Positions 1 to 62,059 of a stretch of 62,059 bases of DNA are shown here, in pieces (positions within the stretch are counted from its first letter, which is position 1; each line of letters opens with the position of its first letter). The position numbers and the translations under genes were made by a program. This DNA comes from Actinomycetota bacterium (lineage in GTDB: Bacteria > Actinomycetota > Actinomycetes > S36-B12 > CAIYMF01), in the NCBI GenBank assembly GCA_009697815.1, contig WLRQ01000010.1:1-62059 (forward strand). The letters run 5' to 3'. The notes under the pieces were generated by a model. The model did not search any database, was not told where the DNA came from, and saw only the letters and a list, made by a program, of their open reading frames with translations.

Positions 1-773
1 GTGTAGTCGCCCGTCCCATGGCCGAGACCGGTGATGACGAGGGATCGGCCGATCGCACGCGCCGCTCGCGCGGGCGCCGCGAGGATCACCGCGGCCGCGC
101 CAGCGGAAGGAGCCGGCAACATCAACTCGTGGAGTGGCCAAGCCAGCGCGGCAGAGGCGAGCACATCGTCCGCCGTGATCGGACCCGAGCGGACGGAACG
201 ACGCGACGCCCCACGGCTGATCTCCTCGGCCGCGAGGGCCGCAAGATCATGGATGCTCATCTCGCCCGCCTCCACTGCCTTGGCCGCATGCAACGCCCAT
301 GAGGTCTGCGCCGTCATTCCCACCGGCCGGTCAAACAGCGGCTCGAACGCGAGCGAGGAAAGCTGCTCGAGGAAGGCGCGGCGTCGCTCGGGCGAGCCGC
401 TGATCTCAGGATTGAATACGGCGACCGCCGCGGCGACGTCGACATCACCCGAGGCGACGGCCTGCGCGGCCGCAGTGATCGCCAGCCCCCCATCGCCCTC
501 GATTCGGTAGGAGTCGCTCAGATAGCCGCCAGCCGCAGCGGTCGTGAGACCACTGGAGATGCTGCGACCGTCGTAGACATCCAGCGACGCCTGCACCGAC
601 AACCCGAGGTCCTGCTTGCGCAGTCCGCATTCGGCCAGGGCGGCGGACATCGCCGCGAAGACGAGCTCGTCGAGGGCAGCATCATGCTCGGGCACGAACT
701 CGGTAGCGGCCATGCCGATCACGTGAACGGGCGCGAACCGGCCGTCGAGCGTGGGGGAGAAGATCCTGGACAC
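1..773 (-). CDS. Thiolase-superfamily / lipid-transfer-protein-like enzyme (partial, runs off left edge)
   Basis: The minus strand reads continuously for 257 codons from a GTG at 773 to the window edge. A GAAGGA ribosome binding site lies 5 bases upstream of that GTG; an internal ATG at 713 is the alternative. The fold is recognisable from segments such as ASLDVYDGRSISSG, RPVGMTAQTS and the AAEEISRGASRRS helix, which resemble SCP-x/Ltp-type thiolases. Where classical thiolases carry the nucleophilic Cys (CASG-like motif) this protein has EGDGGLAITAAA, with no Cys. That suggests a non-thiolytic member such as the Ltp2-type retro-aldolases that act on steroid side chains with a DUF35 partner. 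The C-terminal active-site half is outside the window. It is divergent from the acyl-CoA dehydrogenase operon on the plus strand. The superfamily is confident; the reaction is inferred. Confidence 0.75.
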   Translation of the reverse strand, partial: MSRIFSPTLDGRFAPVHVIGMAATEFVPEHDAALDELVFAAMSAALAECGLRKQDLGLSVQASLDVYDGRSISSGLTTAAAGGYLSDSYRIEGDGGLAITAAAQAVASGDVDVAAAVAVFNPEISGSPERRRAFLEQLSSLAFEPLFDRPVGMTAQTSWALHAAKAVEAGEMSIHDLAALAAEEISRGASRRSVRSGPITADDVLASAALAWPLHELMLPAPSAGAAAVILAAPARAARAIGRSLVITGLGHGTGDY

Positions 774-935
774 ACTGTTCCTTCGTCTGGGGTCTCGGTG
801 ATCGTAGAGGTCCTCACGGCCTTAGCCATGTCGGATGACGCGACAGCACCTAACGCAGAGTGCGACACGTCCTCGAACTGCCGTAGGCGACACTTGCGCT
901 GTGCACCTCGTCACCCTGTCCCCCGGGCGCTCCCG

Positions 936-2132
936 GTGAGCGCGTCGCCGCCCCTCGACGGCGGTTCTCTCGCAGCGCTCACCGACGCCTTCCTTGCGAC
1001 GCACACACCCGGGTCGATGGACGATCTGGAGTTCCTACGCGCCAGGTTCGATGCCGGCCTGGCGGTCGTGTCGCAGCCCGCGGGCCTCGGCGGACTCGGC
1101 GCCTCGGCCGAGCTCCAGGAGCAGGTCGACCTCGCCTTCGCGAATGCGGGCTCACCCGACAACAGGTCGGCCTACAACATCATCGGCCTCGGGATGGCCG
1201 CGCCCACGCTGCTGCGCTTCGGCACGAGCGCACAGCAGCAACGATGGCTCCGACCCCTTTGGACCGGCGAGAACATCTGGTGCCAGCTCTTCAGCGAGCC
1301 CGGTGCCGGGTCCGACCTCGCATCCGTCGCAACGTCCGCAGTGCGCACCGAGGCGGGCTGGGTCATCAACGGGCAGAAGGTATGGACGTCTCTCGCTCAC
1401 GAGGCGTCGTTCGCACTCCTTCTCGCGCGAACCGATCCCGACGCTCCCAAGCACCGGGGCATGTCCTACTTCGTCGTCGACATGTTCTCCCCGGGCGTCG
1501 ATGTACGCCCATTGCGGCAGGTTACGGGCGAGACCGAGTTCAACGAGGTCTTCCTCACCGACGTGCTCGTGCCGGAGGAGAACCGGCTCGACGAGGTGGG
1601 CAACGGCTGGAAGGTCGCCACCGGAACGCTCATGAACGAGCGGATGGCACTCGGCGCCGCGACCCCACCCCGGGAAGGCGGGCCGATCGGCTCGCTCACC
1701 GATCTGTGGCGAACCCGACCCGACCTGCGTCGGCCCGCACTGCACGACCGCGTGCTCCGATTGTGGGTGCAGGCCGAGAGCCTCCGGCTCATGGCGGCAC
1801 GCCTGCGTCAGCAGCAACTGGCCGGCCAGCCCGGCCCCGAAGGCTCTGGCGCCAAGCTGGCCTACGCGCAACTGGCCCAGGAGACGTCCTCGCTCGAACT
1901 CGACCTGCTCGGCGACGAAGGTCTTCGCTACGACGACTGGACGGCCCGTCGACCCGAGATCGGCGACCTCGGAGACCGCACCGCCGGGTTCCGCTACCTG
2001 CGGGCCAAGGGCAATTCGATCGAGGGCGGAACCTCAGAAGTGATGCGCAACATCATCGCCGAGCGGGTGCTCGGATTGCCTCCCGGTCCACGACCCGACC
2101 GCGACACCCCGTGGAAGGAGCTTCCGCGATGA
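936..2132 (+). CDS. Acyl-CoA dehydrogenase, likely catalytic subunit of a heteromeric pair
   Basis: About 398 residues. Alpha,beta-dehydrogenation of an acyl-CoA with FAD, electrons leaving through ETF. The motif CQLFSEPGAGSDLASV (FAD-binding middle domain) is followed by NGQKVWTS. The C-terminal IEGGTSEVMRNIIAERVLG carries the Glu expected as catalytic base. I chose the GTG at 936 because an upstream extension would overlap the divergent thiolase and reads as Arg/Cys-rich non-family sequence; no strong ribosome binding site is seen, so the start is uncertain. The stop overlaps the next ATG (ATGA), so this subunit is probably translationally coupled to the following dehydrogenase. Paired adjacent dehydrogenases, one with and one without the Glu, are known for alpha2beta2 FadE enzymes in steroid side-chain breakdown. 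Confidence 0.9.
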   Translation: MSASPPLDGGSLAALTDAFLATHTPGSMDDLEFLRARFDAGLAVVSQPAGLGGLGASAELQEQVDLAFANAGSPDNRSAYNIIGLGMAAPTLLRFGTSAQQQRWLRPLWTGENIWCQLFSEPGAGSDLASVATSAVRTEAGWVINGQKVWTSLAHEASFALLLARTDPDAPKHRGMSYFVVDMFSPGVDVRPLRQVTGETEFNEVFLTDVLVPEENRLDEVGNGWKVATGTLMNERMALGAATPPREGGPIGSLTDLWRTRPDLRRPALHDRVLRLWVQAESLRLMAARLRQQQLAGQPGPEGSGAKLAYAQLAQETSSLELDLLGDEGLRYDDWTARRPEIGDLGDRTAGFRYLRAKGNSIEGGTSEVMRNIIAERVLGLPPGPRPDRDTPWKELPR

Positions 2133-3274
2133 CCGTCGAGCAGATCCCGTCACTTCTCTACTCGCCGATCGAGGACGATCTCCGCTCGAGCGTGCGCAGC
2201 GTGCTCGCCGATCACGCCTCGTGGCAGAGCGTCCTCGCGCTCACCGAGTCGGTCGCCACCGTCGACCAGACACTGTGGCGAGTCCTCGCCGACGAGGTGG
2301 GCGTCACCGGCCTCGCCATCGCAGAGGAGCACGGCGGAGCGGGCGCTTCCTGGCGCGAGACTGCGGTGGTGCTCGAGGAACTCGGTCGCGCCGTCGCACC
2401 CGTGCCGTTCCTCGGCAGCAGTGTGTTCTCCACCGCGCTACTGCTCGGCTTGCGCGTCGACGACTTACTCGAGTCGGTCGCGTCAGGCACGAGGGTGGCG
2501 GCGGTGGTGGTGAGTGCCGCGCAGCAGGTGCCCCGCGCACATAGGTCGGCAATCCTGGTTGGAGACAGCGCCAGCGCACACGTCCCCGGAGTCCTCGACG
2601 CCCTCACGGCCGACATCCTCCTGATCCCTACGGCAGCAGGCGATATCGTCGCCGTCGAGGCGTCAGATCCAGGTGTGCGGATCACTCCTGTCGTGTCCTT
2701 GGACATGACCCGCCAGCTCGCCGACATCCGGGTCGACGGCGCAAGCGCGCGCCTCCTCGGACGTGGCACCGCGGCTTCCTCGGCACTGTCGACCGCATGG
2801 ACGATCACGGCCGCGCTCCTGGCCTCCGAGCAACTCGGCGTTGCGGAGTGGTGCCTCGAGGCGGGAGTCGGCTACCTCAAAGAGCGTCGACAGTTCGGGC
2901 AGTTGATCGGCAGCTACCAGGCCTTGCAGCACCGGTGCGCCGATCTATGGGTCGAGATCGCACAGGCCCGCGCCGTAGCCCGCTATGCCGCCGCGTGCGC
3001 CGCCGAGGGTAGCGGCGATCTTGAGATCGCTGCCGCACTGGCCCAGAGCGTCTGCTCGGAGGTCGCGGTCTCGGCTGCCGAGATCTGCGTCCAACTCCAC
3101 GGCGGCATCGGGTTCACGTGGGAGTTCCCCGCGCACCTGTACCTCAAACGTGCCAAGAGCGCCGCACTCGTCCTGGGCGCAGCAGATGGCCACCGGGCCC
3201 GCCTCGGCGGGCTCATCGACCTGACCCCCGCGGACGCACCCGGCTCCGCGCACCCCGCCGAGGAGCCCTCGTGA
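2129..3274 (+). CDS. Acyl-CoA dehydrogenase-like protein, likely partner subunit
   Basis: 381 residues. It starts four bases inside the preceding gene (ATGA) and ends overlapping the next (GTGA), so it lies within a tight operon. N-terminal helical domain (GLAIAEEHGGAGAS), then a short middle domain, then the C-terminal domain with YLKERRQFGQLIGSYQALQH and LHGGIGFTWEFPAHLYLKRA. The usual Glu-Gly-Thr segment is absent, and the alternative helix-G position reads LLASEQLGVAEW rather than an (N)ER motif. This is the pattern of non-catalytic partner subunits in heteromeric FadE dehydrogenases. Family assignment is confident; pairing with the upstream gene is inferred from context. Confidence 0.88.
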   Translation: MTVEQIPSLLYSPIEDDLRSSVRSVLADHASWQSVLALTESVATVDQTLWRVLADEVGVTGLAIAEEHGGAGASWRETAVVLEELGRAVAPVPFLGSSVFSTALLLGLRVDDLLESVASGTRVAAVVVSAAQQVPRAHRSAILVGDSASAHVPGVLDALTADILLIPTAAGDIVAVEASDPGVRITPVVSLDMTRQLADIRVDGASARLLGRGTAASSALSTAWTITAALLASEQLGVAEWCLEAGVGYLKERRQFGQLIGSYQALQHRCADLWVEIAQARAVARYAAACAAEGSGDLEIAAALAQSVCSEVAVSAAEICVQLHGGIGFTWEFPAHLYLKRAKSAALVLGAADGHRARLGGLIDLTPADAPGSAHPAEEPS

Positions 3275-4461
3275 CCACCGCAATTCCCGAGCCTTCCGTC
3301 CCGAGTCTGCCGCTGTTGCCCACACCGGAGGAGAAGGCGCTGCGGCAGACGGTCACCGACATCGTCACGCCGTTCGGGCACGACTACTACATGCGTGCCT
3401 CGACCACTGGCGAGCCAATGACCGAGCTGTGGCAGCGCCTCGCGGCCGCTGGCTTCCTGGGCCTGAACATCCCCGAGCAGTATGGCGGCAGTGGCGCCGG
3501 CCTCACCCAGCTCGCGATCGTCCTGGAAGAGCTCTCGGCCGGGGGCTGCCCCGAGTTGGCCATGGTTCTCTCGCCGGGCATGGCGGGCAGCATCTTGGCC
3601 AGGCACGGCAACGACGAGCAGCGCCATCGGTACCTGCCCGCCATCGCCGATGGCACCGAGAAGTTCGTCTTCGCCCTCACCGAGCCCGACGCCGGGTCCA
3701 ACTCCTACAACATCAAGACCACGGCACGGCGCGATGGTGACGACTGGCTGATCAAGGGCACCAAGTACTACATCTCCGGTGTCGACCACTGCGACCACTT
3801 CCTGCTCGTGGCGCGCACCGGAACCGACGAACGGAATGGGCGCGGCGAACTCACACTCTTCGTCGTCGAGCCCGATGCCGACGGGCTCACGCGCTCACCC
3901 CTTCCTACGGCCCTCCGGGCGCCCGAGCGGCAGTTCACCCTGTTCTTCGACGACGTGAGAGTTCCGTCCTCCGCCGTGGTCGGAGAGGTCGGCAAGGGTG
4001 GGGTGCCACTGTTCGACGGCCTCAATCCTGAGCGGGTCCTGAGCGCAGTGATCTGCACGGGGGTCGGCCGCTACGCGATCGAGAAGGCGAGCCGGTACGC
4101 GCGCGAGCGCAACGTCTGGGGAGTCCCGATCGGCACACATCAGGGTGTGCAGCACCCCCTCGCCGCGGCCGCGATCGAGATCGAGGCTGCCCGCGGAATG
4201 CTCTGGCGGGCGGCCGCGCTCTACGACGCCGGCATCCCCTCGGGTGAGGCGTCCAACATGGCCAAGTACCTTGCCGCCAATGCGGGTTACCGTGCGCTGG
4301 ATGCAGCAATCCAGACCCACGGCGGCAACGGTCTCGCGGACGAATACGGCCTGGCCGACCTCTGGAGCATCGTGCGGCTCCAGAAGATCGCTCCCGTGAG
4401 CACCGAGATGGTGCTCAACCACATAGCGCAGCACACGCTCAACCTCCCGAGGTCGTACTGA
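3271..4461 (+). CDS. Acyl-CoA dehydrogenase
   Basis: 396 residues from a GTG that overlaps the previous stop codon. Standard dehydrogenase layout: LGLNIPEQYGGSGAGLTQ near the N terminus, FALTEPDAGSNSYNIKT in the FAD-binding middle domain, KGTKYYISGVDHCDHF, then a C-terminal four-helix domain with ERNVWGVPIGTHQGVQHPL and THGGNGLADEYGLADLW. The C-terminal E-G-T signature is replaced by APVSTEMVL, but a Glu is present in NPERVLSA, the position used by isovaleryl-CoA-type dehydrogenases. It may therefore use the helix-G Glu as base and act on a branched or bulky acyl-CoA. It is followed after one base by an SDR gene in the same operon. Confidence 0.9.
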   Translation: MTTAIPEPSVPSLPLLPTPEEKALRQTVTDIVTPFGHDYYMRASTTGEPMTELWQRLAAAGFLGLNIPEQYGGSGAGLTQLAIVLEELSAGGCPELAMVLSPGMAGSILARHGNDEQRHRYLPAIADGTEKFVFALTEPDAGSNSYNIKTTARRDGDDWLIKGTKYYISGVDHCDHFLLVARTGTDERNGRGELTLFVVEPDADGLTRSPLPTALRAPERQFTLFFDDVRVPSSAVVGEVGKGGVPLFDGLNPERVLSAVICTGVGRYAIEKASRYARERNVWGVPIGTHQGVQHPLAAAAIEIEAARGMLWRAAALYDAGIPSGEASNMAKYLAANAGYRALDAAIQTHGGNGLADEYGLADLWSIVRLQKIAPVSTEMVLNHIAQHTLNLPRSY

Positions 4462-4462
4462 C

Positions 4463-5218
4463 ATGCAGGATCTCAGCGGTCTGGTCGTCGTCGTCACCGG
4501 CGGCAACTCCGGCATCGGCCAGGCGATCGCCGAGGGCGTGGGCCGTGCGGGCGCATCGGTCGCAATCTGGGCTCGCAATGCCGAACGCAGCGCCTCGACC
4601 GTGACCGCACTCGAGGATGCGGGAATCAACGCCGCCGCTATCGCGTGCGATACCTCAGACCCTGAGCAGGTCGAGGCCGCAATGGCTACCACGCTGGCAA
4701 GGTTCGGCAAGGTCGACGTACTTTTCGCCAACGCCGGAATCGCCGTGATCGAGCCTCTCGTATCGATGTCGCTCGAGACCTGGCAGCACGTGATGCGCAC
4801 GAACCTTGACGGTTCGTTCCTGTGCACGCAGGCGGTCGCCCGTCACCTCGTCGAACGCGGCGAGGGCGGCTCGATCGTGATCGTGTCGTCGACGGTGTCC
4901 CACTACGGTGGCATCGGCCAGGCCGCGTACGCCACCAGCAAGACCGGTCTCCTCGGCCTCGGTCGCACCGCGGCAGTCGAACTAGCCCGACACCGGGTGC
5001 GCTGCAACATCCTCGTCCCCGGCTGGACCGAGACACCCATGAACGAGTCTTTGCGCGAGAACGAGAAGTTCGTCAAGGCCACCCTCGTGCGCACTCCGGC
5101 GCGGCGCTGGGCCACACCCTCGGAGTTCCACGACATCGCGGCCTTCCTGGCTGATCCCTCCCTGACCTACCACACCGGCAATGAGGTCGTCGTCGACGGC
5201 GGCTACACCATCTTCTGA
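4463..5218 (+). CDS. SDR-family NAD(P)-dependent oxidoreductase
   Basis: 251 residues, a classical short-chain dehydrogenase. Seen directly: the Rossmann motif VTGGNSGIGQAIAEG at the N terminus, NAG (FANAGIAVIEPL), a catalytic Ser in IVIVSSTVSHYG, and YATSK (the Tyr/Lys pair). It ends NEVVVDGGYTIF, the usual C-terminal pattern. The ATG lies immediately after the previous stop, so it is co-transcribed with the acyl-CoA dehydrogenases. The probable role is oxidation of a 3-hydroxyacyl-CoA or of an alcohol in the same pathway. The substrate cannot be read from sequence. Confidence 0.92.
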   Translation: MQDLSGLVVVVTGGNSGIGQAIAEGVGRAGASVAIWARNAERSASTVTALEDAGINAAAIACDTSDPEQVEAAMATTLARFGKVDVLFANAGIAVIEPLVSMSLETWQHVMRTNLDGSFLCTQAVARHLVERGEGGSIVIVSSTVSHYGGIGQAAYATSKTGLLGLGRTAAVELARHRVRCNILVPGWTETPMNESLRENEKFVKATLVRTPARRWATPSEFHDIAAFLADPSLTYHTGNEVVVDGGYTIF

Positions 5219-5232
5219 GGGAGGGACACCCC

Positions 5233-5679
5233 ATGAGCGCACCTGATCTCGACGACCTGCGGCAGCTTGCCGGGCGGGTCCTGCCCGGCGGTTCACTCCG
5301 CATCGCGCCGTACGAAGTTGCGATTGCCGACGACGCGCTGGAGTCTCCGCACCGCGAGGGTGGTCGCCCTCACCCGATCTGGCTTGTCATCGCCTCACTT
5401 CGTGGCTTGGGCATCACCGTTGACGAACTGTGCGAGCTCGCGCGGAAGTCACCCCAGGACACCCTCCTGATCGGCGATGTCGAGATCTCTCACCGTGCAC
5501 CCTTGAGCTCGGGAACGGAGTACCTCACCACCGCTCGCATCGGTGCGGTCGATCGCCGTGAAACCCGCGACGGCGGTGTGCTCGACACTCTCGTGGTGAT
5601 CGTCGATGTCCTCGACGACACTCGGGCCACGATGGGCCAGGTCACGAGCACCTACCTGGTCAAGAGGGCGGTCGCATGA
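5233..5679 (+). CDS. MaoC-like N-terminal (FAS1-type) hot-dog dehydratase domain protein
   Basis: 148 residues, one hot-dog domain. A GAGGGAGGGAC ribosome binding site precedes the ATG. Segments HPIWLVIASLRGLGITVDEL, GDVEISHRAPLSSGTEYLTTARI and TSTYLVKR match the N-terminal half of two-domain MaoC/FAS1-like enoyl-CoA hydratases. The R-hydratase catalytic Asp/His signature is absent, as expected for the half that does not carry the active site. The gene overlaps the next one by ATGA, and that gene encodes a domain with the signature. The two probably form a heterodimeric enoyl-CoA hydratase like the ChsH1-ChsH2 arrangement. Confidence 0.8.
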   Translation: MSAPDLDDLRQLAGRVLPGGSLRIAPYEVAIADDALESPHREGGRPHPIWLVIASLRGLGITVDELCELARKSPQDTLLIGDVEISHRAPLSSGTEYLTTARIGAVDRRETRDGGVLDTLVVIVDVLDDTRATMGQVTSTYLVKRAVA

Positions 5680-6119
5680 GCGCGGCGAGCCCGACCCTCG
5701 GCGACGAGATTCCCACATTCGTCGTCGAATCTGTGTCGGCAGAGAACATGAAGCTGATGGCGCTCCTGCTGCGCGACCCCAACCCCATCCACTTCGACCT
5801 TGATGCGGTGGCGTCAGCCGGGCTGGGGAGCCGCGTCGTCAACCAGGGTGGAACCACCCTCGCGTACGTGTACAACATGCTCGAGGCCTGGGCAGGCCCT
5901 GAGGGTGCCGTGCGTCGCGTCGGGTGCCGGTTCCGGGGCAACGTGTTCGCCGGAGACCACGTCACCGCAGGAGGAGTCGTCACCTGCGTTCGAATCCTTC
6001 CCGACGGCATCGACGTCGACTGCGACGTCTGGGTGGAACGCTCCGACGGCGTACGCGTGATCACGGGCACCGCCACCGTGGGGCTTCCCGCTCCTGCCAC
6101 AAGAGAGGCCACCACATGA
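5676..6119 (+). CDS. MaoC-like enoyl-CoA hydratase domain protein
   Basis: 147 residues. It contains the R-hydratase signature LLRDPNPIHFDLDAVASAG, with the catalytic Asp and His in the overhanging segment, followed by VVNQGGTTLAYVYNM. It would hydrate a 2-enoyl-CoA made by the upstream dehydrogenases. Overlaps on both sides (ATGA with the preceding hot-dog protein and with the following ligase) indicate a single transcript with coupled translation. Pairing with the preceding non-catalytic hot-dog protein is inferred from adjacency and complementarity. Confidence 0.85.
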   Translation: MSAASPTLGDEIPTFVVESVSAENMKLMALLLRDPNPIHFDLDAVASAGLGSRVVNQGGTTLAYVYNMLEAWAGPEGAVRRVGCRFRGNVFAGDHVTAGGVVTCVRILPDGIDVDCDVWVERSDGVRVITGTATVGLPAPATREATT

Positions 6120-7660
6120 ACATCATCACCGGGCTGCTGCGTCGCGCGCGCGCGAACCCCGATGCCGTCCTTGTGCGGTGCGGCGACGACACTCTCACCG
6201 CCGGACAGTTCGTCGAGCGGTCAGGTCGCTTGGCCGCATTCTTTCTGGCCCAAGGACTTATGCCAGGCGACCGTGTCGGGATATGCCTTCCTAACGACCC
6301 ACATTGGGTCCCGACCTGGGCCGGCATCCTGCAGGCGGGCGGTACGGCCGTCCCGATCAACGTCCTGATCAGCCCGACTGCGCTGCAGCACGTGGTGTCC
6401 GACTCCGGGATGCGCTGGGTCATCACCCGCCCGCAAGACCTGGCGCGCGTGAACGATCTTCTGGCGTCGAGCATTGGGTCAGGCGAAGTTCGCCTGATGT
6501 CCACCGAGCGGGCCGAGGGTGCGTCGATCTCCCTCGAAGACTTGCCCCCCACGCTGATGACCGCCGTCGTACCACGGCTCGACGACACCGACGCGATGAT
6601 CATGTACACCAGCGGATCGACCGGCGTTCCCAAGGGAGTGCGCCAGACCCATCGCAACACCTCGTCTCAATGCGAAGCTGTCGAACAGGTCTATGACCTC
6701 ACGTCGGCCGATCATGCGCTGGTCTGCACCCCGCTGTTCCATGTGGGCGGCCTGCAACTGATCCTGCTACCCGTGCTGCTCGCCGGGGGCAGCGTCACGC
6801 TGATGCGAAAGTGGGACAAGGGCGAATGGATCGAGAGATCACTCGCAATGCGCCCCACCGTCACCGCTCTGGTTCCGACGATGATGATCGATATCGCGAA
6901 CGCATGCGCGGAGAAGCCGATCACGCTGGACTCCTATCGGGTCTGCATGGTCGGCGGTTCAGCACTGCCACCCGGGCCGCTCAAGCGCTTCAACGACTCC
7001 ACCGGCATCACCTGCATCCGCACCGTCTACGGCCAGACCGAGCAGAACGGCTTGTGCTCGACCGAGCCCGCCGACGAGACCCCGCGCTATCTCACGATGG
7101 GCAAGCCCCTCGCGCAGATCATCGAGTGGCAGGTCGTCGACCTCGACATCATGGAGCCCGTGGCCCACGGATCGAGCACGGTGGGCGAGCTCTGGGTGCG
7201 CGGCGACGCACTCACGCCCGGTTACTGGAACAACCCACGCGGGAGCGCCGAGCGGTTCCTCGACGGCTGGTTCCGCACGGGCGACATGGTGACCGTCGAC
7301 GGTGACGGCTACCTCTACTTCGCCGACCGAGCAGACGACATGATCATCTCGGGCGGCGAGAACGTCTTCCCGCAGGTGGTTGAGAACGCGATGTCGTTGT
7401 CCCCGCTCATCTCCGAGGTGTCGGTTATCGGCACCCCCCATGAACGCTATGTCCACCAAGTCACCGCGATCGTGGTTCCGGCAAAGCCCGAGGTCACGAT
7501 CGAGGACATTGCGGCGTGGTGCAGGGAGCACCCAGATCTGCAGGGTCTTCAAAGCCCGCGACGCATCGAAATCGTCGAGCAGTTGCCCCGCACGCCGAAT
7601 AACAAGGTCGATCGCATGGCACTACGAAAGCTCTTCTCCTCATCGCTGCCGGGGCGGTAA
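6116..7660 (+). CDS. AMP-dependent acyl-CoA synthetase (FadD-like)
   Basis: 514 residues, ANL superfamily. The ATP-binding loop is MIMYTSGSTGVPKGVRQTH, with YGQTEQNG (A5-like motif), WFRTGDMVTVDGDGYLYFADR (A7/A8 hinge region) and a C-terminal PRTPNNKVDRMALRKL with the adenylation Lys. It activates a carboxylic acid to its CoA thioester, most likely the entry substrate or an intermediate of this cluster. The ATG overlaps the preceding hydratase stop. It is followed by 106 bases of gene-free sequence before the next SDR, so the operon may end here or continue. Confidence 0.92.
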   Translation: MNIITGLLRRARANPDAVLVRCGDDTLTAGQFVERSGRLAAFFLAQGLMPGDRVGICLPNDPHWVPTWAGILQAGGTAVPINVLISPTALQHVVSDSGMRWVITRPQDLARVNDLLASSIGSGEVRLMSTERAEGASISLEDLPPTLMTAVVPRLDDTDAMIMYTSGSTGVPKGVRQTHRNTSSQCEAVEQVYDLTSADHALVCTPLFHVGGLQLILLPVLLAGGSVTLMRKWDKGEWIERSLAMRPTVTALVPTMMIDIANACAEKPITLDSYRVCMVGGSALPPGPLKRFNDSTGITCIRTVYGQTEQNGLCSTEPADETPRYLTMGKPLAQIIEWQVVDLDIMEPVAHGSSTVGELWVRGDALTPGYWNNPRGSAERFLDGWFRTGDMVTVDGDGYLYFADRADDMIISGGENVFPQVVENAMSLSPLISEVSVIGTPHERYVHQVTAIVVPAKPEVTIEDIAAWCREHPDLQGLQSPRRIEIVEQLPRTPNNKVDRMALRKLFSSSLPGR

Positions 7661-7766
7661 CCGACCACAGCAACCCATAGCGCGAACCGAGAACATCCGG
7701 CACGATCAGGCACGACCATCAACGCACGTACGCCAACTCACGATCAAGAAATGAATGGAGTCAGAA

Positions 7767-8606
7767 ATGGGACGCGTCGAAGGCAAGGTGGCATTGGTCA
7801 CCGGTGCGGCACGGGGTCAGGGTCGCAGCCACGCAGTACGCCTCGCCGAAGAGGGCGCGGACATCATCATGGTTGACATCTGCGGACCGCTGGACACCGT
7901 GTCGCACTATCCCGCCGCAACAGAGGCCGACCTAGCCGAAACGGCATCGATGGTCGAGGCGCTCGACCGCCGCGCCTTCGCGCGCAAGGTCGACTGCCGC
8001 GACCGCGCGGCCCTGGACGCGGCTCTGAGCGAAGGAGTCGCGGAGCTCGGGCGTCTCGACATCGTCGTCGCCAACGCCGGCATGTCGACCACGAGCATGG
8101 CGGGCACGGGTGCCATGTCGCAGGAGATGTGGTCGGAGATGCTCGACGTCAACCTCACCAGCGTCTGGAACACCACCAGCGCCGCCACCCCCCACCTGCG
8201 TGCCGCGGGCGGGGGTTCGATGGTGCTGATCATCTCGGCTGTCGCTGGCCCCAAGGCCTACGCCAATATTGGGCACTACGTCGCCGCCAAGCACGGCGTC
8301 CAGGGGCTCATGCGCGTCTTGGCCGTGGAGCTCGGCCCGGAGAGCATCCGCGTGAATGGAATCCTTCCCACGCAGGTCAACACGCCGATGATCCAGAACC
8401 CGACCGTCCGCCACCTGTTCGTCCCGAACATCGAGTCGCCGTCACTTGAGGAGTTCGCCGCCGTGTCCCAGGGAATGCACGCACTGCCCATTCCGTGGGC
8501 CGAGCCGCGCGACATCAGCAACGCGGTGCTGTTCCTGGCCTCGGATGAGGCTCGATGCATCACCGGCATCTCGCTCCCCGTCGATGCGGGCGCCGGCATC
8601 AAGTAG
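7767..8606 (+). CDS. Mycofactocin-coupled SDR-family oxidoreductase
   Basis: 279 residues. The N terminus GRVEGKVALVTGAARGQGRS continues with HAVRLAEEGADIIMVDICG, characteristic of the SDR subfamily linked to the redox cofactor mycofactocin, which holds NAD(H) non-exchangeably and regenerates it through mycofactocin. Catalytic residues: Ser in VLIISAVAGP and Tyr/Lys in YVAAK. I prefer the ATG at 7767, which has GGAG at 7757-7760, over the in-frame ATG at 7755. No mycofactocin biosynthesis gene lies in the window. It probably oxidises an alcohol of the island's substrate. The gene ends six bases before a perfect terminator hairpin. Confidence 0.85.
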   Translation: MGRVEGKVALVTGAARGQGRSHAVRLAEEGADIIMVDICGPLDTVSHYPAATEADLAETASMVEALDRRAFARKVDCRDRAALDAALSEGVAELGRLDIVVANAGMSTTSMAGTGAMSQEMWSEMLDVNLTSVWNTTSAATPHLRAAGGGSMVLIISAVAGPKAYANIGHYVAAKHGVQGLMRVLAVELGPESIRVNGILPTQVNTPMIQNPTVRHLFVPNIESPSLEEFAAVSQGMHALPIPWAEPRDISNAVLFLASDEARCITGISLPVDAGAGIK

Positions 8607-8611
8607 CCATC

Positions 8612-8651
8612 ACGAATGGGGGCGCCACCTCAAGGTGGCGCCCCCATTCGT
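8612..8651. terminator. Perfect 18-bp hairpin terminator
   Basis: ACGAATGGGGGCGCCACC at 8612-8629 pairs perfectly with 8634-8651 around a TCAA tetraloop. It begins 6 bases after the stop of the mycofactocin-type SDR. There is no T-tract, which is common for actinobacterial terminators. It likely ends the 936-8606 operon. Confidence 0.85.
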
Positions 8652-8709
8652 AGAGTCGGGGGATGTCGCCGAACACACCCGGCGTGAACCCAACTTTGCT
8701 GGAGCAGTC

Positions 8710-9141
8710 GTGACCGAGAACGACCACCGCCTCGTGCGCAATCTCTACGCGCGCTATTGCCACGCGCTGGATGACTGCGACGAGATTGCCCTCGCCACGT
8801 GCTTCAGTCCTGACGCGACCGTCACGGTGATCGAGACGAACCTCGCCGTCGATGCTCCCCCCGCCCCTGCCCCTCGGGTGATGGAAACCCGCGCTGGCAT
8901 CGTGACGGCCATGATGCAGGCGGCGCGCGCCCGCGTTGGCTACCGCCACTGGGTCACCAACCTCCACCTCGACGTCGTCGACGACGACCACATCACCGGT
9001 ATCGCCGATTTCCAGGTAGTCACCGAGCGCGCCGTCACCGAATCCTTCGGCCGCGACCGCGATGAGATCGTCCGCGACCCCTCGGGCGAATGGACTTTCT
9101 CCAGCAGACTGATCGACTACCGCTACCGCATCATCTGGTAG
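8710..9141 (+). CDS. SnoaL-like / NTF2-like domain protein
   Basis: 143 residues, starting at a GTG with GGAG five bases upstream. The segment LYARYCHALDDCDEIALATC followed by FSPDATV, a later YRHWVTNLHLDV strand, and the overall length match the SnoaL-like polyketide-cyclase/NTF2 fold. Members act as isomerases, hydratases or dehydratases on small ring compounds, or have no known activity. It is separated from the upstream operon by the terminator at 8612-8651 but lies in the same catabolic island, so a role as isomerase or hydratase in the pathway is possible. Confidence 0.7.
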   Translation: MTENDHRLVRNLYARYCHALDDCDEIALATCFSPDATVTVIETNLAVDAPPAPAPRVMETRAGIVTAMMQAARARVGYRHWVTNLHLDVVDDDHITGIADFQVVTERAVTESFGRDRDEIVRDPSGEWTFSSRLIDYRYRIIW

Positions 9142-9183
9142 TCGGCGGGCCGCTCCGCTCGGGAACGGCGCACCCACCAACAG

Positions 9184-9221
9184 CGAAGGCCTCGAGTCGC
9201 ATCAGCGATTCGAGGCCTTCG
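9184..9221. terminator. 17-bp hairpin between convergent genes (bidirectional terminator)
   Basis: CGAAGGCCTCGAGTCGC at 9184-9200 pairs with 9205-9221 around ATCA. There is one G-T wobble. It lies between the plus-strand SnoaL-like gene and the 3' end of the minus-strand LLM oxidoreductase, so it can terminate both. Confidence 0.85.
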
Positions 9222-9235
9222 TTGACTTCGGTATG

Positions 9236-10402
9236 TCAGGCCTTGCCGGCGTCGGCGCGCTCCTTGTCGTACTTCTCCTTCGCGAGGCGCTGGGCCTCCT
9301 GGGTGATCTCGACGGTGTGCATACCGCTGTCGATCACCGACGCGAAGCTGCGGGCACGCGACTCGTGATCACCAGTGAAGTGCGGGGCCACCTCGGCCGC
9401 GATCATGCGGTAGCTGTTGCGCGTGGCCTCGGGGCTCGCCCAGTCGCCCTGGAGGTTGAGCCAGGTGCCGAACCCGCCCGACTTCTCCTGAAGCCGCTTG
9501 ATTTGCTGGACGGCCAACTCAGGGGTGCCGATCGCGGTGAAGCCGCTGTCGTTGTAGTCGGTGATCATCTGGTCGAGGTCGTCGTACGCGGCGCCGCCCG
9601 GTGATACCTGCGAGAGGTAGTTGAGCAGCTGCTTGAGGCCGTACTTGCACTCCTCACGCGCCTGGTCCTCGGTGGGAGCGACGTGCATGATGCCCACCAG
9701 GCGCCAGTTCGCGCGCGAGATGGTCTGGTTGTTCTCAGCAGCGATCTTGCTTGCAATGTTCCAGTGGCTTTCCAGGAGCTCAACGCCCTCCGGGAAGGTC
9801 GCCGCAAGCGAGAGGAGCGACGCGCCGTACTTGCCTGCCAGGTTCGGCCCGTTGGGCGAGACGGTGGCGGTGCAGGCCATCTCAACCTTGGAGTAGGGCT
9901 TCATCTGCAGGTAAGCCTCGTCGAGCTTGTACCAGTCGGTCTCCTCGGTGACGGTCTCGCCGTTGAGCAGGCGGTAGATCGCCCCGAAGGACTGCTCCAT
10001 CTTGCGACGGCCTTCGAGTGGGTTCAGGCCCATCATCTTCGAGTCGTCGGCAAGCTGGCCCGGACCGGCACCGAAGATCACGCGGCCACGCGTCATGTGG
10101 TCGAGCTGATTGATGCGCTCCGCCACCATGAACGGGTGGTGGTAAGGCAGGGACACCACGCCGAGGCCGAGCTTGATGCGCTTCGTGCGCTCGGCAGCTG
10201 CCGCGATGAAGATCTCGGGGCTCGCGATCAGTTCCACACCACCGCTGTGGTGCTCGCCTACCCATACCTCGGCGAAACCGAGTTCGTCGAGGTACTGGAT
10301 GATCTCGAGGTCATGGCGCAGCGCTGCGTTCGAGTCGACGCGGGGCACGTGATAGGGCCCCATGAAAGCACCGAACTTCACGGGCGGGTACTCGACGGTC
10401 AT
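9236..10402 (-). CDS. LLM-class flavin-dependent monooxygenase, limonene-monooxygenase (LimB)-like
   Basis: 388 residues, luciferase-like TIM-barrel oxidoreductase. The ATG has a GAGGAG site about 7 bases upstream. Diagnostic stretches: GFAEVWVGEHHSGG, SPEIFIAAAAERTKRI, GVVSLPYHHPFMVAERINQL, RGRVIFGAGPGQL. From memory these resemble the limonene 1,2-monooxygenase (LimB)-type branch more than the alkanesulfonate or F420 branches. It would use reduced FMN and oxygen to epoxidise or hydroxylate a hydrophobic substrate. Two operator-like palindromes lie in the 253 bases upstream. The branch assignment is inference. Confidence 0.8.
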   Translation of the reverse strand: MTVEYPPVKFGAFMGPYHVPRVDSNAALRHDLEIIQYLDELGFAEVWVGEHHSGGVELIASPEIFIAAAAERTKRIKLGLGVVSLPYHHPFMVAERINQLDHMTRGRVIFGAGPGQLADDSKMMGLNPLEGRRKMEQSFGAIYRLLNGETVTEETDWYKLDEAYLQMKPYSKVEMACTATVSPNGPNLAGKYGASLLSLAATFPEGVELLESHWNIASKIAAENNQTISRANWRLVGIMHVAPTEDQAREECKYGLKQLLNYLSQVSPGGAAYDDLDQMITDYNDSGFTAIGTPELAVQQIKRLQEKSGGFGTWLNLQGDWASPEATRNSYRMIAAEVAPHFTGDHESRARSFASVIDSGMHTVEITQEAQRLAKEKYDKERADAGKA

Positions 10403-10460
10403 GTTCTACTCCTCGATCGTGGTGGCGGTGGTCGATCGTCCCTGGACATCGCACAACAGG

Positions 10461-10477
10461 CGTCAGTGTGACTGACG
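10461..10477. promoter_or_regulatory. Operator-like palindrome CGTCAGT-N3-ACTGACG
   Basis: Perfect 7-bp arms, CGTCAGT at 10461-10467 and ACTGACG at 10471-10477, with a GTG spacer. It lies 59-75 bases upstream of the LLM monooxygenase start. The size and position suit a dimeric repressor (TetR, GntR or similar). No regulator gene is adjacent. Confidence 0.5.
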
Positions 10478-10517
10478 ACCTGACATGAGCAGTGATCGGT
10501 CCAGAACGGCTAAATCT

Positions 10518-10541
10518 GCTACCAACCGCTTGGTTGGCAGC
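10518..10541. promoter_or_regulatory. TetR-type operator-like palindrome
   Basis: GCTACCAACC (10518-10527) and GGTTGGCAGC (10532-10541) form a 10-bp inverted repeat with one mismatch around GCTT. The core CCAACC-N4-GGTTGG resembles operators of TetR-family regulators of fatty-acid and steroid catabolism. It lies in the 253-base gene-free stretch between the acyl-CoA ligase and the LLM monooxygenase, both on the minus strand, so it could control the monooxygenase transcript. Confidence 0.5.
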
Positions 10542-10655
10542 AAGACAGCATGGCACGAAAGCCAAATGTCGGCAAGGGATTTCAGCGGACCCCACCCATC
10601 TCCGTAGACCATATGCTCGGTGCATCCGGTCAGGGCGCAGACCTGACATCGACAC

Positions 10656-12215
10656 CTACTCCGCGGCACCACTCTTGAGCAGTTTCTTCTCGATCTTGCC
10701 GATCGAGGTCATGGGCAACGAGTCACGGAACTCGACGATCGTGGGCACCTTGAACGGAGCCAATTGGGCCAGGCAGTGGGCTCGCACCTCCTCGAACGTC
10801 ATCGCTGCGGCGCCAGGTCGCAGGACGATGAACGCCTTGACCGCTTCGTCGCGAATATCGTCCGGCACCCCTACAACGGCCACCAGCTCCACTGACGGAT
10901 GCTGGGCGATAACCCCCTCGACCTCGGTGGCCGAGATGTTCTCGCCCGCACGCTTCACGATGTCCTTGACTCGGTCGACGAAGTACAGGTAGCCCGCCTC
11001 GTCGAGGTAGCCGACGTCGCCCGTGCGCAGCCAGCCGTCGGCCACCGTGGCCGCGGTGGCCGCAGGGTCGCGGTAATACTCCTTCATGATCGTGCGCCCA
11101 GGCTGGCCGTGCACGACGATCTCGCCGGGATCGCCGACAGCAGCCTCCGCCCCGTCCTCGCCGATGATCCGCACCGTCCGACCGATCGCGGGCAGGCCGA
11201 TCGATGGCCAGCGCTGCGGGCCAAAGACGGGGCACACCGTCACCTCAGTCATGGTTTCAGTGAGTCCGTAGCCGTTGATCAGATTGATCCGGAAACGCTC
11301 CTGGAAGGCGTCCCGCTCGGCGTCACGCACGCTGAGTGCGTAGGTGGCGCGCCGGATCGAGTGCACAGAGTCCAAGGCCGACGGCTCCTGCGCGAGCAGG
11401 GTGCGCACCATCATCGCCACGATGCTGGCGTGGGTGGCCCCGTGACGCCGGACCTGATCCATGAACGAGCTTGCGGAGAACCGCGGAACCAACACGAAGG
11501 TGCCGTTGGCCGTCAAGGCATTGAGCATGCTCAGGGACTGCGCGTTGACGTGGAACAGCGGCAAGCAGCTAAAGAAGGTGTCTTCCTCCGAGACATGCAG
11601 CCCGCGCGAGGTGCGCTCCCCTGACCACAGCCAGTTCGCATGCGTGATCACCACGCCACGAGGGCTCGCCGTGGTGCCCGAGGTGAAGATGATCTCGAGC
11701 GGCTCCTCGTTGTGGAGGCGCAGCGGATCGATCCGGCGCGCGCTCGCGAGTTCGCCGAATGCGGTTTCACCGAGCCTGGCCGGATCAGTCCCGACGCAGA
11801 TCCGCCGCATCGGAGTGCCGAGAACAGCCACAGTCTCGTCAACAAGATCGCGATAATTGTCGCCGCTGACGATCGTGCTGGCCTGCGACCACCCCACCAC
11901 ATGTGCGAGTTCGCGCACCTGGTTCGAGGTGTTGGACGGAACCGCAACGGCTCCGAGATAGGCAAGGGCGAACAGGGCCACCACCATCTCGACCCCGTTG
12001 TCGAGGTGCAGGGCCACCTTGTCGCCCCGGCCCACGCCTGCCGACGCGAAGCCCCCGGCGGTGCGCGCGACGAGATCCTCGAATTGCTCGTAGGTCAGAC
12101 GCGTGGCCTTGCCGTCCGCATCCTCGAACACCAGCCACTGCTTGTCCGGGGTGCGCGCGACACGCTCCAGAAGGAGATCGCCGACGGTCCGGTTGCCGAT
12201 GAGGTCGGCGCTCAC
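10656..12215 (-). CDS. Acyl-CoA ligase, AMP-binding (crotonobetaine/carnitine-CoA ligase-like)
   Basis: 519 residues, ANL superfamily. ATP loop IIFTSGTTASPRGVVITHAN, GYGLTETMTEV, WLRTGDVGYLDEAGYLYFVD and a C-terminal MTSIGKIEKKLLKS with the adenylating Lys. It starts at a GTG that overlaps the stop of the upstream CMD-family gene (GTGA), so the two are co-translated. It activates a carboxylate to a CoA ester. Sequence features (DRVKDIVKRAGENISATEVE) resemble medium/short-chain ligases such as CaiC. The substrate is unknown. Confidence 0.9.
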   Translation of the reverse strand: MSADLIGNRTVGDLLLERVARTPDKQWLVFEDADGKATRLTYEQFEDLVARTAGGFASAGVGRGDKVALHLDNGVEMVVALFALAYLGAVAVPSNTSNQVRELAHVVGWSQASTIVSGDNYRDLVDETVAVLGTPMRRICVGTDPARLGETAFGELASARRIDPLRLHNEEPLEIIFTSGTTASPRGVVITHANWLWSGERTSRGLHVSEEDTFFSCLPLFHVNAQSLSMLNALTANGTFVLVPRFSASSFMDQVRRHGATHASIVAMMVRTLLAQEPSALDSVHSIRRATYALSVRDAERDAFQERFRINLINGYGLTETMTEVTVCPVFGPQRWPSIGLPAIGRTVRIIGEDGAEAAVGDPGEIVVHGQPGRTIMKEYYRDPAATAATVADGWLRTGDVGYLDEAGYLYFVDRVKDIVKRAGENISATEVEGVIAQHPSVELVAVVGVPDDIRDEAVKAFIVLRPGAAAMTFEEVRAHCLAQLAPFKVPTIVEFRDSLPMTSIGKIEKKLLKSGAAE

Positions 12216-12979
12216 GAGGCGGCCGCCTCTTCGAGCAGGATCGGGACGCTGATCGTGCTCGAGTGGATGCCCAGGACGGACGCAAGCTGCAGGACTTCAG
12301 CTATCTCCTGCTCGGTTACTCCCAGCTCGATGCTTGCGCGGATGTGTCGACGCATCGCCACCGGCTCGAGGTGGGTCACCGAGGCGTAGATGGCCACCTG
12401 GATGAGTTCCATCGTTCCCCGATCGAGCACCGCGAGTTCGAATGGGGCGGCGAAGAGTTTGACGACCGTGCCGAAGAACTCCGGATCGGCCGTGAGGATG
12501 CGCTGCCAGCCGTCGGACCAGTAGTGATGGCGTTCGATGAACTCAGCCTTGAGTCGCTGGCGCTCCGCGTCACCGGCCACCGAGCTGGGGACGGATGCAA
12601 TCCCGGCAGCCTCGAGCTCCTCGTGCAGGATCTCCATCCCGAGCTCGGAGGACCGCAGGCCCATCGACGAGGTCAACTCGATCACCGCGAGGATCTCAGC
12701 GACGCTGGCGCCGTACTTAAGCGCGTTCTGAACATGGATGCGGATACCTGGCACGAACAAGTGAGTCGTCGCCGCGTCGATGGCGATGTAGATGAACTCC
12801 TTGACCTTCGGCGAGAGGCCACCACGCTTCCATGGGATCTCGGAAAAGCGCAGGTACGCCTCGAAGTACGCAGGGTCGAGGTCGAGCACACCGTCCCACA
12901 AGGGAGACCAGTAACCCCTCGCGGCAATAAATGCCTCACGCAACTGCGCCTTGTGCTCGTCGAGCTCCGTGTCCGCCAT
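12212..12979 (-). CDS. Carboxymuconolactone-decarboxylase-family protein (two-domain)
   Basis: 255 residues. The ATG at 12979 has a GAAGGAG site upstream. Two tandem CMD/AhpD-like helical units are visible: residues about 20-110 (GLSPKVKEFIYIAIDAATTH ... GASVAEILAVIELTSSMG) and about 150-250 (FELAVLDRGTMELIQVAIYA ... GVTEQEIAEVLQLASVLG). Neither unit has the Cys-x-x-Cys of AhpD peroxidases, so a redox role is unlikely. A lactone/decarboxylase-like or scaffold role is possible. It is translationally coupled to the acyl-CoA ligase and divergent from an acyl-CoA dehydrogenase, with 277 gene-free bases between them. Confidence 0.8.
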   Translation of the reverse strand: MADTELDEHKAQLREAFIAARGYWSPLWDGVLDLDPAYFEAYLRFSEIPWKRGGLSPKVKEFIYIAIDAATTHLFVPGIRIHVQNALKYGASVAEILAVIELTSSMGLRSSELGMEILHEELEAAGIASVPSSVAGDAERQRLKAEFIERHHYWSDGWQRILTADPEFFGTVVKLFAAPFELAVLDRGTMELIQVAIYASVTHLEPVAMRRHIRASIELGVTEQEIAEVLQLASVLGIHSSTISVPILLEEAAAS

Positions 12980-13256
12980 GCTCCGGGCTCCTTCTCGTCG
13001 ACTCGTCGGGGTCGTCGCACCGCAGGCCGACGAGCTCACCGGCGCGGGGATAGACCGCGATCTTCTCGCGGATCCCCCACCTGTTGTCCAGGCTGGCCGC
13101 GCGTCGATGTGGGGAGATCCTCCACCCTGCCCGGTTCCCCTGCTTGACAGGCCCCTGCCCAGACTCCCAGTGTTCATCGCGGACGACGCGTTTGATCGAA
13201 TGAAGTCCCGTGACCCACGGGCCCCCGGGCCCCCGAGCTCTAAGAACCGGTGCATC

Positions 13257-14402
13257 GTGGACTTCGCCATCTCCGACGAGGAGCGTCAGTTCGTCGACGT
13301 CGTCCGTGACTTCCGGCTGCGGCATCTCGCCGAGCACGAGCGCGACTTCCTGGCCAACGGCAAGCTCGAACTGTCGACCCGTCTTGGGCTGGAGGCGCTG
13401 GCACGCGCACAGGGCCTATGGGCTCTCGAGGTACCCGAGGAGCACGGCGGCCAGGGGCTGCCGATGGTGCTGCAGATGCTGGTGCTCGAGGAGCTCTACC
13501 AGACGCCGATGATGTTCGAGTTCGGAGGGCTGGCCGAGCCGGCGCTCGAATTCTGCACTCCCGAACAGCACAAGGAGTACTACCTCGGCGTGGTCGAGGG
13601 TCGTCGCCGCAGTTGCTACGCATTCACCGAGCCCGACACCGGTTCAGATCTCGGAGCGGTCCGTACCGAGGCCGTGCGTGTCGATGACACGTTCGTGATC
13701 AACGGCACGAAGTTGTTCATCTCCCACGCCGACCGCGCCGACTTCATCATCCTGTTCGCGTCCACCGACCGTTCCAAGGGCGCCCGCGGCATTAGCTGCT
13801 TCCTCGTCGACATGGACAACCCCGGGGTCTCCCTCTCGCGCGAGATCAAGACGATGGGCGACGACTGGGCGCCGCACGAGATCGTCTTCGACAACTGCGT
13901 GGTGCCGGCCAGCGCCCTGCTCGGTGAGATCAATGGCGGCTGGCAGATCGCCAACAGGCAGTTGACTTATGGCCGGCTTCGCATCGCGGCCTACCAGCTC
14001 GGAATCGCCCGTCGCTGCCTCGACGAAGCGGTGGCGTGGGCTAAGACGCGGGTCACGTGGGGTAAGCCGATCGCCGCCCGCCAGGGCGTGCAGTTCATGA
14101 TCGCCGACTCCGAGGTCGAGCTCGAGGCGGCCCGACTGCTCGTCTACCGGGCCGCGTGGCTCGTCGACGCCGACAAGGCGACTCGCAACGAAGCATTCGT
14201 CGCCAAGCTCTACGCCACCGAGATGGCCTACCGCGTAGCCGATCGCGCGATGCAGATCCTGGGCGGCATGGGCTATGCCAGCGAGTCGGTGGTGCAGAGC
14301 TACTTCCGTCAGGCCCGGCTCTGGCGGATCGGCCACGGAACCAGCGAGATCCACCGCTGGATGATCGCCCGCAACATCCTGGGGCCCGAGGCTTCGGACT
14401 AA
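13257..14402 (+). CDS. Acyl-CoA dehydrogenase with His at the usual catalytic Glu position
   Basis: 381 residues from a GTG. The FAD-binding segment is CYAFTEPDTGSDLGAVRTEA, followed by NGTKLFISHADRADF, TRVTWGKPIAARQGVQF and MQILGGMGYASESVVQSYFRQ. The C-terminal signature reads RIGHGTSEIHRWMIARNILG: His replaces the Glu of the usual (Y/E)-E-G-T motif. The alternative helix-G site (RQLTYGRLRIA) also lacks a Glu. It may use another base, catalyse a different flavin reaction or need a partner subunit. The stop is immediately followed by the E1 gene, so they form one operon. Confidence 0.88.
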   Translation: MDFAISDEERQFVDVVRDFRLRHLAEHERDFLANGKLELSTRLGLEALARAQGLWALEVPEEHGGQGLPMVLQMLVLEELYQTPMMFEFGGLAEPALEFCTPEQHKEYYLGVVEGRRRSCYAFTEPDTGSDLGAVRTEAVRVDDTFVINGTKLFISHADRADFIILFASTDRSKGARGISCFLVDMDNPGVSLSREIKTMGDDWAPHEIVFDNCVVPASALLGEINGGWQIANRQLTYGRLRIAAYQLGIARRCLDEAVAWAKTRVTWGKPIAARQGVQFMIADSEVELEAARLLVYRAAWLVDADKATRNEAFVAKLYATEMAYRVADRAMQILGGMGYASESVVQSYFRQARLWRIGHGTSEIHRWMIARNILGPEASD

Positions 14403-16406
14403 GTGGACGACACCGAGCCGAGCATGACCATCACATCACCGGCGACGGTGCTGGAGTTGTACCGACGGATGTTCCGAATCCGCCGCTTCGAAGAACAGGC
14501 CGCGATCCTCTACCGTGCCGGGCACATTCCCGGCTTCGTCCACCTGGCGATTGGCCAGGAGGCCACGGCCGTGGGCGCGTGCTTTGCGCTTCGCGACGAC
14601 GATGTCATCACCTCCACACATCGAGGCCATGCCCACGCCCTCGCGCGCGGCCTCACACCCGTCGAGATGTACGCCGAGCTCATGGGCCGCGAGGCCGGGG
14701 TCTGCCGAGGCCGCGGTGGGTCGATGCACATCGCCGATCCGAGCCGCGGAATCTTCGGTGCCAACGGCATCGTCGGCGCGGGCATCCCGATCGCTGGCGG
14801 AGCCGCCCAGGCTGCTCGCTTCAACGGTAAGGGCGGCGTGGCCGTCGCTTTCCTCGGCGACGGCGCTCTCTCCACAGGCGCTTTCCACGAGGCGGCGAAC
14901 CTCGCCTCGCTCTGGGAGCTCCCCCTCGTGCTGTTCTGCGAGAACAACCGCTTCTCGGAGTTCTCCCACTTCGACGACCAGCACCCGGTCCAGGTCGAAG
15001 ACCGTGCGCGCGGTCTCGGCCTGCGGTTCCGCCGGATCGACGGCAATGACGTCGTCGCCGTCGCAGAGGCGATGACGACGATCCTCGCCCAGGTGCGAGA
15101 CGGTGGCAGGCCCTACCTTGTGGAGGCGCTGACCTTACGTGTCCGCGGGCATTACGAAGGCGACCCTCAGCACTACCGCTCGCCTGCCAACCCCTCAGAG
15201 CCCGAACCCCGCGACCCGCTGATCGTGGCCCGTGAGCGACTGGCGGCAGCGGACGTACCGGACGCCGACATCGCAGCGGTCGAAGCCGCCATCGAGCGCG
15301 AGATCGACGAGGCGATTGCGGACGCCGAACTCTCACCTCAGCCTCCTGCGAGCGAGCTTTCGCTCGCCGTCACCCGCCCACGCCCCAGCGCACCGGCCTC
15401 GGTCATGGAGATCGCCGACTCCGCCGCGACGGGCGAGACCTGGAAGTACTTCGAGGCAGTCCGCGCCGCCCTTCACGCCGAGCTCGAGAACGACGACAAG
15501 GTCTTTGTGGCCGGGATCGACATCGGCGCAAGCGGCAACGTCTTCGGAATCACGCGCGGACTCAAGGATCAGTGGCCTAGCCGAGTGCTCGACACCCCCA
15601 TCTCCGAGACGGCGATCATGGGCCTGGGTGTGGGCGCGGCGATGGCTGGCTACAAGCCCGTCCTTGAGTTGATGTATTTCGACTTCCTCGGAGTCTGCCT
15701 CGACCAGATCATGAACCAGGCTGCCAAGCTTCCCTACATGACCGGTGGTCAGGCGCAGATGGCCCTGACGCTGCGCACGCAGATCGGCGCCGGGCGCTCG
15801 TCAGGCGCGCAGCACTCCCAGAGCCTCGAGGCAATGCTCTGCCACATCCCCGGCCTCACTGTCGTGATGCCGTCCACGCCGTCAGACGCCTACGGGCTTC
15901 TCCGTGCAGCTATCGCGGACCCAAACCCGGTAGTGGTGGTCGAGCACCGGCTCCTCTACGGCAGCAAGGGTCCGACGTGCTCCCCCGACCACCTCGTCCC
16001 GATCGGCCAGGCCGCCATCCGCTCACGAGGCACCGATCTCACCATCGTGTCATGGTCTCGCATGGCGACGGTGTGCCTCGAGGCCGTGAATCACCTTGCC
16101 ACAGAAGGCATCTCAGCTGAACTCATCGACCTGCGCACGATTGCCCCCCTGAACATGACCCCGATACTCGAATCGGTCGCCACCACCTCACGTCTACTCA
16201 TCGTGCATGAGGCACACCACGACTTCGGGCCGGGTGCAGAGATCGCCGCACGCATGGCGAACGAAGGCCTTCACCTACTCGATGCCCCCGTGGTGCGGGT
16301 CGCCCCACCCCACGTGCCCGCCCCCTACTCACCATCGCTCGAGCAGGCCTGGCTGCCCGACCTGACGCGAATCCTGGACGAAGCACGGCGGCTCGTCCGC
16401 TTCTAG
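14403..16406 (+). CDS. Thiamine-diphosphate-dependent 2-oxoacid/acetoin dehydrogenase E1, fused alpha and beta subunits
   Basis: About 667 residues. The alpha half (about 1-320) holds FRIRRFEEQAAILYRAGHIP, GHAHALARGLTPVEMYAELM and the ThDP motif GDGALSTGAFHEAANLASLW followed by CENN. The beta half (about 345-667) holds DTPISETAIMGLGVGAAMAG, GRSSGAQHSQSLEAML and LIDLRTIAPLN. These are normally two genes (AcoA/AcoB or PdhA/PdhB); here they are fused through an Ala/Glu/Pro-rich linker. The GTG start abuts the upstream stop; an ATG at 14424 is possible. No lipoyl E2 or E3 is nearby, so partners must be elsewhere, or this E1 acts alone as a decarboxylase or ligase. Confidence 0.88.
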   Translation: MDDTEPSMTITSPATVLELYRRMFRIRRFEEQAAILYRAGHIPGFVHLAIGQEATAVGACFALRDDDVITSTHRGHAHALARGLTPVEMYAELMGREAGVCRGRGGSMHIADPSRGIFGANGIVGAGIPIAGGAAQAARFNGKGGVAVAFLGDGALSTGAFHEAANLASLWELPLVLFCENNRFSEFSHFDDQHPVQVEDRARGLGLRFRRIDGNDVVAVAEAMTTILAQVRDGGRPYLVEALTLRVRGHYEGDPQHYRSPANPSEPEPRDPLIVARERLAAADVPDADIAAVEAAIEREIDEAIADAELSPQPPASELSLAVTRPRPSAPASVMEIADSAATGETWKYFEAVRAALHAELENDDKVFVAGIDIGASGNVFGITRGLKDQWPSRVLDTPISETAIMGLGVGAAMAGYKPVLELMYFDFLGVCLDQIMNQAAKLPYMTGGQAQMALTLRTQIGAGRSSGAQHSQSLEAMLCHIPGLTVVMPSTPSDAYGLLRAAIADPNPVVVVEHRLLYGSKGPTCSPDHLVPIGQAAIRSRGTDLTIVSWSRMATVCLEAVNHLATEGISAELIDLRTIAPLNMTPILESVATTSRLLIVHEAHHDFGPGAEIAARMANEGLHLLDAPVVRVAPPHVPAPYSPSLEQAWLPDLTRILDEARRLVRF

Positions 16407-16420
16407 AAGGCCGCACGCGT

Positions 16421-16789
16421 TCAACTGCCAGCGCGTTGATCGGGCTGGAACAGCCCGATCGTGTTGCCCTCAGGGTCGACGATGTACGCCGACCACCCCA
16501 TGCTGGGGATCGGCAGTTTCCCTTGCACCACTTGCCCACCACCCACCACGACGCGCGCCAAAGCGTCGTCCATGTTCTCCACCGACGCCGTCAGGACCGG
16601 GCTTCGGTGCAGATCGTCCCTCGCGAGCAGCGCACCGTCAGCGCCCGGTTCGGATTCAGCGCCGGCGCGCACTAGCCAATAGGGACCGTCACCGAATCGC
16701 GAAACCTCCCAACCCAGTACGTCGTTGTAGAACGCGGTCGCCCGCTGCTCATTGTCGACCGGGATCTCAAAGTGCACGACCTTGGACAT
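16421..16789 (-). CDS. VOC-family (glyoxalase/bleomycin-resistance fold) protein
   Basis: 122 residues from the ATG at 16789, which has a GGAGGGGA site upstream. The order VVHFEIPVDNEQRATAFYND, VLGWEV, PVLTASVENMDDALARV and YIVDPEGNTIGLFQ is the two-module beta-alpha-beta-beta-beta fold of VOC proteins; His and Glu metal ligands are plausible at HFEIP and near the C terminus. Function is not determinable. It is convergent with the E1 gene, which ends 14 bases away, and lies at the right boundary of the catabolic island. Confidence 0.8.
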   Translation of the reverse strand: MSKVVHFEIPVDNEQRATAFYNDVLGWEVSRFGDGPYWLVRAGAESEPGADGALLARDDLHRSPVLTASVENMDDALARVVVGGGQVVQGKLPIPSMGWSAYIVDPEGNTIGLFQPDQRAGS

Positions 16790-16944
16790 CTCGACTCCCC
16801 TCCAGGTTTCAGGTCGTTTCAGGCTACGCAGCATGAGGGCGTGACGTCCCACGGACTGCGAATCCACTCCGGCGACGGACCGCGCGTTCCCGCTACGCGA
16901 CGCCAGCCGCGGACGCGCCTGACACTGGTGCGTACCATGCTCGC

Positions 16945-18441
16945 GTGATCAGCATGACCGCCGAGGCGGACGACCTCGGTATCGCAGTCCTTGCCGCTGG
17001 GGCTCGTACCGCCATGGCTATAAGCGGCGGCAACGGCGACGGCGACGGCGTGGGCCTGGTGGTACGCCAGCTCGGGAACGACGCGCGCACCCGGCTGCGC
17101 GGCGGCGAGGAGGACGCCACCCTCACCATCACCACGGAGATTCGTGGCACCGAGTTCGTGGTCACCCTCACCGATAAGGGTGAGCCTGTCACCGGGCCGC
17201 CGGATGCGGTGCTACCCCTGCTCGAATCGGGCGTCGCCTCGGCGGCCGAAGCCCGCACGGACGGCATCGGCAATCTCACCGAGGTTCGCTTCGCTCTGCC
17301 GACGCACCACCGCATCCTCGACACCGAGTCGCTCGAGGTCGTGCCCGAGGACGCAGCGCTCAGCGCGGAGCCCGTGACGATCCGTTCGATGGTGACGAGC
17401 GACGCAGCGGCACTCACCCGGGCCGTATTTCGTTGCTACGGCTGGTCATATCCCAATCCGAGTCTCTACTACCCCGAGCGCATCGCGGCGGCCCTCGAGA
17501 GCGGCGAGCGCATCGGCGAGGTCGCCGTCACCGACTCCGGAGAAGTGGCCGCTCACTGGGGGGCAGTTTTCCTCTCGCCCAATGTCGTCGAGACAGGCGG
17601 CACGGTCACCGATCCACGCTTCCGACGGCGCGGGTTGGCGAAGGCCCTAGGTGACCGACTCCTCGAGCGCCTGATCGAGATGCGAGTCGGCGGCCGAGTC
17701 CGCGAGCCGGTGATGACTCACCCGGCCACCCAGGAGATCGCCTTGCGCGAGGGGGCGACCATGGTGGGCTGCTACCTCAAGATCACCCATCCGCTGCAGC
17801 AGGTGGGGATCACCGAAGGGGTCACGTCCAGCCGTATGTCGCTCTCGGTGGCGTACTCCGCACTGCAACCACTCGAGCCCGCCACGATCTGGATCCCCTC
17901 GCCTTACGACAACATCGCCCGCATGACACTTGCCGCCAGCGACTGGCCGCGCACAGTGGGCACGGCGCATCGAACGGACGCCTTCCCGGCCACCACGGTG
18001 CTCTCGACCGTCTTCGACTCCGGAAACCGTGTCGGAATGGTCGACGTCGAGATCGTCGGCGTTGACCTCGTCGACGAGATCGACTCGGCGCTGCACCAGA
18101 TGCGACGTTCCGGCGCCGAGTACGTCGGTGTTCGGCTTCCCGCGAACCAGGAGGGCCTTGCCACCCTCGCCGCAGGCCTCGTCGAACTCGGGCTCGGCTA
18201 TGCGGCGCTGATCCCTGCGTTCCGCCCGCCCACGCCCGATAACCCAGGGGGTGACGTCTTGATCACCCAGTGGGTCGCGGAGCCCGAGATCGACACCTCG
18301 ACCTGGGTGTTCGCGGACGAACGAGTCGAGAGCCTCGTCCGGGCGATCGTGGCCCAGACCGAAGACGTCGGCACGCGAGGTGTCTCACGCCAACGACGGG
18401 CCGCGAGACGGGCACAACTGTTCGCCGCGCTGGGCGACTAG
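16945..18441 (+). CDS. GNAT-family N-acetyltransferase with N-terminal ATPase-like (anti-sigma-type) domain
   Basis: About 498 residues, GTG start (ATG at 16954 also possible). Residues about 1-125 resemble a degenerate histidine-kinase-type/anti-sigma ATPase domain (VTLTDKGEPVTGPPDAVLP ... GIGNLTEVRFALP). Residues about 145-285 form a GNAT domain: VTIRSMVTSDAAALTRAVFR and the acetyl-CoA loop VTDPRFRRRGLAKALGDRLL. The last 200 residues (about 300-498) have no family I recognise. Actinobacteria encode similar ATPase-GNAT fusions of unknown role. It ends convergent with bldC. Confidence 0.7.
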   Translation: MISMTAEADDLGIAVLAAGARTAMAISGGNGDGDGVGLVVRQLGNDARTRLRGGEEDATLTITTEIRGTEFVVTLTDKGEPVTGPPDAVLPLLESGVASAAEARTDGIGNLTEVRFALPTHHRILDTESLEVVPEDAALSAEPVTIRSMVTSDAAALTRAVFRCYGWSYPNPSLYYPERIAAALESGERIGEVAVTDSGEVAAHWGAVFLSPNVVETGGTVTDPRFRRRGLAKALGDRLLERLIEMRVGGRVREPVMTHPATQEIALREGATMVGCYLKITHPLQQVGITEGVTSSRMSLSVAYSALQPLEPATIWIPSPYDNIARMTLAASDWPRTVGTAHRTDAFPATTVLSTVFDSGNRVGMVDVEIVGVDLVDEIDSALHQMRRSGAEYVGVRLPANQEGLATLAAGLVELGLGYAALIPAFRPPTPDNPGGDVLITQWVAEPEIDTSTWVFADERVESLVRAIVAQTEDVGTRGVSRQRRAARRAQLFAALGD

Positions 18442-18492
18442 GTCGCCACGCCGGTACGAGGTGGCGGAGGCACCTCGGAAAAGCAAGCCCTC

Positions 18493-18723
18493 TCAGGCGC
18501 CTGAGACGAACTCTTCATCTCGGAGCTCGACCACGAGCGGAACCCCGTCGAGCAGGGCACGAACCTCCGCGGCGCGGTAACGCCGATGACCTCCGAGCGT
18601 GCGGATCGAGGTCAGTTTCCCGGCCTTGGCCCATCGCGTCACAGTCTTGGGGTCGACTCGGAAAAGCGCAGCCACCTCTGCAGGTGTCAGCAACTCATCG
18701 ACCTCAGGTATACGTCCTGCCAT
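18493..18723 (-). CDS. bldC: BldC-like MerR-type DNA-binding protein
   Basis: 76 residues from the ATG at 18723, preceded by GAGGGGGA. The core LLTPAEVAALFRVDPKTVTR continues with WAKAGKLTSIRTLGGHRRYR, nearly identical from memory to Streptomyces BldC, a small winged-helix protein that binds direct repeats cooperatively and delays developmental genes. No effector-binding domain is present, as expected for BldC. The adjacent, divergent DUF3073 gene and downstream purM/purF are typical neighbours in actinobacteria. Confidence 0.9.
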   Translation of the reverse strand: MAGRIPEVDELLTPAEVAALFRVDPKTVTRWAKAGKLTSIRTLGGHRRYRAAEVRALLDGVPLVVELRDEEFVSGA

Positions 18724-19121
18724 CAGATCCCCCTCTGCGGCTAACGGAATGTTCGGCGAACGAGAAAACATACCGATCCACGATCAGCGGTCCGGTTGGT
18801 CCCATTCGTTCTAAACGACTATGCCACGGTTCCATGTCCTGGCAAGTGCTCTTGGCCAACTCGGTTTCCCGAGGACAGGGGGGCCTGAGTCCGATGCAGA
18901 AAATCTTGATCCCGCAGCAGCCTCAACCAGCCCGAGATGACGGGCTCCCACCACCCGGTCGGCCATGGCGCGACGCGCCGACAATCCGCTGCGGGCGAAC
19001 CGTGGACACGAGCACGGCCCGAGGGCTTTATGATGGGCCCTCAAGCCACCGGCTTTCCGTCGCCGGTGAACTGTCATGTCGGTCGATCACAGACCAACGC
19101 GGTCCCGAAGGGGGTCTAGCC
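18724..19121. promoter_or_regulatory. Long divergent spacer between bldC and the DUF3073 gene, with -10 element and leader hairpin
   Basis: 398 bases without a credible gene. A good -10 hexamer TATGAT (19029-19034) points toward the DUF3073 gene; the only -35-like hexamer, TGGACA at 19003-19008, is 20 bases away, which is long. A 7-bp hairpin CACCGGC/GCCGGTG (19047-19053 with 19062-19068) would lie in an approximately 80-nt leader. On the bldC side, TATGTT (minus strand, around 18766-18771) may be a -10. Nothing else was recognised in 18790-19000. Confidence 0.45.
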
Positions 19122-19373
19122 ATGGGGCGTGGCCGGGCCAAGGCCAAGCAGACCAAGGTCGCTCGTCAGCTCAAGTACGGCACTGTAAGCACTGATCTCA
19201 GCGCCTTGCAGTCCGAGTTGACCAGTGGCCAGCGATCGGTGATTCCCGCACCAGCGGTCCCGGTCGCCGATGATGTCGAGGACATCGACGACTCAAGCGA
19301 CGACGACCCGTATGCGAAGTACTACGACGAAGACGACGACGACGGTCACGCCGAGGCCACCAGCCGCGCCTAG
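19122..19373 (+). CDS. DUF3073 domain-containing protein
   Basis: 83 residues. The ATG follows GAAGGGGG. The N-terminal half, MGRGRAKAKQTKVARQLKYG, is the basic, conserved DUF3073 segment; the C-terminal half is strongly acidic (DDVEDIDDSSDDDPYAKYYD followed by an Asp/Glu run). This charge-split small protein is widespread in Actinobacteria beside purM/purF and bldC; its function is unknown. A long leader and a TATGAT promoter element lie upstream. Confidence 0.88.
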   Translation: MGRGRAKAKQTKVARQLKYGTVSTDLSALQSELTSGQRSVIPAPAVPVADDVEDIDDSSDDDPYAKYYDEDDDDGHAEATSRA

Positions 19374-19456
19374 CCCGTCACGATCCTCAGCACTCCCGTC
19401 GTCCCCACCCCGAGCCATCCTGGCCCCCGGCCGCCCGGGCGCCCCACCACACGTTG

Positions 19457-19492
19457 GTGAATGTGCCCTGAGCGGCCCTAGAGGCCGCCAGG
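19457..19492 (+). repeat. Dispersed foldback repeat, copy A (left half only)
   Basis: Begins GTGAATGTGCCCTG and continues AGCGGCCCTAGAGGCCGCC. It forms a hairpin GCGGCC-CTAGA-GGCCGC, extended by CCCTG/CAGGG flanks. It lies between the convergent DUF3073 and purM genes and may also serve as their terminator. It matches the left end of complete copies B and C. The inner part beyond 19492 has diverged. Confidence 0.85.
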
Positions 19493-19547
19493 GTTCCCTC
19501 GATCTTGAGAGTTGGGACCCTCCGCGCCGACGCGTAGGTCCTGCGGA

Positions 19548-20672
19548 TCAGCGCGAGTGAGTGCCCGAGAGTGTGACGGCCCCGCCGCCGCCGCCCTTGG
19601 CTGGGGCGTCGCCGTCCTCGCCCTCGGCCCGGCTCCGGGCCTCGCCGATCACCCATGCGTCGACGCCGCGGGCGGCCAGACGCCGGAGGGCGGCTGCCAC
19701 TGAACCAGGTGCCACCAGTGCGATCATGCCGACACCCATGTTGAAGGTCTTCTCCAACTCGGGCAGGACCACATTGCCGACCTCACCCACCAGGCTGAAA
19801 ACCGGGTGCGGGGTCCAGGTAGCACGGTCGATCCGAACGTGGACATCGCGCGGAAGGACTCGCGCGAGATTCGCAGCGAGCCCACCCCCCGTGACGTGGC
19901 TGAAGGCATGGACATCGACGTCATCCGCGCGTGCAAGGTCAAGGCAGTCGAGCGAGTAGATCCGAGTTGGCTCAAGAAGTTCCTCGCCGAGCGTGCGCCC
20001 GAGGACATCGATGTGACCCTCAAGGGTGAGTCCGCCCGTGGTCAGCAGCACGTGGCGCGCCAGCGAGTAACCATTGGAGTGCAAGCCGCTGGCACGCATG
20101 GCAATCGCGACGTCACCGACGCGCACTCGATCCGGGCCCAGTAGGTCGTCGGCGTCGACGATTCCGGTGCCAGCTCCGGCGACGTCATACTCATCCGGGG
20201 AGAGCAAGCCCGGATGCTCGGCGGTCTCGCCCCCGACCAGGGCGCAACCTGCTCGGCGGCAGCCCTCAGCGATGCCGGAAACGATCGAGGCAATGCGCTC
20301 GGGTACGACCCTGCCCGTCGCGATGTAGTCGGTCATGAACAAAGGTTCGGCACCGCACACCACGAGATCGTCGACGACCATGGCGACAAGGTCGATTCCG
20401 ATGGTGTCGTGCTTGTCCATCCGCTGCGCGATAACAACCTTGGTGCCGACGCCATCGGTCGAGGTCGCAAGCAAAGGGCGCTTGAAGCGGGTCACCATCG
20501 AGATATCGAAAAGGCCGGCGAAACCGCCAAAGTCGCCCACGACCTCAGGGCGTTGGGCACGCGCGATCGATGCCTTCATCAGGGCAACCGCACGTTCCCC
20601 GGCCTCGACGTCGACCCCGGCAGATGCGTACGTCGCGGAACTAGTTACGCGCTCAGGCGTCGCTGGGGTCAC
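19548..20672 (-). CDS. purM: Phosphoribosylformylglycinamidine cyclo-ligase
   Basis: 374 residues. Closes the imidazole ring of FGAM to AIR using ATP, step 5 of purine synthesis. Conserved runs: YASAGVDVEAGERAVALMK, LLATSTDGVGTKVVIAQRMD, VVCGAEPLFMTDYIATGRV, ALVGGETAEHPG and HSNGYSLARHVLL. The GTG start overlaps the purF stop (GTGA), so purF-purM are translationally coupled. The C-terminal tail is extended with a Gly-rich GDAPAKGGGGGAVTLS stretch not needed for catalysis. Confidence 0.96.
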   Translation of the reverse strand: MTPATPERVTSSATYASAGVDVEAGERAVALMKASIARAQRPEVVGDFGGFAGLFDISMVTRFKRPLLATSTDGVGTKVVIAQRMDKHDTIGIDLVAMVVDDLVVCGAEPLFMTDYIATGRVVPERIASIVSGIAEGCRRAGCALVGGETAEHPGLLSPDEYDVAGAGTGIVDADDLLGPDRVRVGDVAIAMRASGLHSNGYSLARHVLLTTGGLTLEGHIDVLGRTLGEELLEPTRIYSLDCLDLARADDVDVHAFSHVTGGGLAANLARVLPRDVHVRIDRATWTPHPVFSLVGEVGNVVLPELEKTFNMGVGMIALVAPGSVAAALRRLAARGVDAWVIGEARSRAEGEDGDAPAKGGGGGAVTLSGTHSR

Positions 20673-22240
20673 GGGCGCGTCAACGCGTCGGGGGCGCCGC
20701 CGCCGCCGAGAAGTCGGGCGGGGCCGTCGAGAACTGCGTCGTCACCGGATTCGCGAAGTCGTGCTTCGAGGCCCTCAAGACCCTCGAGCAAGTGCTTACC
20801 GAGCAGTTCGGGCTCGGGAAGCTCGACCGGGTAGACCCCGTCAAAACACGCCCGACACAGGCGATCCATCGCGACGCCCGTGGAGTCGACGAGGCCGTCG
20901 AGGGACACATAACCAAGGGAGTCGGCGCCGATCGACGAGCGAATCTCGTCGACGAGTAGGCCATTGGCGATCAGCTCGGCGCGCGTCGCGAAATCGATGC
21001 CGTAGAAGCACGGCCACTTCACGGGCGGGCTCGAGATGCGAACGTGCACTTCACGAGCACCTGCCTCGCGCAGCATTCGCACAATCGCCCTCTGGGTGTT
21101 GCCTCGGACGATGGAGTCGTCGACGATCACGAGCTTCTTGCCGGCAACGATCTCGCGGAGCGGGTTGAGCTTGAGCCTGATGCCGAGTTGGCGAATCGTC
21201 TGCGAGGGCTGGATGAAGGTGCGCCCCACGTAGGCGTTCTTCACCAAACCGTGTGCGAACGGGATTCCAGACTCCTGCGCATATCCGACCGCAGCCGGGG
21301 TGCCGCTCTCGGGCACGGGGATGACGAGGTCGGCCTCAACGGGATGCTCACGGGCGAGTTGACGGCCAACCTCCACGCGCACGGCGTGAATGGAGTGACC
21401 TGAAATCGAGGTGTCTGGCCGAGCGAGGTAGACGAACTCGAACAGGCACCCCTTGGGGTCGGCGACAGCAAAGTGCTGCGTCCGTAGGCCGTGCTCGTCG
21501 ATGGCCACGAGCTCACCGGGCTCAACCTCCCGGACGAACGAGGCGCCGACGATGTCGAGGGCAGCCGTCTCGCTGGCAACGACCCATCCGCGTTCAAGAC
21601 GCCCCACCACCAACGGACGTATCCCCTGCGGATCGCGGGCCGCATACAGCGTGGTGTCATCCATGAACACCAACGAGAACGCGCCGCGCAGGAGAGGAAG
21701 CTCGGCCATCGCCGCGGCCTCAAGTGACACGTCGGGATGGGATGCCAGCAATGAGGTCAACAGGTCAGTGTCGCTGGTGCTCGTGGCGTTGCCGAGCGGG
21801 AGCTCGCCGCTTGCCTCGGCACGCTCGCGAACCCGTCGGGCAAGTTCATGCGTGTTGGTGAGATTTCCGTTGTGGCCCAACGCAAGATGTCCGGTTGCGG
21901 TCGCGCGAAAGGTCGGCTGAGCGTTCTCCCAGATGCTCGCGCCGGTGGTCGAGTAGCGCGCGTGCCCGATCGCGATATGCCCATGAAGGCTCTCAAGCGA
22001 GGCCTCATTGAAGACCTGCGAGACGAGTCCCATTTCCTTGTAGACCAAGGTGCGGAAGCCATCACTGACGGCTATCCCAGCCGATTCCTGGCCGCGGTGC
22101 TGAAGGGCGTAGAGACCGAAGTAGGTGAGCTTGGCGACCTCCTCGCCAGGGGCCCAGACGCCGAAGACGCCACAGGCGTCCTGCGGGCCCTTCTCACCGG
22201 GCAGAAGGTCGTGGTTGAGCCGTCCATCGCCGCGAAGCAC
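20669..22240 (-). CDS. purF: Amidophosphoribosyltransferase
   Basis: 523 residues. First committed step of purine synthesis (PRPP plus glutamine to phosphoribosylamine). The N-terminal nucleophile Cys lies in DACGVFGVWAPGEEV after about 22 residues that would be removed as a propeptide, followed by LQHRGQESAGIAV. The PRPP loop is KKLVIVDDSIVRGNTQRAIV. GTG at 22240 is used; no clear ribosome binding site, so the start is approximate. Downstream purM overlaps. Upstream, across 148 bases, is a CsrA-like gene on the same strand. Confidence 0.96.
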   Translation of the reverse strand: MLRGDGRLNHDLLPGEKGPQDACGVFGVWAPGEEVAKLTYFGLYALQHRGQESAGIAVSDGFRTLVYKEMGLVSQVFNEASLESLHGHIAIGHARYSTTGASIWENAQPTFRATATGHLALGHNGNLTNTHELARRVRERAEASGELPLGNATSTSDTDLLTSLLASHPDVSLEAAAMAELPLLRGAFSLVFMDDTTLYAARDPQGIRPLVVGRLERGWVVASETAALDIVGASFVREVEPGELVAIDEHGLRTQHFAVADPKGCLFEFVYLARPDTSISGHSIHAVRVEVGRQLAREHPVEADLVIPVPESGTPAAVGYAQESGIPFAHGLVKNAYVGRTFIQPSQTIRQLGIRLKLNPLREIVAGKKLVIVDDSIVRGNTQRAIVRMLREAGAREVHVRISSPPVKWPCFYGIDFATRAELIANGLLVDEIRSSIGADSLGYVSLDGLVDSTGVAMDRLCRACFDGVYPVELPEPELLGKHLLEGLEGLEARLRESGDDAVLDGPARLLGGGGAPDALTRP

Positions 22241-22388
22241 ACCGTGAGTCTACGTTGGTCGGCGAGCTATCCTGACCGCCTAGGCGCGCCGCGCGTGCCA
22301 CGTGCGCGGACGCGACGAAGATCTGCGCTCAGGCTGCGGTGGCTCGACCAGATCCCTCTGACTCTCACCGCTAGCCCCTCCCCGCCGC

Positions 22389-22589
22389 CTACTGCCCGGG
22401 CTCTGCCTCCACCACTGCGCGGGGCGGCTCGAGCATCGGTAGAGGATCGAGTTCGCCGCGCCGCACTCCGACTTCGGCCGGGGCATCGATTCCGAGACGA
22501 ACGAGGCCGCCCCGCGCGCCGAGCACTGTGATCGTGATTCCGCCGTCGAAGACGACACTTTGACCCTGACCGCGAGCAAGTACCAACAT
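22389..22589 (-). CDS. csrA: CsrA/RsmA-like RNA-binding translational regulator
   Basis: 66 residues with a strong AGGAGG site six bases before the ATG. MLVLARGQGQSVVF leads into ITITVLGARGG, then LVRLGIDAPAEVGVRRGELD, matching CsrA along its length: Leu4, Arg6, the VTVL-like strand, VR(I/L)G(I/V)(D/N)AP and the Arg of the V-x-R-x-E RNA-binding edge. Arg7 of E. coli CsrA is Gly here. CsrA is uncommon in Actinobacteria and usually accompanies flagellar genes, none of which is in the window. Its own leader has several GGA motifs (CTGGATGGAGG and AGGAGG), the type CsrA binds. Gene reality is well supported; its target is unknown. Confidence 0.8.
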   Translation of the reverse strand: MLVLARGQGQSVVFDGGITITVLGARGGLVRLGIDAPAEVGVRRGELDPLPMLEPPRAVVEAEPGQ

Positions 22590-22817
22590 GGCCTGCCTCC
22601 TGGGTGATCGCTGCCTCCATCCAGTGTGCGAGCCAGGAGGCCGGTTGGACCGGCACGTCACCCAGACGGCGTCGGCAATCCGCGACGCCTTCACCTCGGA
22701 GGCCCGACGGGCCTTCGAGGCTGCGGCGAAGATTCGTTGGATGACGCAGGGCACACGGGGATTTGCCCGGTGAGATGAGACCAGTGGGGCCCTCACAGCC
22801 CCGAAGGGCCAGCGCAC
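22590..22817. other. Gene-free spacer upstream of csrA-like gene
   Basis: 228 bases between the CsrA-like start and the 3' end of the sterol-carrier-family gene. It contains the GGA-rich csrA leader (22590-22635). No clear hairpin or promoter hexamers were recognised. A weak plus-strand reading frame (22588-22773) is discussed among the rejected items. Confidence 0.4.
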
Positions 22818-23189
22818 TCAGGACAGTGGCAAGAGCGCCGACAGGTCACTGCGCTCACCACTAGCGCGGACTCGTCCATCGGCCACGGCATCGCCCCACT
22901 GAACGATCCCCACAGCCAGTTGGAGCCAAGTGCGCGCATCGCACTCGACAGCAGCTGGCGGGGTTCCCCTGCGGTGAGTCGCCCCCTCGAGCACCTGGAC
23001 TGCCGCGTACGGCGGCACGCGGACCTCCACCGAACGACCGGGCGCCGCGGCCACAAGTGCCGCGAGCGTGGCCTTGACCGCCGCCTTGACCTCGAGTCGA
23101 GCGGGGATGGCCCCGGAGTCCCACTCGGCCAACACCGCCATCGCCGCCGTCACCGCCACGCCATCTGGTCTCTCCGCGAGTGCGCCCAC
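22818..23189 (-). CDS. Sterol-carrier-family protein (SCP2-like, purine-cluster type)
   Basis: About 123 residues from the GTG at 23189, which has GGGGAG six bases upstream; an upstream TTG at 23234 is possible. The segments LEVKAAVKATLAALVAAAPG, RSVEVRVPPYAAVQVLEGA, HRRGTPPAAVECDARTWLQL and AVADGRVRASGERSDLSALL are the signature of the small sterol-carrier-family protein found beside purF/purL in many Actinobacteria. The fold is SCP2-like but its ligand is unknown. It lies downstream of purL with a complete foldback repeat (copy B) between them. Confidence 0.82.
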   Translation of the reverse strand: MGALAERPDGVAVTAAMAVLAEWDSGAIPARLEVKAAVKATLAALVAAAPGRSVEVRVPPYAAVQVLEGATHRRGTPPAAVECDARTWLQLAVGIVQWGDAVADGRVRASGERSDLSALLPLS

Positions 23190-23248
23190 TCCCGGCTCCC
23201 CCACATCCCCCACAAAAACGGACCCTACCCACAACCTCCCAAATTCCG

Positions 23249-23369
23249 GTGAATGTGCCCTGGACGGCCCTAGGGGCCGCTAGAACGCCCCACTATGTCC
23301 ACAGGCCACAAGGCTGAGGATTCAGTGGGGAAGATGGGCGGCCTCTAGGGCCGCCCAGGGCACATTGAC
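23249..23369. repeat. Dispersed foldback repeat, copy B (complete, 121 bp)
   Basis: Left end GTGAATGTGCCCTGG and hairpin CGGCCCTAGGGGCCG; right end is the complement of GTCAATGTGCCCTGGG with hairpin GGCGGCCTCTAGGGCCGCC. Between them are CCCCACT and AGTGGGG arms and a TATGTCCACAGG core, partly decayed relative to copy C. It lies 13 bases beyond the purL stop, on the 5' side of the sterol-carrier gene. Confidence 0.92.
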
Positions 23370-23382
23370 CGCAAACGAGGGG

Positions 23383-25656
23383 TTAGGCGAAGAGGGCGGG
23401 GAGCGTCGCGTCGGCGGTGGTGCGGAGTTCCGTGAGGGTCCAGGTGGCGGACGCGCCATAGACCGATTCGACGATCAGGTCGTCTCCTGCCGCACCCACG
23501 ATCCCGATTCGGGTGACCGGCACACCGTGGTCACCTGCAAGGGACTCGAACGCACCCAGGGTCGAGGTGGGAACCGTGACCACAGCCCGCGCCGTCGATT
23601 CCGAGAGTAGGAAGACGAAGGGATCGACGCCCTCGGGAATCCTCACCAACGCACCGACGCCCGCCCGCAACGCCATCTCGACGAGCGTCTGCACGATCCC
23701 AGCATCCGACACGTCATGCGCCGCAGTGATCAACGAACCCACCGACGCAGCCACGAGAAGCTCGCCGAGTGACCGTTCGCGACCGAGGTCGACTACGGGA
23801 GGCAACCCGCCAAGGTGGCCGTGGATGACGTGCGCCCACTCCCCGCCGGCGAACTCATCCCGGGACTCGCCCAAGACGAGAACCACGTCGTCGCTTGCAC
23901 GGAACGCCATCGGTGTACGTCGGGCCACATCCTGAATCACCCCGAGTACGCCCACGACCGGAGTCGGATTGATCGGGGTGCTGCCGGTCTGGTTGTAGAA
24001 ACTGACGTTGCCGCCGGTGACGGGAGTGCCGAGCTCGAGGCAGCCGTCAGCGAGACCACGCACCGCTTCGCTGAACTGCCACATGACATCCGGGTCTTCG
24101 GGCGACCCGAAATTGAGACAGTTGGTCACCGCGAGGGGAGCAGCGCCGGCTGTTGCGACATTGCGATAAGCCTCTGCCAGAGCGAGCTTCGCGCCGTTGT
24201 ATGGGTCGAGTTTGGCGAAGCGGCCATTGCAGTCAGTGGCAAGCGCGACACCGAGGCCGGTCTTCTCGTCTACGCGTATGACGCCGGCGTCCTCAGGCTG
24301 CGCGAGCACAGTATTTCCGAGGACGTACCGGTCGTACTGCGAGGTCACCCAGGTCTTCGACGCAAGGTTCGGGGATCCCACAAGTGTGAGGACGGTGTCG
24401 CGAATCTCAGCGGCAGTGGAGGGGCGCGCGAGCCTCTCGGGGCCATCAGCCTGCAACGAGTCCTGCCACGACGGACGCGCGAAAGGCCTTTCGTAGACCG
24501 GCCCATCGTGCGCCACCGTGCGCGGCGGAACGTCCACAATAATCTCGCCGTGCCACTCGATGACGAGCCGGCCCGTCGCCGTAACCTCGCCGATGACGTC
24601 GGCGGTGACATCCCACTTGCGGCAGATGGCCAGAAACGCGTCGACCTTCTCTGGGGTCACGATTGCGCACATGCGTTCCTGAGACTCACTCATGAGGATT
24701 TCCTCGGGAGTGAGTGACGCGTCGCGCAGCGGCACCTGGTCGAGGCGCACATGCATGCCGCCTTCGCCATTGCTCGCGAGTTCACTTGTGGCACAGGAAA
24801 TCCCAGCGCCGCCGAGATCTTGAATCCCCTCGACCAGACCTGCGCGAAGCACTTCGAGCGTGCATTCGATGAGCAGCTTCTCCATGAAAGGATCGCCAAC
24901 CTGCACCGCGGGGCGTTTCGTCGGCCCGCCCTCAGCGAAGGTCTCCGACGCCAACACCGAGACGCCGCCGATACCGTCGCCGCCGGTCTTGGCACCGTAG
25001 AGAATTACCAGGTTGCCGACACCCTTGGCGCTCGCGAGGTGGATATCCTCATGACGCATCGTGCCTACGCACAGAGCATTGACGAGCGGATTCCCTTGGT
25101 AGGAAGCGTCAAAAACGATCTCGCCTCCGATATTTGGCAGCCCGAGGCAATTACCGTAGCCAGAGATTCCCGCGACAATTCCCGGCAAAACGCGACGGGT
25201 GTCGGGGTGATCTGCCGCACCGAAACGGAGAGGATCCATCACCGCTACCGGACGGGCACCCATCGACAGGATGTCGCGGACGATGCCGCCGATTCCGGTG
25301 GCAGCGCCCTGATACGGCTCGATGTAAGACGGGTGGTTGTGCGACTCGACCTTGAAGGTGACCGCCCAGCCCTCGCCGATGTCCACCACGCCAGCGTTCT
25401 CCCCGATCCCGACGAGCAACGCCTCAGTCTCGGGCTTCTTGTCGCCGAACTGGCGCAAGTGAACCTTGCTCGACTTGTATGAACAGTGCTCGCTCCACAT
25501 CACGCTGTACATGGCTAGTTCGGCGCTCGTAGGGCGCCTCCCGAGGATCTCGCGGATGCGAAAGTACTCGTCGGTCTTGAGCCCGAGCTCGGAGTAGGGC
25601 TGCTCGAGCTCAGGGGTGGTCTCTGCGTTCGCGACGGTGTCGGTGTGACGACTCAT
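23383..25656 (-). CDS. purL: Phosphoribosylformylglycinamidine synthase subunit PurL
   Basis: 757 residues, the small-PurL (actinobacterial/Bacillus) type that works with PurQ and PurS to convert FGAR to FGAM. Seen: [67 protein letters not shown] and [11 protein letters not shown]. The ATG overlaps the purQ stop (ATGA), so purS-purQ-purL form a coupled operon in the order of subunit assembly. The 3' end is followed after 13 bases by foldback repeat B. Confidence 0.97.
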
Positions 25657-26336
25657 GCCTCAACGAGGCCCTTCAGGAGCGAGGTGAAGAAGCCCAGACC
25701 ATCGGTCGTGGGCCCAGTGAGCGCTTCGACCGCGTGCTCGGGGTGCGGCATGATGCCGACGACATTGCCGCGCGCGTTGGCGACACCCGCGATGTCGCGG
25801 CGGCTGCCGTTGGGATTGACCCCGATGTAACGGGCGACGACACGTCCCTCGCTCTCGAGCATGTCGAGGGTGGACTCGTCGGCGACATAGCTGCCCTCGC
25901 CGTTCTTCAGAGGTACGACGATCTCCTGGCCCTCGGCGTAGGACGAGGTCCACAGAGTGTGAGCATTCTCGATGCGCAGTCGCTGATCGCGGCAGATGAA
26001 ATGCAGATCTGTGTTGCGGACGAGCGCGCCAGGCAGCAGGTGTGATTCGCACAGAACCTGGAAACCATTGCAGATACCGAGAACCGGGAGGCCGCCATTC
26101 GCGGCGGCGACGAGCGGACCCATCACGGGGGCGAACCGGGCGATCGCGCCGCATCGCAGGTAGTCGCCGTAGGAGAAGCCCCCCGGGAGTACCACCGCAT
26201 CGACACCGTGCAGATCGGCGTCGCCGTGCCAGAGCTCGATCGCCTCGCCGCCGGCGATCCGAATCGCGCGCGCGGCATCGCGATCGTCAAGGGATCCCGG
26301 GAACGTGACGACGCCGATTCGCATCGTCACACTCAC
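25653..26336 (-). CDS. purQ: Phosphoribosylformylglycinamidine synthase glutaminase subunit PurQ
   Basis: 227 residues. Class I glutamine amidotransferase that supplies ammonia to Pur[21 protein letters not shown] forms the oxyanion region; the nucleophilic Cys is in [13 protein letters not shown] and the catalytic His/Glu in [14 protein letters not shown] at 26336 overlaps the purS stop; an ATG at 26324 gives the more usual [10 protein letters not shown] start and cannot be excluded. Confidence 0.97.
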
Positions 26337-26581
26337 CTGACGTCCTCGCGGATCACATAGTCCTCGATCACGGGGTTGGACAGCAACGACCCCGCGAGTT
26401 CGTGGATCTGGGCCAAACGGCTCTCATCGATGTCGCCCTCGAGCTCGAGCGAGAAGCTCTTACCCTGACGAACCGAGGTGACGCCCGCGAGGCCCAGGCG
26501 AGCGAGCGCGCCTTCAACGGCCTTGCCCTGGGGGTCCAGGATTTCGTTCTTCAGCATGACGTCGACGATGACGCGGGCCAC
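26333..26581 (-). CDS. purS: Phosphoribosylformylglycinamidine synthase subunit PurS
   Basis: 82 residues, usual length. [20 protein letters not shown], then [12 protein letters not shown] and [11 protein letters not shown], are typical. PurS bridges PurL and PurQ. GTG start with GGAG six bases upstream; first gene of the purS-Q-L operon. A possible -10 (TAAGAT on the minus strand) lies about 40 bases upstream. Confidence 0.96.
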
Positions 26582-26706
26582 AGCGCGCTCCAGGGGGAGT
26601 GGTCAAGTGGTACGCCTCATCTTAACGGCCACCTCGACCGGGCCGGACCACGCTGCGCCGAACCGCGCTCCGCGCGACCAGATTGCGCCGACCGCACGTG
26701 GCCCAC

Positions 26707-27711
26707 TTAGCCAAGCCTCGCCGAACCCTCGACGCTGGCGTCGGTCCAGGCCTTCCATGCTGAAGCCACCATCTCGAGGAGGTCCTCGCTCGCCTTCCAG
26801 CCAAGTTCCGCACGGGCTAGGTCGGCCGAGGTCACGATGCGGGCTGGGTCGCCCGCACGTCGCGGGCCGACGTCGTATGGCACGGCGCGACCCACGACAG
26901 CCTCGACGGCCGCGATGATCTCGCGAACCGAGACGCCCTCACCCCGGCCGAGGTTGTAAGCCGGCGCCAGAGAACGGTCAGCGGCCAGAGCGCGCGCCGC
27001 AAGGACATGTGCGGCGGCGACGTCGGCGACGTGGATGTAGTCACGAACACATGAGCCATCAGGTGTCGCGTAATCGTCCCCGAACAACTCGGGCCGCCGT
27101 TCCTCGGACACCGCGTCGAGCAGGATCGGGAACAGGTTGTGCGGACTGACGTCGTAGACGCCCGGGGCCCCCGAACCCACCACGTTGAAGTAGCGCAAGG
27201 ACGTGTGCCGAAACGGAGGCCGACCCTGCAGGGCTTCCGCACGCGCGAGGTCGCGCAACAGCCACTCGCCAATCACCTTGGACTCCCCGTAGGGCGATTC
27301 CGGGTTGAGCGCAGACTCTTCTGTGACCAGGTCGACATCCGGCGTGCCGAAAACTGAGGCGGACGAAGAGAAGACGAAGTTTCGTACATCTGCGGCCACG
27401 CATTGCGCGAGCAACACTCGCGTGCCTTCAACGTTGACCCGGTAGAACTCCAGGGGGTCTTGTACCGAAACCCCGGCGTACTTCAATCCAGCGACGTGAA
27501 CGACACCCGTGATCCCAGGCGTGTGAAGGACTTGCGCGAGTGAATCAGCGTCGGTGATGGACGCCTCGATGATCGGGACTCCGCTCGGAACGAATTCGCG
27601 GCGTCCGCTGGAGAAATCGTCGTAGACCATGACCTTGATGTCGTTGTCAATGAACGCACGTACGACGTGCGATCCGACATATCCCGCTCCACCGGTCACC
27701 AACCACGTCAT
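26707..27711 (-). CDS. galE: UDP-glucose 4-epimerase
   Basis: 334 residues, extended SDR. NAD-binding TWLVTGGAGYVGSHVVRAF, catalytic Ser in FVFSSSASVFG, Tyr/Lys in SPYGESK, RYFNVVGSGAP and CVRDYIHVADVAAAHVLA. It interconverts UDP-glucose and UDP-galactose for cell-surface glycans. It interrupts the purine genes and lies 53 bases from purC on the same strand, so co-transcription with purC is possible. Confidence 0.93.
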   Translation of the reverse strand: MTWLVTGGAGYVGSHVVRAFIDNDIKVMVYDDFSSGRREFVPSGVPIIEASITDADSLAQVLHTPGITGVVHVAGLKYAGVSVQDPLEFYRVNVEGTRVLLAQCVAADVRNFVFSSSASVFGTPDVDLVTEESALNPESPYGESKVIGEWLLRDLARAEALQGRPPFRHTSLRYFNVVGSGAPGVYDVSPHNLFPILLDAVSEERRPELFGDDYATPDGSCVRDYIHVADVAAAHVLAARALAADRSLAPAYNLGRGEGVSVREIIAAVEAVVGRAVPYDVGPRRAGDPARIVTSADLARAELGWKASEDLLEMVASAWKAWTDASVEGSARLG

Positions 27712-27764
27712 GGACCTACCCTAGGCGCGGAAGCGCCCCAGGAGGGCGAGTGCTGAGAACTCGC

Positions 27765-28691
27765 TTAGGTGAAGCGCTTACCGGTCAGCCGCTCGTAGGC
27801 CTCGATGTACTTCGCACGCGTCTTCTCCACCACTTCGTCGGGCAGGGGCGGAGGGCCCTGGCCTGAATTGCGATCCCAGCCCGATGCAGGCGAGGCAAGC
27901 CAGTCGCGCACGAATTGCTTGTCGAACGAGAGCTGAGGCTGGCCGGGCTGCCAGTCCTCGACCGGCCAATAGCGACTCGAGTCGGGAGTCAGTACCTCGT
28001 CAGCGAGAACGATCTGGCCATCCGGCCGCTCGCCGAATTCGAACTTGGTGTCGGCGAGGATAAGACCGCGATCCTCGGCGATCCATGCGGCTCGGTCGTA
28101 GATTGCGACGCTGAGCCGGCGAAGAGTCTGTGCCTCGTCCTGTCCGATCGACGCGACGACTTCATCGAACGTCACGTTCTCGTCGTGCCCACCGACCGGG
28201 GCCTTGGTCGCGGGGGTGAAGATCGTCTTGGGAAGCTTCGACCCGTCCTTCAAGCCGGGCGGCAGATTCACCCCGCAGATCGCCTTCTGCGCCTGATACT
28301 CCGTGAGCCCCGAGCCCGCGAGATAGCCGCGGGCAACGCACTCGATCGGGAACATGTCGAGCTTGCTGCAGACCATGGCCCTCTTGGCGACGCCCGCCGG
28401 AACACGAGTGGTGATCACGTGGTTGGGGACTACGCCCTCGAGGCGATCGAACCACCACAGCGACATGGCCGTGAGGATGCGGCCCTTGTCGGGAATCTCG
28501 GTCGGCAGGACCCAGTCGAACGCAGAGATTCGATCGCTGGCAACGAAGAGGAGCCGATCATCGGGCGTCTCGTAGAGGTCGCGGACCTTGCCCGAATACA
28601 GATGTGTGTACCCAGCGGGCAGGTCATACGCTGGAACCGGCCAAGAACGGGGAGCCACGGGTTCGGATACTGACTTCTCTACATCACTCAC
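27765..28691 (-). CDS. purC: Phosphoribosylaminoimidazole-succinocarboxamide synthase (SAICAR synthetase)
   Basis: About 308 residues. YSGKVRDLYETPDDRLLFVA carries the ATP-binding loop; then SDRISAFDWVLPTEIPDKG, FPIECVARGYLAGSGLTEYQ and ADTKFEFGERPDGQ. The size and insertions fit the longer actinobacterial/eukaryote-like PurC. Start choice: GTG at 28691; a GTG at 28718 would add nine residues. Foldback repeat C separates it from purB. Confidence 0.95.
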   Translation of the reverse strand: MSDVEKSVSEPVAPRSWPVPAYDLPAGYTHLYSGKVRDLYETPDDRLLFVASDRISAFDWVLPTEIPDKGRILTAMSLWWFDRLEGVVPNHVITTRVPAGVAKRAMVCSKLDMFPIECVARGYLAGSGLTEYQAQKAICGVNLPPGLKDGSKLPKTIFTPATKAPVGGHDENVTFDEVVASIGQDEAQTLRRLSVAIYDRAAWIAEDRGLILADTKFEFGERPDGQIVLADEVLTPDSSRYWPVEDWQPGQPQLSFDKQFVRDWLASPASGWDRNSGQGPPPLPDEVVEKTRAKYIEAYERLTGKRFT

Positions 28692-28731
28692 GACACGTGA
28701 GCCTATCCCCAAGCGCACCCCTCAATTCCCG

Positions 28732-28852
28732 GTGAATGTGCCCTGGGCGGCCTTAGGGGCCGCCCAGGCTCCCCACTGTGTCCACAGGCCACGGCCCTGT
28801 GGACACAGTGGGGAAGTTGAAAGGCCTCTAAGGCCGCCCAGGGCACATTGAC
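28732..28852. repeat. Dispersed foldback repeat, copy C (complete, 121 bp, best preserved)
   Basis: Two 57-base arms, identical at 49 positions, flank a 7-base loop (CCACGGC). Each end reads GTSAATGTGCCCTGGGCGG inward. The left-end hairpin CCTGGGCGGCC-TTAGG-GGCCGCCCAGG is perfect over 11 bp. The centre is a perfect 18-bp stem, CCCCACTGTGTCCACAGG at 28771-28788 with its complement at 28796-28813. Each central arm contains GTGTCCACA, one base from the actinobacterial DnaA box TTGTCCACA. It lies between purB and purC. Confidence 0.95.
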
Positions 28853-28869
28853 AGGAAGCGGGGCGGGGG

Positions 28870-30303
28870 TCAGAGGATGGGCTCGGGCGCGTAGATGGCG
28901 GCGTCGGGGCGTTCGGCGACGAGGAGTTCGATCTCCTCGACCACCGCGGCCACCTGGGCGCGGGCGGCGCCGGTGAACTCGACCGGCTCGGCGACGAGGG
29001 CGTCAAGCTGCTCAGAGGTGAGACGAAGTCGACCGTCAGCCGCGAGGCGCTCGAAAAGGTCGTTGCCCTCAGCTCCACTCTCGCGCATCGCCAGTGCGAC
29101 GGCCACCGCATGCTCCTTAATCACCTCGTGCGCGGCCTCGCGTCCGACTCCGTTTCGCACCGCGGCCATCAACACCTTGGTGGTGGCGAGGAACGGAAGG
29201 TAGCGACGCAGTTCGCGCTCGGCCACCGCGGGGAAGGCTCCGAACTCGTCGAGAACCGTGAGGAAGGTCTCGAGCAGCCCGTCGATCGCGAAGAAGGCGT
29301 CAGGCAAAGCGACTCGGCGCACCACCGAGCAGAAGACGTCGCCCTCGTTCCACTGGGCTCCCGCGAGCTCGGCCGTCATTGACGCATAGCCCCGGAGAAT
29401 CACCGCAAATCCGTTGATTCGCTCACATGAGCGACTGTTCATCTTGTGCGGCATCGCACTCGAGCCGACTTGGCCGTCCTTGAACCCCTCGGTGACGAGC
29501 TCATTGCCCGCCATGAGCCTCACCGTCATCGCGAACGACGACGGGCCAGCCGCGAGCTGCACGAGTGCCGCGACGACGTCGAAGTCCAGCGATCGCGGAT
29601 ACACCTGGCCAACGCTGGTGAACACGAGATTGAAACCAAGGTGCGCGGCGACACGTTCTTCGAGCTCGTCGAGCTTGCCGATATCGCCGTCGAGCAGATC
29701 GAGCATGTCCTGCGCGGTGCCAACGGGGCCCTTGATCCCCCGAAGCGGGTAGCGCTCGATGAGCTCATTGAGACGCCGGTGGGCGACGAGCAACTCGTCG
29801 GCCGCCGACGCGAAACGCTTGCCGAGAGTGGTCATCTGCGCTGCGACGTTGTGCGATCGGCCCGCGATCGCGAACTCGTCGTATGCAACGGCGTGTGCCG
29901 CCAGACGCGCGAGCACGGCGACCGTCTTGTCGCGCGTGACCTGAAGTGCGCTGAGGATCTGGAGCTGTTCGACGTTCTCGGTGAGGTCGCGGCTCGTCAT
30001 CCCCTTGTGCACGTGCTCGTGGCCAGCGAGCGCCGAGAACTCCTCGATCCGTGCTTTGACGTCGTGCCGGGTGACCTTCTCGCGTTCACGAATCGACTCA
30101 AGATCCACGTCCCCGAGCACCGCTTCGTACGCTTCGACCACCCCAGCGGGCACCTCGATGCCGAGATCGCGTTGGGCCTTGAGCACCGCAATCCAGAGCT
30201 GCCGCTCTAGAACGATCTTGTGTGCGGGAGACCAGATCGTCGCCATGGCACCCGACGCGTAACGGGAGGCGAGAACATTGGGGATCGCGGGCGAGCTTGG
30301 CAT
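28870..30303 (-). CDS. purB: Adenylosuccinate lyase
   Basis: 477 residues, fumarase/aspartase superfamily. Cleaves SAICAR to AICAR and adenylosuccinate to AMP. Signature GSSAMPHKMNSRSCERINGF; TSRDLTENVEQLQ, RSHNVAAQMTTLGKR and GIKGPVGTAQDML are the other conserved blocks, with the catalytic Ser in the GSS loop and a His in GRSHN. ATG start at 30303. 169 bases without a gene separate it from purD. Confidence 0.96.
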   Translation of the reverse strand: MPSSPAIPNVLASRYASGAMATIWSPAHKIVLERQLWIAVLKAQRDLGIEVPAGVVEAYEAVLGDVDLESIREREKVTRHDVKARIEEFSALAGHEHVHKGMTSRDLTENVEQLQILSALQVTRDKTVAVLARLAAHAVAYDEFAIAGRSHNVAAQMTTLGKRFASAADELLVAHRRLNELIERYPLRGIKGPVGTAQDMLDLLDGDIGKLDELEERVAAHLGFNLVFTSVGQVYPRSLDFDVVAALVQLAAGPSSFAMTVRLMAGNELVTEGFKDGQVGSSAMPHKMNSRSCERINGFAVILRGYASMTAELAGAQWNEGDVFCSVVRRVALPDAFFAIDGLLETFLTVLDEFGAFPAVAERELRRYLPFLATTKVLMAAVRNGVGREAAHEVIKEHAVAVALAMRESGAEGNDLFERLAADGRLRLTSEQLDALVAEPVEFTGAARAQVAAVVEEIELLVAERPDAAIYAPEPIL

Positions 30304-30472
30304 GTGGAGACCTTCGCGGTCGTCGTGCGGCGGGTACCCAGTCTCTCAGGTCATCAGCCCCAAGCACACCGTCGACGTGCCACGAGCCCTACGATCTGAG
30401 CACGAACGCGCCTTCACCAACTCAGCGGGCGCCAGGAAAGACCGCCTCGGCACCTTCTCCGCGCAAACGGGT

Positions 30473-31750
30473 CTAAGGGGCTTGGATCTCGCCCCGTGCG
30501 GCTGCTGCCGCAATATCGCGGCGGTGGTGACTGCCGACAAGCTCGATCCGATCGACAGCCTCATACGCCCTCACCCTGGCCGCGGCGAGATCGGCGCCGA
30601 GGCCCACCACCGTGAGGACGCGCCCTCCGGCCGACACAATCGCGCCGTCGTGAGCGGGCGCAGTTCCCGCATGAAGCACATAGGCGTCCTCGACCGCGTT
30701 CGCCTCGTCGAGTCCGCCGATCACACCGCCAAGCAGGGGCACGCCCGGGTAGTTCTCGGACGCCACCACCACGGTGACCGCGGCACCGTCATGCCAGCGC
30801 AGATCCTCCACGTCGTGCAAGGTGCCATTTGACGCGCCAAGCAGCACATGCGCAATCGGCGTCTGCAACCGTGCGAGCACCACTTGAGTCTCGGGATCAC
30901 CGAAACGCGCGTTGAATTCGATCACCCGAATACCGCGCGATGTGAGAGCCAAGCCTGCGTACACGAGCCCCACGAACGGAGTGCCCCGATGCCGCAGGAC
31001 ATCAACCACCGGTTGCACGACGCGGGCCACGACGTCCTCGACCATGCCTTCCGGCGCCCACGGCAATGGCGAGTAGGCACCCATCCCGCCGGTGTTGGGC
31101 CCTAGATCCCCGTCATGGACGCGTTTGAAGTCCTGTGCGGGCTGCAGCGGCACCACGCTCTCACCATCGGTCAAGCAGAACAACGAGACCTCGGGCCCAT
31201 CAAGGAACTCCTCGATGACGACGCGCGCGCCCAGCTTGGCCAGACACTCACGAGCATGGTCGAGAGCCGCGTCGCGATCGTCCGTGACCACCACGCCCTT
31301 GCCGGCGGCCAAGCCGTCGTCCTTGACGACGTAGGGGGCGCCGAACTGGTCGAGTGCGACCTCGACCTCGGCAACTGAGTCGCATACGTGTGCCAGGGCG
31401 GTGGGCACTCCCGCCTCGGCCATGACTTCCTTCGCGAAGGCCTTACTTCCCTCGAGGCGCGCCGCGTCGGCGTCAGGGCCGAAGGTGGCGAAACCGGCGG
31501 CGCGCAAATGGTTGGCCGCGCCGATCACGAGGGGGCCCTCCGGGCCAATCACGACGAGGTCGGCCCCGATTCGCTTCGCAAGACCTAAGGGTGCGAGGGG
31601 ATCGGTCAGATCTATCGGGTGCGTGGCGGCATCAAGGGCGATACCTGCGTTGCCGGGAGCCGCGTGGACTTCGCTGACCGCGTCATCTGCGACAAGAGCC
31701 CGGACGAGGGCGTGCTCACGAGCACCGGAACCGAGCACCAGGACCTTCAC
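30473..31750 (-). CDS. purD: Phosphoribosylamine-glycine ligase
   Basis: 425 residues, ATP-grasp enzyme for step 2 of purine synthesis. KVLVLGSGAREHALVRAL (N domain), KAFAKEVMAEAGVPTA, YVVKDDGLAAGKGVVVTDD, NTGGMGAYSPLPW and VIEFNARFGDPETQVVL (metal and ATP ligands) are present. The start is an ATG. The downstream (3') neighbour is purB; upstream is a class III aminotransferase 52 bases away. Confidence 0.96.
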   Translation of the reverse strand: MKVLVLGSGAREHALVRALVADDAVSEVHAAPGNAGIALDAATHPIDLTDPLAPLGLAKRIGADLVVIGPEGPLVIGAANHLRAAGFATFGPDADAARLEGSKAFAKEVMAEAGVPTALAHVCDSVAEVEVALDQFGAPYVVKDDGLAAGKGVVVTDDRDAALDHARECLAKLGARVVIEEFLDGPEVSLFCLTDGESVVPLQPAQDFKRVHDGDLGPNTGGMGAYSPLPWAPEGMVEDVVARVVQPVVDVLRHRGTPFVGLVYAGLALTSRGIRVIEFNARFGDPETQVVLARLQTPIAHVLLGASNGTLHDVEDLRWHDGAAVTVVVASENYPGVPLLGGVIGGLDEANAVEDAYVLHAGTAPAHDGAIVSAGGRVLTVVGLGADLAAARVRAYEAVDRIELVGSHHRRDIAAAAARGEIQAP

Positions 31751-31802
31751 GACAAGCGAGCCTAGGCGACGCGGCCGGGACGTCGCGACGCGCGGCGCCC
31801 TC

Positions 31803-33158
31803 TCAAGCGCCGGTGTAGTGCTTGTCGATCACCGAGAACACCTCGTCGAGGATGGCCAGGCCGGCCTTGGCCTCTGTGTCGGTGACGACACACGGCGGCA
31901 CAACATGCATGCGGTTGAAGTTGGCGAACGGGAGAAGCCCGCGCTTCTTGCACTCAGACAACAGCTCACCCATCGCGGGCGACGTGCCGCCATAGGGTGC
32001 GAGCGGCTCACGTGTGGCCCGGTCGCTCACGAGCTCGAGCGCCCAGAACACCCCGAGCCCACGGACCTCGCCGATCACCGGGTGTCGGTCGGCGAGCTCA
32101 CGGAGCCCGGGGCCGAGAACGTCGGTGCCGATCCGTCGGGCATTCTCGACGATTCCCTCCTCCGCCATGGCGTCGATCGACGCCACGATGGAGGCGCAGG
32201 CGATGGGGTGCCCTGAGTAGGTCAACCCGCCGGGGAAGACGCGATCGTCGAAGGTCGCGGCGATCTCGTCACTGATGATCACACCGCCCACCGGGATGTA
32301 CCCCGAGTTCGATCCCTTGGCGAAGGTCACGAGGTCCGGCTTCACGTCGAAGTTGTCGAAGGCGAACCACGCGCCAGTACGGCCGAACCCGGCCATGACC
32401 TCGTCGAGGATGAGCACGATGCCGTACTTATCGCAGAGGGCACGCACTCCGGGAAGGTATCCGGGGGGCGGTACGAGGATGCCTGCCGTTCCCACCACGG
32501 TCTCGATGAGGATCGTGGCGATCGTCGCCGATCCCTCGAAGATGATCACGTTCTCAAGGTGGGCAAGCGCCCGTTCGGTCTCCTCGGCCTCACTCTGCGC
32601 CCAGAAAGCGGAGCGATAGAGGTAGGGGCCGAAGAAGTGGACGTGAGAGTCCGCGTACTCATTGGGCCAACGCCGCGGATCGCCCGTTGCCGCGATGGCC
32701 CCGCCTGTGTTCCCATGGTACGAGCGGTAGAACGACAGTGCCTTACGTCGTCCGGTGTGCAGCCGGGCCATGCGGATCGCGTTCTCGACCGCGTCGGCGC
32801 CGCCGTTGGTGAAGAAGACTTTGTTCAGTCCATCGGGCGCCAGGGCAGTGATGCGCTGGGCCGCCTCGCCCCGGGCAGCGTTCGCATGCTGAGGAGCCAC
32901 CGTCGCGAGTTGGGCAGCCTGTGCCGCGATCGCGGCGATGACCTTGGGGTGCTGATGGCCGATATTGACGTTGACGAGCTGGCTGGAGAAGTCGAGGAAG
33001 CGGTTGCCGTCGAAGTCCCAGACGTAGGAGCCCTCACCACCGGCAATGACCATCGGGTTCAAGGGCCCCTGAGCCGACCAGGAGTGGAAGACATGGGCGC
33101 GGTCGAGATCGTAGATGCGCTTGCCCTCGGCAGGATCAGGGGTGACAAGGGTGCTCAT
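31803..33158 (-). CDS. Class III PLP-dependent aminotransferase (omega-amino-acid type)
   Basis: 451 residues. HVFHSWSAQGPLNPMVIAGG near the N terminus, FTNGGADAVENAIRMARLHT (phosphate-binding region), FYRSYHGNTGGAIAATGDP, LILDEVMAGFGRTGAWFA (PLP-contacting Asp) and VTFAKGSNSGYIPVGGVI with the Schiff-base Lys. The YDLDRAHVFHSWSAQ start is typical of aminotransferases acting on beta-alanine, taurine or GABA-like substrates. The exact substrate is not resolvable. It sits between purD and purA on the same strand. Confidence 0.88.
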   Translation of the reverse strand: MSTLVTPDPAEGKRIYDLDRAHVFHSWSAQGPLNPMVIAGGEGSYVWDFDGNRFLDFSSQLVNVNIGHQHPKVIAAIAAQAAQLATVAPQHANAARGEAAQRITALAPDGLNKVFFTNGGADAVENAIRMARLHTGRRKALSFYRSYHGNTGGAIAATGDPRRWPNEYADSHVHFFGPYLYRSAFWAQSEAEETERALAHLENVIIFEGSATIATILIETVVGTAGILVPPPGYLPGVRALCDKYGIVLILDEVMAGFGRTGAWFAFDNFDVKPDLVTFAKGSNSGYIPVGGVIISDEIAATFDDRVFPGGLTYSGHPIACASIVASIDAMAEEGIVENARRIGTDVLGPGLRELADRHPVIGEVRGLGVFWALELVSDRATREPLAPYGGTSPAMGELLSECKKRGLLPFANFNRMHVVPPCVVTDTEAKAGLAILDEVFSVIDKHYTGA

Positions 33159-33283
33159 GCGGACTCCAGGCTCGACGTTGACCTACCCAGGCTAGGCGCC
33201 TAGGCCGACCGCGGGAAGCCGGGGAGTGCCAATCCGCGAGCCTGCAGCCCAACGCCGTGTGACGTGGTGGGCCACAGCCGTGA

Positions 33284-34570
33284 TCAGTTGAGGAGGTCTC
33301 GGATGACTACGGTCTGGTCGCGCTCAGGACCGACGCCGATCGCGGAGATCCGCGAGCCGGAGCGCTCTTCCAGGAACTCGACATAGCTCCGAGCGGCCGC
33401 AGGAAGGTCCGCGAGCGTACGCGCGCTTGAGAGATCTTCGGTCCAGCCCTGGAGGTACTCGTAGATCGGCTTCGCGTGGTGGAACCCGGTTTGGGTCATA
33501 GGCAACTCGGTGACGCGCTCGCCATCGATGTCATAGGCAACGCACACGGGGATCCGCTCCCACCCGGTGAGTACATCAAGCTTGGTGAGGACCAGATCGG
33601 TAACCCCGTTGATACGCGACGCGTATCGGGCGATCGGGAGGTCGTACCAGCCGCAGCGGCGAGGGCGGCCCGTGGTCGTTCCGAACTCGCGACCGATCTG
33701 GCGCAGATTCTCCCCATCCTCGTCACACAACTCCGTGGGGAAGGGGCCTTCGCCCACACGCGTGACATACGCCTTGGCGATCGCGATGACGCGAGTGACG
33801 GCCATGGGTGGAATCCCGGCACCGGTGCACGCACCGCCTGCCGTGGCATTGGATGAGGTGACGAACGGGTAGGTTCCATGGTCGACATCAAGGAGGGTGG
33901 CCTGACCGCCCTCGAGCAGAACGACCTCGTCGCGCGCTAGCGATTCGCCGAGCAGGAGCGAGGTGTCGGCCACCATGGGACGAAGTCGATCAGCGTGGGC
34001 CAGGAGTTCATCGACGACCTCGTCGACCTCGATCGCGCGTCGGTTGTAGACCTTCACAAGGAGGTGGTTCTTCTGCGCGAGGGCGCCTTCGACCTTCTGG
34101 CGCAGTATCTTCTCGTCGAAGAGGTCCTGCACGCGGATGCCGACGCGGCTCATCTTGTCGGAGTAGGTCGGGCCGATGCCGCGCCCGGTGGTTCCAATAC
34201 GACGGCTGCCCAGGAACCGCTCAGTGACCTTGTCGAGTGTGCGGTTGTAGCTGGGGATGACGTGCGCGTTGGCACTGACCACCAGCCGCGAGGTGTCGAC
34301 CCCACGTGCCTCGAGCCCGTCGATCTCACCGAAGAGCACACCGAGATCGATAACGACGCCGTTTCCGATGACCGGGACGACACCAGGGGTCAGGATGCCC
34401 GAGGGCAGCAGGTGCAACGCGTACTTCTCCGTGCCGATGACGACCGTGTGCCCGGCGTTGTTACCGCCGTTGAACTTGACCACATAGTCGAGACGGCTGC
34501 CGAGAAGGTCGGTGGCCTTACCCTTGCCCTCATCGCCCCATTGGGCACCGAGCAGGACGATCGCCGGCAT
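33284..34570 (-). CDS. purA: Adenylosuccinate synthetase
   Basis: 428 residues. [20 protein letters not shown] is the GTP-binding P-loop signature; [29 protein letters not shown] and the base-recognition [17 protein letters not shown] follow. It converts IMP plus aspartate to adenylosuccinate, the first step to AMP; purB completes it. ATG start. Upstream 34571-34723 carries no gene. Confidence 0.97.
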
Positions 34571-34723
34571 CGGGACTCCCTCGATGAATCACTCCGCACC
34601 ACCGAGGGGTGGTGCCAGCAGAGACTACCGGCCAGGAGCCCCCTGAGCGAGCAACGGCCGTCATTTGGGCTCTGGCATGACCTTTGAGCGCATAACGTGC
34701 CCGGCCCGCAAGAGCCCGCCTAG

Positions 34724-35704
34724 CTAGACCCGGTGGGCGAGCGTGACCGCGAAGTCGGAGTCCTGGTCGAACCAGGTCTTGGTCACGGAGAAGCCAACCG
34801 CAGACAACTCCTGGGCGATCCCGTCTGTGCGGAACTTCGTGGAGATCTCGATGCGGATCTCCTCCCCCGAGGCCAGATCAAGATCAATCGATGCGCCCGG
34901 AATGTTCACGCGTTGCGGCACCTCAGAGCGGAGCCTGAGATCCATACGCTCCATCCGCGAGTCCCAGAAGGGAACGTACGTGAAGGCGCTCAGATCGAAA
35001 TCCGCACCAAGCTCGCGGTTGAGGACATGCAATGAATTCATGACGAATTCGGCGGTGATACCGCGGGAATCGTCATACGCAGCGATCAAGCGATCGGCGT
35101 CCTTGACGAGATCGGTGCCGAGCAGCAGGGAGTCACCCGGTGCAAGGGAGTCGGCCAGGGCGCCCAAGAAGGCACCGCGCTCCTCGACGTAGAGGTTTCC
35201 GATCGTGCCCCCGAGGAAGGCAACCATGCGCGTTCCTCCCTGCGGCAGGTGCGGTACGTGCAAGGTGAAGTCGCCGACCATGGCCTCGACCTGCACACCC
35301 GGGTAGGCGACCGCGATCTCGGCGGCCGCCGCGCGAAGGGTGGACTCGGAGAAGTCGACCGGGGCGAACCGCTCGAGCTGTCCGGTTGCTGTGAACGCGT
35401 CAAGCAGGCTACGGGTCTTGTCCGAGGTTCCGCTGCCAAGTTCGATGATCGTGGAAGCCCCTGATAGCAAGGCGATCTCGTCGCCATTGTCTCGAAGAAT
35501 CGCCCGTTCGCACTCCGTCGGGTAATACTCGGGAAGGCGAGTGATCTCCTCGAAGAGGGCGCTACCACGGTCGTCATAGAGCCACTTCGGGGGCAGGCTA
35601 CGAGGGATCGACCCGAGTCCGCGGCGAACGTCGACGACCAGGCTGCTGGCGGCCCAGTTCGGCTCCAGAAGCACGCTGACGATCGGCTTCTTAATGTCCG
35701 TCAT
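34724..35704 (-). CDS. egtD: L-histidine N-alpha-methyltransferase (ergothioneine biosynthesis)
   Basis: 326 residues, SAM-dependent. PKWLYDDRGSALFEEITRLP, EYYPTECERAIL, STIIELGSGTSDKTRSLLDA (SAM site) and GGTRMVAFLGGTIGNLYVEE match EgtD, which trimethylates His to hercynine. The ATG overlaps the egtB stop (ATGA), so egtB-egtD are coupled. egtA, egtC and egtE are not in the window. Confidence 0.94.
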   Translation of the reverse strand: MTDIKKPIVSVLLEPNWAASSLVVDVRRGLGSIPRSLPPKWLYDDRGSALFEEITRLPEYYPTECERAILRDNGDEIALLSGASTIIELGSGTSDKTRSLLDAFTATGQLERFAPVDFSESTLRAAAAEIAVAYPGVQVEAMVGDFTLHVPHLPQGGTRMVAFLGGTIGNLYVEERGAFLGALADSLAPGDSLLLGTDLVKDADRLIAAYDDSRGITAEFVMNSLHVLNRELGADFDLSAFTYVPFWDSRMERMDLRLRSEVPQRVNIPGASIDLDLASGEEIRIEISTKFRTDGIAQELSAVGFSVTKTWFDQDSDFAVTLAHRV

Positions 35705-36990
35705 GAACTGGCCCCCGGTGGTGCGCCGCCATCGGCAAGCCGCACACCACTGAGCGCCCACCTCGCGGCATGCGGGAAGAAATTGCGATAGGTCGCTCTC
35801 ATCTGGTCGGGAGGGGTGAACGCACAACCGCCCCGCAGAACCATCTGATTCGACATGAACTTCCCGTTGTACTCGCCGATCGCACCCGCCGGTGGGTGGA
35901 ATCCCGGGTAGGGGTGGTAGGCCGACGCCGTCCACTCCCAGCAATCGCCGTAGACCTGGCGAAGCTTGCCGTCACTGGCCCCGGCGGCGCGCGGGTGGAA
36001 GGTCTCGACGTCGGCGAGGTTGCCCGCAACCGGCTGGCCATCGCAGACAACCGCGTGCTCCCACTCGGACTCCGTAGGAAGTCGCTTTCCCGCCCACGTG
36101 GCGAAGGCCTCGGCCTCGAAGAAGCTCACGTGGCTCACCGGAAGACCGGGATTGATCGGCCACGTGCCGTTGAGAGAATGCTCGAACCACACTCCGTCGA
36201 GCTCGATCCAGTACAGCGGCGACTGCCATCCCTCGGCGAGGACGTGCGCCCTCCCCTCAGCGAGCCAGAGTTCGTGGCGCCGATATCCGTTATCCGCCAT
36301 GAATTCGAGCCACTCACCATTGGTGACCAGGCGATCGGCCAGGCGGAAAGGCTCGAGCCAGACTCGGTGCCGCGGCTCCTCGTTGTCGAAGTGGAACCCG
36401 TCGCCCGCGTGTCCGATTTCGACGAGACCACCCTCGACATCCACCCAGCCCAGAACGTCGGATGCAGCCACACGTGACGGCGTGCCGGAGTACACCGGTC
36501 TGAGGGGATTGGTCGAGAGGAGGTGCTTGATGTCCATGAGCAGCAGTTCCTGATGCTGCTTCTCATGGTGGAATCCGAGCTCGATCACAGGAGCGATCTT
36601 GTGTAGGGTCCCTGAGTCGAGCCGTGTGAGGAGATCTCGCATCCGGTCGTCGACGTTTCCGCGGTAGGCACCGATCTCACGAGTGCCCGGGCGCGTGATG
36701 CGCCCTCGTTCGGCACGGGCGTGCCGCGGCCCCACAAATTCGTAGTAGCTGTTGAACAGGAACATGAATCGTTCGTCGTGCGGCGCGAATTCGTGTTCGT
36801 TCTCCGCGAGGACGAACGTCTCGAAGAACCACGTGACATGGCCACGATGCCACTTCGTGGGCGATGCATCCGGCATGGACTGCACCGTCTGATCTTCCGC
36901 AGTGAGCGGCGCGGCGAGGGATTCAGTGCGCGCGCGAACGTCGCTATACCGCTCAAGAAGAGGAGCGCCGTCGTAATCCGCGATGGTCAC
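35701..36990 (-). CDS. egtB: Hercynine oxygenase / sulfoxide synthase EgtB
   Basis: 429 residues from the GTG at 36990 (GAGGAGG upstream, spacing about 10). N-terminal DinB-like domain has the iron ligands in HHEKQHQELLLMD (HxxxHxE) plus an earlier His in SPTKWHRGHVTWFFETF. The C-terminal formylglycine-generating-enzyme-like domain has WLEFMADNGY, THE-like substrate residues and the end motif NQMVLRGGCAFTPPDQMRAT. It joins hercynine to a thiol donor with oxygen. The donor (gamma-glutamyl-cysteine or free Cys) is not predictable here. Confidence 0.93.
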   Translation of the reverse strand: MTIADYDGAPLLERYSDVRARTESLAAPLTAEDQTVQSMPDASPTKWHRGHVTWFFETFVLAENEHEFAPHDERFMFLFNSYYEFVGPRHARAERGRITRPGTREIGAYRGNVDDRMRDLLTRLDSGTLHKIAPVIELGFHHEKQHQELLLMDIKHLLSTNPLRPVYSGTPSRVAASDVLGWVDVEGGLVEIGHAGDGFHFDNEEPRHRVWLEPFRLADRLVTNGEWLEFMADNGYRRHELWLAEGRAHVLAEGWQSPLYWIELDGVWFEHSLNGTWPINPGLPVSHVSFFEAEAFATWAGKRLPTESEWEHAVVCDGQPVAGNLADVETFHPRAAGASDGKLRQVYGDCWEWTASAYHPYPGFHPPAGAIGEYNGKFMSNQMVLRGGCAFTPPDQMRATYRNFFPHAARWALSGVRLADGGAPPGASS

Positions 36991-37154
36991 GGAATTCAGC
37001 CTCCTCGATTTGGTGGCAAAGCAGCCCCTATCGGCCGACCTCACGCACTCATTCGCTAGATACCAGGCTATCCCCGCGTGCAGGGCTCGGCACCGGCAGT
37101 GAGCCAACGGGGTTCTTCTCCCGTGCAGCCGTGCCCGAAAGCGTGCCGTCGATG

Positions 37155-37580
37155 TCAGCGGCCTTCGAGGGCATCCGCGGCGGCCGAGGATGAATCGCGA
37201 AGGAAGAGCGTGCAGCGCGTGGCCTCGTCTTCCTCGCCTATCGCCGCAGCGGCGCGGGCGAGGGCGTTAAGACAGCGAAGGAATCCGCGGTTGGGTTCGT
37301 GCTCCCAAGGAACAGGCCCGTGACCCTTCCACCCATTGCGGCGCAAGAGATCCAGGCCCCGGTGATAGCCGACCCGGGCGTAGGCATAGGACTCGATCGT
37401 GTTACCTGCGCCGAAGGCCTCATCGGCCAGCGCGGCCCAGGCCAGGCTGCTGGTGGGGTTATCCGCGGCCACGGCACGGGGGTCAGAACCCCCCTCGAGC
37501 GCGGCCCGAATTTCCGGGTCGTCGGGCAGAAGGGTGGGAGGGGGTCCGCCGAACAGGCTCTGATCCATCGATGAGGTCAC
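37155..37580 (-). CDS. DUF3151 domain-containing protein
   Basis: About 141 residues. FGGPPPTLLPDDPEIRAALE, DNPTSSLAWAALADEAFGAG, then ESYAYARVGYHRGLDLLRRN and PVPWEHEPNRGFLRCLNALA are the conserved actinobacterial DUF3151 blocks. It appears helical and TPR-like; function is unknown. GTG at 37580 is used; ATG at 37568 is possible. It commonly sits next to fba, as here, on the same strand. Confidence 0.85.
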   Translation of the reverse strand: MTSSMDQSLFGGPPPTLLPDDPEIRAALEGGSDPRAVAADNPTSSLAWAALADEAFGAGNTIESYAYARVGYHRGLDLLRRNGWKGHGPVPWEHEPNRGFLRCLNALARAAAAIGEEDEATRCTLFLRDSSSAAADALEGR

Positions 37581-37610
37581 GTCGCCATCTTGCCCCACTC
37601 CGGGAAGAAC

Positions 37611-37628
37611 CGCCCCCACGCGGGGGCG
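37611..37628 (-). terminator. Small GC hairpin after fba
   Basis: CGCCCCC (37611-37617) pairs with GGGGGCG (37622-37628) around ACGC, in the 83-base gap between the fba stop and the DUF3151 start. There is no T-tract. It may be a partial terminator or attenuator. Confidence 0.45.
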
Positions 37629-37663
37629 CGCAGCCCTTCAGCAGGAATGGGACGTGGCCGCGC

Positions 37664-38686
<1,023 letters not shown>

Positions 38687-38868
38687 GCGAGGGCACTCCT
38701 TGACAACGGGTGACGGTGGTCTGCGGACCGCGTTGCGACCCAGGCCCATCCTGTCACGCACGGATCCCGCCCCTCCATCGGAACGACCAAGTCGTCAGAA
38801 GAAAGGTCCTGGCCCGAGCAACGATGTCTGCGGTGAATGGCGTTGTGTCGAGCTCCCGGCCCGCGTGG

Positions 38869-39561
38869 TCAGTCGGCGCGCGGGAGAGTCGGCTGGCCGA
38901 ACGCATGACGTCGAATCCACGCGTGCATGGCGATGGCCGAGGCCGCACCCACGTTGATCGAACGGGTGGAGCCGTACTGCGCGATGGATACGGTCGCCTC
39001 GCAGGCCGCGCGTGCGCCGTCCGACAGGCCGACTCCCTCCTGGCCGAAGACCAGGACGCATTCACGCGGCAACTCGAATGTCTCGAGAGGAACCGAACCG
39101 GGAAGATTGTCGACGCCAACGACCGTGATCCCCGCCGAATTGGCCCACGCGACAAGGGATCCCACGTCCTCGTGGTGAACGACATGCATATAGCGATCGG
39201 TCACCATCGCTCCACGACGGTTCCAGCGCCGACGTCCCAGGATCCGAACAGATGAGGCGTTGAAGGCATTCGCCGTGCGCACCACCGAACCAATATTGAA
39301 GTCGTGAGCGAGGTTCTCGATAGCGACATGGAACGGGTGACGCATCGTGTCGAGTTCGGCGACGATCGACTCGATGCTCCAATACCTGAACCGGTCGACG
39401 ACGTTGCGCCGGTCGCCCTCGCGCAGCAACTCGGGGTCCAGGCGAGGATCGGTCGGCCAGGGCAAGAGATGGGGTCCGACCCCGATCGAGGCCACCTCGA
39501 TGGTGGGAGCCCCGTGCGAGGCCCCGTCGATGTGTTCCCCGTCAGGCGCATCCATGCACAT
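38869..39561 (-). CDS. SpoU/TrmH-family RNA 2'-O-methyltransferase
   Basis: About 230 residues. The three SPOUT knot motifs are present: NLAHDFNIGSVVRTANAFNA, ECVLVFGQEGVGLS and SIAQYGSTRSINVGAASAIA. No separate N-terminal L30-like substrate domain is obvious; the first 80 residues are family-specific. Start could be at 39555, 39561 or 39579. The RNA target (tRNA or rRNA) is not predictable. Its position near fba and DUF3151 is common in Actinobacteria. It is divergent from dedA. Confidence 0.85.
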   Translation of the reverse strand: MCMDAPDGEHIDGASHGAPTIEVASIGVGPHLLPWPTDPRLDPELLREGDRRNVVDRFRYWSIESIVAELDTMRHPFHVAIENLAHDFNIGSVVRTANAFNASSVRILGRRRWNRRGAMVTDRYMHVVHHEDVGSLVAWANSAGITVVGVDNLPGSVPLETFELPRECVLVFGQEGVGLSDGARAACEATVSIAQYGSTRSINVGAASAIAMHAWIRRHAFGQPTLPRAD

Positions 39562-39590
39562 CAGCCTAGAGCGGCGCATACGCTCGGCCT

Positions 39591-40271
39591 GTGATCGCAG
39601 ACCCTAACCTCGCCTCGTTGACCGCGATCGCCGTCTACGCCGTGCTCTGGGGCTTCATTTTCGCGGAATGCGCACTCCTGCTCGGGTTCCTCCTGCCAGG
39701 CGACACGATCCTCTTCGGAGCCGGACTATTGGCGGCGTCCCCCTCGAGCCAGCTCAATGTGCCCCTGCTGATCGCAGGGACCTTGCTTGCGGCAGTGGCA
39801 GGCAACGAGGTCGGCTACCTGACGGGGCGACGATTCGGCCGAGCGTGGCTTGAGCGCCGCGAGACGGGACGGGCTCGCCAGCAACTTCGTCGCACGGAGG
39901 CCTTCTACGAACGCTGGGGCTGGATCGCGATCGTCATCGCCCGCTGGATCCCATGGGTGCGAACATTCACCCCACTCGTCGCCGGCACCGCGGTGATGAA
40001 TAGGCGTGCCTTCACCTCGGCGAATGTGGTCGGCGCCCTGCCGTGGGCCGCCGGTCTACCGCTCATGGGCTACCTCGCCTACCAAATACCCGCCCTGCGC
40101 ACCATCGCCTACACGATCGCTGGGATCGCTATCACAGCGTCAATCGTGGGCGCCGCCGCAGTGGCGCTGCGCGAACGCCGTCGCGGGCGTCCCCTGCCGG
40201 ACGAAGCGAACCCCCCGCAAAGCAACGGTGACGTGGCCGGGGCTGCCCATGACGAAGATTCGCGGGGGTAG
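39591..40271 (+). CDS. DedA-family (VTT domain) membrane protein
   Basis: 226 residues, GTG start. Hydrophobic helices, with ECALLLGFLLPGDTILFGAG (re-entrant loop with the Glu and Pro-Gly-Asp) and RWIPWVRTFTPLVAGTAVMN (the R-x-x-P-x-x-R motif). DedA proteins are thought to be flippases for polyprenyl-phosphate or phospholipid carriers at the cytoplasmic membrane. The C-terminal 40 residues are hydrophilic. A second DedA gene follows 9 bases downstream. Confidence 0.9.
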   Translation: MIADPNLASLTAIAVYAVLWGFIFAECALLLGFLLPGDTILFGAGLLAASPSSQLNVPLLIAGTLLAAVAGNEVGYLTGRRFGRAWLERRETGRARQQLRRTEAFYERWGWIAIVIARWIPWVRTFTPLVAGTAVMNRRAFTSANVVGALPWAAGLPLMGYLAYQIPALRTIAYTIAGIAITASIVGAAAVALRERRRGRPLPDEANPPQSNGDVAGAAHDEDSRG

Positions 40272-40280
40272 CCTGAGCGC

Positions 40281-40943
40281 GTGCCTACCACCATGATCGC
40301 GACAGTGTCAGCCCTCGGCCCCGCCTGGCTTCAGCCGCAAGGAATCCTTGAGCGTTTCGGCACCGCCGCCTTCATCGCGGTACTCGTGATCATCTTCATC
40401 GAGTGCGGGCTGCTGATCTTCTTTCTGCCCGGCGATTCTCTTCTGTTCGTCACAGGGCTCTTCATCTCGACCGACGCGATCGGTGTCCCACTGTGGCTGG
40501 CCTGCGTGCTGCTCTCGGTCGCCGCAGTCGCCGGAAATCTCTCCGGTTACTGGATCGGCGCCAAGGCTGGGCCCGCGCTGTTCAACCGCCCGGGCTCGCG
40601 GTTGCTCAAGCCCGAGCATGTCGCCCACACTCACGAGTTTTTCGAGAAGTACGGCGTCAAGGCCATCGTTCTCGCGCGCTTCGTACCTGTCGTACGCACG
40701 TTCATCACAGCGATGGCGGGCGTCGGGCGCATGGACTTCCGAGCCTTCGCTCGTTACTCCACCATCGGAGGAATCCTCTGGGCGGCCGGGCTCACGATCC
40801 TCGGCTACTTCCTCGGGCACATCGAGTTCGTGCAGAAGAACATCGAGCTGATCGCGATTGTGATCGTCGTGCTCTCAGTGGTGCCGGCCGGATTCGAATG
40901 GCTTCGCGCGCGACGGGTTTCGTCCGCGACGCCCTCTGTCTGA
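40281..40943 (+). CDS. DedA-family (VTT domain) membrane protein, second copy
   Basis: 220 residues, GTG start. ECGLLIFFLPGDSLLFVTGL and ARFVPVVRTFITAMAGVGRM are the DedA loop and R-P-R motifs. It differs from the first copy at most positions outside those motifs, so this is an old duplication rather than a recent one. Same operon as the first DedA gene. It is convergent with pyrE. Confidence 0.9.
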   Translation: MPTTMIATVSALGPAWLQPQGILERFGTAAFIAVLVIIFIECGLLIFFLPGDSLLFVTGLFISTDAIGVPLWLACVLLSVAAVAGNLSGYWIGAKAGPALFNRPGSRLLKPEHVAHTHEFFEKYGVKAIVLARFVPVVRTFITAMAGVGRMDFRAFARYSTIGGILWAAGLTILGYFLGHIEFVQKNIELIAIVIVVLSVVPAGFEWLRARRVSSATPSV

Positions 40944-40974
40944 TCGCCTCTAGCGCGGTGTCGGCCGACTCAGA

Positions 40975-41511
40975 TCAGCCGAGGCCGAGCTCCTCGAGGG
41001 AATAAGCGGTCACGTAGGGAAGCCCAGCAGCGGCGATGGCCGGGGCGGCGCCACGTTCGACGATCACGGCCACTCCCACGACCTCGGCCCCTGCCTCGCG
41101 CAGAGCCTCCACCGCAGTGAGCACGGAACCACCCGTTGTCGAGGTGTCCTCCACCGCGAGGACACGTCGACCTGCGACGTCCGGGCCCTCGATGCGGCGC
41201 TGGAGCCCGTGGGCCTTCTCGCTCTTGCGCACGACGAAGGCGTCGAGCCGACGGCCCTCGGCGGCGGCGGCGTGCAGCATCGCCGTCGCGACCGGATCTG
41301 CTCCGAGCGTGAGACCACCAACTGCGTCGTAGTCGAGGTGGGCGGTCACGTCGAGCATCACACGACCGATCAGCGGTGCAGTGGCACCGTCGAGGGTCAC
41401 GCGCCGGAGGTCGACGTAGTAGTCGGCCTCGCGTCCACTGGAAAGCACGACCCGTCCATGCACGACGGCCTTGCTGATGATGTCCTGGCGCAGCTGCTCA
41501 CGATCATTCAT
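40975..41511 (-). CDS. pyrE: Orotate phosphoribosyltransferase
   Basis: 178 residues. Converts orotate plus PRPP to OMP. VLSSGREADYYVDLRRVTLD, GGLTLGADPVATAML, AFVVRKSEKAHG and the PRPP motif RVLAVEDTSTTGGSVLTAVE are present. ATG at 41511; an in-frame GTG lies nine bases upstream. The gene is divergent from a small hypothetical protein. Confidence 0.95.
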   Translation of the reverse strand: MNDREQLRQDIISKAVVHGRVVLSSGREADYYVDLRRVTLDGATAPLIGRVMLDVTAHLDYDAVGGLTLGADPVATAMLHAAAAEGRRLDAFVVRKSEKAHGLQRRIEGPDVAGRRVLAVEDTSTTGGSVLTAVEALREAGAEVVGVAVIVERGAAPAIAAAGLPYVTAYSLEELGLG

Positions 41512-41565
41512 GGAGGTCACGGGTCGTAAGCCTAATCAGCGCCTGACATGCGGCATTCTGGGCGG

Positions 41566-42084
41566 GTGCCTTCCGCCTCCATCGCGCTCTGCCCACCAAT
41601 TCCCGGCTCGGCCGCGACGTACGACACCGAAGGCATCGCGGCCGTTCTACTTGCCGACGCGAGATTGGCGGCGGTACGTGTGCTGTCACCCGCCATGCCT
41701 GACCCCGAGTCGAGCGACGACGAACGAACCCGGCGGGCCCACTGGGTGGCGTATCTCGCGGTGGGACTCGCCACAAGTGGCGCCGTCGCTCCAGTCCTGC
41801 TGGTCACGGGTGGGGCGAGTGGCGCACTCAGCCCTGCACTGGGGTTCAGTCAGAAGGCAGCTCGGCGCGCTGTGTCCGGTTACGTCCTCATCGACGCCGC
41901 CGTTCCGCCAGCGGAGTCCCGCGGCGGCGACTGGCCGGACGCGCCGGTGCACTACCTCGCATCGCCGGCAGCCGAGCCGCTCGAGGTCAACCTCGCTCGA
42001 CTTCGCGGATGGACGGTGCACGACCTCGAATCGATTGATCCACGAGTGCTCGGCGACGTGATCCTCCGCATCGCGATCATCTGA
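41566..42084 (+). CDS. Hypothetical protein, possible alpha/beta-hydrolase relative
   Basis: About 172 residues from a GTG (ATG at 41548 possible). The run ATSGAVAPVLLVTGGASGAL SPALGF-type, followed by YVLIDAAVPP, resembles the nucleophile-elbow and following strand of small alpha/beta hydrolases, but the central Gly-x-Ser-x-Gly is altered (GGASGAL) and the catalytic Asp/His cannot be assigned. I do not recognise a specific family. It is divergent from pyrE across 54 bases. Codon use looks coding. Confidence 0.65.
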   Translation: MPSASIALCPPIPGSAATYDTEGIAAVLLADARLAAVRVLSPAMPDPESSDDERTRRAHWVAYLAVGLATSGAVAPVLLVTGGASGALSPALGFSQKAARRAVSGYVLIDAAVPPAESRGGDWPDAPVHYLASPAAEPLEVNLARLRGWTVHDLESIDPRVLGDVILRIAII

Positions 42085-42212
42085 CATCGCCGCGAACCCT
42101 CTCCTGGAGCGGGCCCCGTCGGGGCGTAGCCGAAACCTCACGAGTCCTTCTCTTCTAAGCCACGACGGTGAAGGGTCGACTCAACCCGCAGTCGGCTCGT
42201 AGTGTCGCTGCC

Positions 42213-43385
42213 GTGACGCGACGAATCCCGCCCCTTGTCGAACGAATGCGCGAACACGAGTCGACCGTGTTCGGCGAGATGAGCGCACTCGCGATCAGAA
42301 CCGGATCGGTCAACCTCGGACAGGGCTTCCCAGACACCGACGGTCCCGATGTCGTGCGGGACGCTGCGATTCGCGCAATCCAGGAGGGGCGGGGCAACCA
42401 GTACCCACCCGCACACGGTGTCCCCGAGCTGCGCCGCGCCATCGCCGATCACCAGCAGCGCTTCTACGCAATCACCATCGACCCCGGCACAGACGTGGTG
42501 GTGACTACCGGCGCCTCCGAGGCCATCGCCGCAGCGCTGCTAGCCCTCGTGGAGCAGGGCGACGAAGTGCTGATGTTCGCGCCCTGGTTCGACCTCTATG
42601 CCGCCGCGATCTCTCTCGCGGGCGCCTCACGGGTTTCCGTGCCGTTGACTCCCGGGACGTTCCGACCAGACGTCGCCGCGTTACGCGCCGCTGTCACCCC
42701 TCGCACCCGACTGCTCCTGCTCAACTCCCCGCACAACCCCACGGGCAGTGTGTACACGCGCGAGGAACTCACCGCGATTGCCGACCTCGTCATCGAGAAG
42801 GACCTGTGGGTGATCAGCGACGAGGCGTACGAGCACCTCGTCTTCACCGGGTCGGTGCACATCCCGTTCTGCACCATTCCTGGGATGGCCGAGCGCACAG
42901 TGACGATCGGTAGCGCGGGCAAATCACTGTCACTGACAGGATGGAAAGTCGGCTGGGCCACCGGACCCGCCGATCTGATCGCCGCTGTGCGCGTTCCCCG
43001 ACAGCACCTGTCGTTCGTCTCGGGCGGGCCGTTCCAGTGGGCGGTGGCCGAGGGGCTTGCCCTGCCCGACTCCTACTGGGCCGGGTTCCGCGACCAACTT
43101 CAGCTCCAGCGCGACATGCTGTGCGATGGCCTCACCGCACTCGGCTTCCCCGTCACCGTGGCGCAAGGCACGTACTTCGCCACCACCGACGTGCGACCGC
43201 TCGGATACGACGATGGGTGGGCGTTCTGCCGCGAACTCCCGACGCGTGCCGGCGTCGTCGCGATTCCCCACGAGGTCTTCCACGACGATCCGGATGCTGG
43301 AAAGCCTTTTGTGCGATGGGCATTCTGCAAACGTCCTGAGGTGCTTGAGGAGGCCCTCATGCGCCTGCGACGCGCATTCGGCTGA
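42213..43385 (+). CDS. Class I/II PLP-dependent aminotransferase (DapC / kynurenine-aminotransferase-like)
   Basis: About 390 residues from the GTG at 42213. Type I aminotransferase motifs: VNLGQGFPDTDGP, GNQYPPAHGVPELRRAIADH, LLLNSPHNPTGSVYTREEL, VISDEAYEHLVF and the PLP Lys in TIGSAGKSLSLTGWKVGW; C-terminal Arg in KPFVRWAFCK. Actinobacterial homologues are annotated as N-succinyldiaminopimelate aminotransferase (lysine synthesis) or as broad-range aminotransferase. No other lysine gene is present here, so I leave the symbol blank. It is convergent with clpB. Confidence 0.88.
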   Translation: MTRRIPPLVERMREHESTVFGEMSALAIRTGSVNLGQGFPDTDGPDVVRDAAIRAIQEGRGNQYPPAHGVPELRRAIADHQQRFYAITIDPGTDVVVTTGASEAIAAALLALVEQGDEVLMFAPWFDLYAAAISLAGASRVSVPLTPGTFRPDVAALRAAVTPRTRLLLLNSPHNPTGSVYTREELTAIADLVIEKDLWVISDEAYEHLVFTGSVHIPFCTIPGMAERTVTIGSAGKSLSLTGWKVGWATGPADLIAAVRVPRQHLSFVSGGPFQWAVAEGLALPDSYWAGFRDQLQLQRDMLCDGLTALGFPVTVAQGTYFATTDVRPLGYDDGWAFCRELPTRAGVVAIPHEVFHDDPDAGKPFVRWAFCKRPEVLEEALMRLRRAFG

Positions 43386-43409
43386 GCGCGGCGAACCTGC
43401 CCGGCTTCG

Positions 43410-46001
43410 TCACTGACGCCTCTGCACGGTGATGCCGTGGGAGTCGGGCGCACGATCGACCACGACCGTGTCGCCATCACTCACGTCACCGGCGAGGATC
43501 GCTTTCGCAAGTCGATCTCCGATCGAGGTCTGCACAAGCCGGCGCAATGGCCGAGCGCCGTAGATCGGGTCGAACCCGCCGAGTGCCAGCCATTCGCGGG
43601 CGGCGGGGGTGACCATAAGGCCGAGTCGCCGATCGCTGAGCCGCGCCGAAAGTCGATCGATCTGCAGTCCGACGATCACGCCAAGTTCCTCGACGCCGAG
43701 CGGGTGGAACAACACTGTGTCGTCGAGCCGGTTCAAGAATTCCGGCTTGAACGTTGAGCGCACAACCCCCATCACGGCGTTCTCCTTCTGTTCGGTCGAC
43801 AGAGTCATGTCGGCGAGATAAGAAGACCCAAGATTGGACGTGAGCACCAGGATCGCGTTGCGGAAGTCGACCGTGCGGCCCTGGCCATCGGTGAGCCGAC
43901 CATCATCGAGCACCTGAAGAAGTACATCGAAGACCTCCGGGTGGGCCTTCTCGACCTCGTCGAACAGCACCACGGTGTAGGGGCGCCGGCGAACCGCCTC
44001 GGTGAGCTGTCCGCCCTCCTCATAGCCGACGTATCCGGGTGGGGCGCCGACAAGTCTTGCGACAGAGTGCTTCTCACCGTATTCGCTCATGTCGATACGC
44101 GTCATCGAGCGTTCGTCGTCGAAGAGGAACTCGGCGAGGGCCTTCGCCAACTCGGTCTTGCCGACGCCAGTGGGGCCGAGGAAGAGGAAGGACCCCGTGG
44201 GGCGATCCGGATCTGCCACACCTGCGCGCGAACGTCGCACGGCATCGGACACGGCACGGACCGCATCGATCTGGCCCACGACACGCTTGCCGAGCTCATC
44301 TTCCATGCGCAGGAGCTTCGCGGTCTCACCCTCGAGAAGGCGTCCGGCGGGGATTCCTGTCCATGCTGCCACGACCTCTGCGACGTCGTCCGGGCCGACC
44401 TCTTCGCGCACCATGCGCGCCCGATCGGTTGTCGTGGACGCGGCAGCGGTGAGCTGGATCTCGAGGGCAGGAATCTCTGCGTACAGCAGGCGTGACGCCT
44501 GCTCGAAGTCACCGTCGCGCTGCGCCCGATCGGCCAGCATGCGCAACTCATCGATACGAATCTTGAGATCGCCGACGTGATCGAGGCCTTGCTTCTCCGC
44601 GTCCCAACGGGCGCGCATTCCGGCCAGTTCCTCGGACTTGTCGGCAAGGTCGGCCTGCAACTTAGCAAGGCGCTCGATTGACGCCGGATCGGTCTCGCGG
44701 GCGAGGGCAAGCTCCTCCATGCGGAACCTGTCGACCTGCCGTTGAAGGGCATCGATCTCGACGGGCGACGAGTCGATTTCCATCCGGAGCCTGGACGCGG
44801 CCTCGTCGACGAGGTCGATGGCCTTGTCTGGGAGGAACCTGCTCGTGATGTACCGATCGGAGAGAGTCGCAGCGGCGACAAGTGCGGAGTCGGCGATCGC
44901 AACCTTGTGGTGCGCCTCGTACTTCTCCTTGATGCCACGCAGGATCCCGATCGTGTCCTCGACGCTGGGCTCACCAACGAAGACTTGCTGAAAGCGCCGC
45001 TCGAGTGCTGGGTCCTTCTCGATGCGCTGGCGGTATTCATCGAGGGTGGTTGCGCCGACCATGCGCAACTCGCCGCGGGCGAGCATCGGCTTGAGCATGT
45101 TGCCGGCATCCATCGCGGAATCTCCGCTGGCTCCGGCGCCCACCACTGTGTGTAGCTCGTCGATGAAGGTGACGACCTGTCCGTCGCTGCCCTTGATCTC
45201 ATCGAGCACTGACTTCAAGCGCTCTTCGAACTGGCCTCGGTACTGTGCGCCCGCGAGCATGGCCGCGAGATCGAGTGACACCAATCTCTTGCCGCGCAAG
45301 GAGTCCGGGACGTCGCCCGCGACGATGCGCTGCGCAAGCCCCTCGACTACCGCAGTCTTGCCCACACCCGGCTCGCCGATCAGCACCGGGTTGTTCTTCG
45401 TGCGACGACTCAACACCTGCACTACACGCCTGATCTCCGCGTCGCGGCCGATCACCGGGTCGATCTTGCCCTCGCGCGCGAGGGCTGTCAGGTCGACGCC
45501 GTACTTCTCAAGCGCTTGAAAGCTGCCCTCGGGATCGGCCGTCGTTACGGGGCGCTGCCGCACCTCGGCGATGGCGGCCAAAAGCGTGTCTGGGGTAGCG
45601 CCAGCTGCTTTGAGGAGATCAGAAACGCCGGGCCCGCCTTGCTGAGCCAGACCGGCGAGCAGGTGCTCGGTCGACACGAAGGTGTCACCGCTTTGGGTCG
45701 CGACGAGCTCTGCTGCGGTGAGAGCGCGATAGGTGGCCGGAGAGAGCTGCGGCGATTGCACGGTCGCGCCCGTGGCCGACGGCAGTGCGTCAAGGGCCAC
45801 CTGCACCAGCCTCGTGAGGGCCACGCGATCGACACCGACACGGTCGAGGACCGCCGTCGCAATTCCTTCGCCGCTTGCGCCCTGAGCGAGCAAGGTGCTG
45901 AGCAGGTGAAGCGGCTCCACCTGGGCCTGGCCCGATGTCGCGGCGCGGCGTACCGAGCCGGCCACGACTTCTTGGCACTTGGTCGTGAGATTGAGATCCA
46001 T
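43410..46001 (-). CDS. clpB: ATP-dependent disaggregase ClpB
   Basis: 863 residues. N-terminal repeat domain ([20 protein letters not shown]), first AAA+ module with Walker [14 protein letters not shown] (about residue 200), M-domain coiled coil (about 400-510), second AAA+ module with Walker [15 protein letters not shown] (about 600), and [20 protein letters not shown] pore loop. It extracts proteins from aggregates with DnaK/DnaJ/GrpE, encoded just upstream. ATG at 46001. Foldback repeat D lies between hspR and clpB; no HAIR operator was found directly before clpB, so it may depend on the dnaK transcript or another promoter. Confidence 0.96.
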
Positions 46002-46059
46002 GTCGATCACCCCCGTCGTATGACGCAGATCGTGGCCATGTCCATCATGACGATCTCTG

Positions 46060-46116
46060 GCTGTGGATGCAGTGGGGAAGTTGAGCGGCCTCTAGCGCCG
46101 CCCAGGGCACATTCAC
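46060..46116 (-). repeat. Dispersed foldback repeat, copy D (right half)
   Basis: CTGTGGATGCAGTGGGG, then AAGTTGAGCGGCCTCTAGCG and CCGCCCAGGGCACATTCAC. It matches the right half of copy C (AGTGGGGAAGTTGA..., GCCGCCCAGGGCACATT). The left half is absent or degraded. It lies between hspR and clpB on the heat-shock operon strand and would be transcribed. Confidence 0.9.
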
Positions 46117-46133
46117 CCGCAATGGGTGGGGGG

Positions 46134-46580
46134 TCAATGGGAACGGTCGCGGTCGGCGGGGCGGGGGCGCCAGACGACGACGGCGGTGCCGGTCGTGGTG
46201 CCCGTTCTGCCCGGGGTGGAGCCGAGCCCCGCTTGCGAGTCGGCTGGATTGCGGGCACTGAGGCCTGGCCGGAGACGTTGGACCTCGGCTCGGAGGAACC
46301 CGACCTCCGAACGCAGGACGTCGACCTCAGACTCCAGTGCCAGGATTCGGTGGATCCCCGCGAGATTGATTCCTTCGGTCGACATCCGCGCGACCTCGCG
46401 TAGTCGGGCGATGTCGTGCAGTGAGTACAGCCTGTTGCGGCCGCCCGTACGGTCAGGCGAGACAAGGCCGAGACGGTCGTACTGGCGCAAGGTCTGGGGG
46501 TGCAACCCGGCGATCTGGGCTGCCACGGAGATCGCATAGACCGGAGTGAGGTCATCGGGCCGGAATCGATCATGCGTCAT
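46134..46580 (-). CDS. hspR: HspR heat-shock repressor (MerR family)
   Basis: 148 residues. The MerR helix-turn-helix PVYAISVAAQIAGLHPQTLR continues QYDRLGLVSPDRTGGRNRLY, followed by a short coiled coil (VDVLRSEVGFLRAEVQRLRP) and a basic Gly/Thr tail. HspR binds HAIR operators and represses the dnaK operon with DnaK as co-repressor. A HAIR-like site is present upstream of dnaK at 50470-50490. The dnaK-grpE-dnaJ-hspR order matches Streptomyces. Confidence 0.93.
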   Translation of the reverse strand: MTHDRFRPDDLTPVYAISVAAQIAGLHPQTLRQYDRLGLVSPDRTGGRNRLYSLHDIARLREVARMSTEGINLAGIHRILALESEVDVLRSEVGFLRAEVQRLRPGLSARNPADSQAGLGSTPGRTGTTTGTAVVVWRPRPADRDRSH

Positions 46581-46672
46581 CGGACACCCCGGGCACAGGC
46601 GAGAAGAACAACAGCCTCACGCATCATCGGAGCCCTCCGACACCTCAGGCACGCGCGAAAAGACCGACAGCG

Positions 46673-47848
46673 TCATGGGGTTTCCACCGGCGGACGGGCG
46701 CGGGCCAGGAGGTCGGCGCGAGGGTCGTGGTCGGCGGTGGCGTCCGCGTACGCAGCGAGCGCCTCGCGGGCCTGCTTCGACAGTCGCTGCGGGACCGCGA
46801 CGTCGACAGTGACGAGGACATCGCCTTGAGTGCCATCCTTGCGCCGAACTCCCTTGCCGCGCACGCGGAGCACGCGGCCGCTCTGGGTTCCCTCGGCCAG
46901 GCGGACAGTGACCGTGGTGCCACCGGGGACGGGCACCGTGACATCGGCTCCGAGCGCCGCCTCGACGAACGTGACCGGCACCGTGACGGTGAGGTTGTCG
47001 CCGTCACGGCCGAACACCGGGTGCGGCGTGACGGTGACGACGACGAGGAGGTCACCCGGCTCACCGCCCTGCTCACCCGGAACTCCTTTGCGGGGCAATC
47101 GAATTCGCTGTCCGGTGCGCACGCCTGCGGGGATTCTTGCCTGAACAGTTCGCGTCGACGGGGCTCTCCCGCTGCCCTGGCATAGGGGGCATGGGTCATC
47201 GACCACAAGACCACGACCGCGACATCCGCGGCACGGCTCCGGGAGTGCGAACCCGCCCGCATTGCGGTTGACCTGCCCCGCGCCCTGGCAGGTGGGACAG
47301 ACGCGAGGGGTCGTGCCATTGCGTGCCCCGGTACCCCCGCACGAGGTGCAGGGCGCATCGCTGGTGAGACGAAGGGGAAGGGTGACACCAGTGAGCGCCT
47401 CGTCGAAGGAGAGGGTGACGGTGCTCTCGATGTCGGCACCTCGACGAGCGCGACGAGCGCCGGGCTGAGGCCCACCGCGGTTGAACACCCCGCCGAAGAC
47501 GTCGCCGAAACCACCACCGCCACCGCGACCGCCGAGAAGGTCCGACAGGTCGAAGGAGGTTGCGCCCTGTTGCCCCCGTCCGCGCCCTCCGGGAGGTCGG
47601 AAGCCACCGCTACCGAACAGGGATCGGGCCTCGTCGTACTCCGCGCGCTTGGTGTCGTCGGAGAGGACGTCGTAGGCCTCGGACACCTCCTTGAAGCGCG
47701 CCTCGGACTTCGGGTTGTTCTCGTTGGAGTCCGGGTGGTGCTGCTTGGCCAGAGCCCGGAACGCCTTCTTGATCTCGGGCGCCTTGGCGTCCTTGGGGAC
47801 GCCGAGAGTCTTGTAGAAGTCCTTCTCGATCCAGTCCTTCTGGCTCAC
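46673..47848 (-). CDS. dnaJ: Chaperone DnaJ
   Basis: 391 residues. J domain with KDFYKTLGVPKDA and the HPD tripeptide (KQHHPDSNENN), a Gly-rich linker (about 75-130), and four zinc-finger repeats CTSCGGTG, CPTCQGAG, CRGCRGRG and CPLCQGSG, then the client-binding C domains. It stimulates DnaK ATPase. It lies in the dnaK operon between grpE and hspR. A 25-bp tandem repeat lies just upstream (47882-47944). Confidence 0.96.
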   Translation of the reverse strand: MSQKDWIEKDFYKTLGVPKDAKAPEIKKAFRALAKQHHPDSNENNPKSEARFKEVSEAYDVLSDDTKRAEYDEARSLFGSGGFRPPGGRGRGQQGATSFDLSDLLGGRGGGGGFGDVFGGVFNRGGPQPGARRARRGADIESTVTLSFDEALTGVTLPLRLTSDAPCTSCGGTGARNGTTPRVCPTCQGAGQVNRNAGGFALPEPCRGCRGRGLVVDDPCPLCQGSGRAPSTRTVQARIPAGVRTGQRIRLPRKGVPGEQGGEPGDLLVVVTVTPHPVFGRDGDNLTVTVPVTFVEAALGADVTVPVPGGTTVTVRLAEGTQSGRVLRVRGKGVRRKDGTQGDVLVTVDVAVPQRLSKQAREALAAYADATADHDPRADLLARARPPVETP

Positions 47849-47881
47849 GGCGTCCCTCCCTTCTCGGTGCGGCAGCCGGCC

Positions 47882-47944
47882 GTGCGGTCAGGCGTGCGAT
47901 CAGGTCGTGCGGTCAGGCGTGCGATCAGGTCGTGCGGTCAGGTC
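47882..47944. repeat. Tandem repeat, about 2.5 copies of 25 bp, between grpE and dnaJ
   Basis: Alternating units GTGCGGTCAGGC (12) and GTGCGATCAGGTC (13): 47882-47906 and 47907-47931 are identical 25-mers, followed by a third partial unit at 47932-47944. It is a minisatellite inside the heat-shock operon, in the 108-base grpE-dnaJ spacer, ending about 13 bases before the grpE stop on the minus strand. Confidence 0.9.
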
Positions 47945-47956
47945 GTGCGCCGTGTG

Positions 47957-48531
47957 CTACTCGGGACCCTCAACCGCCACGATTGCCGCGCGCAGGACGC
48001 GCCCGGCGTAGCGGTATCCGGGGGAGAACACCGACACGCACGTCGGTTCGGTGACCTGGTCGGATTCGGTGTGGCTGATGGCCTCGTGCAGCGAGGGGTC
48101 GAATGGATCGCCCACAGCGCCGAAGCGCTCGAAGCCGAGCCGACCCACCGTGGACTCGAGTGCCTCGGCCACCGACTTGAACGCGCCCTCGAGATCACCG
48201 TGCTCACGCGCTCGGCCGATGTCGTCGAGCACGGGAAGGAACTCAGCCAACGCACTGCCGAGCGCGAGGTCGCGCATGGACTCGCGATCGCGCTCGACAC
48301 GCTTGCGGTAATTGGCGTACTCGGCGTGGACCCGCTGAAGATCCCCGGTGAGCTCCGCGATCTTGTCCTCGACAAGGTCGAAGTCACCTTCGACGACGAG
48401 GCCTTCGATGATCTCGGCGAACTCGTCGTTCCCTTCGGGTTCGGGAGCAGCGGGCTGCTCCCGAACCTCGAAGGTGTCCGGATCCACACGGCGCTTGTCC
48501 TGGAAGGAGAATCCAGGCTCCTCGGACTCGC

Positions 48532-48535
<4 letters not shown>
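47957..48535 (-). CDS. grpE: Nucleotide exchange factor GrpE
   Basis: 192 residues. Acidic, disordered N terminus (about 1-45), long coiled coil ([34 protein letters not shown]) and the beta-domain [15 protein letters not shown], then [21 protein letters not shown]. Releases ADP from DnaK. The GTG start overlaps the dnaK stop (GTGA), so the two are coupled. Confidence 0.95.
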
Positions 48536-50370
<1,835 letters not shown>

Positions 50371-50447
50371 GGGAAGGGCCTTTCGTGTGAACGGACGAGA
50401 CCTGAAAGAGAGGTTGTGCCTCCAAGAGTGCGGGCAGTCAGATGAAC

Positions 50448-50453
50448 TGTCAA
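50448..50453 (-). promoter_or_regulatory. Putative -35 element of dnaK promoter
   Basis: TTGACA on the minus strand, 78 bases upstream of the dnaK start and just downstream of the HAIR-like operator. The hexamers at the expected -10 distance (CACTCT/ACTCTT) are poor, so the assignment is tentative. Confidence 0.4.
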
Positions 50454-50469
50454 ATCGAGCAGCATGAAA

Positions 50470-50490
50470 TATGAGCCACCTCGACTCATA
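50470..50490. promoter_or_regulatory. HAIR-like HspR operator
   Basis: TATGAGC-N7-ACTCATA at 50470-50490. The known HAIR consensus is CTTGAGT-N7-ACTCAAG; here the GAG...ACTC core, the N7 spacing and the dyad symmetry are kept, with outer CT/AA bases replaced by TA. It is upstream of dnaK and its operon encodes HspR, so autoregulated repression is likely. Confidence 0.75.
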
Positions 50491-50507
50491 TCATCCCCCC
50501 GTTGCGG

Positions 50508-50540
50508 GTGAATGTGCCCTGAGCGGCCCTAGAGGCCGCT
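50508..50540 (+). repeat. Dispersed foldback repeat, copy E (left half)
   Basis: GTGAATGTGCCCTG, then AGCGGCCCTAGAGGCCGC at 50522-50539; the first 32 bases are identical to copy A. The flank TTGCGG before it matches the complement of the flank of copy D, so the repeat boundary extends about 6 bases outward. It lies between divergent dnaK and etfD. Confidence 0.88.
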
Positions 50541-50712
50541 AAACCTCCCCCGATCATGGGCAGGGGATGAGCAACGTCACCTACGACTCGAGGGCACCCG
50601 AGCAGGCGGCAAGGCCCCCGGGTCGCTAGCGTGTGGGCGCCAGGCTTCGTGACTGGCACTTCAGGCCGGGCGGCCGAACCGCCCGCCGCCCCGCCACACC
50701 CCGGAGGCCCGT

Positions 50713-52935
50713 GTGCGCTCGCTGTCGACCCTCGCGAATGACGTCGCGGATCTGACCCCGCTCTCCGAGGTCCACCTCACCGTGCGCCTCGTCCTCGGGA
50801 TCCTGCTGACCGTCGCAGCCCTCGGACTCGCGGCCTGGCGCTCCAACCGGATCTTCCAGGTCGTGACATCGGGCCAGCCAGCAGTAGGCCGCACCGACGC
50901 CAAGGGCATCCGTCTGCAGGCCGAACTCGTCGAGGTGCTCGGACAGCGCAAGCTCCTCAAGTGGAGCGTCCCCGGCGTCGCGCACTTCATGACGTTCTGG
51001 GGCTTCCTGGTTCTCGGGCTCACGATCATCGAGGGGTTCGGGTCTCTTCTCGATCCCAACTTCCACATTCCGCTCGTCGGGACGTGGTCGATCATCGGGT
51101 TCCTCGAGGATGTCTTCGGGGTCCTCGTCCTCGTGGGCCTCGTGGTCTTCACGGCGATCCGCATCAAGCGCAACCCGCACCGTATCGGCCGCAAGTCGCG
51201 CTTCTACGGATCGCACACCGGTGGCGCCTGGATGATCCTCGGATTCATCGCGGCCATCGTGATCACGCTGTTCATCTATCGCGGGGCTCAGATCAACACG
51301 GGGACTTTCCCCTTCGATAGCGGCGCCTTCGTGTCCGAAGGCGTGGGCGCCCTGCTCGCGCCACTCACGATCGTCGCGAACCAGTGGATCGAGACCGCCT
51401 TCATCCTGGGGTCCCTGGGGATGGTGCTCGCAACCACGATCCTCGTGCTCTACAGCAAGCACATGCACATCTTCATCGCACCGATGAACGTCGCTTTCTC
51501 CAGGCGCCCCAATGGCCTTGGCCCGCTGCTTCCCATGTACTCAGGTTCCGTGAAGATCGACTTTGAGGACCCCGACGACGACGCGATCTTCGGACGCGGG
51601 TCCATCGAAGACTTCACCTGGAAGGGCAATCTCGATCTCGCCACGTGCACTGAGTGCGGTAGATGCCAGTCACAGTGCCCCGCGTGGAACACCGACAAGC
51701 CGCTCTCTCCGAAGCTGCTGATCATGGATCTGCGCGACAATCTCTTCGCACAGGCCCCTTACCTCGTCGCGAAGAACAACCCGACGTACCTGGCCTCTCC
51801 GGGCGTCGGCAAGGCCTCGACACCCGTGCCCGTCGAGATCACCTCGTACTCCCAGGAGGTGCAGGACGCGCACGCCCGTCCCCTCGTGGGATCGCGCGAG
51901 AACGACAACGCGGTCATCGACGAGGACGTGCTGTGGTCGTGCACGATGTGTGGCGCCTGCGTCAACCAGTGCCCCGTCGACATCGAGCACATCGACCACA
52001 TCGCCGACATGCGCCGCAACCGCGTCATGATCGAGTCGCAGTTCCCGCAGGAACTTGCGGGCCTGTTCAAGAACGTCGAGAACAAGGGCAATCCGTGGGG
52101 AATGAACGCCTCACTGCGCAACGCCTGGATCACCGAGGTCGACTTCGAGGTCCGGGTCTTCGGCGCCGAGGGCGAGGACGCCATCCCGGACGACGTCGAC
52201 TACCTGTTCTGGGTCGGGTGCGCCGGCGCCTTCGAAGACCGCGCCAAGCGCACGACGAAGGCCGTCGCCGAACTGCTCAACCTGGCGGGCGTGCAGTTCA
52301 TGGTCCTCGGTGAGGGCGAGACCTGCACCGGCGATCCGGCCCGCCGCGCGGGCAATGAGTTCCTGTTCCAGATGCAAGCAATGCAGAACGTCGAGGTGCT
52401 CAACGAGATCAAGGCGAAGAAGATCGTCGTCACCTGCCCACACTGCCTGAACACCCTCGGACGTGAGTACCCCCAGCTCGGCGGCAACTATGAAGTTGTG
52501 CACCACACGCAGTTGCTGAGCTCACTGGTGAAGGATGGCCGCCTGACGCCGGTGACCCCCGTCGAGGGCGGCGTGACCTACCACGACCCCTGCTATCTCG
52601 GTCGGCACAACAAGGTCTACACACCGCCTCGCGAGCTACTCACCTCGCTGCCCGGTCTGACGTTGACCGAGATGGAACGCTCCGCCGATCGCTCGTTCTG
52701 CTGCGGTGCCGGTGGCGCTCGCATGTGGATGGAAGAGCGCCTCGGCACCCGTATCAACCTCAACCGCACCGACGAGGCGCTCGGCACCGGCGCCGCAAAG
52801 ATCGCAGTTGCATGCCCGTTCTGCTCGGTCATGCTCAATGACGGCGTCACGAACCGCTCACAGGGCAAGGACGCCCCGCTCGCCGAGGTTGTCGATGTCG
52901 CCACCCTGCTGCTGGGAAGTGTCCGGACTTCCTGA
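50713..52935 (+). CDS. etfD: EtfD-type membrane electron-transfer-flavoprotein:quinone oxidoreductase (Fe-S)
   Basis: 740 residues. N-terminal membrane domain of about five helices (about 20-260, including GILLTVAALGLAAW, MTFWGFLVLGLTI and GGAWMILGFIAAIVITLFIY), two 4Fe-4S clusters (CTECGRCQSQCP and CTMCGACVNQCP), then two CCG-type domains (WVGCAGAF ... CPHCLNTLGR; HDPCYLGRHN ... FCCGAGGARMWMEE). This layout matches Mycobacterium Rv0338c/EtfD, which receives acyl-CoA dehydrogenase electrons via ETF and reduces menaquinone. It also lies near dnaK in mycobacteria. It links functionally to the four acyl-CoA dehydrogenases at the left end. Confidence 0.88.
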   Translation: MRSLSTLANDVADLTPLSEVHLTVRLVLGILLTVAALGLAAWRSNRIFQVVTSGQPAVGRTDAKGIRLQAELVEVLGQRKLLKWSVPGVAHFMTFWGFLVLGLTIIEGFGSLLDPNFHIPLVGTWSIIGFLEDVFGVLVLVGLVVFTAIRIKRNPHRIGRKSRFYGSHTGGAWMILGFIAAIVITLFIYRGAQINTGTFPFDSGAFVSEGVGALLAPLTIVANQWIETAFILGSLGMVLATTILVLYSKHMHIFIAPMNVAFSRRPNGLGPLLPMYSGSVKIDFEDPDDDAIFGRGSIEDFTWKGNLDLATCTECGRCQSQCPAWNTDKPLSPKLLIMDLRDNLFAQAPYLVAKNNPTYLASPGVGKASTPVPVEITSYSQEVQDAHARPLVGSRENDNAVIDEDVLWSCTMCGACVNQCPVDIEHIDHIADMRRNRVMIESQFPQELAGLFKNVENKGNPWGMNASLRNAWITEVDFEVRVFGAEGEDAIPDDVDYLFWVGCAGAFEDRAKRTTKAVAELLNLAGVQFMVLGEGETCTGDPARRAGNEFLFQMQAMQNVEVLNEIKAKKIVVTCPHCLNTLGREYPQLGGNYEVVHHTQLLSSLVKDGRLTPVTPVEGGVTYHDPCYLGRHNKVYTPPRELLTSLPGLTLTEMERSADRSFCCGAGGARMWMEERLGTRINLNRTDEALGTGAAKIAVACPFCSVMLNDGVTNRSQGKDAPLAEVVDVATLLLGSVRTS

Positions 52936-52958
52936 GCCGCGCGCACCCAGCAACACAG

Positions 52959-55184
52959 CTACGGCAGCAACGGGGCCAGAGCGCGGTACAGGTAGGGCGT
53001 GAGCGCTCGAGCAAACGTTGCCGTGAGGTGGCTTGTGTCGCGATAGACCAAGTACTTCCCGAGCGTCGCGGGGCACCCGCGCGAGTCGCACAGGATGTCC
53101 GTGAGATCGACCCCGTGCGCCGTCGGCGAACCTGCCGTCATCTCGATGTCGTACGCAGGTGAATCGAGCGCGTCGAGTGCGACGTCGCACACGCGCGGCG
53201 CAGACAGGTGACTCGAGACGCACACGGGGATGTCGGCGCCAGGCCACGGGGTGTCGCGCAGAACGGCAACGTGAACATCGCTGGCCGCAAACGCCGCCAG
53301 CGTGCGAGTCCATCCGGCCTTCCACTCCGCGCCCGCAGCGGACGCCGCCATGCGATCACCCGTCGAGCGATCGACCAGCGACTCGGTGCGGGTGCCTGTC
53401 GCGATCACGAGCGTCGGCTTGTCGGGGCCGCTGAGCTCCGCGAGCACCGATGCGCGCCAGGTGTCGCACTCGTCGTAGGCACGCTTGAGATTGCGCTGGT
53501 AGATGGTGACATCCGGGGCCGGGCAGCCGGATTTCGTCCTGGACACCACCAGCCAATGATGCTCGATGGCGATCGCCTCAAGTGTCGGGAACCACTGCGC
53601 AGCATGGGAATCCCCGAAGAGCACAATCGTGATCTTGGACTGGGTATCGCCGAAGTGACATGGGGGATACGCCACCGCGGGCGCCGTGAGGTGGCACCCG
53701 TCGCCGTAGATGATCGGAAGGTCGGCGCGCGCGGTGGCGGGCGTCGGGGTGAGGGCGCCCGTCGGCCACACGATCGCCGCCGGAGAGGCTGTGGCTTCTC
53801 CAGTGCCGGACCCAGCGTTGGCCGGCTCATCAGGACCAGCTGTCGACGCCGGGCCGCGGCCCACCTGCTCGTCAGCAGCCGTGGGTAGGGCCGTTGCACT
53901 GGCAAGAGCGCCACCGCCCGGGAACACCATGAGCACCAGGCCCACGATGGCCGCGGCCGCCGACAACGAGCCACCCAGCCCCAGCGATCCGCGTGTGCTC
54001 CGCACGAGCGCGGGGTGGTGGTGCAGTGGGCGCTCGATGAAGCGGTAGGCCAGGGCGGACGGAACCAGCGCCAGCAGCGCCACGACCACTCGCGCAGGCA
54101 CCCCCATGACGCCCCACAGCGACGCGGTGAGCACGAGGGCGGGCCAGTGCCATAGGTACCAGGAATAGGACAGCCGCCCCAGCGCGCGCATCGGCCACCA
54201 CGACAGCAGGCGGGGCGCACCGCCACCGTGATCGGACGGCGCCGACCCTGACGCGATGATCACACCCGTCGCCAGCACCGGCCACAGCGCTGCCGTGCCG
54301 GGATACGGCACCTCCGCGTTGATCAACGCAACCGACCCGACCAGAACGGCGATTCCGAGGACGCCCGATGCACGGCGGACAAGCGCCGGGAGCCTGGAAA
54401 GCCCGGCCGTTCCGATGGCGACGAGTCCTCCGACGGCGAACTCCCATGCGCGCGTTGGCATTCCGAAGAAGGCCCAGGGCTCGATCCGCTCCGTCAGCCT
54501 CAGTGACAGCGCGAACGACGCCACTGCGAGAACGACGAGAACAACCGCGAGATGCAACCGCGAGACGCGCCAGTCACCTGCTGACTCGATCGCGATCCGG
54601 CGGCGGCGGCGCGCCAGAACCAGCGCGGTCACCAGGATCAGAAGGGGCCAGACCAGGTAGAACTGCTCCTCGACGCCGAGCGACCAGAAGTGCAGAACCG
54701 GACTCGGGTTCGCGTCCGATGCGAGGTAGTCCGTCGCCTGAACGGCGGAGCGCATATTGGAGACGTAGAAGGCCGCGGACACCACATCGGCGCCGACAAT
54801 CCCGTGGTCGAGAGCCGGAAGGACGAAGTACGCCAACCCCGTCACGACTGCGAGAACCAAGGTCGCGGCCGGCAGAAGACGGCGGGCCCGCCGGGCCCAG
54901 AACCGCGTCAGCGAGACACGTCCGGTGGTCGTGACCTCCCGGACGAGCAGCCCGGTGATCAGGAAGCCGGAGATCACGAAGAAGACGTCGACACCGACGA
55001 AACCGCCCGGGAGAAACGGGAGCCCGACGTGATACCCCACGACCGCGGCGATGGCGACGGCCCGCAGCCCTTCGACATCAGCGCGAAACCTAGTGCCCCC
55101 GCCCGGTGTTGGTGCCTCCGAAGTGGGGGCGACGGACGGGATTTCGAACACCCTCCGAGGGTACCCGCGCCCAGGACGGCACAT
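52959..55184 (-). CDS. Membrane O-acyltransferase with C-terminal SGNH domain (OafA/OatA-like)
   Basis: About 741 residues. Acyltransferase-3 domain of about ten helices: RFRADVEGLRAVAIAAVVGY, GVDVFFVISGFLITGLLVRE and LHFWSLGVEEQFYLVWPLLI. After a Pro/Ala/Thr-rich linker, an SGNH hydrolase domain: VLFGDSHAAQWFP (GDSH block) and the C-terminal YRDTSHLTATF (Asp/His). It probably O-acetylates a cell-wall or extracellular polysaccharide. Start unclear: ATG at 55184 has no strong site; GTG at 55151 has GGAGG too close. Confidence 0.88.
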   Translation of the reverse strand: MCRPGRGYPRRVFEIPSVAPTSEAPTPGGGTRFRADVEGLRAVAIAAVVGYHVGLPFLPGGFVGVDVFFVISGFLITGLLVREVTTTGRVSLTRFWARRARRLLPAATLVLAVVTGLAYFVLPALDHGIVGADVVSAAFYVSNMRSAVQATDYLASDANPSPVLHFWSLGVEEQFYLVWPLLILVTALVLARRRRRIAIESAGDWRVSRLHLAVVLVVLAVASFALSLRLTERIEPWAFFGMPTRAWEFAVGGLVAIGTAGLSRLPALVRRASGVLGIAVLVGSVALINAEVPYPGTAALWPVLATGVIIASGSAPSDHGGGAPRLLSWWPMRALGRLSYSWYLWHWPALVLTASLWGVMGVPARVVVALLALVPSALAYRFIERPLHHHPALVRSTRGSLGLGGSLSAAAAIVGLVLMVFPGGGALASATALPTAADEQVGRGPASTAGPDEPANAGSGTGEATASPAAIVWPTGALTPTPATARADLPIIYGDGCHLTAPAVAYPPCHFGDTQSKITIVLFGDSHAAQWFPTLEAIAIEHHWLVVSRTKSGCPAPDVTIYQRNLKRAYDECDTWRASVLAELSGPDKPTLVIATGTRTESLVDRSTGDRMAASAAGAEWKAGWTRTLAAFAASDVHVAVLRDTPWPGADIPVCVSSHLSAPRVCDVALDALDSPAYDIEMTAGSPTAHGVDLTDILCDSRGCPATLGKYLVYRDTSHLTATFARALTPYLYRALAPLLP

Positions 55185-55290
55185 CACTCAGCGAGGGTCC
55201 GGGCCTGTCGAGCACACCGCGTACCGTTCCTGACCGAAGAGTCAGGACGGGAGCGGACGCGACCTGCGCGCCAGGTGTCAGACTCGGTTC

Positions 55291-56526
55291 ATGCCACGAG
55301 CCCCGGGACGCGCGCGAATCGCGCTTGCGGACAGCGTGCTGGCTTTCCCCGACTTCCGATGGCTATGGACGTCGCAGACCATCTCGACCGTCGGCGACCA
55401 AGTCTTCCCGATCGCGGCCACCGTGACCGTACTGAACGCCGGGGGCAGCGCGAGCGATCTCGGCGTGGTTCTCGGTGCACGTTGGCTCGCGATCGTGCTC
55501 TTCGCCCTCGTCGGGGGTGTCTGGGCCGACCGGCTTCCGCGGCGTCTGGTCATGATGGGAGCCGACCTGTTCAGGGCGGTTGCCGTGGGATCGCTGGCCT
55601 TCCTGCCCGGGACACCGCCTGTGGCGCTCCTGGCGATGCTCGTCTTCGTCGTCGGTGCTGGCGAGGCGTTCTTCCGCCCCGCGGAGACCGCGCTGCTGCC
55701 GAGCCTGCTACCCGAACCCCGCCTTCAGGCCGCGAACGGCCTCATCTCGGTGAGCTACCGAACGGCCGCGGTCATCGGACCCGGACTTGGGGGAGTGATC
55801 GTCATCGCACTCGGTCAACCTCGGGGTGCATTCGCCGTCAACGCGTTGACGTTCTTGATCAGTTTCCTGTGCCTGCTCCGCGTCCATGAACCGCCTCGAG
55901 TCGACCAGCCCCCAACTGAGCCGTTCCTGCGCGAGCTTCGCCAGGGACTCGGCGAGGTGCGCTCCCAGCCGTGGCTATGGGGAACTCTGATTGCGGCGGC
56001 GTTGCTACTGATGACCGTGATCGCACCCGAGAACGTCCTGCTGCCGGTCATCGCACGTCGCGAGTTCGGCACCGACGCCGTGTATGCCGGCTCTCTCGCC
56101 GCCTTCTCCCTCGGCGGGGTGGCGGGGGCATTCCTCGCAATCCGCTGGCGGCCACAACATCCGGGGCAGGTGGCCTGGCTGCTCGGGCTGTCGTTCGGCC
56201 TGATCCCACTGACCCTGATGTTCGCGGTGTCGCCGTGGCCGATCATCGCCGCCTACCTCGTGACAGGCGCGTGCTGGGAGCCGTTCGCCGTGTGGTGGAC
56301 GAGCGCCCTGCAACGAGAGGTGCCCCCCGACCGTCTCGCACGGGTGAGCAGTGTCGACTGGATGGCGGTCTTTGCCCTCATGCCATTGGGCCTCGTGCTC
56401 ACCGGCCCGGTCGTGGCTGCGGTAGGGGAAACCGCAGTGCTGGTGGGAATCATCGTCTGTCTCGTCGTCATCACGGCGTGCGTGCTCCAGGTGCCGGGTG
56501 CCCGCGACTTCCGTCCGAGGGGATAA
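55291..56526 (+). CDS. MFS transporter (EntS-like exporter family)
   Basis: 411 residues with about twelve hydrophobic helices. FRWLWTSQTISTVGDQVFPI, then GGVWADRLPRRLVMMGADLF (MFS motif A between helices 2 and 3) and FFRPAETALLPSLLPEPRLQ are typical of the enterobactin-exporter/MFS_3 family. Substrate unknown. It is divergent from the acyltransferase and convergent with the DUF5666 gene, whose stop lies next to its own. Confidence 0.88.
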   Translation: MPRAPGRARIALADSVLAFPDFRWLWTSQTISTVGDQVFPIAATVTVLNAGGSASDLGVVLGARWLAIVLFALVGGVWADRLPRRLVMMGADLFRAVAVGSLAFLPGTPPVALLAMLVFVVGAGEAFFRPAETALLPSLLPEPRLQAANGLISVSYRTAAVIGPGLGGVIVIALGQPRGAFAVNALTFLISFLCLLRVHEPPRVDQPPTEPFLRELRQGLGEVRSQPWLWGTLIAAALLLMTVIAPENVLLPVIARREFGTDAVYAGSLAAFSLGGVAGAFLAIRWRPQHPGQVAWLLGLSFGLIPLTLMFAVSPWPIIAAYLVTGACWEPFAVWWTSALQREVPPDRLARVSSVDWMAVFALMPLGLVLTGPVVAAVGETAVLVGIIVCLVVITACVLQVPGARDFRPRG

Positions 56527-56527
56527 G

Positions 56528-57226
56528 TCACCCGGCGGGGGACTGGTCCGCGGGCCCACCAGGGCCACCGCCGGGAAGTGCGTCGGCCGGCACAAGAGTC
56601 ACGCGGGAGGCAGTGCGGTTGCCGCTCGCGTCGGTGGTCGACGCCACCTGAACCGTGGAGCCCACCACGATGTCGCTGGCAGCGCCGGCAACCGTCTTAG
56701 CCACGGCCACATCGGCGGCCAATGCGACTGTGACCGAGCCCGCACGTGTCTCGAGGGTGAGAGTGGTGGCAGTGACCGCAGTGACCGTGCCGCTCAGCCC
56801 ACGGCCGAAGCCACCGCCAGGGAAGCCAGCACCGCCGGCTCCACCACCCGGGGTGCCACCACCCGGGGTGCCACCACCGCAGAGCCGGGAGATCCCTCCG
56901 CCGCCGCCATCCGCGTTGGCCGGAGGCGCGCCACAGGGCAACTCGCCGGAGCTCGCCTGCTGCATGGCGTCATACAGCGATGCCGGACCGGCCGCCATCG
57001 CCTTGCCAGCAAAGAAACCTCCGCCGAGGAGTACCAGGCCCGCGACAGAGACGGCGGCGATGGCGTTGCGCCCCAAGGACATTCCGCCGGAGCGCGGTTC
57101 CTTGCGCCCTTGTGACCCCTGTACCAGATCGGTGATGTCGGGCATCGAGGGCGCCTTCATGGGCGCCACGAAGGCGGCGCCCGTCTCCGCGGCATCGGGT
57201 GTACTCGGGTTGGCGTTCTCAGTCAC
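56528..57226 (-). CDS. Membrane-anchored DUF5666-like protein with Gly-rich linker
   Basis: 232 residues from a GTG with AGGAG seven bases upstream. One N-terminal transmembrane helix (about 54-78, AIAAVSVAGLVLLGGGFFAG), preceded by a 50-residue cytoplasmic tail, then a Gly/Pro repeat linker (GGGTPGGGTPGGGAGG, about 115-145) and a C-terminal beta-rich domain (GTVTAVTATTLTLETRAGSV) of DUF5666 type. It closes the adaptor-ATPase-permease operon, so it is probably an accessory of that export system. Confidence 0.75.
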   Translation of the reverse strand: MTENANPSTPDAAETGAAFVAPMKAPSMPDITDLVQGSQGRKEPRSGGMSLGRNAIAAVSVAGLVLLGGGFFAGKAMAAGPASLYDAMQQASSGELPCGAPPANADGGGGGISRLCGGGTPGGGTPGGGAGGAGFPGGGFGRGLSGTVTAVTATTLTLETRAGSVTVALAADVAVAKTVAGAASDIVVGSTVQVASTTDASGNRTASRVTLVPADALPGGGPGGPADQSPAG

Positions 57227-57250
57227 GTGAATCTCCTGGATGTGTTGGGC

Positions 57251-58468
57251 TTACTCATAACGAAGGGCCTCGACCGGATCGAGTCGCGAGGCCTGGCGGG
57301 CCGGCAGGTAGCCGGCGACGATTCCCACCACGAGTGCGGAGCCGAACGCCAGCGCGATACCGCCCAGGGTCGGCACTGCGGGCACGCTGACCGCACTCCC
57401 GACGGGGCCCGTCACGGCCATGCCCAGGAGAACGCCGACGACGGCACCGCCAAGGGTGACGATCACGGCTTCGACGAGGAACTGCCGTCCGATATCGCGT
57501 CGTCGAGCACCGATAGCTTTCCGAGTGCCAATCTCGCGCACCCTTTCGCGCACTGAGACGAGCATCGTGTTCGCGATGCCGATCCCTCCGACCACTAGCG
57601 CGATCGCGGCAATGCCGATGAGGAAGTTGCGAATCGTGGCTGTCGTGCTCGAGGCGACCGAGAGGAGCTGGTTCTGGCTCACCATCGTGAAGTCGTCACT
57701 GGCGGTCGAGGCAAGGGCGTGGCGGAGCCTGAGCGTTGCCTGGATCTCGCTGGTGACATAGGCGATGTTGTTCGGGTCGGCAACGGAGACACCGACGGTG
57801 CGCAGCGAGGAGGCGCCAGTGAACCGCGACTGCACCGCGCTGATCGGTGTGAACACCACGTCGTCGGGGTTGCTGAAACCGCTGCCCCCCTTGGGCTGAG
57901 TCACTCCGATGACCGTGAACGGGATCCCGTCGATCGTGACTGTCGATCCCACGACCTCCGCCGGGGTGAGGTTCAAGTTCGTCACGGTCGTGGGGCCAAG
58001 AACCGCAACGCGCAACCCCTTCGCCACTGCGAGGTCGCTGATGAAGCTTCCCGTCTGGATCTCGTAGGCCCGCACAGTCTGCTCGGCAGGTGTGGTGCCC
58101 GTCATCGACGTGGTGGTGTTGGCGCGCCCGCTGACGATCACTACGTTCGGCACGGCCATCTCTGGCGCCACCGCCAGGACACCCGGCAGTGCGGCGATCG
58201 CCGTCGCATCCGTGAGCGAGAGAGTGCTCGAAGAGCCTGCAGCGCCACGGATGCCACCGACGAGCGAACCTCCGGCGTTGACCGAGAGCAGGTTCGTGCC
58301 GAGGCCTGCGATCTGTTTGGTCAGTGCGGTTTGAGTACCCTCACCCACTCCGATGAGTGCCACGAGAGACGCCACTCCGATGATCACTCCGAGCGACGTG
58401 AGCCCGGTGCGCAGAGCGTTGGTGCGCAGACGGCGCAGTGCCAGTCGCAGCGCCTCGACATAGCTCAT
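57251..58468 (-). CDS. MacB-like ABC transporter permease (FtsX domain)
   Basis: 405 residues. N-terminal helix (TGLTSLGVIIGVASLVALIG), a large extracytoplasmic MacB_PCD domain (about 50-270), then three helices with the FtsX core GGIGIANTMLVSVRERVREI and IGTRKAIGARRRDIGRQFLV. It overlaps the upstream ATPase gene by ATGA. With the ATPase and adaptor it forms a MacAB-type export/mechanotransmission complex; substrate unknown. Confidence 0.92.
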   Translation of the reverse strand: MSYVEALRLALRRLRTNALRTGLTSLGVIIGVASLVALIGVGEGTQTALTKQIAGLGTNLLSVNAGGSLVGGIRGAAGSSSTLSLTDATAIAALPGVLAVAPEMAVPNVVIVSGRANTTTSMTGTTPAEQTVRAYEIQTGSFISDLAVAKGLRVAVLGPTTVTNLNLTPAEVVGSTVTIDGIPFTVIGVTQPKGGSGFSNPDDVVFTPISAVQSRFTGASSLRTVGVSVADPNNIAYVTSEIQATLRLRHALASTASDDFTMVSQNQLLSVASSTTATIRNFLIGIAAIALVVGGIGIANTMLVSVRERVREIGTRKAIGARRRDIGRQFLVEAVIVTLGGAVVGVLLGMAVTGPVGSAVSVPAVPTLGGIALAFGSALVVGIVAGYLPARQASRLDPVEALRYE

Positions 58469-59211
58469 GAGACACCCTGCTCGGCATGGTCGAGATAGCT
58501 CGAATCGCCCGCGTTGCCGTCGATGAGCGAGCCGTCCTCAACCCTGAGAATCCGTTGGGCGCGATTGGCGATCCGCTGGTCGTGGGTAATCGTGACGAGA
58601 GTGAGGCCCTGGTCCTGCAACTGCTCGAGGAGGGCGAACACCTCCGCGCTCGAGTGTGAGTCAAGGTTGCCCGTGGGTTCATCGGCCAGGATCAGCGCCG
58701 GACGGGTCACGAGTGCCCGGGCGATCGCCACACGTTGCCGCTGGCCTCCCGAGAGCTGCGATGGGTCGTGGTGGAGTCGATCACCGAGACCCACGCGCAC
58801 CAAGGATTCCTGCGCACGGTCGAGGCGCTCGCGTCGCTTCACCCCGGCGTAGACCAGCGGGGAGGCGACGTTCTCCAGCGCCGACTCGCCGGAGACGAGG
58901 TTGAAGCTCTGGAAGATGAAGCCGATGGCACGATTGCGCAGCACCGCCAGCCGATCGTCGTCGAGAGTGTCGGTGTCGACGCCCGCGAACAGGTATTGGC
59001 CCGCGCTTTGTCGATCGAGCAGGCCGAGAATATGCAGCAAGGTCGACTTACCCGAGCCCGAAGGCCCGATGATGGCGACGTTCTCCCCGAGGTCGATGCG
59101 GAAGTCGACACCCCGCAGCGCGGCCACCTCCGTATCGCCCATCCGGTAGATGCGCGTAAGCCCTCGGCCCTCGAGGAGTGGCACCTGCGCTGCCGACTGG
59201 TCAGCCACCAT
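58465..59211 (-). CDS. ABC transporter ATP-binding protein (MacB/LolD-like)
   Basis: About 248 residues from the ATG at 59211. Walker A IIGPSGSGKSTLLHILG, Q-loop FIFQSFNLVSGESALENV, signature SQLSGGQRQRVAIARALV, Walker B LILADEPTGNLDS and switch His in LVTITHDQRI. The longer upstream reading would only add sequence overlapping the adaptor gene in another frame. The start lies within the last codons of the adaptor gene, so the three are coupled. Confidence 0.94.
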   Translation of the reverse strand: MVADQSAAQVPLLEGRGLTRIYRMGDTEVAALRGVDFRIDLGENVAIIGPSGSGKSTLLHILGLLDRQSAGQYLFAGVDTDTLDDDRLAVLRNRAIGFIFQSFNLVSGESALENVASPLVYAGVKRRERLDRAQESLVRVGLGDRLHHDPSQLSGGQRQRVAIARALVTRPALILADEPTGNLDSHSSAEVFALLEQLQDQGLTLVTITHDQRIANRAQRILRVEDGSLIDGNAGDSSYLDHAEQGVS

Positions 59212-60694
59212 TGCGCGAGCCACCCCCGGCACCGCCACCGAAGTTGCGGGGTCCCCCGCCGCCTCCTGTGAGTCCGCCGACGCCCCCGGTCGTGGTGGTC
59301 GCAGCGGTCGGGTTGACGACTCCTGTGACAACAACTTGCCCTTCGGTCACGCCCGAGATGACCTCCGTGAGCGAGCTCGTCGAGAGCCCCACGTTGACCG
59401 GGGTCGAGACGAGGGTGCCGTTCGTCATGACCTGCACGGTGTTGTTGGGGCTCGTTCCCTGGATGGCCGAGGTCGGCACCTCGAGCACATTCTTCACCGC
59501 CGCCGTCGTGATGGAGATCGTGGCGGACATGCCCGGGAGGACCCCTGCCGGCGAGCCTCCCAACGAGAGCGACAGCGGGAATGTGACGGCACCCGATCCT
59601 GCGGATGACGAATTGGCGTTCGTCGGAAGGTCGAGGAGCCTCGCGGTCAGCGTCTTGTTGAGCGCGGTGATCGTGACCTGGGCTGTCATCCCGACGGCGA
59701 GATTGGGTTCATCTTGCTCGGCGATATTGGCAACCACCGTCAGCTCATCGGCCCGCATCGCGATCGCCGCCGCCGACGGGGGGGTCTGGCCGATCGTGAG
59801 ATTCACCGACGTGATCACGCCATCCACCGGCGCCGTGATCGTGGTGGCAGCGGCTGCCGTCACCGCCGCCGACAGGTTTGCCTGCGCAGTGGTCACGGAG
59901 TTGCGGGCCTGCACCACGGAGGCATTGGCCTGGGCAAGGGCAGCTGCGTTCGCCGCCTTGGTCGGGGCCGAATCCGCGGCTGCAACGACGGCGGCAGTGT
60001 CTGCGGTGATGGCGTTCTCAGTGCGCGTGACCTGTTGCTGCGCCTGCGCGACGGAGAGGGTATCGGCGTCGATCACGTGAGTCGCCACTGCCGGGACCGC
60101 GGACTTGTCGGCGGCGAGGGCTGCCGTGGCTGTGGTCAGGCGCGCCTGGTCGATGGTGAGCTGGGCCTGGTCGACGGCCAGTTGTGCGCGGGCCGACGCC
60201 ACCTGTGCGCTCGTTGACACCTGTGCTGCGATCTTCTGCTGCGCTGACGTCAACTGGCTGGACGCCATGGCGACCTGCGCCTGCGCCGACGTCACACTCG
60301 ACCGGGCCGCAACCACCGCCGCGTCAGACCCGGCGGTGTCCTCGGTCGCGAGGGTCTGGCCCGCAGTGACGTGCTGCCCGACTACCGCGGAGACCGACGT
60401 CACTGTGTTTGAGGTGCCCGATGAGCTGTTCGCGTTCGAACTGCTGGCATTCGAGGAGGAGTTCTGGCTCGATGACGAGGTCGAAGTCGACACCAAGGTC
60501 TGTCCGAAGGCCAGCGAGTAGGTGCTGGCTGCGGCCACCGTCCCGGTCGCGGCGATTGTGGCAGTGACATCACCAAGGCGCACCGGGGTGGTGAGGTACT
60601 GCGTGGTCGACGCCGACGACGACGAACGACCGAAGAACCAATACCCGCCCAAGGCGAGGCAGAGGACGATGACGACCACCACAGCACGTTTCAT
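59201..60694 (-). CDS. HlyD/MacA-like periplasmic adaptor (membrane-fusion) protein
   Basis: 497 residues. N-terminal signal anchor (KRAVVVVIVLCLALGGYWFF), lipoyl-like half (GDVTATIAATGTVAA), a Ser/Asn-rich insert (about 73-101), a long Ala/Gln-rich coiled coil (about 130-260) and second lipoyl/barrel domains (ITAPVDGVITSVNLTIGQTP; FPLSLSLGGSPAGVLPGMSA). The C-terminal about 30 residues are Gly-rich like the linker of the DUF5666 protein of this operon. First gene of the operon. Confidence 0.9.
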   Translation of the reverse strand: MKRAVVVVIVLCLALGGYWFFGRSSSSASTTQYLTTPVRLGDVTATIAATGTVAAASTYSLAFGQTLVSTSTSSSSQNSSSNASSSNANSSSGTSNTVTSVSAVVGQHVTAGQTLATEDTAGSDAAVVAARSSVTSAQAQVAMASSQLTSAQQKIAAQVSTSAQVASARAQLAVDQAQLTIDQARLTTATAALAADKSAVPAVATHVIDADTLSVAQAQQQVTRTENAITADTAAVVAAADSAPTKAANAAALAQANASVVQARNSVTTAQANLSAAVTAAAATTITAPVDGVITSVNLTIGQTPPSAAAIAMRADELTVVANIAEQDEPNLAVGMTAQVTITALNKTLTARLLDLPTNANSSSAGSGAVTFPLSLSLGGSPAGVLPGMSATISITTAAVKNVLEVPTSAIQGTSPNNTVQVMTNGTLVSTPVNVGLSTSSLTEVISGVTEGQVVVTGVVNPTAATTTTGGVGGLTGGGGGPRNFGGGAGGGSRNGG

Positions 60695-60775
60695 GGTGAC
60701 GTTCTACGCAGCGAGTCTGGCAACTCGCCGTCAAGGGCGTGTGCGCCGCCTGACACTGCGGCCTCGAGGAGGGGG

Positions 60776-61351
60776 CTAGATCTCTGTGCGGTGGAAGTTA
60801 ATGTGGCTCTTGCTGGGGGTCGGTCCCCGCTGTCCCTGGTAACGAGATCCTGTGGCTCCCGACCCGTAGGGATGCTCAGCCGGGCTCGAGAGCCGGAACA
60901 GGCACAGCTGGCCGATCTTCATGCCCGGCCACAGCTTGATCGGCAGCGTCGCGACATTGGACAGCTCAAGGGTGACATGTCCGCTGAAGCCAGGGTCGAT
61001 GAAACCCGCGGTCGAGTGGGTGAGCAGACCCAGGCGTCCCAGGGACGACTTGCCTTCGAGCCTGCCCGCGATGTCATCAGGCAGGGTGACGACCTCATAC
61101 GTCGAGGCGAGGGCGAACTCGCCCGGGTGCAGGATGAAAGGCTCGCCCTTCTCCGGCTCGACCAGCCTCGTGAGGTCGAGCTGCTCCTCCGCCGGGTCGA
61201 TGTGCGGGTAGCGGTGGTTTTCGAAAACCCGGAAGTAGCGATCGATCCGAACGTCGACGCTTGAGGGTTGCACCATCGAGTCGTCAAAAGGCTCGAGCGC
61301 GACTCGGCCTCCGGCCAGTTCGGCACGGATGTCACGGTCCGACAGCAGCAC
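60776..61351 (-). CDS. dcd: dCTP deaminase
   Basis: 191 residues. [80 protein letters not shown] and [20 protein letters not shown] cover the length of actinobacterial Dcd. The catalytic Glu is in [11 protein letters not shown]. Start: GTG at 61351, with GAGGAG spaced properly; GTG at 61357 sits too near it. It makes dUTP for thymidylate synthesis. No tRNA gene lies beside it. Confidence 0.94.
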
Positions 61352-61437
61352 AGCCACTCCTCATTCATCTTCGGGTTCGCCGCAGGCTATCGGTCCTGGC
61401 GCCTGATCGGGCAGCCGGACGCCCCGCCGAAGGTCGA

Positions 61438-62059
61438 TCAGGGAGAGCCGCTCGGTGTCGGGTCCGGGGGCGCGGTCGGGAATGGGGGCAGGGTCGGCGC
61501 GGTCTGGAGCAAGATCGTCGGCACCTCCGGCGGACATACCGGGGCCGGCGCCGAGGTCACTGAGGACGACGGGGTAGAGGTGGGACTGCCGGTGACGGAC
61601 CAGCTCAGCGACGGGCTCGGGCTCGGGTTCGGAGTTGTCGACGCGGTCGCGGTGGGGCCGTCGGTCGCCGAGGGAAGCGGCGTCGGGGTCGGGGTCGCGA
61701 GTGGAAGCCCACATGCTGAACGGGCCTCGTCATAGCCAGCCTGCGCCGCGAACTGATCGACGTAGAACGAGGTGAGTGCCGCACTCGCCAGCGAGTACTG
61801 GTCCAGTGCCAGCGCATAGGCCGCGCGGGCCGAGCTGATGGCATCCCAGGCCCTGGCCACAGCGCTGACCCTGACTGCATAGGTCGCGAAAACTTCTGCC
61901 TGCTTGGCGTATGCGCTCGAGTTCTGCCAGTAGGACACCAGATTGCGTTGCCACTGGGCCTGGACCGCCGCAAGGTGCGACGTCGCCTGCTTCGCCCGTG
62001 CCTGGGCAATCTGGGCCTCGTGATCGGCGTCGTAGCGCGGCTTCACCTGCCCGGTGAAA
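61438..62059 (-). CDS. Ala-rich protein with Pro/Thr/Ser-rich tail (partial, runs off right edge)
   Basis: The frame stays open from the right edge, so the N terminus is outside the window (a GTG at 62046 is in frame but preceded by coding-like codons). An Ala/Gln-rich helical segment (about 65 percent of the visible part; AQIAQARAKQATSHLAAVQA) is followed by a low-complexity tail rich in Pro, Thr and Ser (TPTPLPSATDGPTATAST), ending PPFPTAPPDP. That tail type is typical of exported wall-associated proteins. No family recognised. Confidence 0.55.
   Translation of the reverse strand, partial: FTGQVKPRYDADHEAQIAQARAKQATSHLAAVQAQWQRNLVSYWQNSSAYAKQAEVFATYAVRVSAVARAWDAISSARAAYALALDQYSLASAALTSFYVDQFAAQAGYDEARSACGLPLATPTPTPLPSATDGPTATASTTPNPSPSPSLSWSVTGSPTSTPSSSVTSAPAPVCPPEVPTILLQTAPTLPPFPTAPPDPTPSGSP

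Follow-up and report, generated by a model that had tools for sequence, protein, structure and literature searches.

REP-like palindromes are common in bacteria, but in the REP literature consulted the GTAG type alone is credited with an enzyme partner (RAYT). Excerpts of three accounts describe REPIN/RAYT systems as a box followed by a hairpin, present in many copies per genome as inverted pairs and decayed halves, mostly downstream of genes, together with a single partner gene that has repeats on its flanks (PMC8049555, PMC3733652, PMC8266576). The repeats described here share the paired inverted hairpins, the single halves, the location mostly 3' of genes and a single-copy partner gene flanked by repeats (in 6 of 6 genomes). 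However, their partner matches AbiEi and DUF559/MTES_1575 models rather than an HUH/Y1 (IS200/IS605-like) transposase, and the unit opens with RTSAATGTGCCC, with GTAG absent from the hairpin foot. The CGTC-tagged REPs are also palindromic, intergenic and paired; in the excerpts consulted a dedicated transposase is reported lacking, and they are placed in five phyla that do not include Actinobacteria, a name missing from the main text (Di Nocera 2013, PMC3733652). Our repeats resemble them in these three respects, a likeness of layout, but have another box.

ERIC, NEMIS/Correia, RUP and other MITE-like repeats are intergenic foldbacks of about 100-150 bp. The first-pass annotation of this DNA had compared its repeats to ERIC and MITE elements; a MITE-like dispersed foldback is borne out, whereas the ERIC likeness is confined to size and shape. 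In contrast to these families a gene is here framed by the ends, a comparison that on the sequence side consists of an Rfam scan. The annotation had known of no described family, and Rfam indeed gave no match at its thresholds; at E<=10, four relative loci returned five hits that fell well short of the gathering scores, led by mir-876 (27.5 of 88 bits) on a foldback repeat in locus L120. Searches of the open-access PMC literature found no description of this repeat-gene system. With regard to AbiEi antitoxins (type IV toxin-antitoxin systems) and DUF559/Vsr-like nucleases, homologues of the partner protein match AbiEi and, in part, DUF559/MTES_1575 models, and compared with AbiE a single open reading frame (ORF) of the AbiEi/DUF559 kind lies between the ends in three genomes (G000, the genome studied here, G006 and G008). 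In pairing repeats with a putative DNA-cutting protein, these genomes seem to present a novel type of 'repeat plus enzyme' partnership among bacteria.

Foldback repeats in the window and the genome

The window, that is, the whole 62,059-nucleotide stretch of DNA analysed, contains five copies of the repeat, two complete and three halved (Table 1), all of which had been reported initially and were found again by reading the sequence directly, as were the lengths of the complete copies and the arm identity and loop given for the second. A flanking TTSCSG of about 6 bases had also been described; it is present, but the match runs on into a C-tract/T-tract on both sides. Within the window GTSAATGTGCCCTG occurs exactly seven times and, with up to two mismatches, nine times, against 0.84 expected and at most four in 100 shuffles. 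Folded as single-stranded DNA with 6-nt flanks, the two full copies gave z = -12.9 and -9.7.

Table 1. Repeat copies and their ends in the window
Feature	Position	Strand	Remark
Solo end: box GTGAATGTGCCCTG + hairpin, L-type inner part (CGATCTTGA)	19457..19492	+	nearby second end not listed
First complete paired element, 121 bp, arms 42/57 identical	23249..23369	.	
Left end of first complete copy, box + hairpin	23249..23282	+	
Right end of first complete copy, box + hairpin	23336..23369	-	13 bp past stop of purL-like gene (23383-25656, -)
Second complete paired element, 121 bp, R/R type, 57-base arms, 49/57 identical, 7-nt loop	28732..28852	.	
Left end of second complete copy	28732..28765	+	
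Right end of second complete copy	28819..28852	-	17 bp past stop of purB-like gene (28870-30303, -)
Solo end, R-type inner part (CCCCACTGCATCCACAG)	46060..46116	-	17 bp past stop of MerR-family gene (46134-46526, -)
Solo end, L-type	50508..50540	+	intergenic between Hsp70 gene (48532-50370, -) and 4Fe-4S/CCG protein gene (50713-52935, +)

A genome-wide search for further copies, proposed at the outset, yielded 39 distinct ends. The sequence AATGTGCCCTG occurs 36 times in the whole genome (reversed control 0), and a looser pattern gave 39 matches, including one at a contig end (C49:23482) that duplicates C39:172; one further end, C1:73453, was found by script. The unit consists of a conserved box, nearly invariant across species, and a hairpin, and the foldback elements are composed of two such units facing inward, mostly 110-111 or 120-123 bp in length. 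Of neighbouring ends less than 300 bp apart, 46 of 47 have this inward orientation. Unrelated genes lie within three long pairs of ends (C22 21407-23695, C81 1212-4812 and C58 45968-47356); the six gene calls there comprise a phosphatase-like protein, an SBF transporter, two lycopene-cyclase-like proteins, a Ser/Thr kinase and one matchless call, with no transposase found by the scan.

The ends are concentrated past genes. An ORF of at least 150 codons ends within 60 bp of 94 of 144 ends, compared with 364 of 4000 random positions, and when stops created by the element itself are left aside the figures are 77 of 144 and 334 of 4000. A long ORF pointing outward starts near 74 of the 144, a figure without a control. 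The initial statement that no gene is interrupted needs correcting: for 24 of 144 ends, in six genomes, the TGA of the box is the first stop of an ORF of at least 150 codons, a count that falls to 17 when the longest ORF is chosen and that may include spurious ORFs.

A partner gene framed by the ends

Ends were found in six of 11 genomes of the genus, with 34-49 in each, and in none of the other five (reversed control 0). A family confined to one species, suggested by a G000-type pattern found in 0 of 59 other genomes, is refuted by the ends present in these six. The hairpin stem is characteristic for each species, and its covariation score of 0.398, compared with 0.107 for shuffled data, was equalled or topped in 0 of 500 shuffles, with the caveat that two of five measures lie within the shuffle range and two of five pairs are fixed by the search pattern. 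An exact 27-base pattern had 0 matches in a genome contig collection, because the stem varies by species and the genome itself is possibly absent from the collection; a looser pattern, which misses the variant box of G009, found 71 stretches in five MAGs.

The genomes that carry the repeats are the same six of 11 that carry a close homologue (at least 56% identity over the full length, one per genome) of a gene of about 341 codons, located in this genome away from the window (C84:2954-3982). In all six this gene lies between two inward-facing ends, and in five of six its stop codon falls 32 bp inside one of them, giving a gene-bearing element of 1.17-1.2 kb (1.56 kb in G009). Since the gene sits between inward-facing ends, the 121-bp repeats have the appearance of relatives of the approximately 1.17-kb element that have lost its interior. 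The first-pass annotation had suggested looking for a transposase or RAYT-like gene with matching ends; a gene with such ends exists, but in place of a RAYT it resembles AbiEi and DUF559/MTES_1575 proteins. The Y1 transposase profile PF01797 had no match in this genome, in a search that detected it in five of 14 controls.

The partner protein combines an AbiEi-like N-terminus with a DUF559/MTES_1575-like, PD-(D/E)XK-type C-terminus, both through weak profile matches. Among the three genus proteins scanned first, all Pfam matches fell under the curated cut-off and NCBIfam gave nothing relevant, while among 39 homologues AbiEi_4 was matched in 20, DUF559 in ten and MTES_1575 in nine at E<=0.01, the AbiEi match being N-terminal (residues 7-196 in P0003). 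Conserved acidic residues (E...D...ExD/K) are expected of PD-(D/E)XK enzymes. Across the 39 homologues S211 and E214 (S211xxE214), D247 and H265 are invariant and E258 is conserved in at least 90%, which fits, as expected, the putative nuclease suggested by those weak matches. An AlphaFold2 model from a three-row alignment was poor (pLDDT 41), PDB sequences gave no match, viral contigs no relative and plasmids one hit.

Comparison of orthologous sites revealed whole units that are present, absent or inverted. The pirin site holds a 120-bp repeat in G000 and the complete gene element in G006 and G008; its flanks are collinear, and the element is oppositely oriented in the latter two. Besides the gene element, the pirin site of G000 also lacks the adjoining melibiase gene. 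Many sites are common to several species, and new insertion is therefore rare or old. The site 3' of glyS is occupied in G001 by a different repeat family. Target-site duplications were sought at the glyS and PPDK 3' regions, but divergence there is too high, and neither a duplication nor an empty site resolved to the base was obtained; the element flanks are symmetric C/T tracts that apparently form part of the element.

Mobile repeats, regulatory sites or transcript ends

We consider it probable, at roughly 0.7, that the repeats are REPIN-like non-autonomous elements depending on this one partner gene elsewhere in the genome. The most likely course, an inference, would be that the partner protein binds and nicks the repeats and that repair copies or homogenises them: the AbiEi-like N-terminal part would recognise the box and hairpin, the PD-(D/E)XK-like C-terminal part would nick or cut there, and repair would then transfer the ends to other copies, which would keep these uniform within a species, and now and then to new sites past stop codons. 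The short elements may be tolerated because hairpins in 3' intergenic regions are nearly harmless or serve as terminators.

The match of the N-terminal half to AbiEi regulators would equally suit a protein that only binds. AbiEi antitoxins repress their own promoter via inverted repeats, and the palindromes could be operators of such a regulator, autoregulating it and controlling other genes, with the nuclease-like domain incidental. The box that is nearly invariant between species agrees with this regulon, which we nevertheless regard as unlikely: many sites lie past stop codons (though outward-pointing long ORFs also start near 74 of 144 ends), the gene is flanked by repeats on its 3' side as well, stems covary, and whole units come, go or invert at orthologous sites. 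A frequent position directly past stop codons, strong foldback and orthologous sites common to species are what would be expected of selected, immobile terminators or mRNA stabilisers acting only at RNA 3' ends. This reading seems quite improbable to us, as it leaves unexplained why presence tracks one gene, why ends frame that gene and why a different family occupies the same site in G001; co-option as terminators is also compatible with the REPIN-like explanation. We give least credence, and very little, to ordinary MITEs of a DDE insertion sequence with the nuclease gene as a passenger between two ends. Inverted ends, lost internal parts, solo ends and the unrelated genes inside some long pairs (C22, C81, C58) would all be accommodated, but gene and ends occur together in all six genomes, the six enclosed gene calls and the PF01797 search yielded no transposase, and members of this gene family are linked to different repeats in other cases.

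Recurrence of the gene-repeat link

A second gene subfamily (G001:C62 and G009:C79) bears inverted repeats of 46-47 nt, whose core occurs 18 and ten times in G001 and G009, respectively, and 0 times in the other nine genomes; near this subfamily, locus L205 of G010 is without a flanking repeat, and the core has no match in that genome. The palindrome flanking the homologue in G011 has 53 half-site matches there and 0 in seven other genomes, one of which (72% complete) belongs to the same genus. Similarly, that of G103 has 40 matches and 0 in six others, including a same-genus genome whose homologue has other flanking repeats.

More generally, inverted repeats above the control maximum, taken from 1932 unrelated cross pairs, flank 13 of the 18 loci from the genus and 21 of the 29 from the class, compared with 0 of 109 ordinary genes and 0 of 41 windows 700-1110 bp out; the remaining eight of the 29 class loci (best-matching homologues) were at or under that maximum. 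In a larger control (1500 of 5416 unrelated pairs) five pairs exceeded the previous threshold of 17, with a maximum of 18.5, and the counts were therefore redone at 18.5. The link weakens beyond the class, with ten of 29 phylum loci above control and 19 at or under, among them all seven loci of a large-genome genus (f24/g46), which are without above-control flanking repeats. When each side was strictly required to carry a near-perfect palindrome, three of 29 loci were retained, compared with 0 of 26 in the control, so that many flanking repeats fall short of that standard. The flank test is also passed by direct repeats at 19 of 47 loci, since a palindrome matches in either direction and repetitive sequence may be present in some flanks.

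The first family is known so far from a few related uncultured actinobacteria. The wider proposition stands, in our estimate, at about even odds: that AbiEi/PD-(D/E)XK proteins form a further large class in Actinobacteriota, dedicated mobilisers and homogenisers of genome-specific palindromic repeats that play the role RAYTs have for REPINs through an unrelated, homing-like cut-and-repair process, to which some 'enzyme-less' repeats may belong. A gene family often framed by genome-specific repeats is a candidate for explaining their origin, spread and uniformity, and suggests that some 'AbiEi antitoxin/DUF559' annotations conceal selfish or domesticated repeat-processing enzymes, which a single protein and a single oligonucleotide would suffice to test directly. 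Of 103 genera sampled from the class, 31 have matches to the gene family.

Repeat unit and its spread among genomes

Five foldback copies had been claimed for the window by the first-pass annotation, and direct reading of the sequence found all five present as described, in the vicinity of purL-, purB-, MerR- and Hsp70-family genes (named from their Pfam domains). All ends share a unit composed of a box (GTSAATGTGCCCTG), a hairpin near GCGGCCYTAGRGGCCGC and a TCCCC stretch after it, beyond which most run on as CACTGNNTCCACAG-like (R-type) or CGATCATGAA-like (L-type) sequence, with 7 of the 40 listed ends left unclassed by this typing. Since the degenerate C-tract, T-tract and SCG of the outer flank are mirror-imaged at the two ends, they look as if they belong to the element, not to a target site. 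Extending the search to the rest of the source genome (G000; 2.66 Mb, 112 contigs, 93% complete), as the annotation had proposed, identified 39 distinct ends, with pattern counts of 36 for the exact core, 39 for a loose form (one being a contig-end duplicate) and 0 for a reversed control. One copy with an identical flank occurs at two contig ends (Table), which probably marks an assembly break or overlap.

In a species-level genome collection, a stem-tolerant pattern matched 71 stretches in five metagenome-assembled genomes (MAGs): JPNG_maxbin.064 (G008), BP4.bin34 (G006), GL140_1_metabat_73 (G002; labelled Ca. Nanopelagicales), Umea_bin-04446 (G005) and CRAIB_MAG57 (labelled Acidobacteria). 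The last (JANWJC; loci L168, L135 and L177) carries a repeat otherwise found in actinobacterial MAGs, and is perhaps mislabelled or contaminated. Of the 11 genomes from the genus of the window, six contain 34-49 ends each and five contain none.

The box and loop (TAG) are near-invariant across species and the stem is species-typical, with majority stems of CGGC/GCCG, CTGC/GCAG or GTGC/GCAC, and a mixture of GTGC/GCAA and GTGC/GCAC in GL140_1_metabat_73. In a sample of 54 distinct ends from seven genomes, each genome giving no more than 12, pairing holds in 91.9% of stem cells (73.3% shuffled), double changes number 42 (14.8 shuffled), and the covariation score is 0.398, compared with 0.107 for shuffled and at most 0.168 for slid versions. 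Two counts did not rise above shuffles: pairs showing a double change (3, shuffled 2.9) and further pair types (7, shuffled 6.6). Two of the five stem pairs are invariant and were demanded by the search pattern, so they carry no information.

A partner gene framed by the ends

The annotation had also suggested looking for a gene with matching ends, and one was found inside a long end pair of the source genome (Table). The same layout, spanning 1165 bp, occurs in BP4.bin34 (L195) and JPNG_maxbin.064 (L147). When the 11 genus genomes were searched, each of the six that bear repeats, and no other, yielded a single full-length homologue with an identity of 56% or more; in 6/6 the gene lies between two inward-facing ends. 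In five genomes the span is 1165-1197 bp and the stop codon falls 32 bp inward of one end; the exception, G009, has a gene copy with an internal stop, a span of 1563 bp and about 420 bp between the stop and an end. We accordingly read the short elements as internally deleted relatives of this gene-bearing element. Minority ends of G006 whose stems are of a second type, such as ATGAAGGTGCCCCAGGAYGCGATAG (Table), are perhaps a remnant of its second homologue (contig C185, two internal stops).

Coordinates of individual features (C, contig; L, extracted locus)
Feature	Genome	Position	Detail
Long gene-bearing end pair	G000	C84 2922-4090	1169 bp; gene 2954-3982
One copy at two contig ends	G000	C39:172; C49:23482	identical flank
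Second-stem-type ends	G006	C48:7207-7316; C265:543-571; C4:23593; C246:10486	
Minimal palindromes	Umea_bin-04446	L130:297-343; L144:1942-1988	47 bp; box-hairpin-box
Palindromes flanking distant homologues	G008	L210:1448-1504; L210:2500-2556	contain CCGTCGATG
Palindrome flanking distant homologue	G002	L208:1442-1494	contains CCGTCGATG
Palindrome flanking homologue	G009	L216:1446-1497	

For three partner proteins, Pfam placed AbiEi_4 slightly under its cut-off and MTES_1575 far under, and an NCBIfam scan of the same three gave nothing relevant. Across 39 homologues, Pfam matches at E<=0.01 comprised AbiEi_4 (20), DUF559 (10) and MTES_1575 (9), a PADLOC AbiEi model matched all 39, and residues S211, E214, D247 and H265 are invariant, with E258 and R277 at 90% or more. 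The evidence for the putative AbiEi-like and nuclease-like domains is weak but consistent.

The link between gene and repeat recurs. A second gene subfamily in G001 and G009 has a 46-47-nt inverted repeat, whose core occurs in 18 and 10 copies, respectively, and in none of the remaining nine genus genomes. Gene-flanking palindromes have 53 half-site matches in G011 (same family, other genus; 0 in seven other genomes) and 40 matches in G103 (0 in six others). A homologue on a Rhodococcus ruber plasmid (34% identity) is bracketed by palindromes of 53-55 nt. Flanking inverted repeats exceeded the maximum of 1932 cross pairs of unrelated loci (17.0) at 13/18 genus and 21/29 class loci, compared with 0/109 ordinary G000 genes and 0/41 shifted windows. 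A second test, combining inverted and direct repeats with a larger control (maximum 18.5), was passed by 14/18 genus, 21/29 class and 10/29 phylum loci. In both tests the loci are best matches, not randomly drawn, and the counts are uncorrected for kinship. Genus loci L205 and L212 were negative, as were all 7 phylum loci from one large-genome genus; L201 and L203 failed the second test, yet have ends by motif. Gene family matches occur in 73/246 class genomes (31/103 genera) and 62/198 phylum genomes.

Spacing, genomic position and site history

Ends less than 300 bp apart are inward-facing in 46 of 47 neighbouring cases. Paired spans below 200 bp (n=45) measure 110-111 bp in 16 and 120-123 bp in 20, two main classes about one helical turn apart, a phasing that fits a protein complex gripping both ends. 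At two sites occupied in G000 by a paired element, Umea_bin-04446 has minimal palindromes (Table).

Among the 144 ends with sufficient upstream sequence, 94 have an outer-side ORF of at least 150 codons stopping within 60 bp (364/4000 random positions), or 77 when element-made stops are excluded (334/4000), part of these ORFs being spurious in such GC-rich DNA. Distances from stop to end often fall at 10-17 bp or at -4; in the latter case the TGA of the box is itself the stop codon (24 ends by innermost stop, 17 by longest ORF). A long-ORF start pointing away lies near 74/144 ends, a count made without control.

Outer flanks are alike between species in 27 cases, of which 21 were kept along with the PPDK site (22 pairs, some ends belonging to more than one) after dropping four in which the match lay well away from the element and two by hand. 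The majority stems of the two species differ in 21 of 22 pairs; in 21/21 of these, so do the stems of the ends at that site, each being exactly its species' majority stem in 12. Thus the site persists and the hairpin follows the species, which is concerted evolution or repeated replacement.

A site beside Pirin domains is occupied by a 120-bp repeat in G000 but by the full gene element in G006 and G008, where the two elements are mutually inverted between collinear flanks; the adjacent gene, a melibiase, is missing from G000 as well. The names glyS, PPDK and dusB are presumptive, assigned from sequence. Downstream of glyS, the element is present in G000 and G005 and another repeat family in G001, with neither family in the 120 bp inspected in G003, G004, G007, G008, G009 and G010 (G002 and G006 were outside the comparison). 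The PPDK 3' region of G009 (L085) has a third palindrome (GGATGGGTGAGCGACGGCTATAGCC), resembling by eye one that flanks a homologue in that genome (Table).

Proposed mechanism and relation to known repeats

Repeat anatomy, gene-repeat co-occurrence, gene framing, stem covariation and site sharing are observed. We propose that the AbiEi-like half of the partner protein would bind box and hairpin and its nuclease-like half would nick, whereupon repair from another copy would homogenise ends and, seldom, seed new sites in harmless 3'-intergenic DNA. Readings of the repeats as sites of a pure regulator or as a pure terminator are weaker, as is that of an ordinary MITE, against which stands the content of the other three long end pairs of G000, namely ordinary genes with no transposase among them; a Y1 transposase match was likewise absent from that genome.

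As described in three publications (PMC8049555, PMC3733652, PMC8266576), REPIN-RAYT systems work alike but have two defining features, enzyme class and GTAG tag, that differ here. Open-access papers, judged from listings, gave no description of this system, and a term search of the RepRanger 2025 main text returned 0 occurrences of endonuclease, transposase and RAYT; its apparent novelty depends on searches of this limited scope. CGTC-REPs are reported to be without a dedicated enzyme (Di Nocera 2013, PMC3733652). The CCGTCGATG in palindromes flanking distant homologues (Table) recalls the CGTC tag of these REPs, which may be chance; that CGTC-REPs might have such a nuclease too is a lead only.
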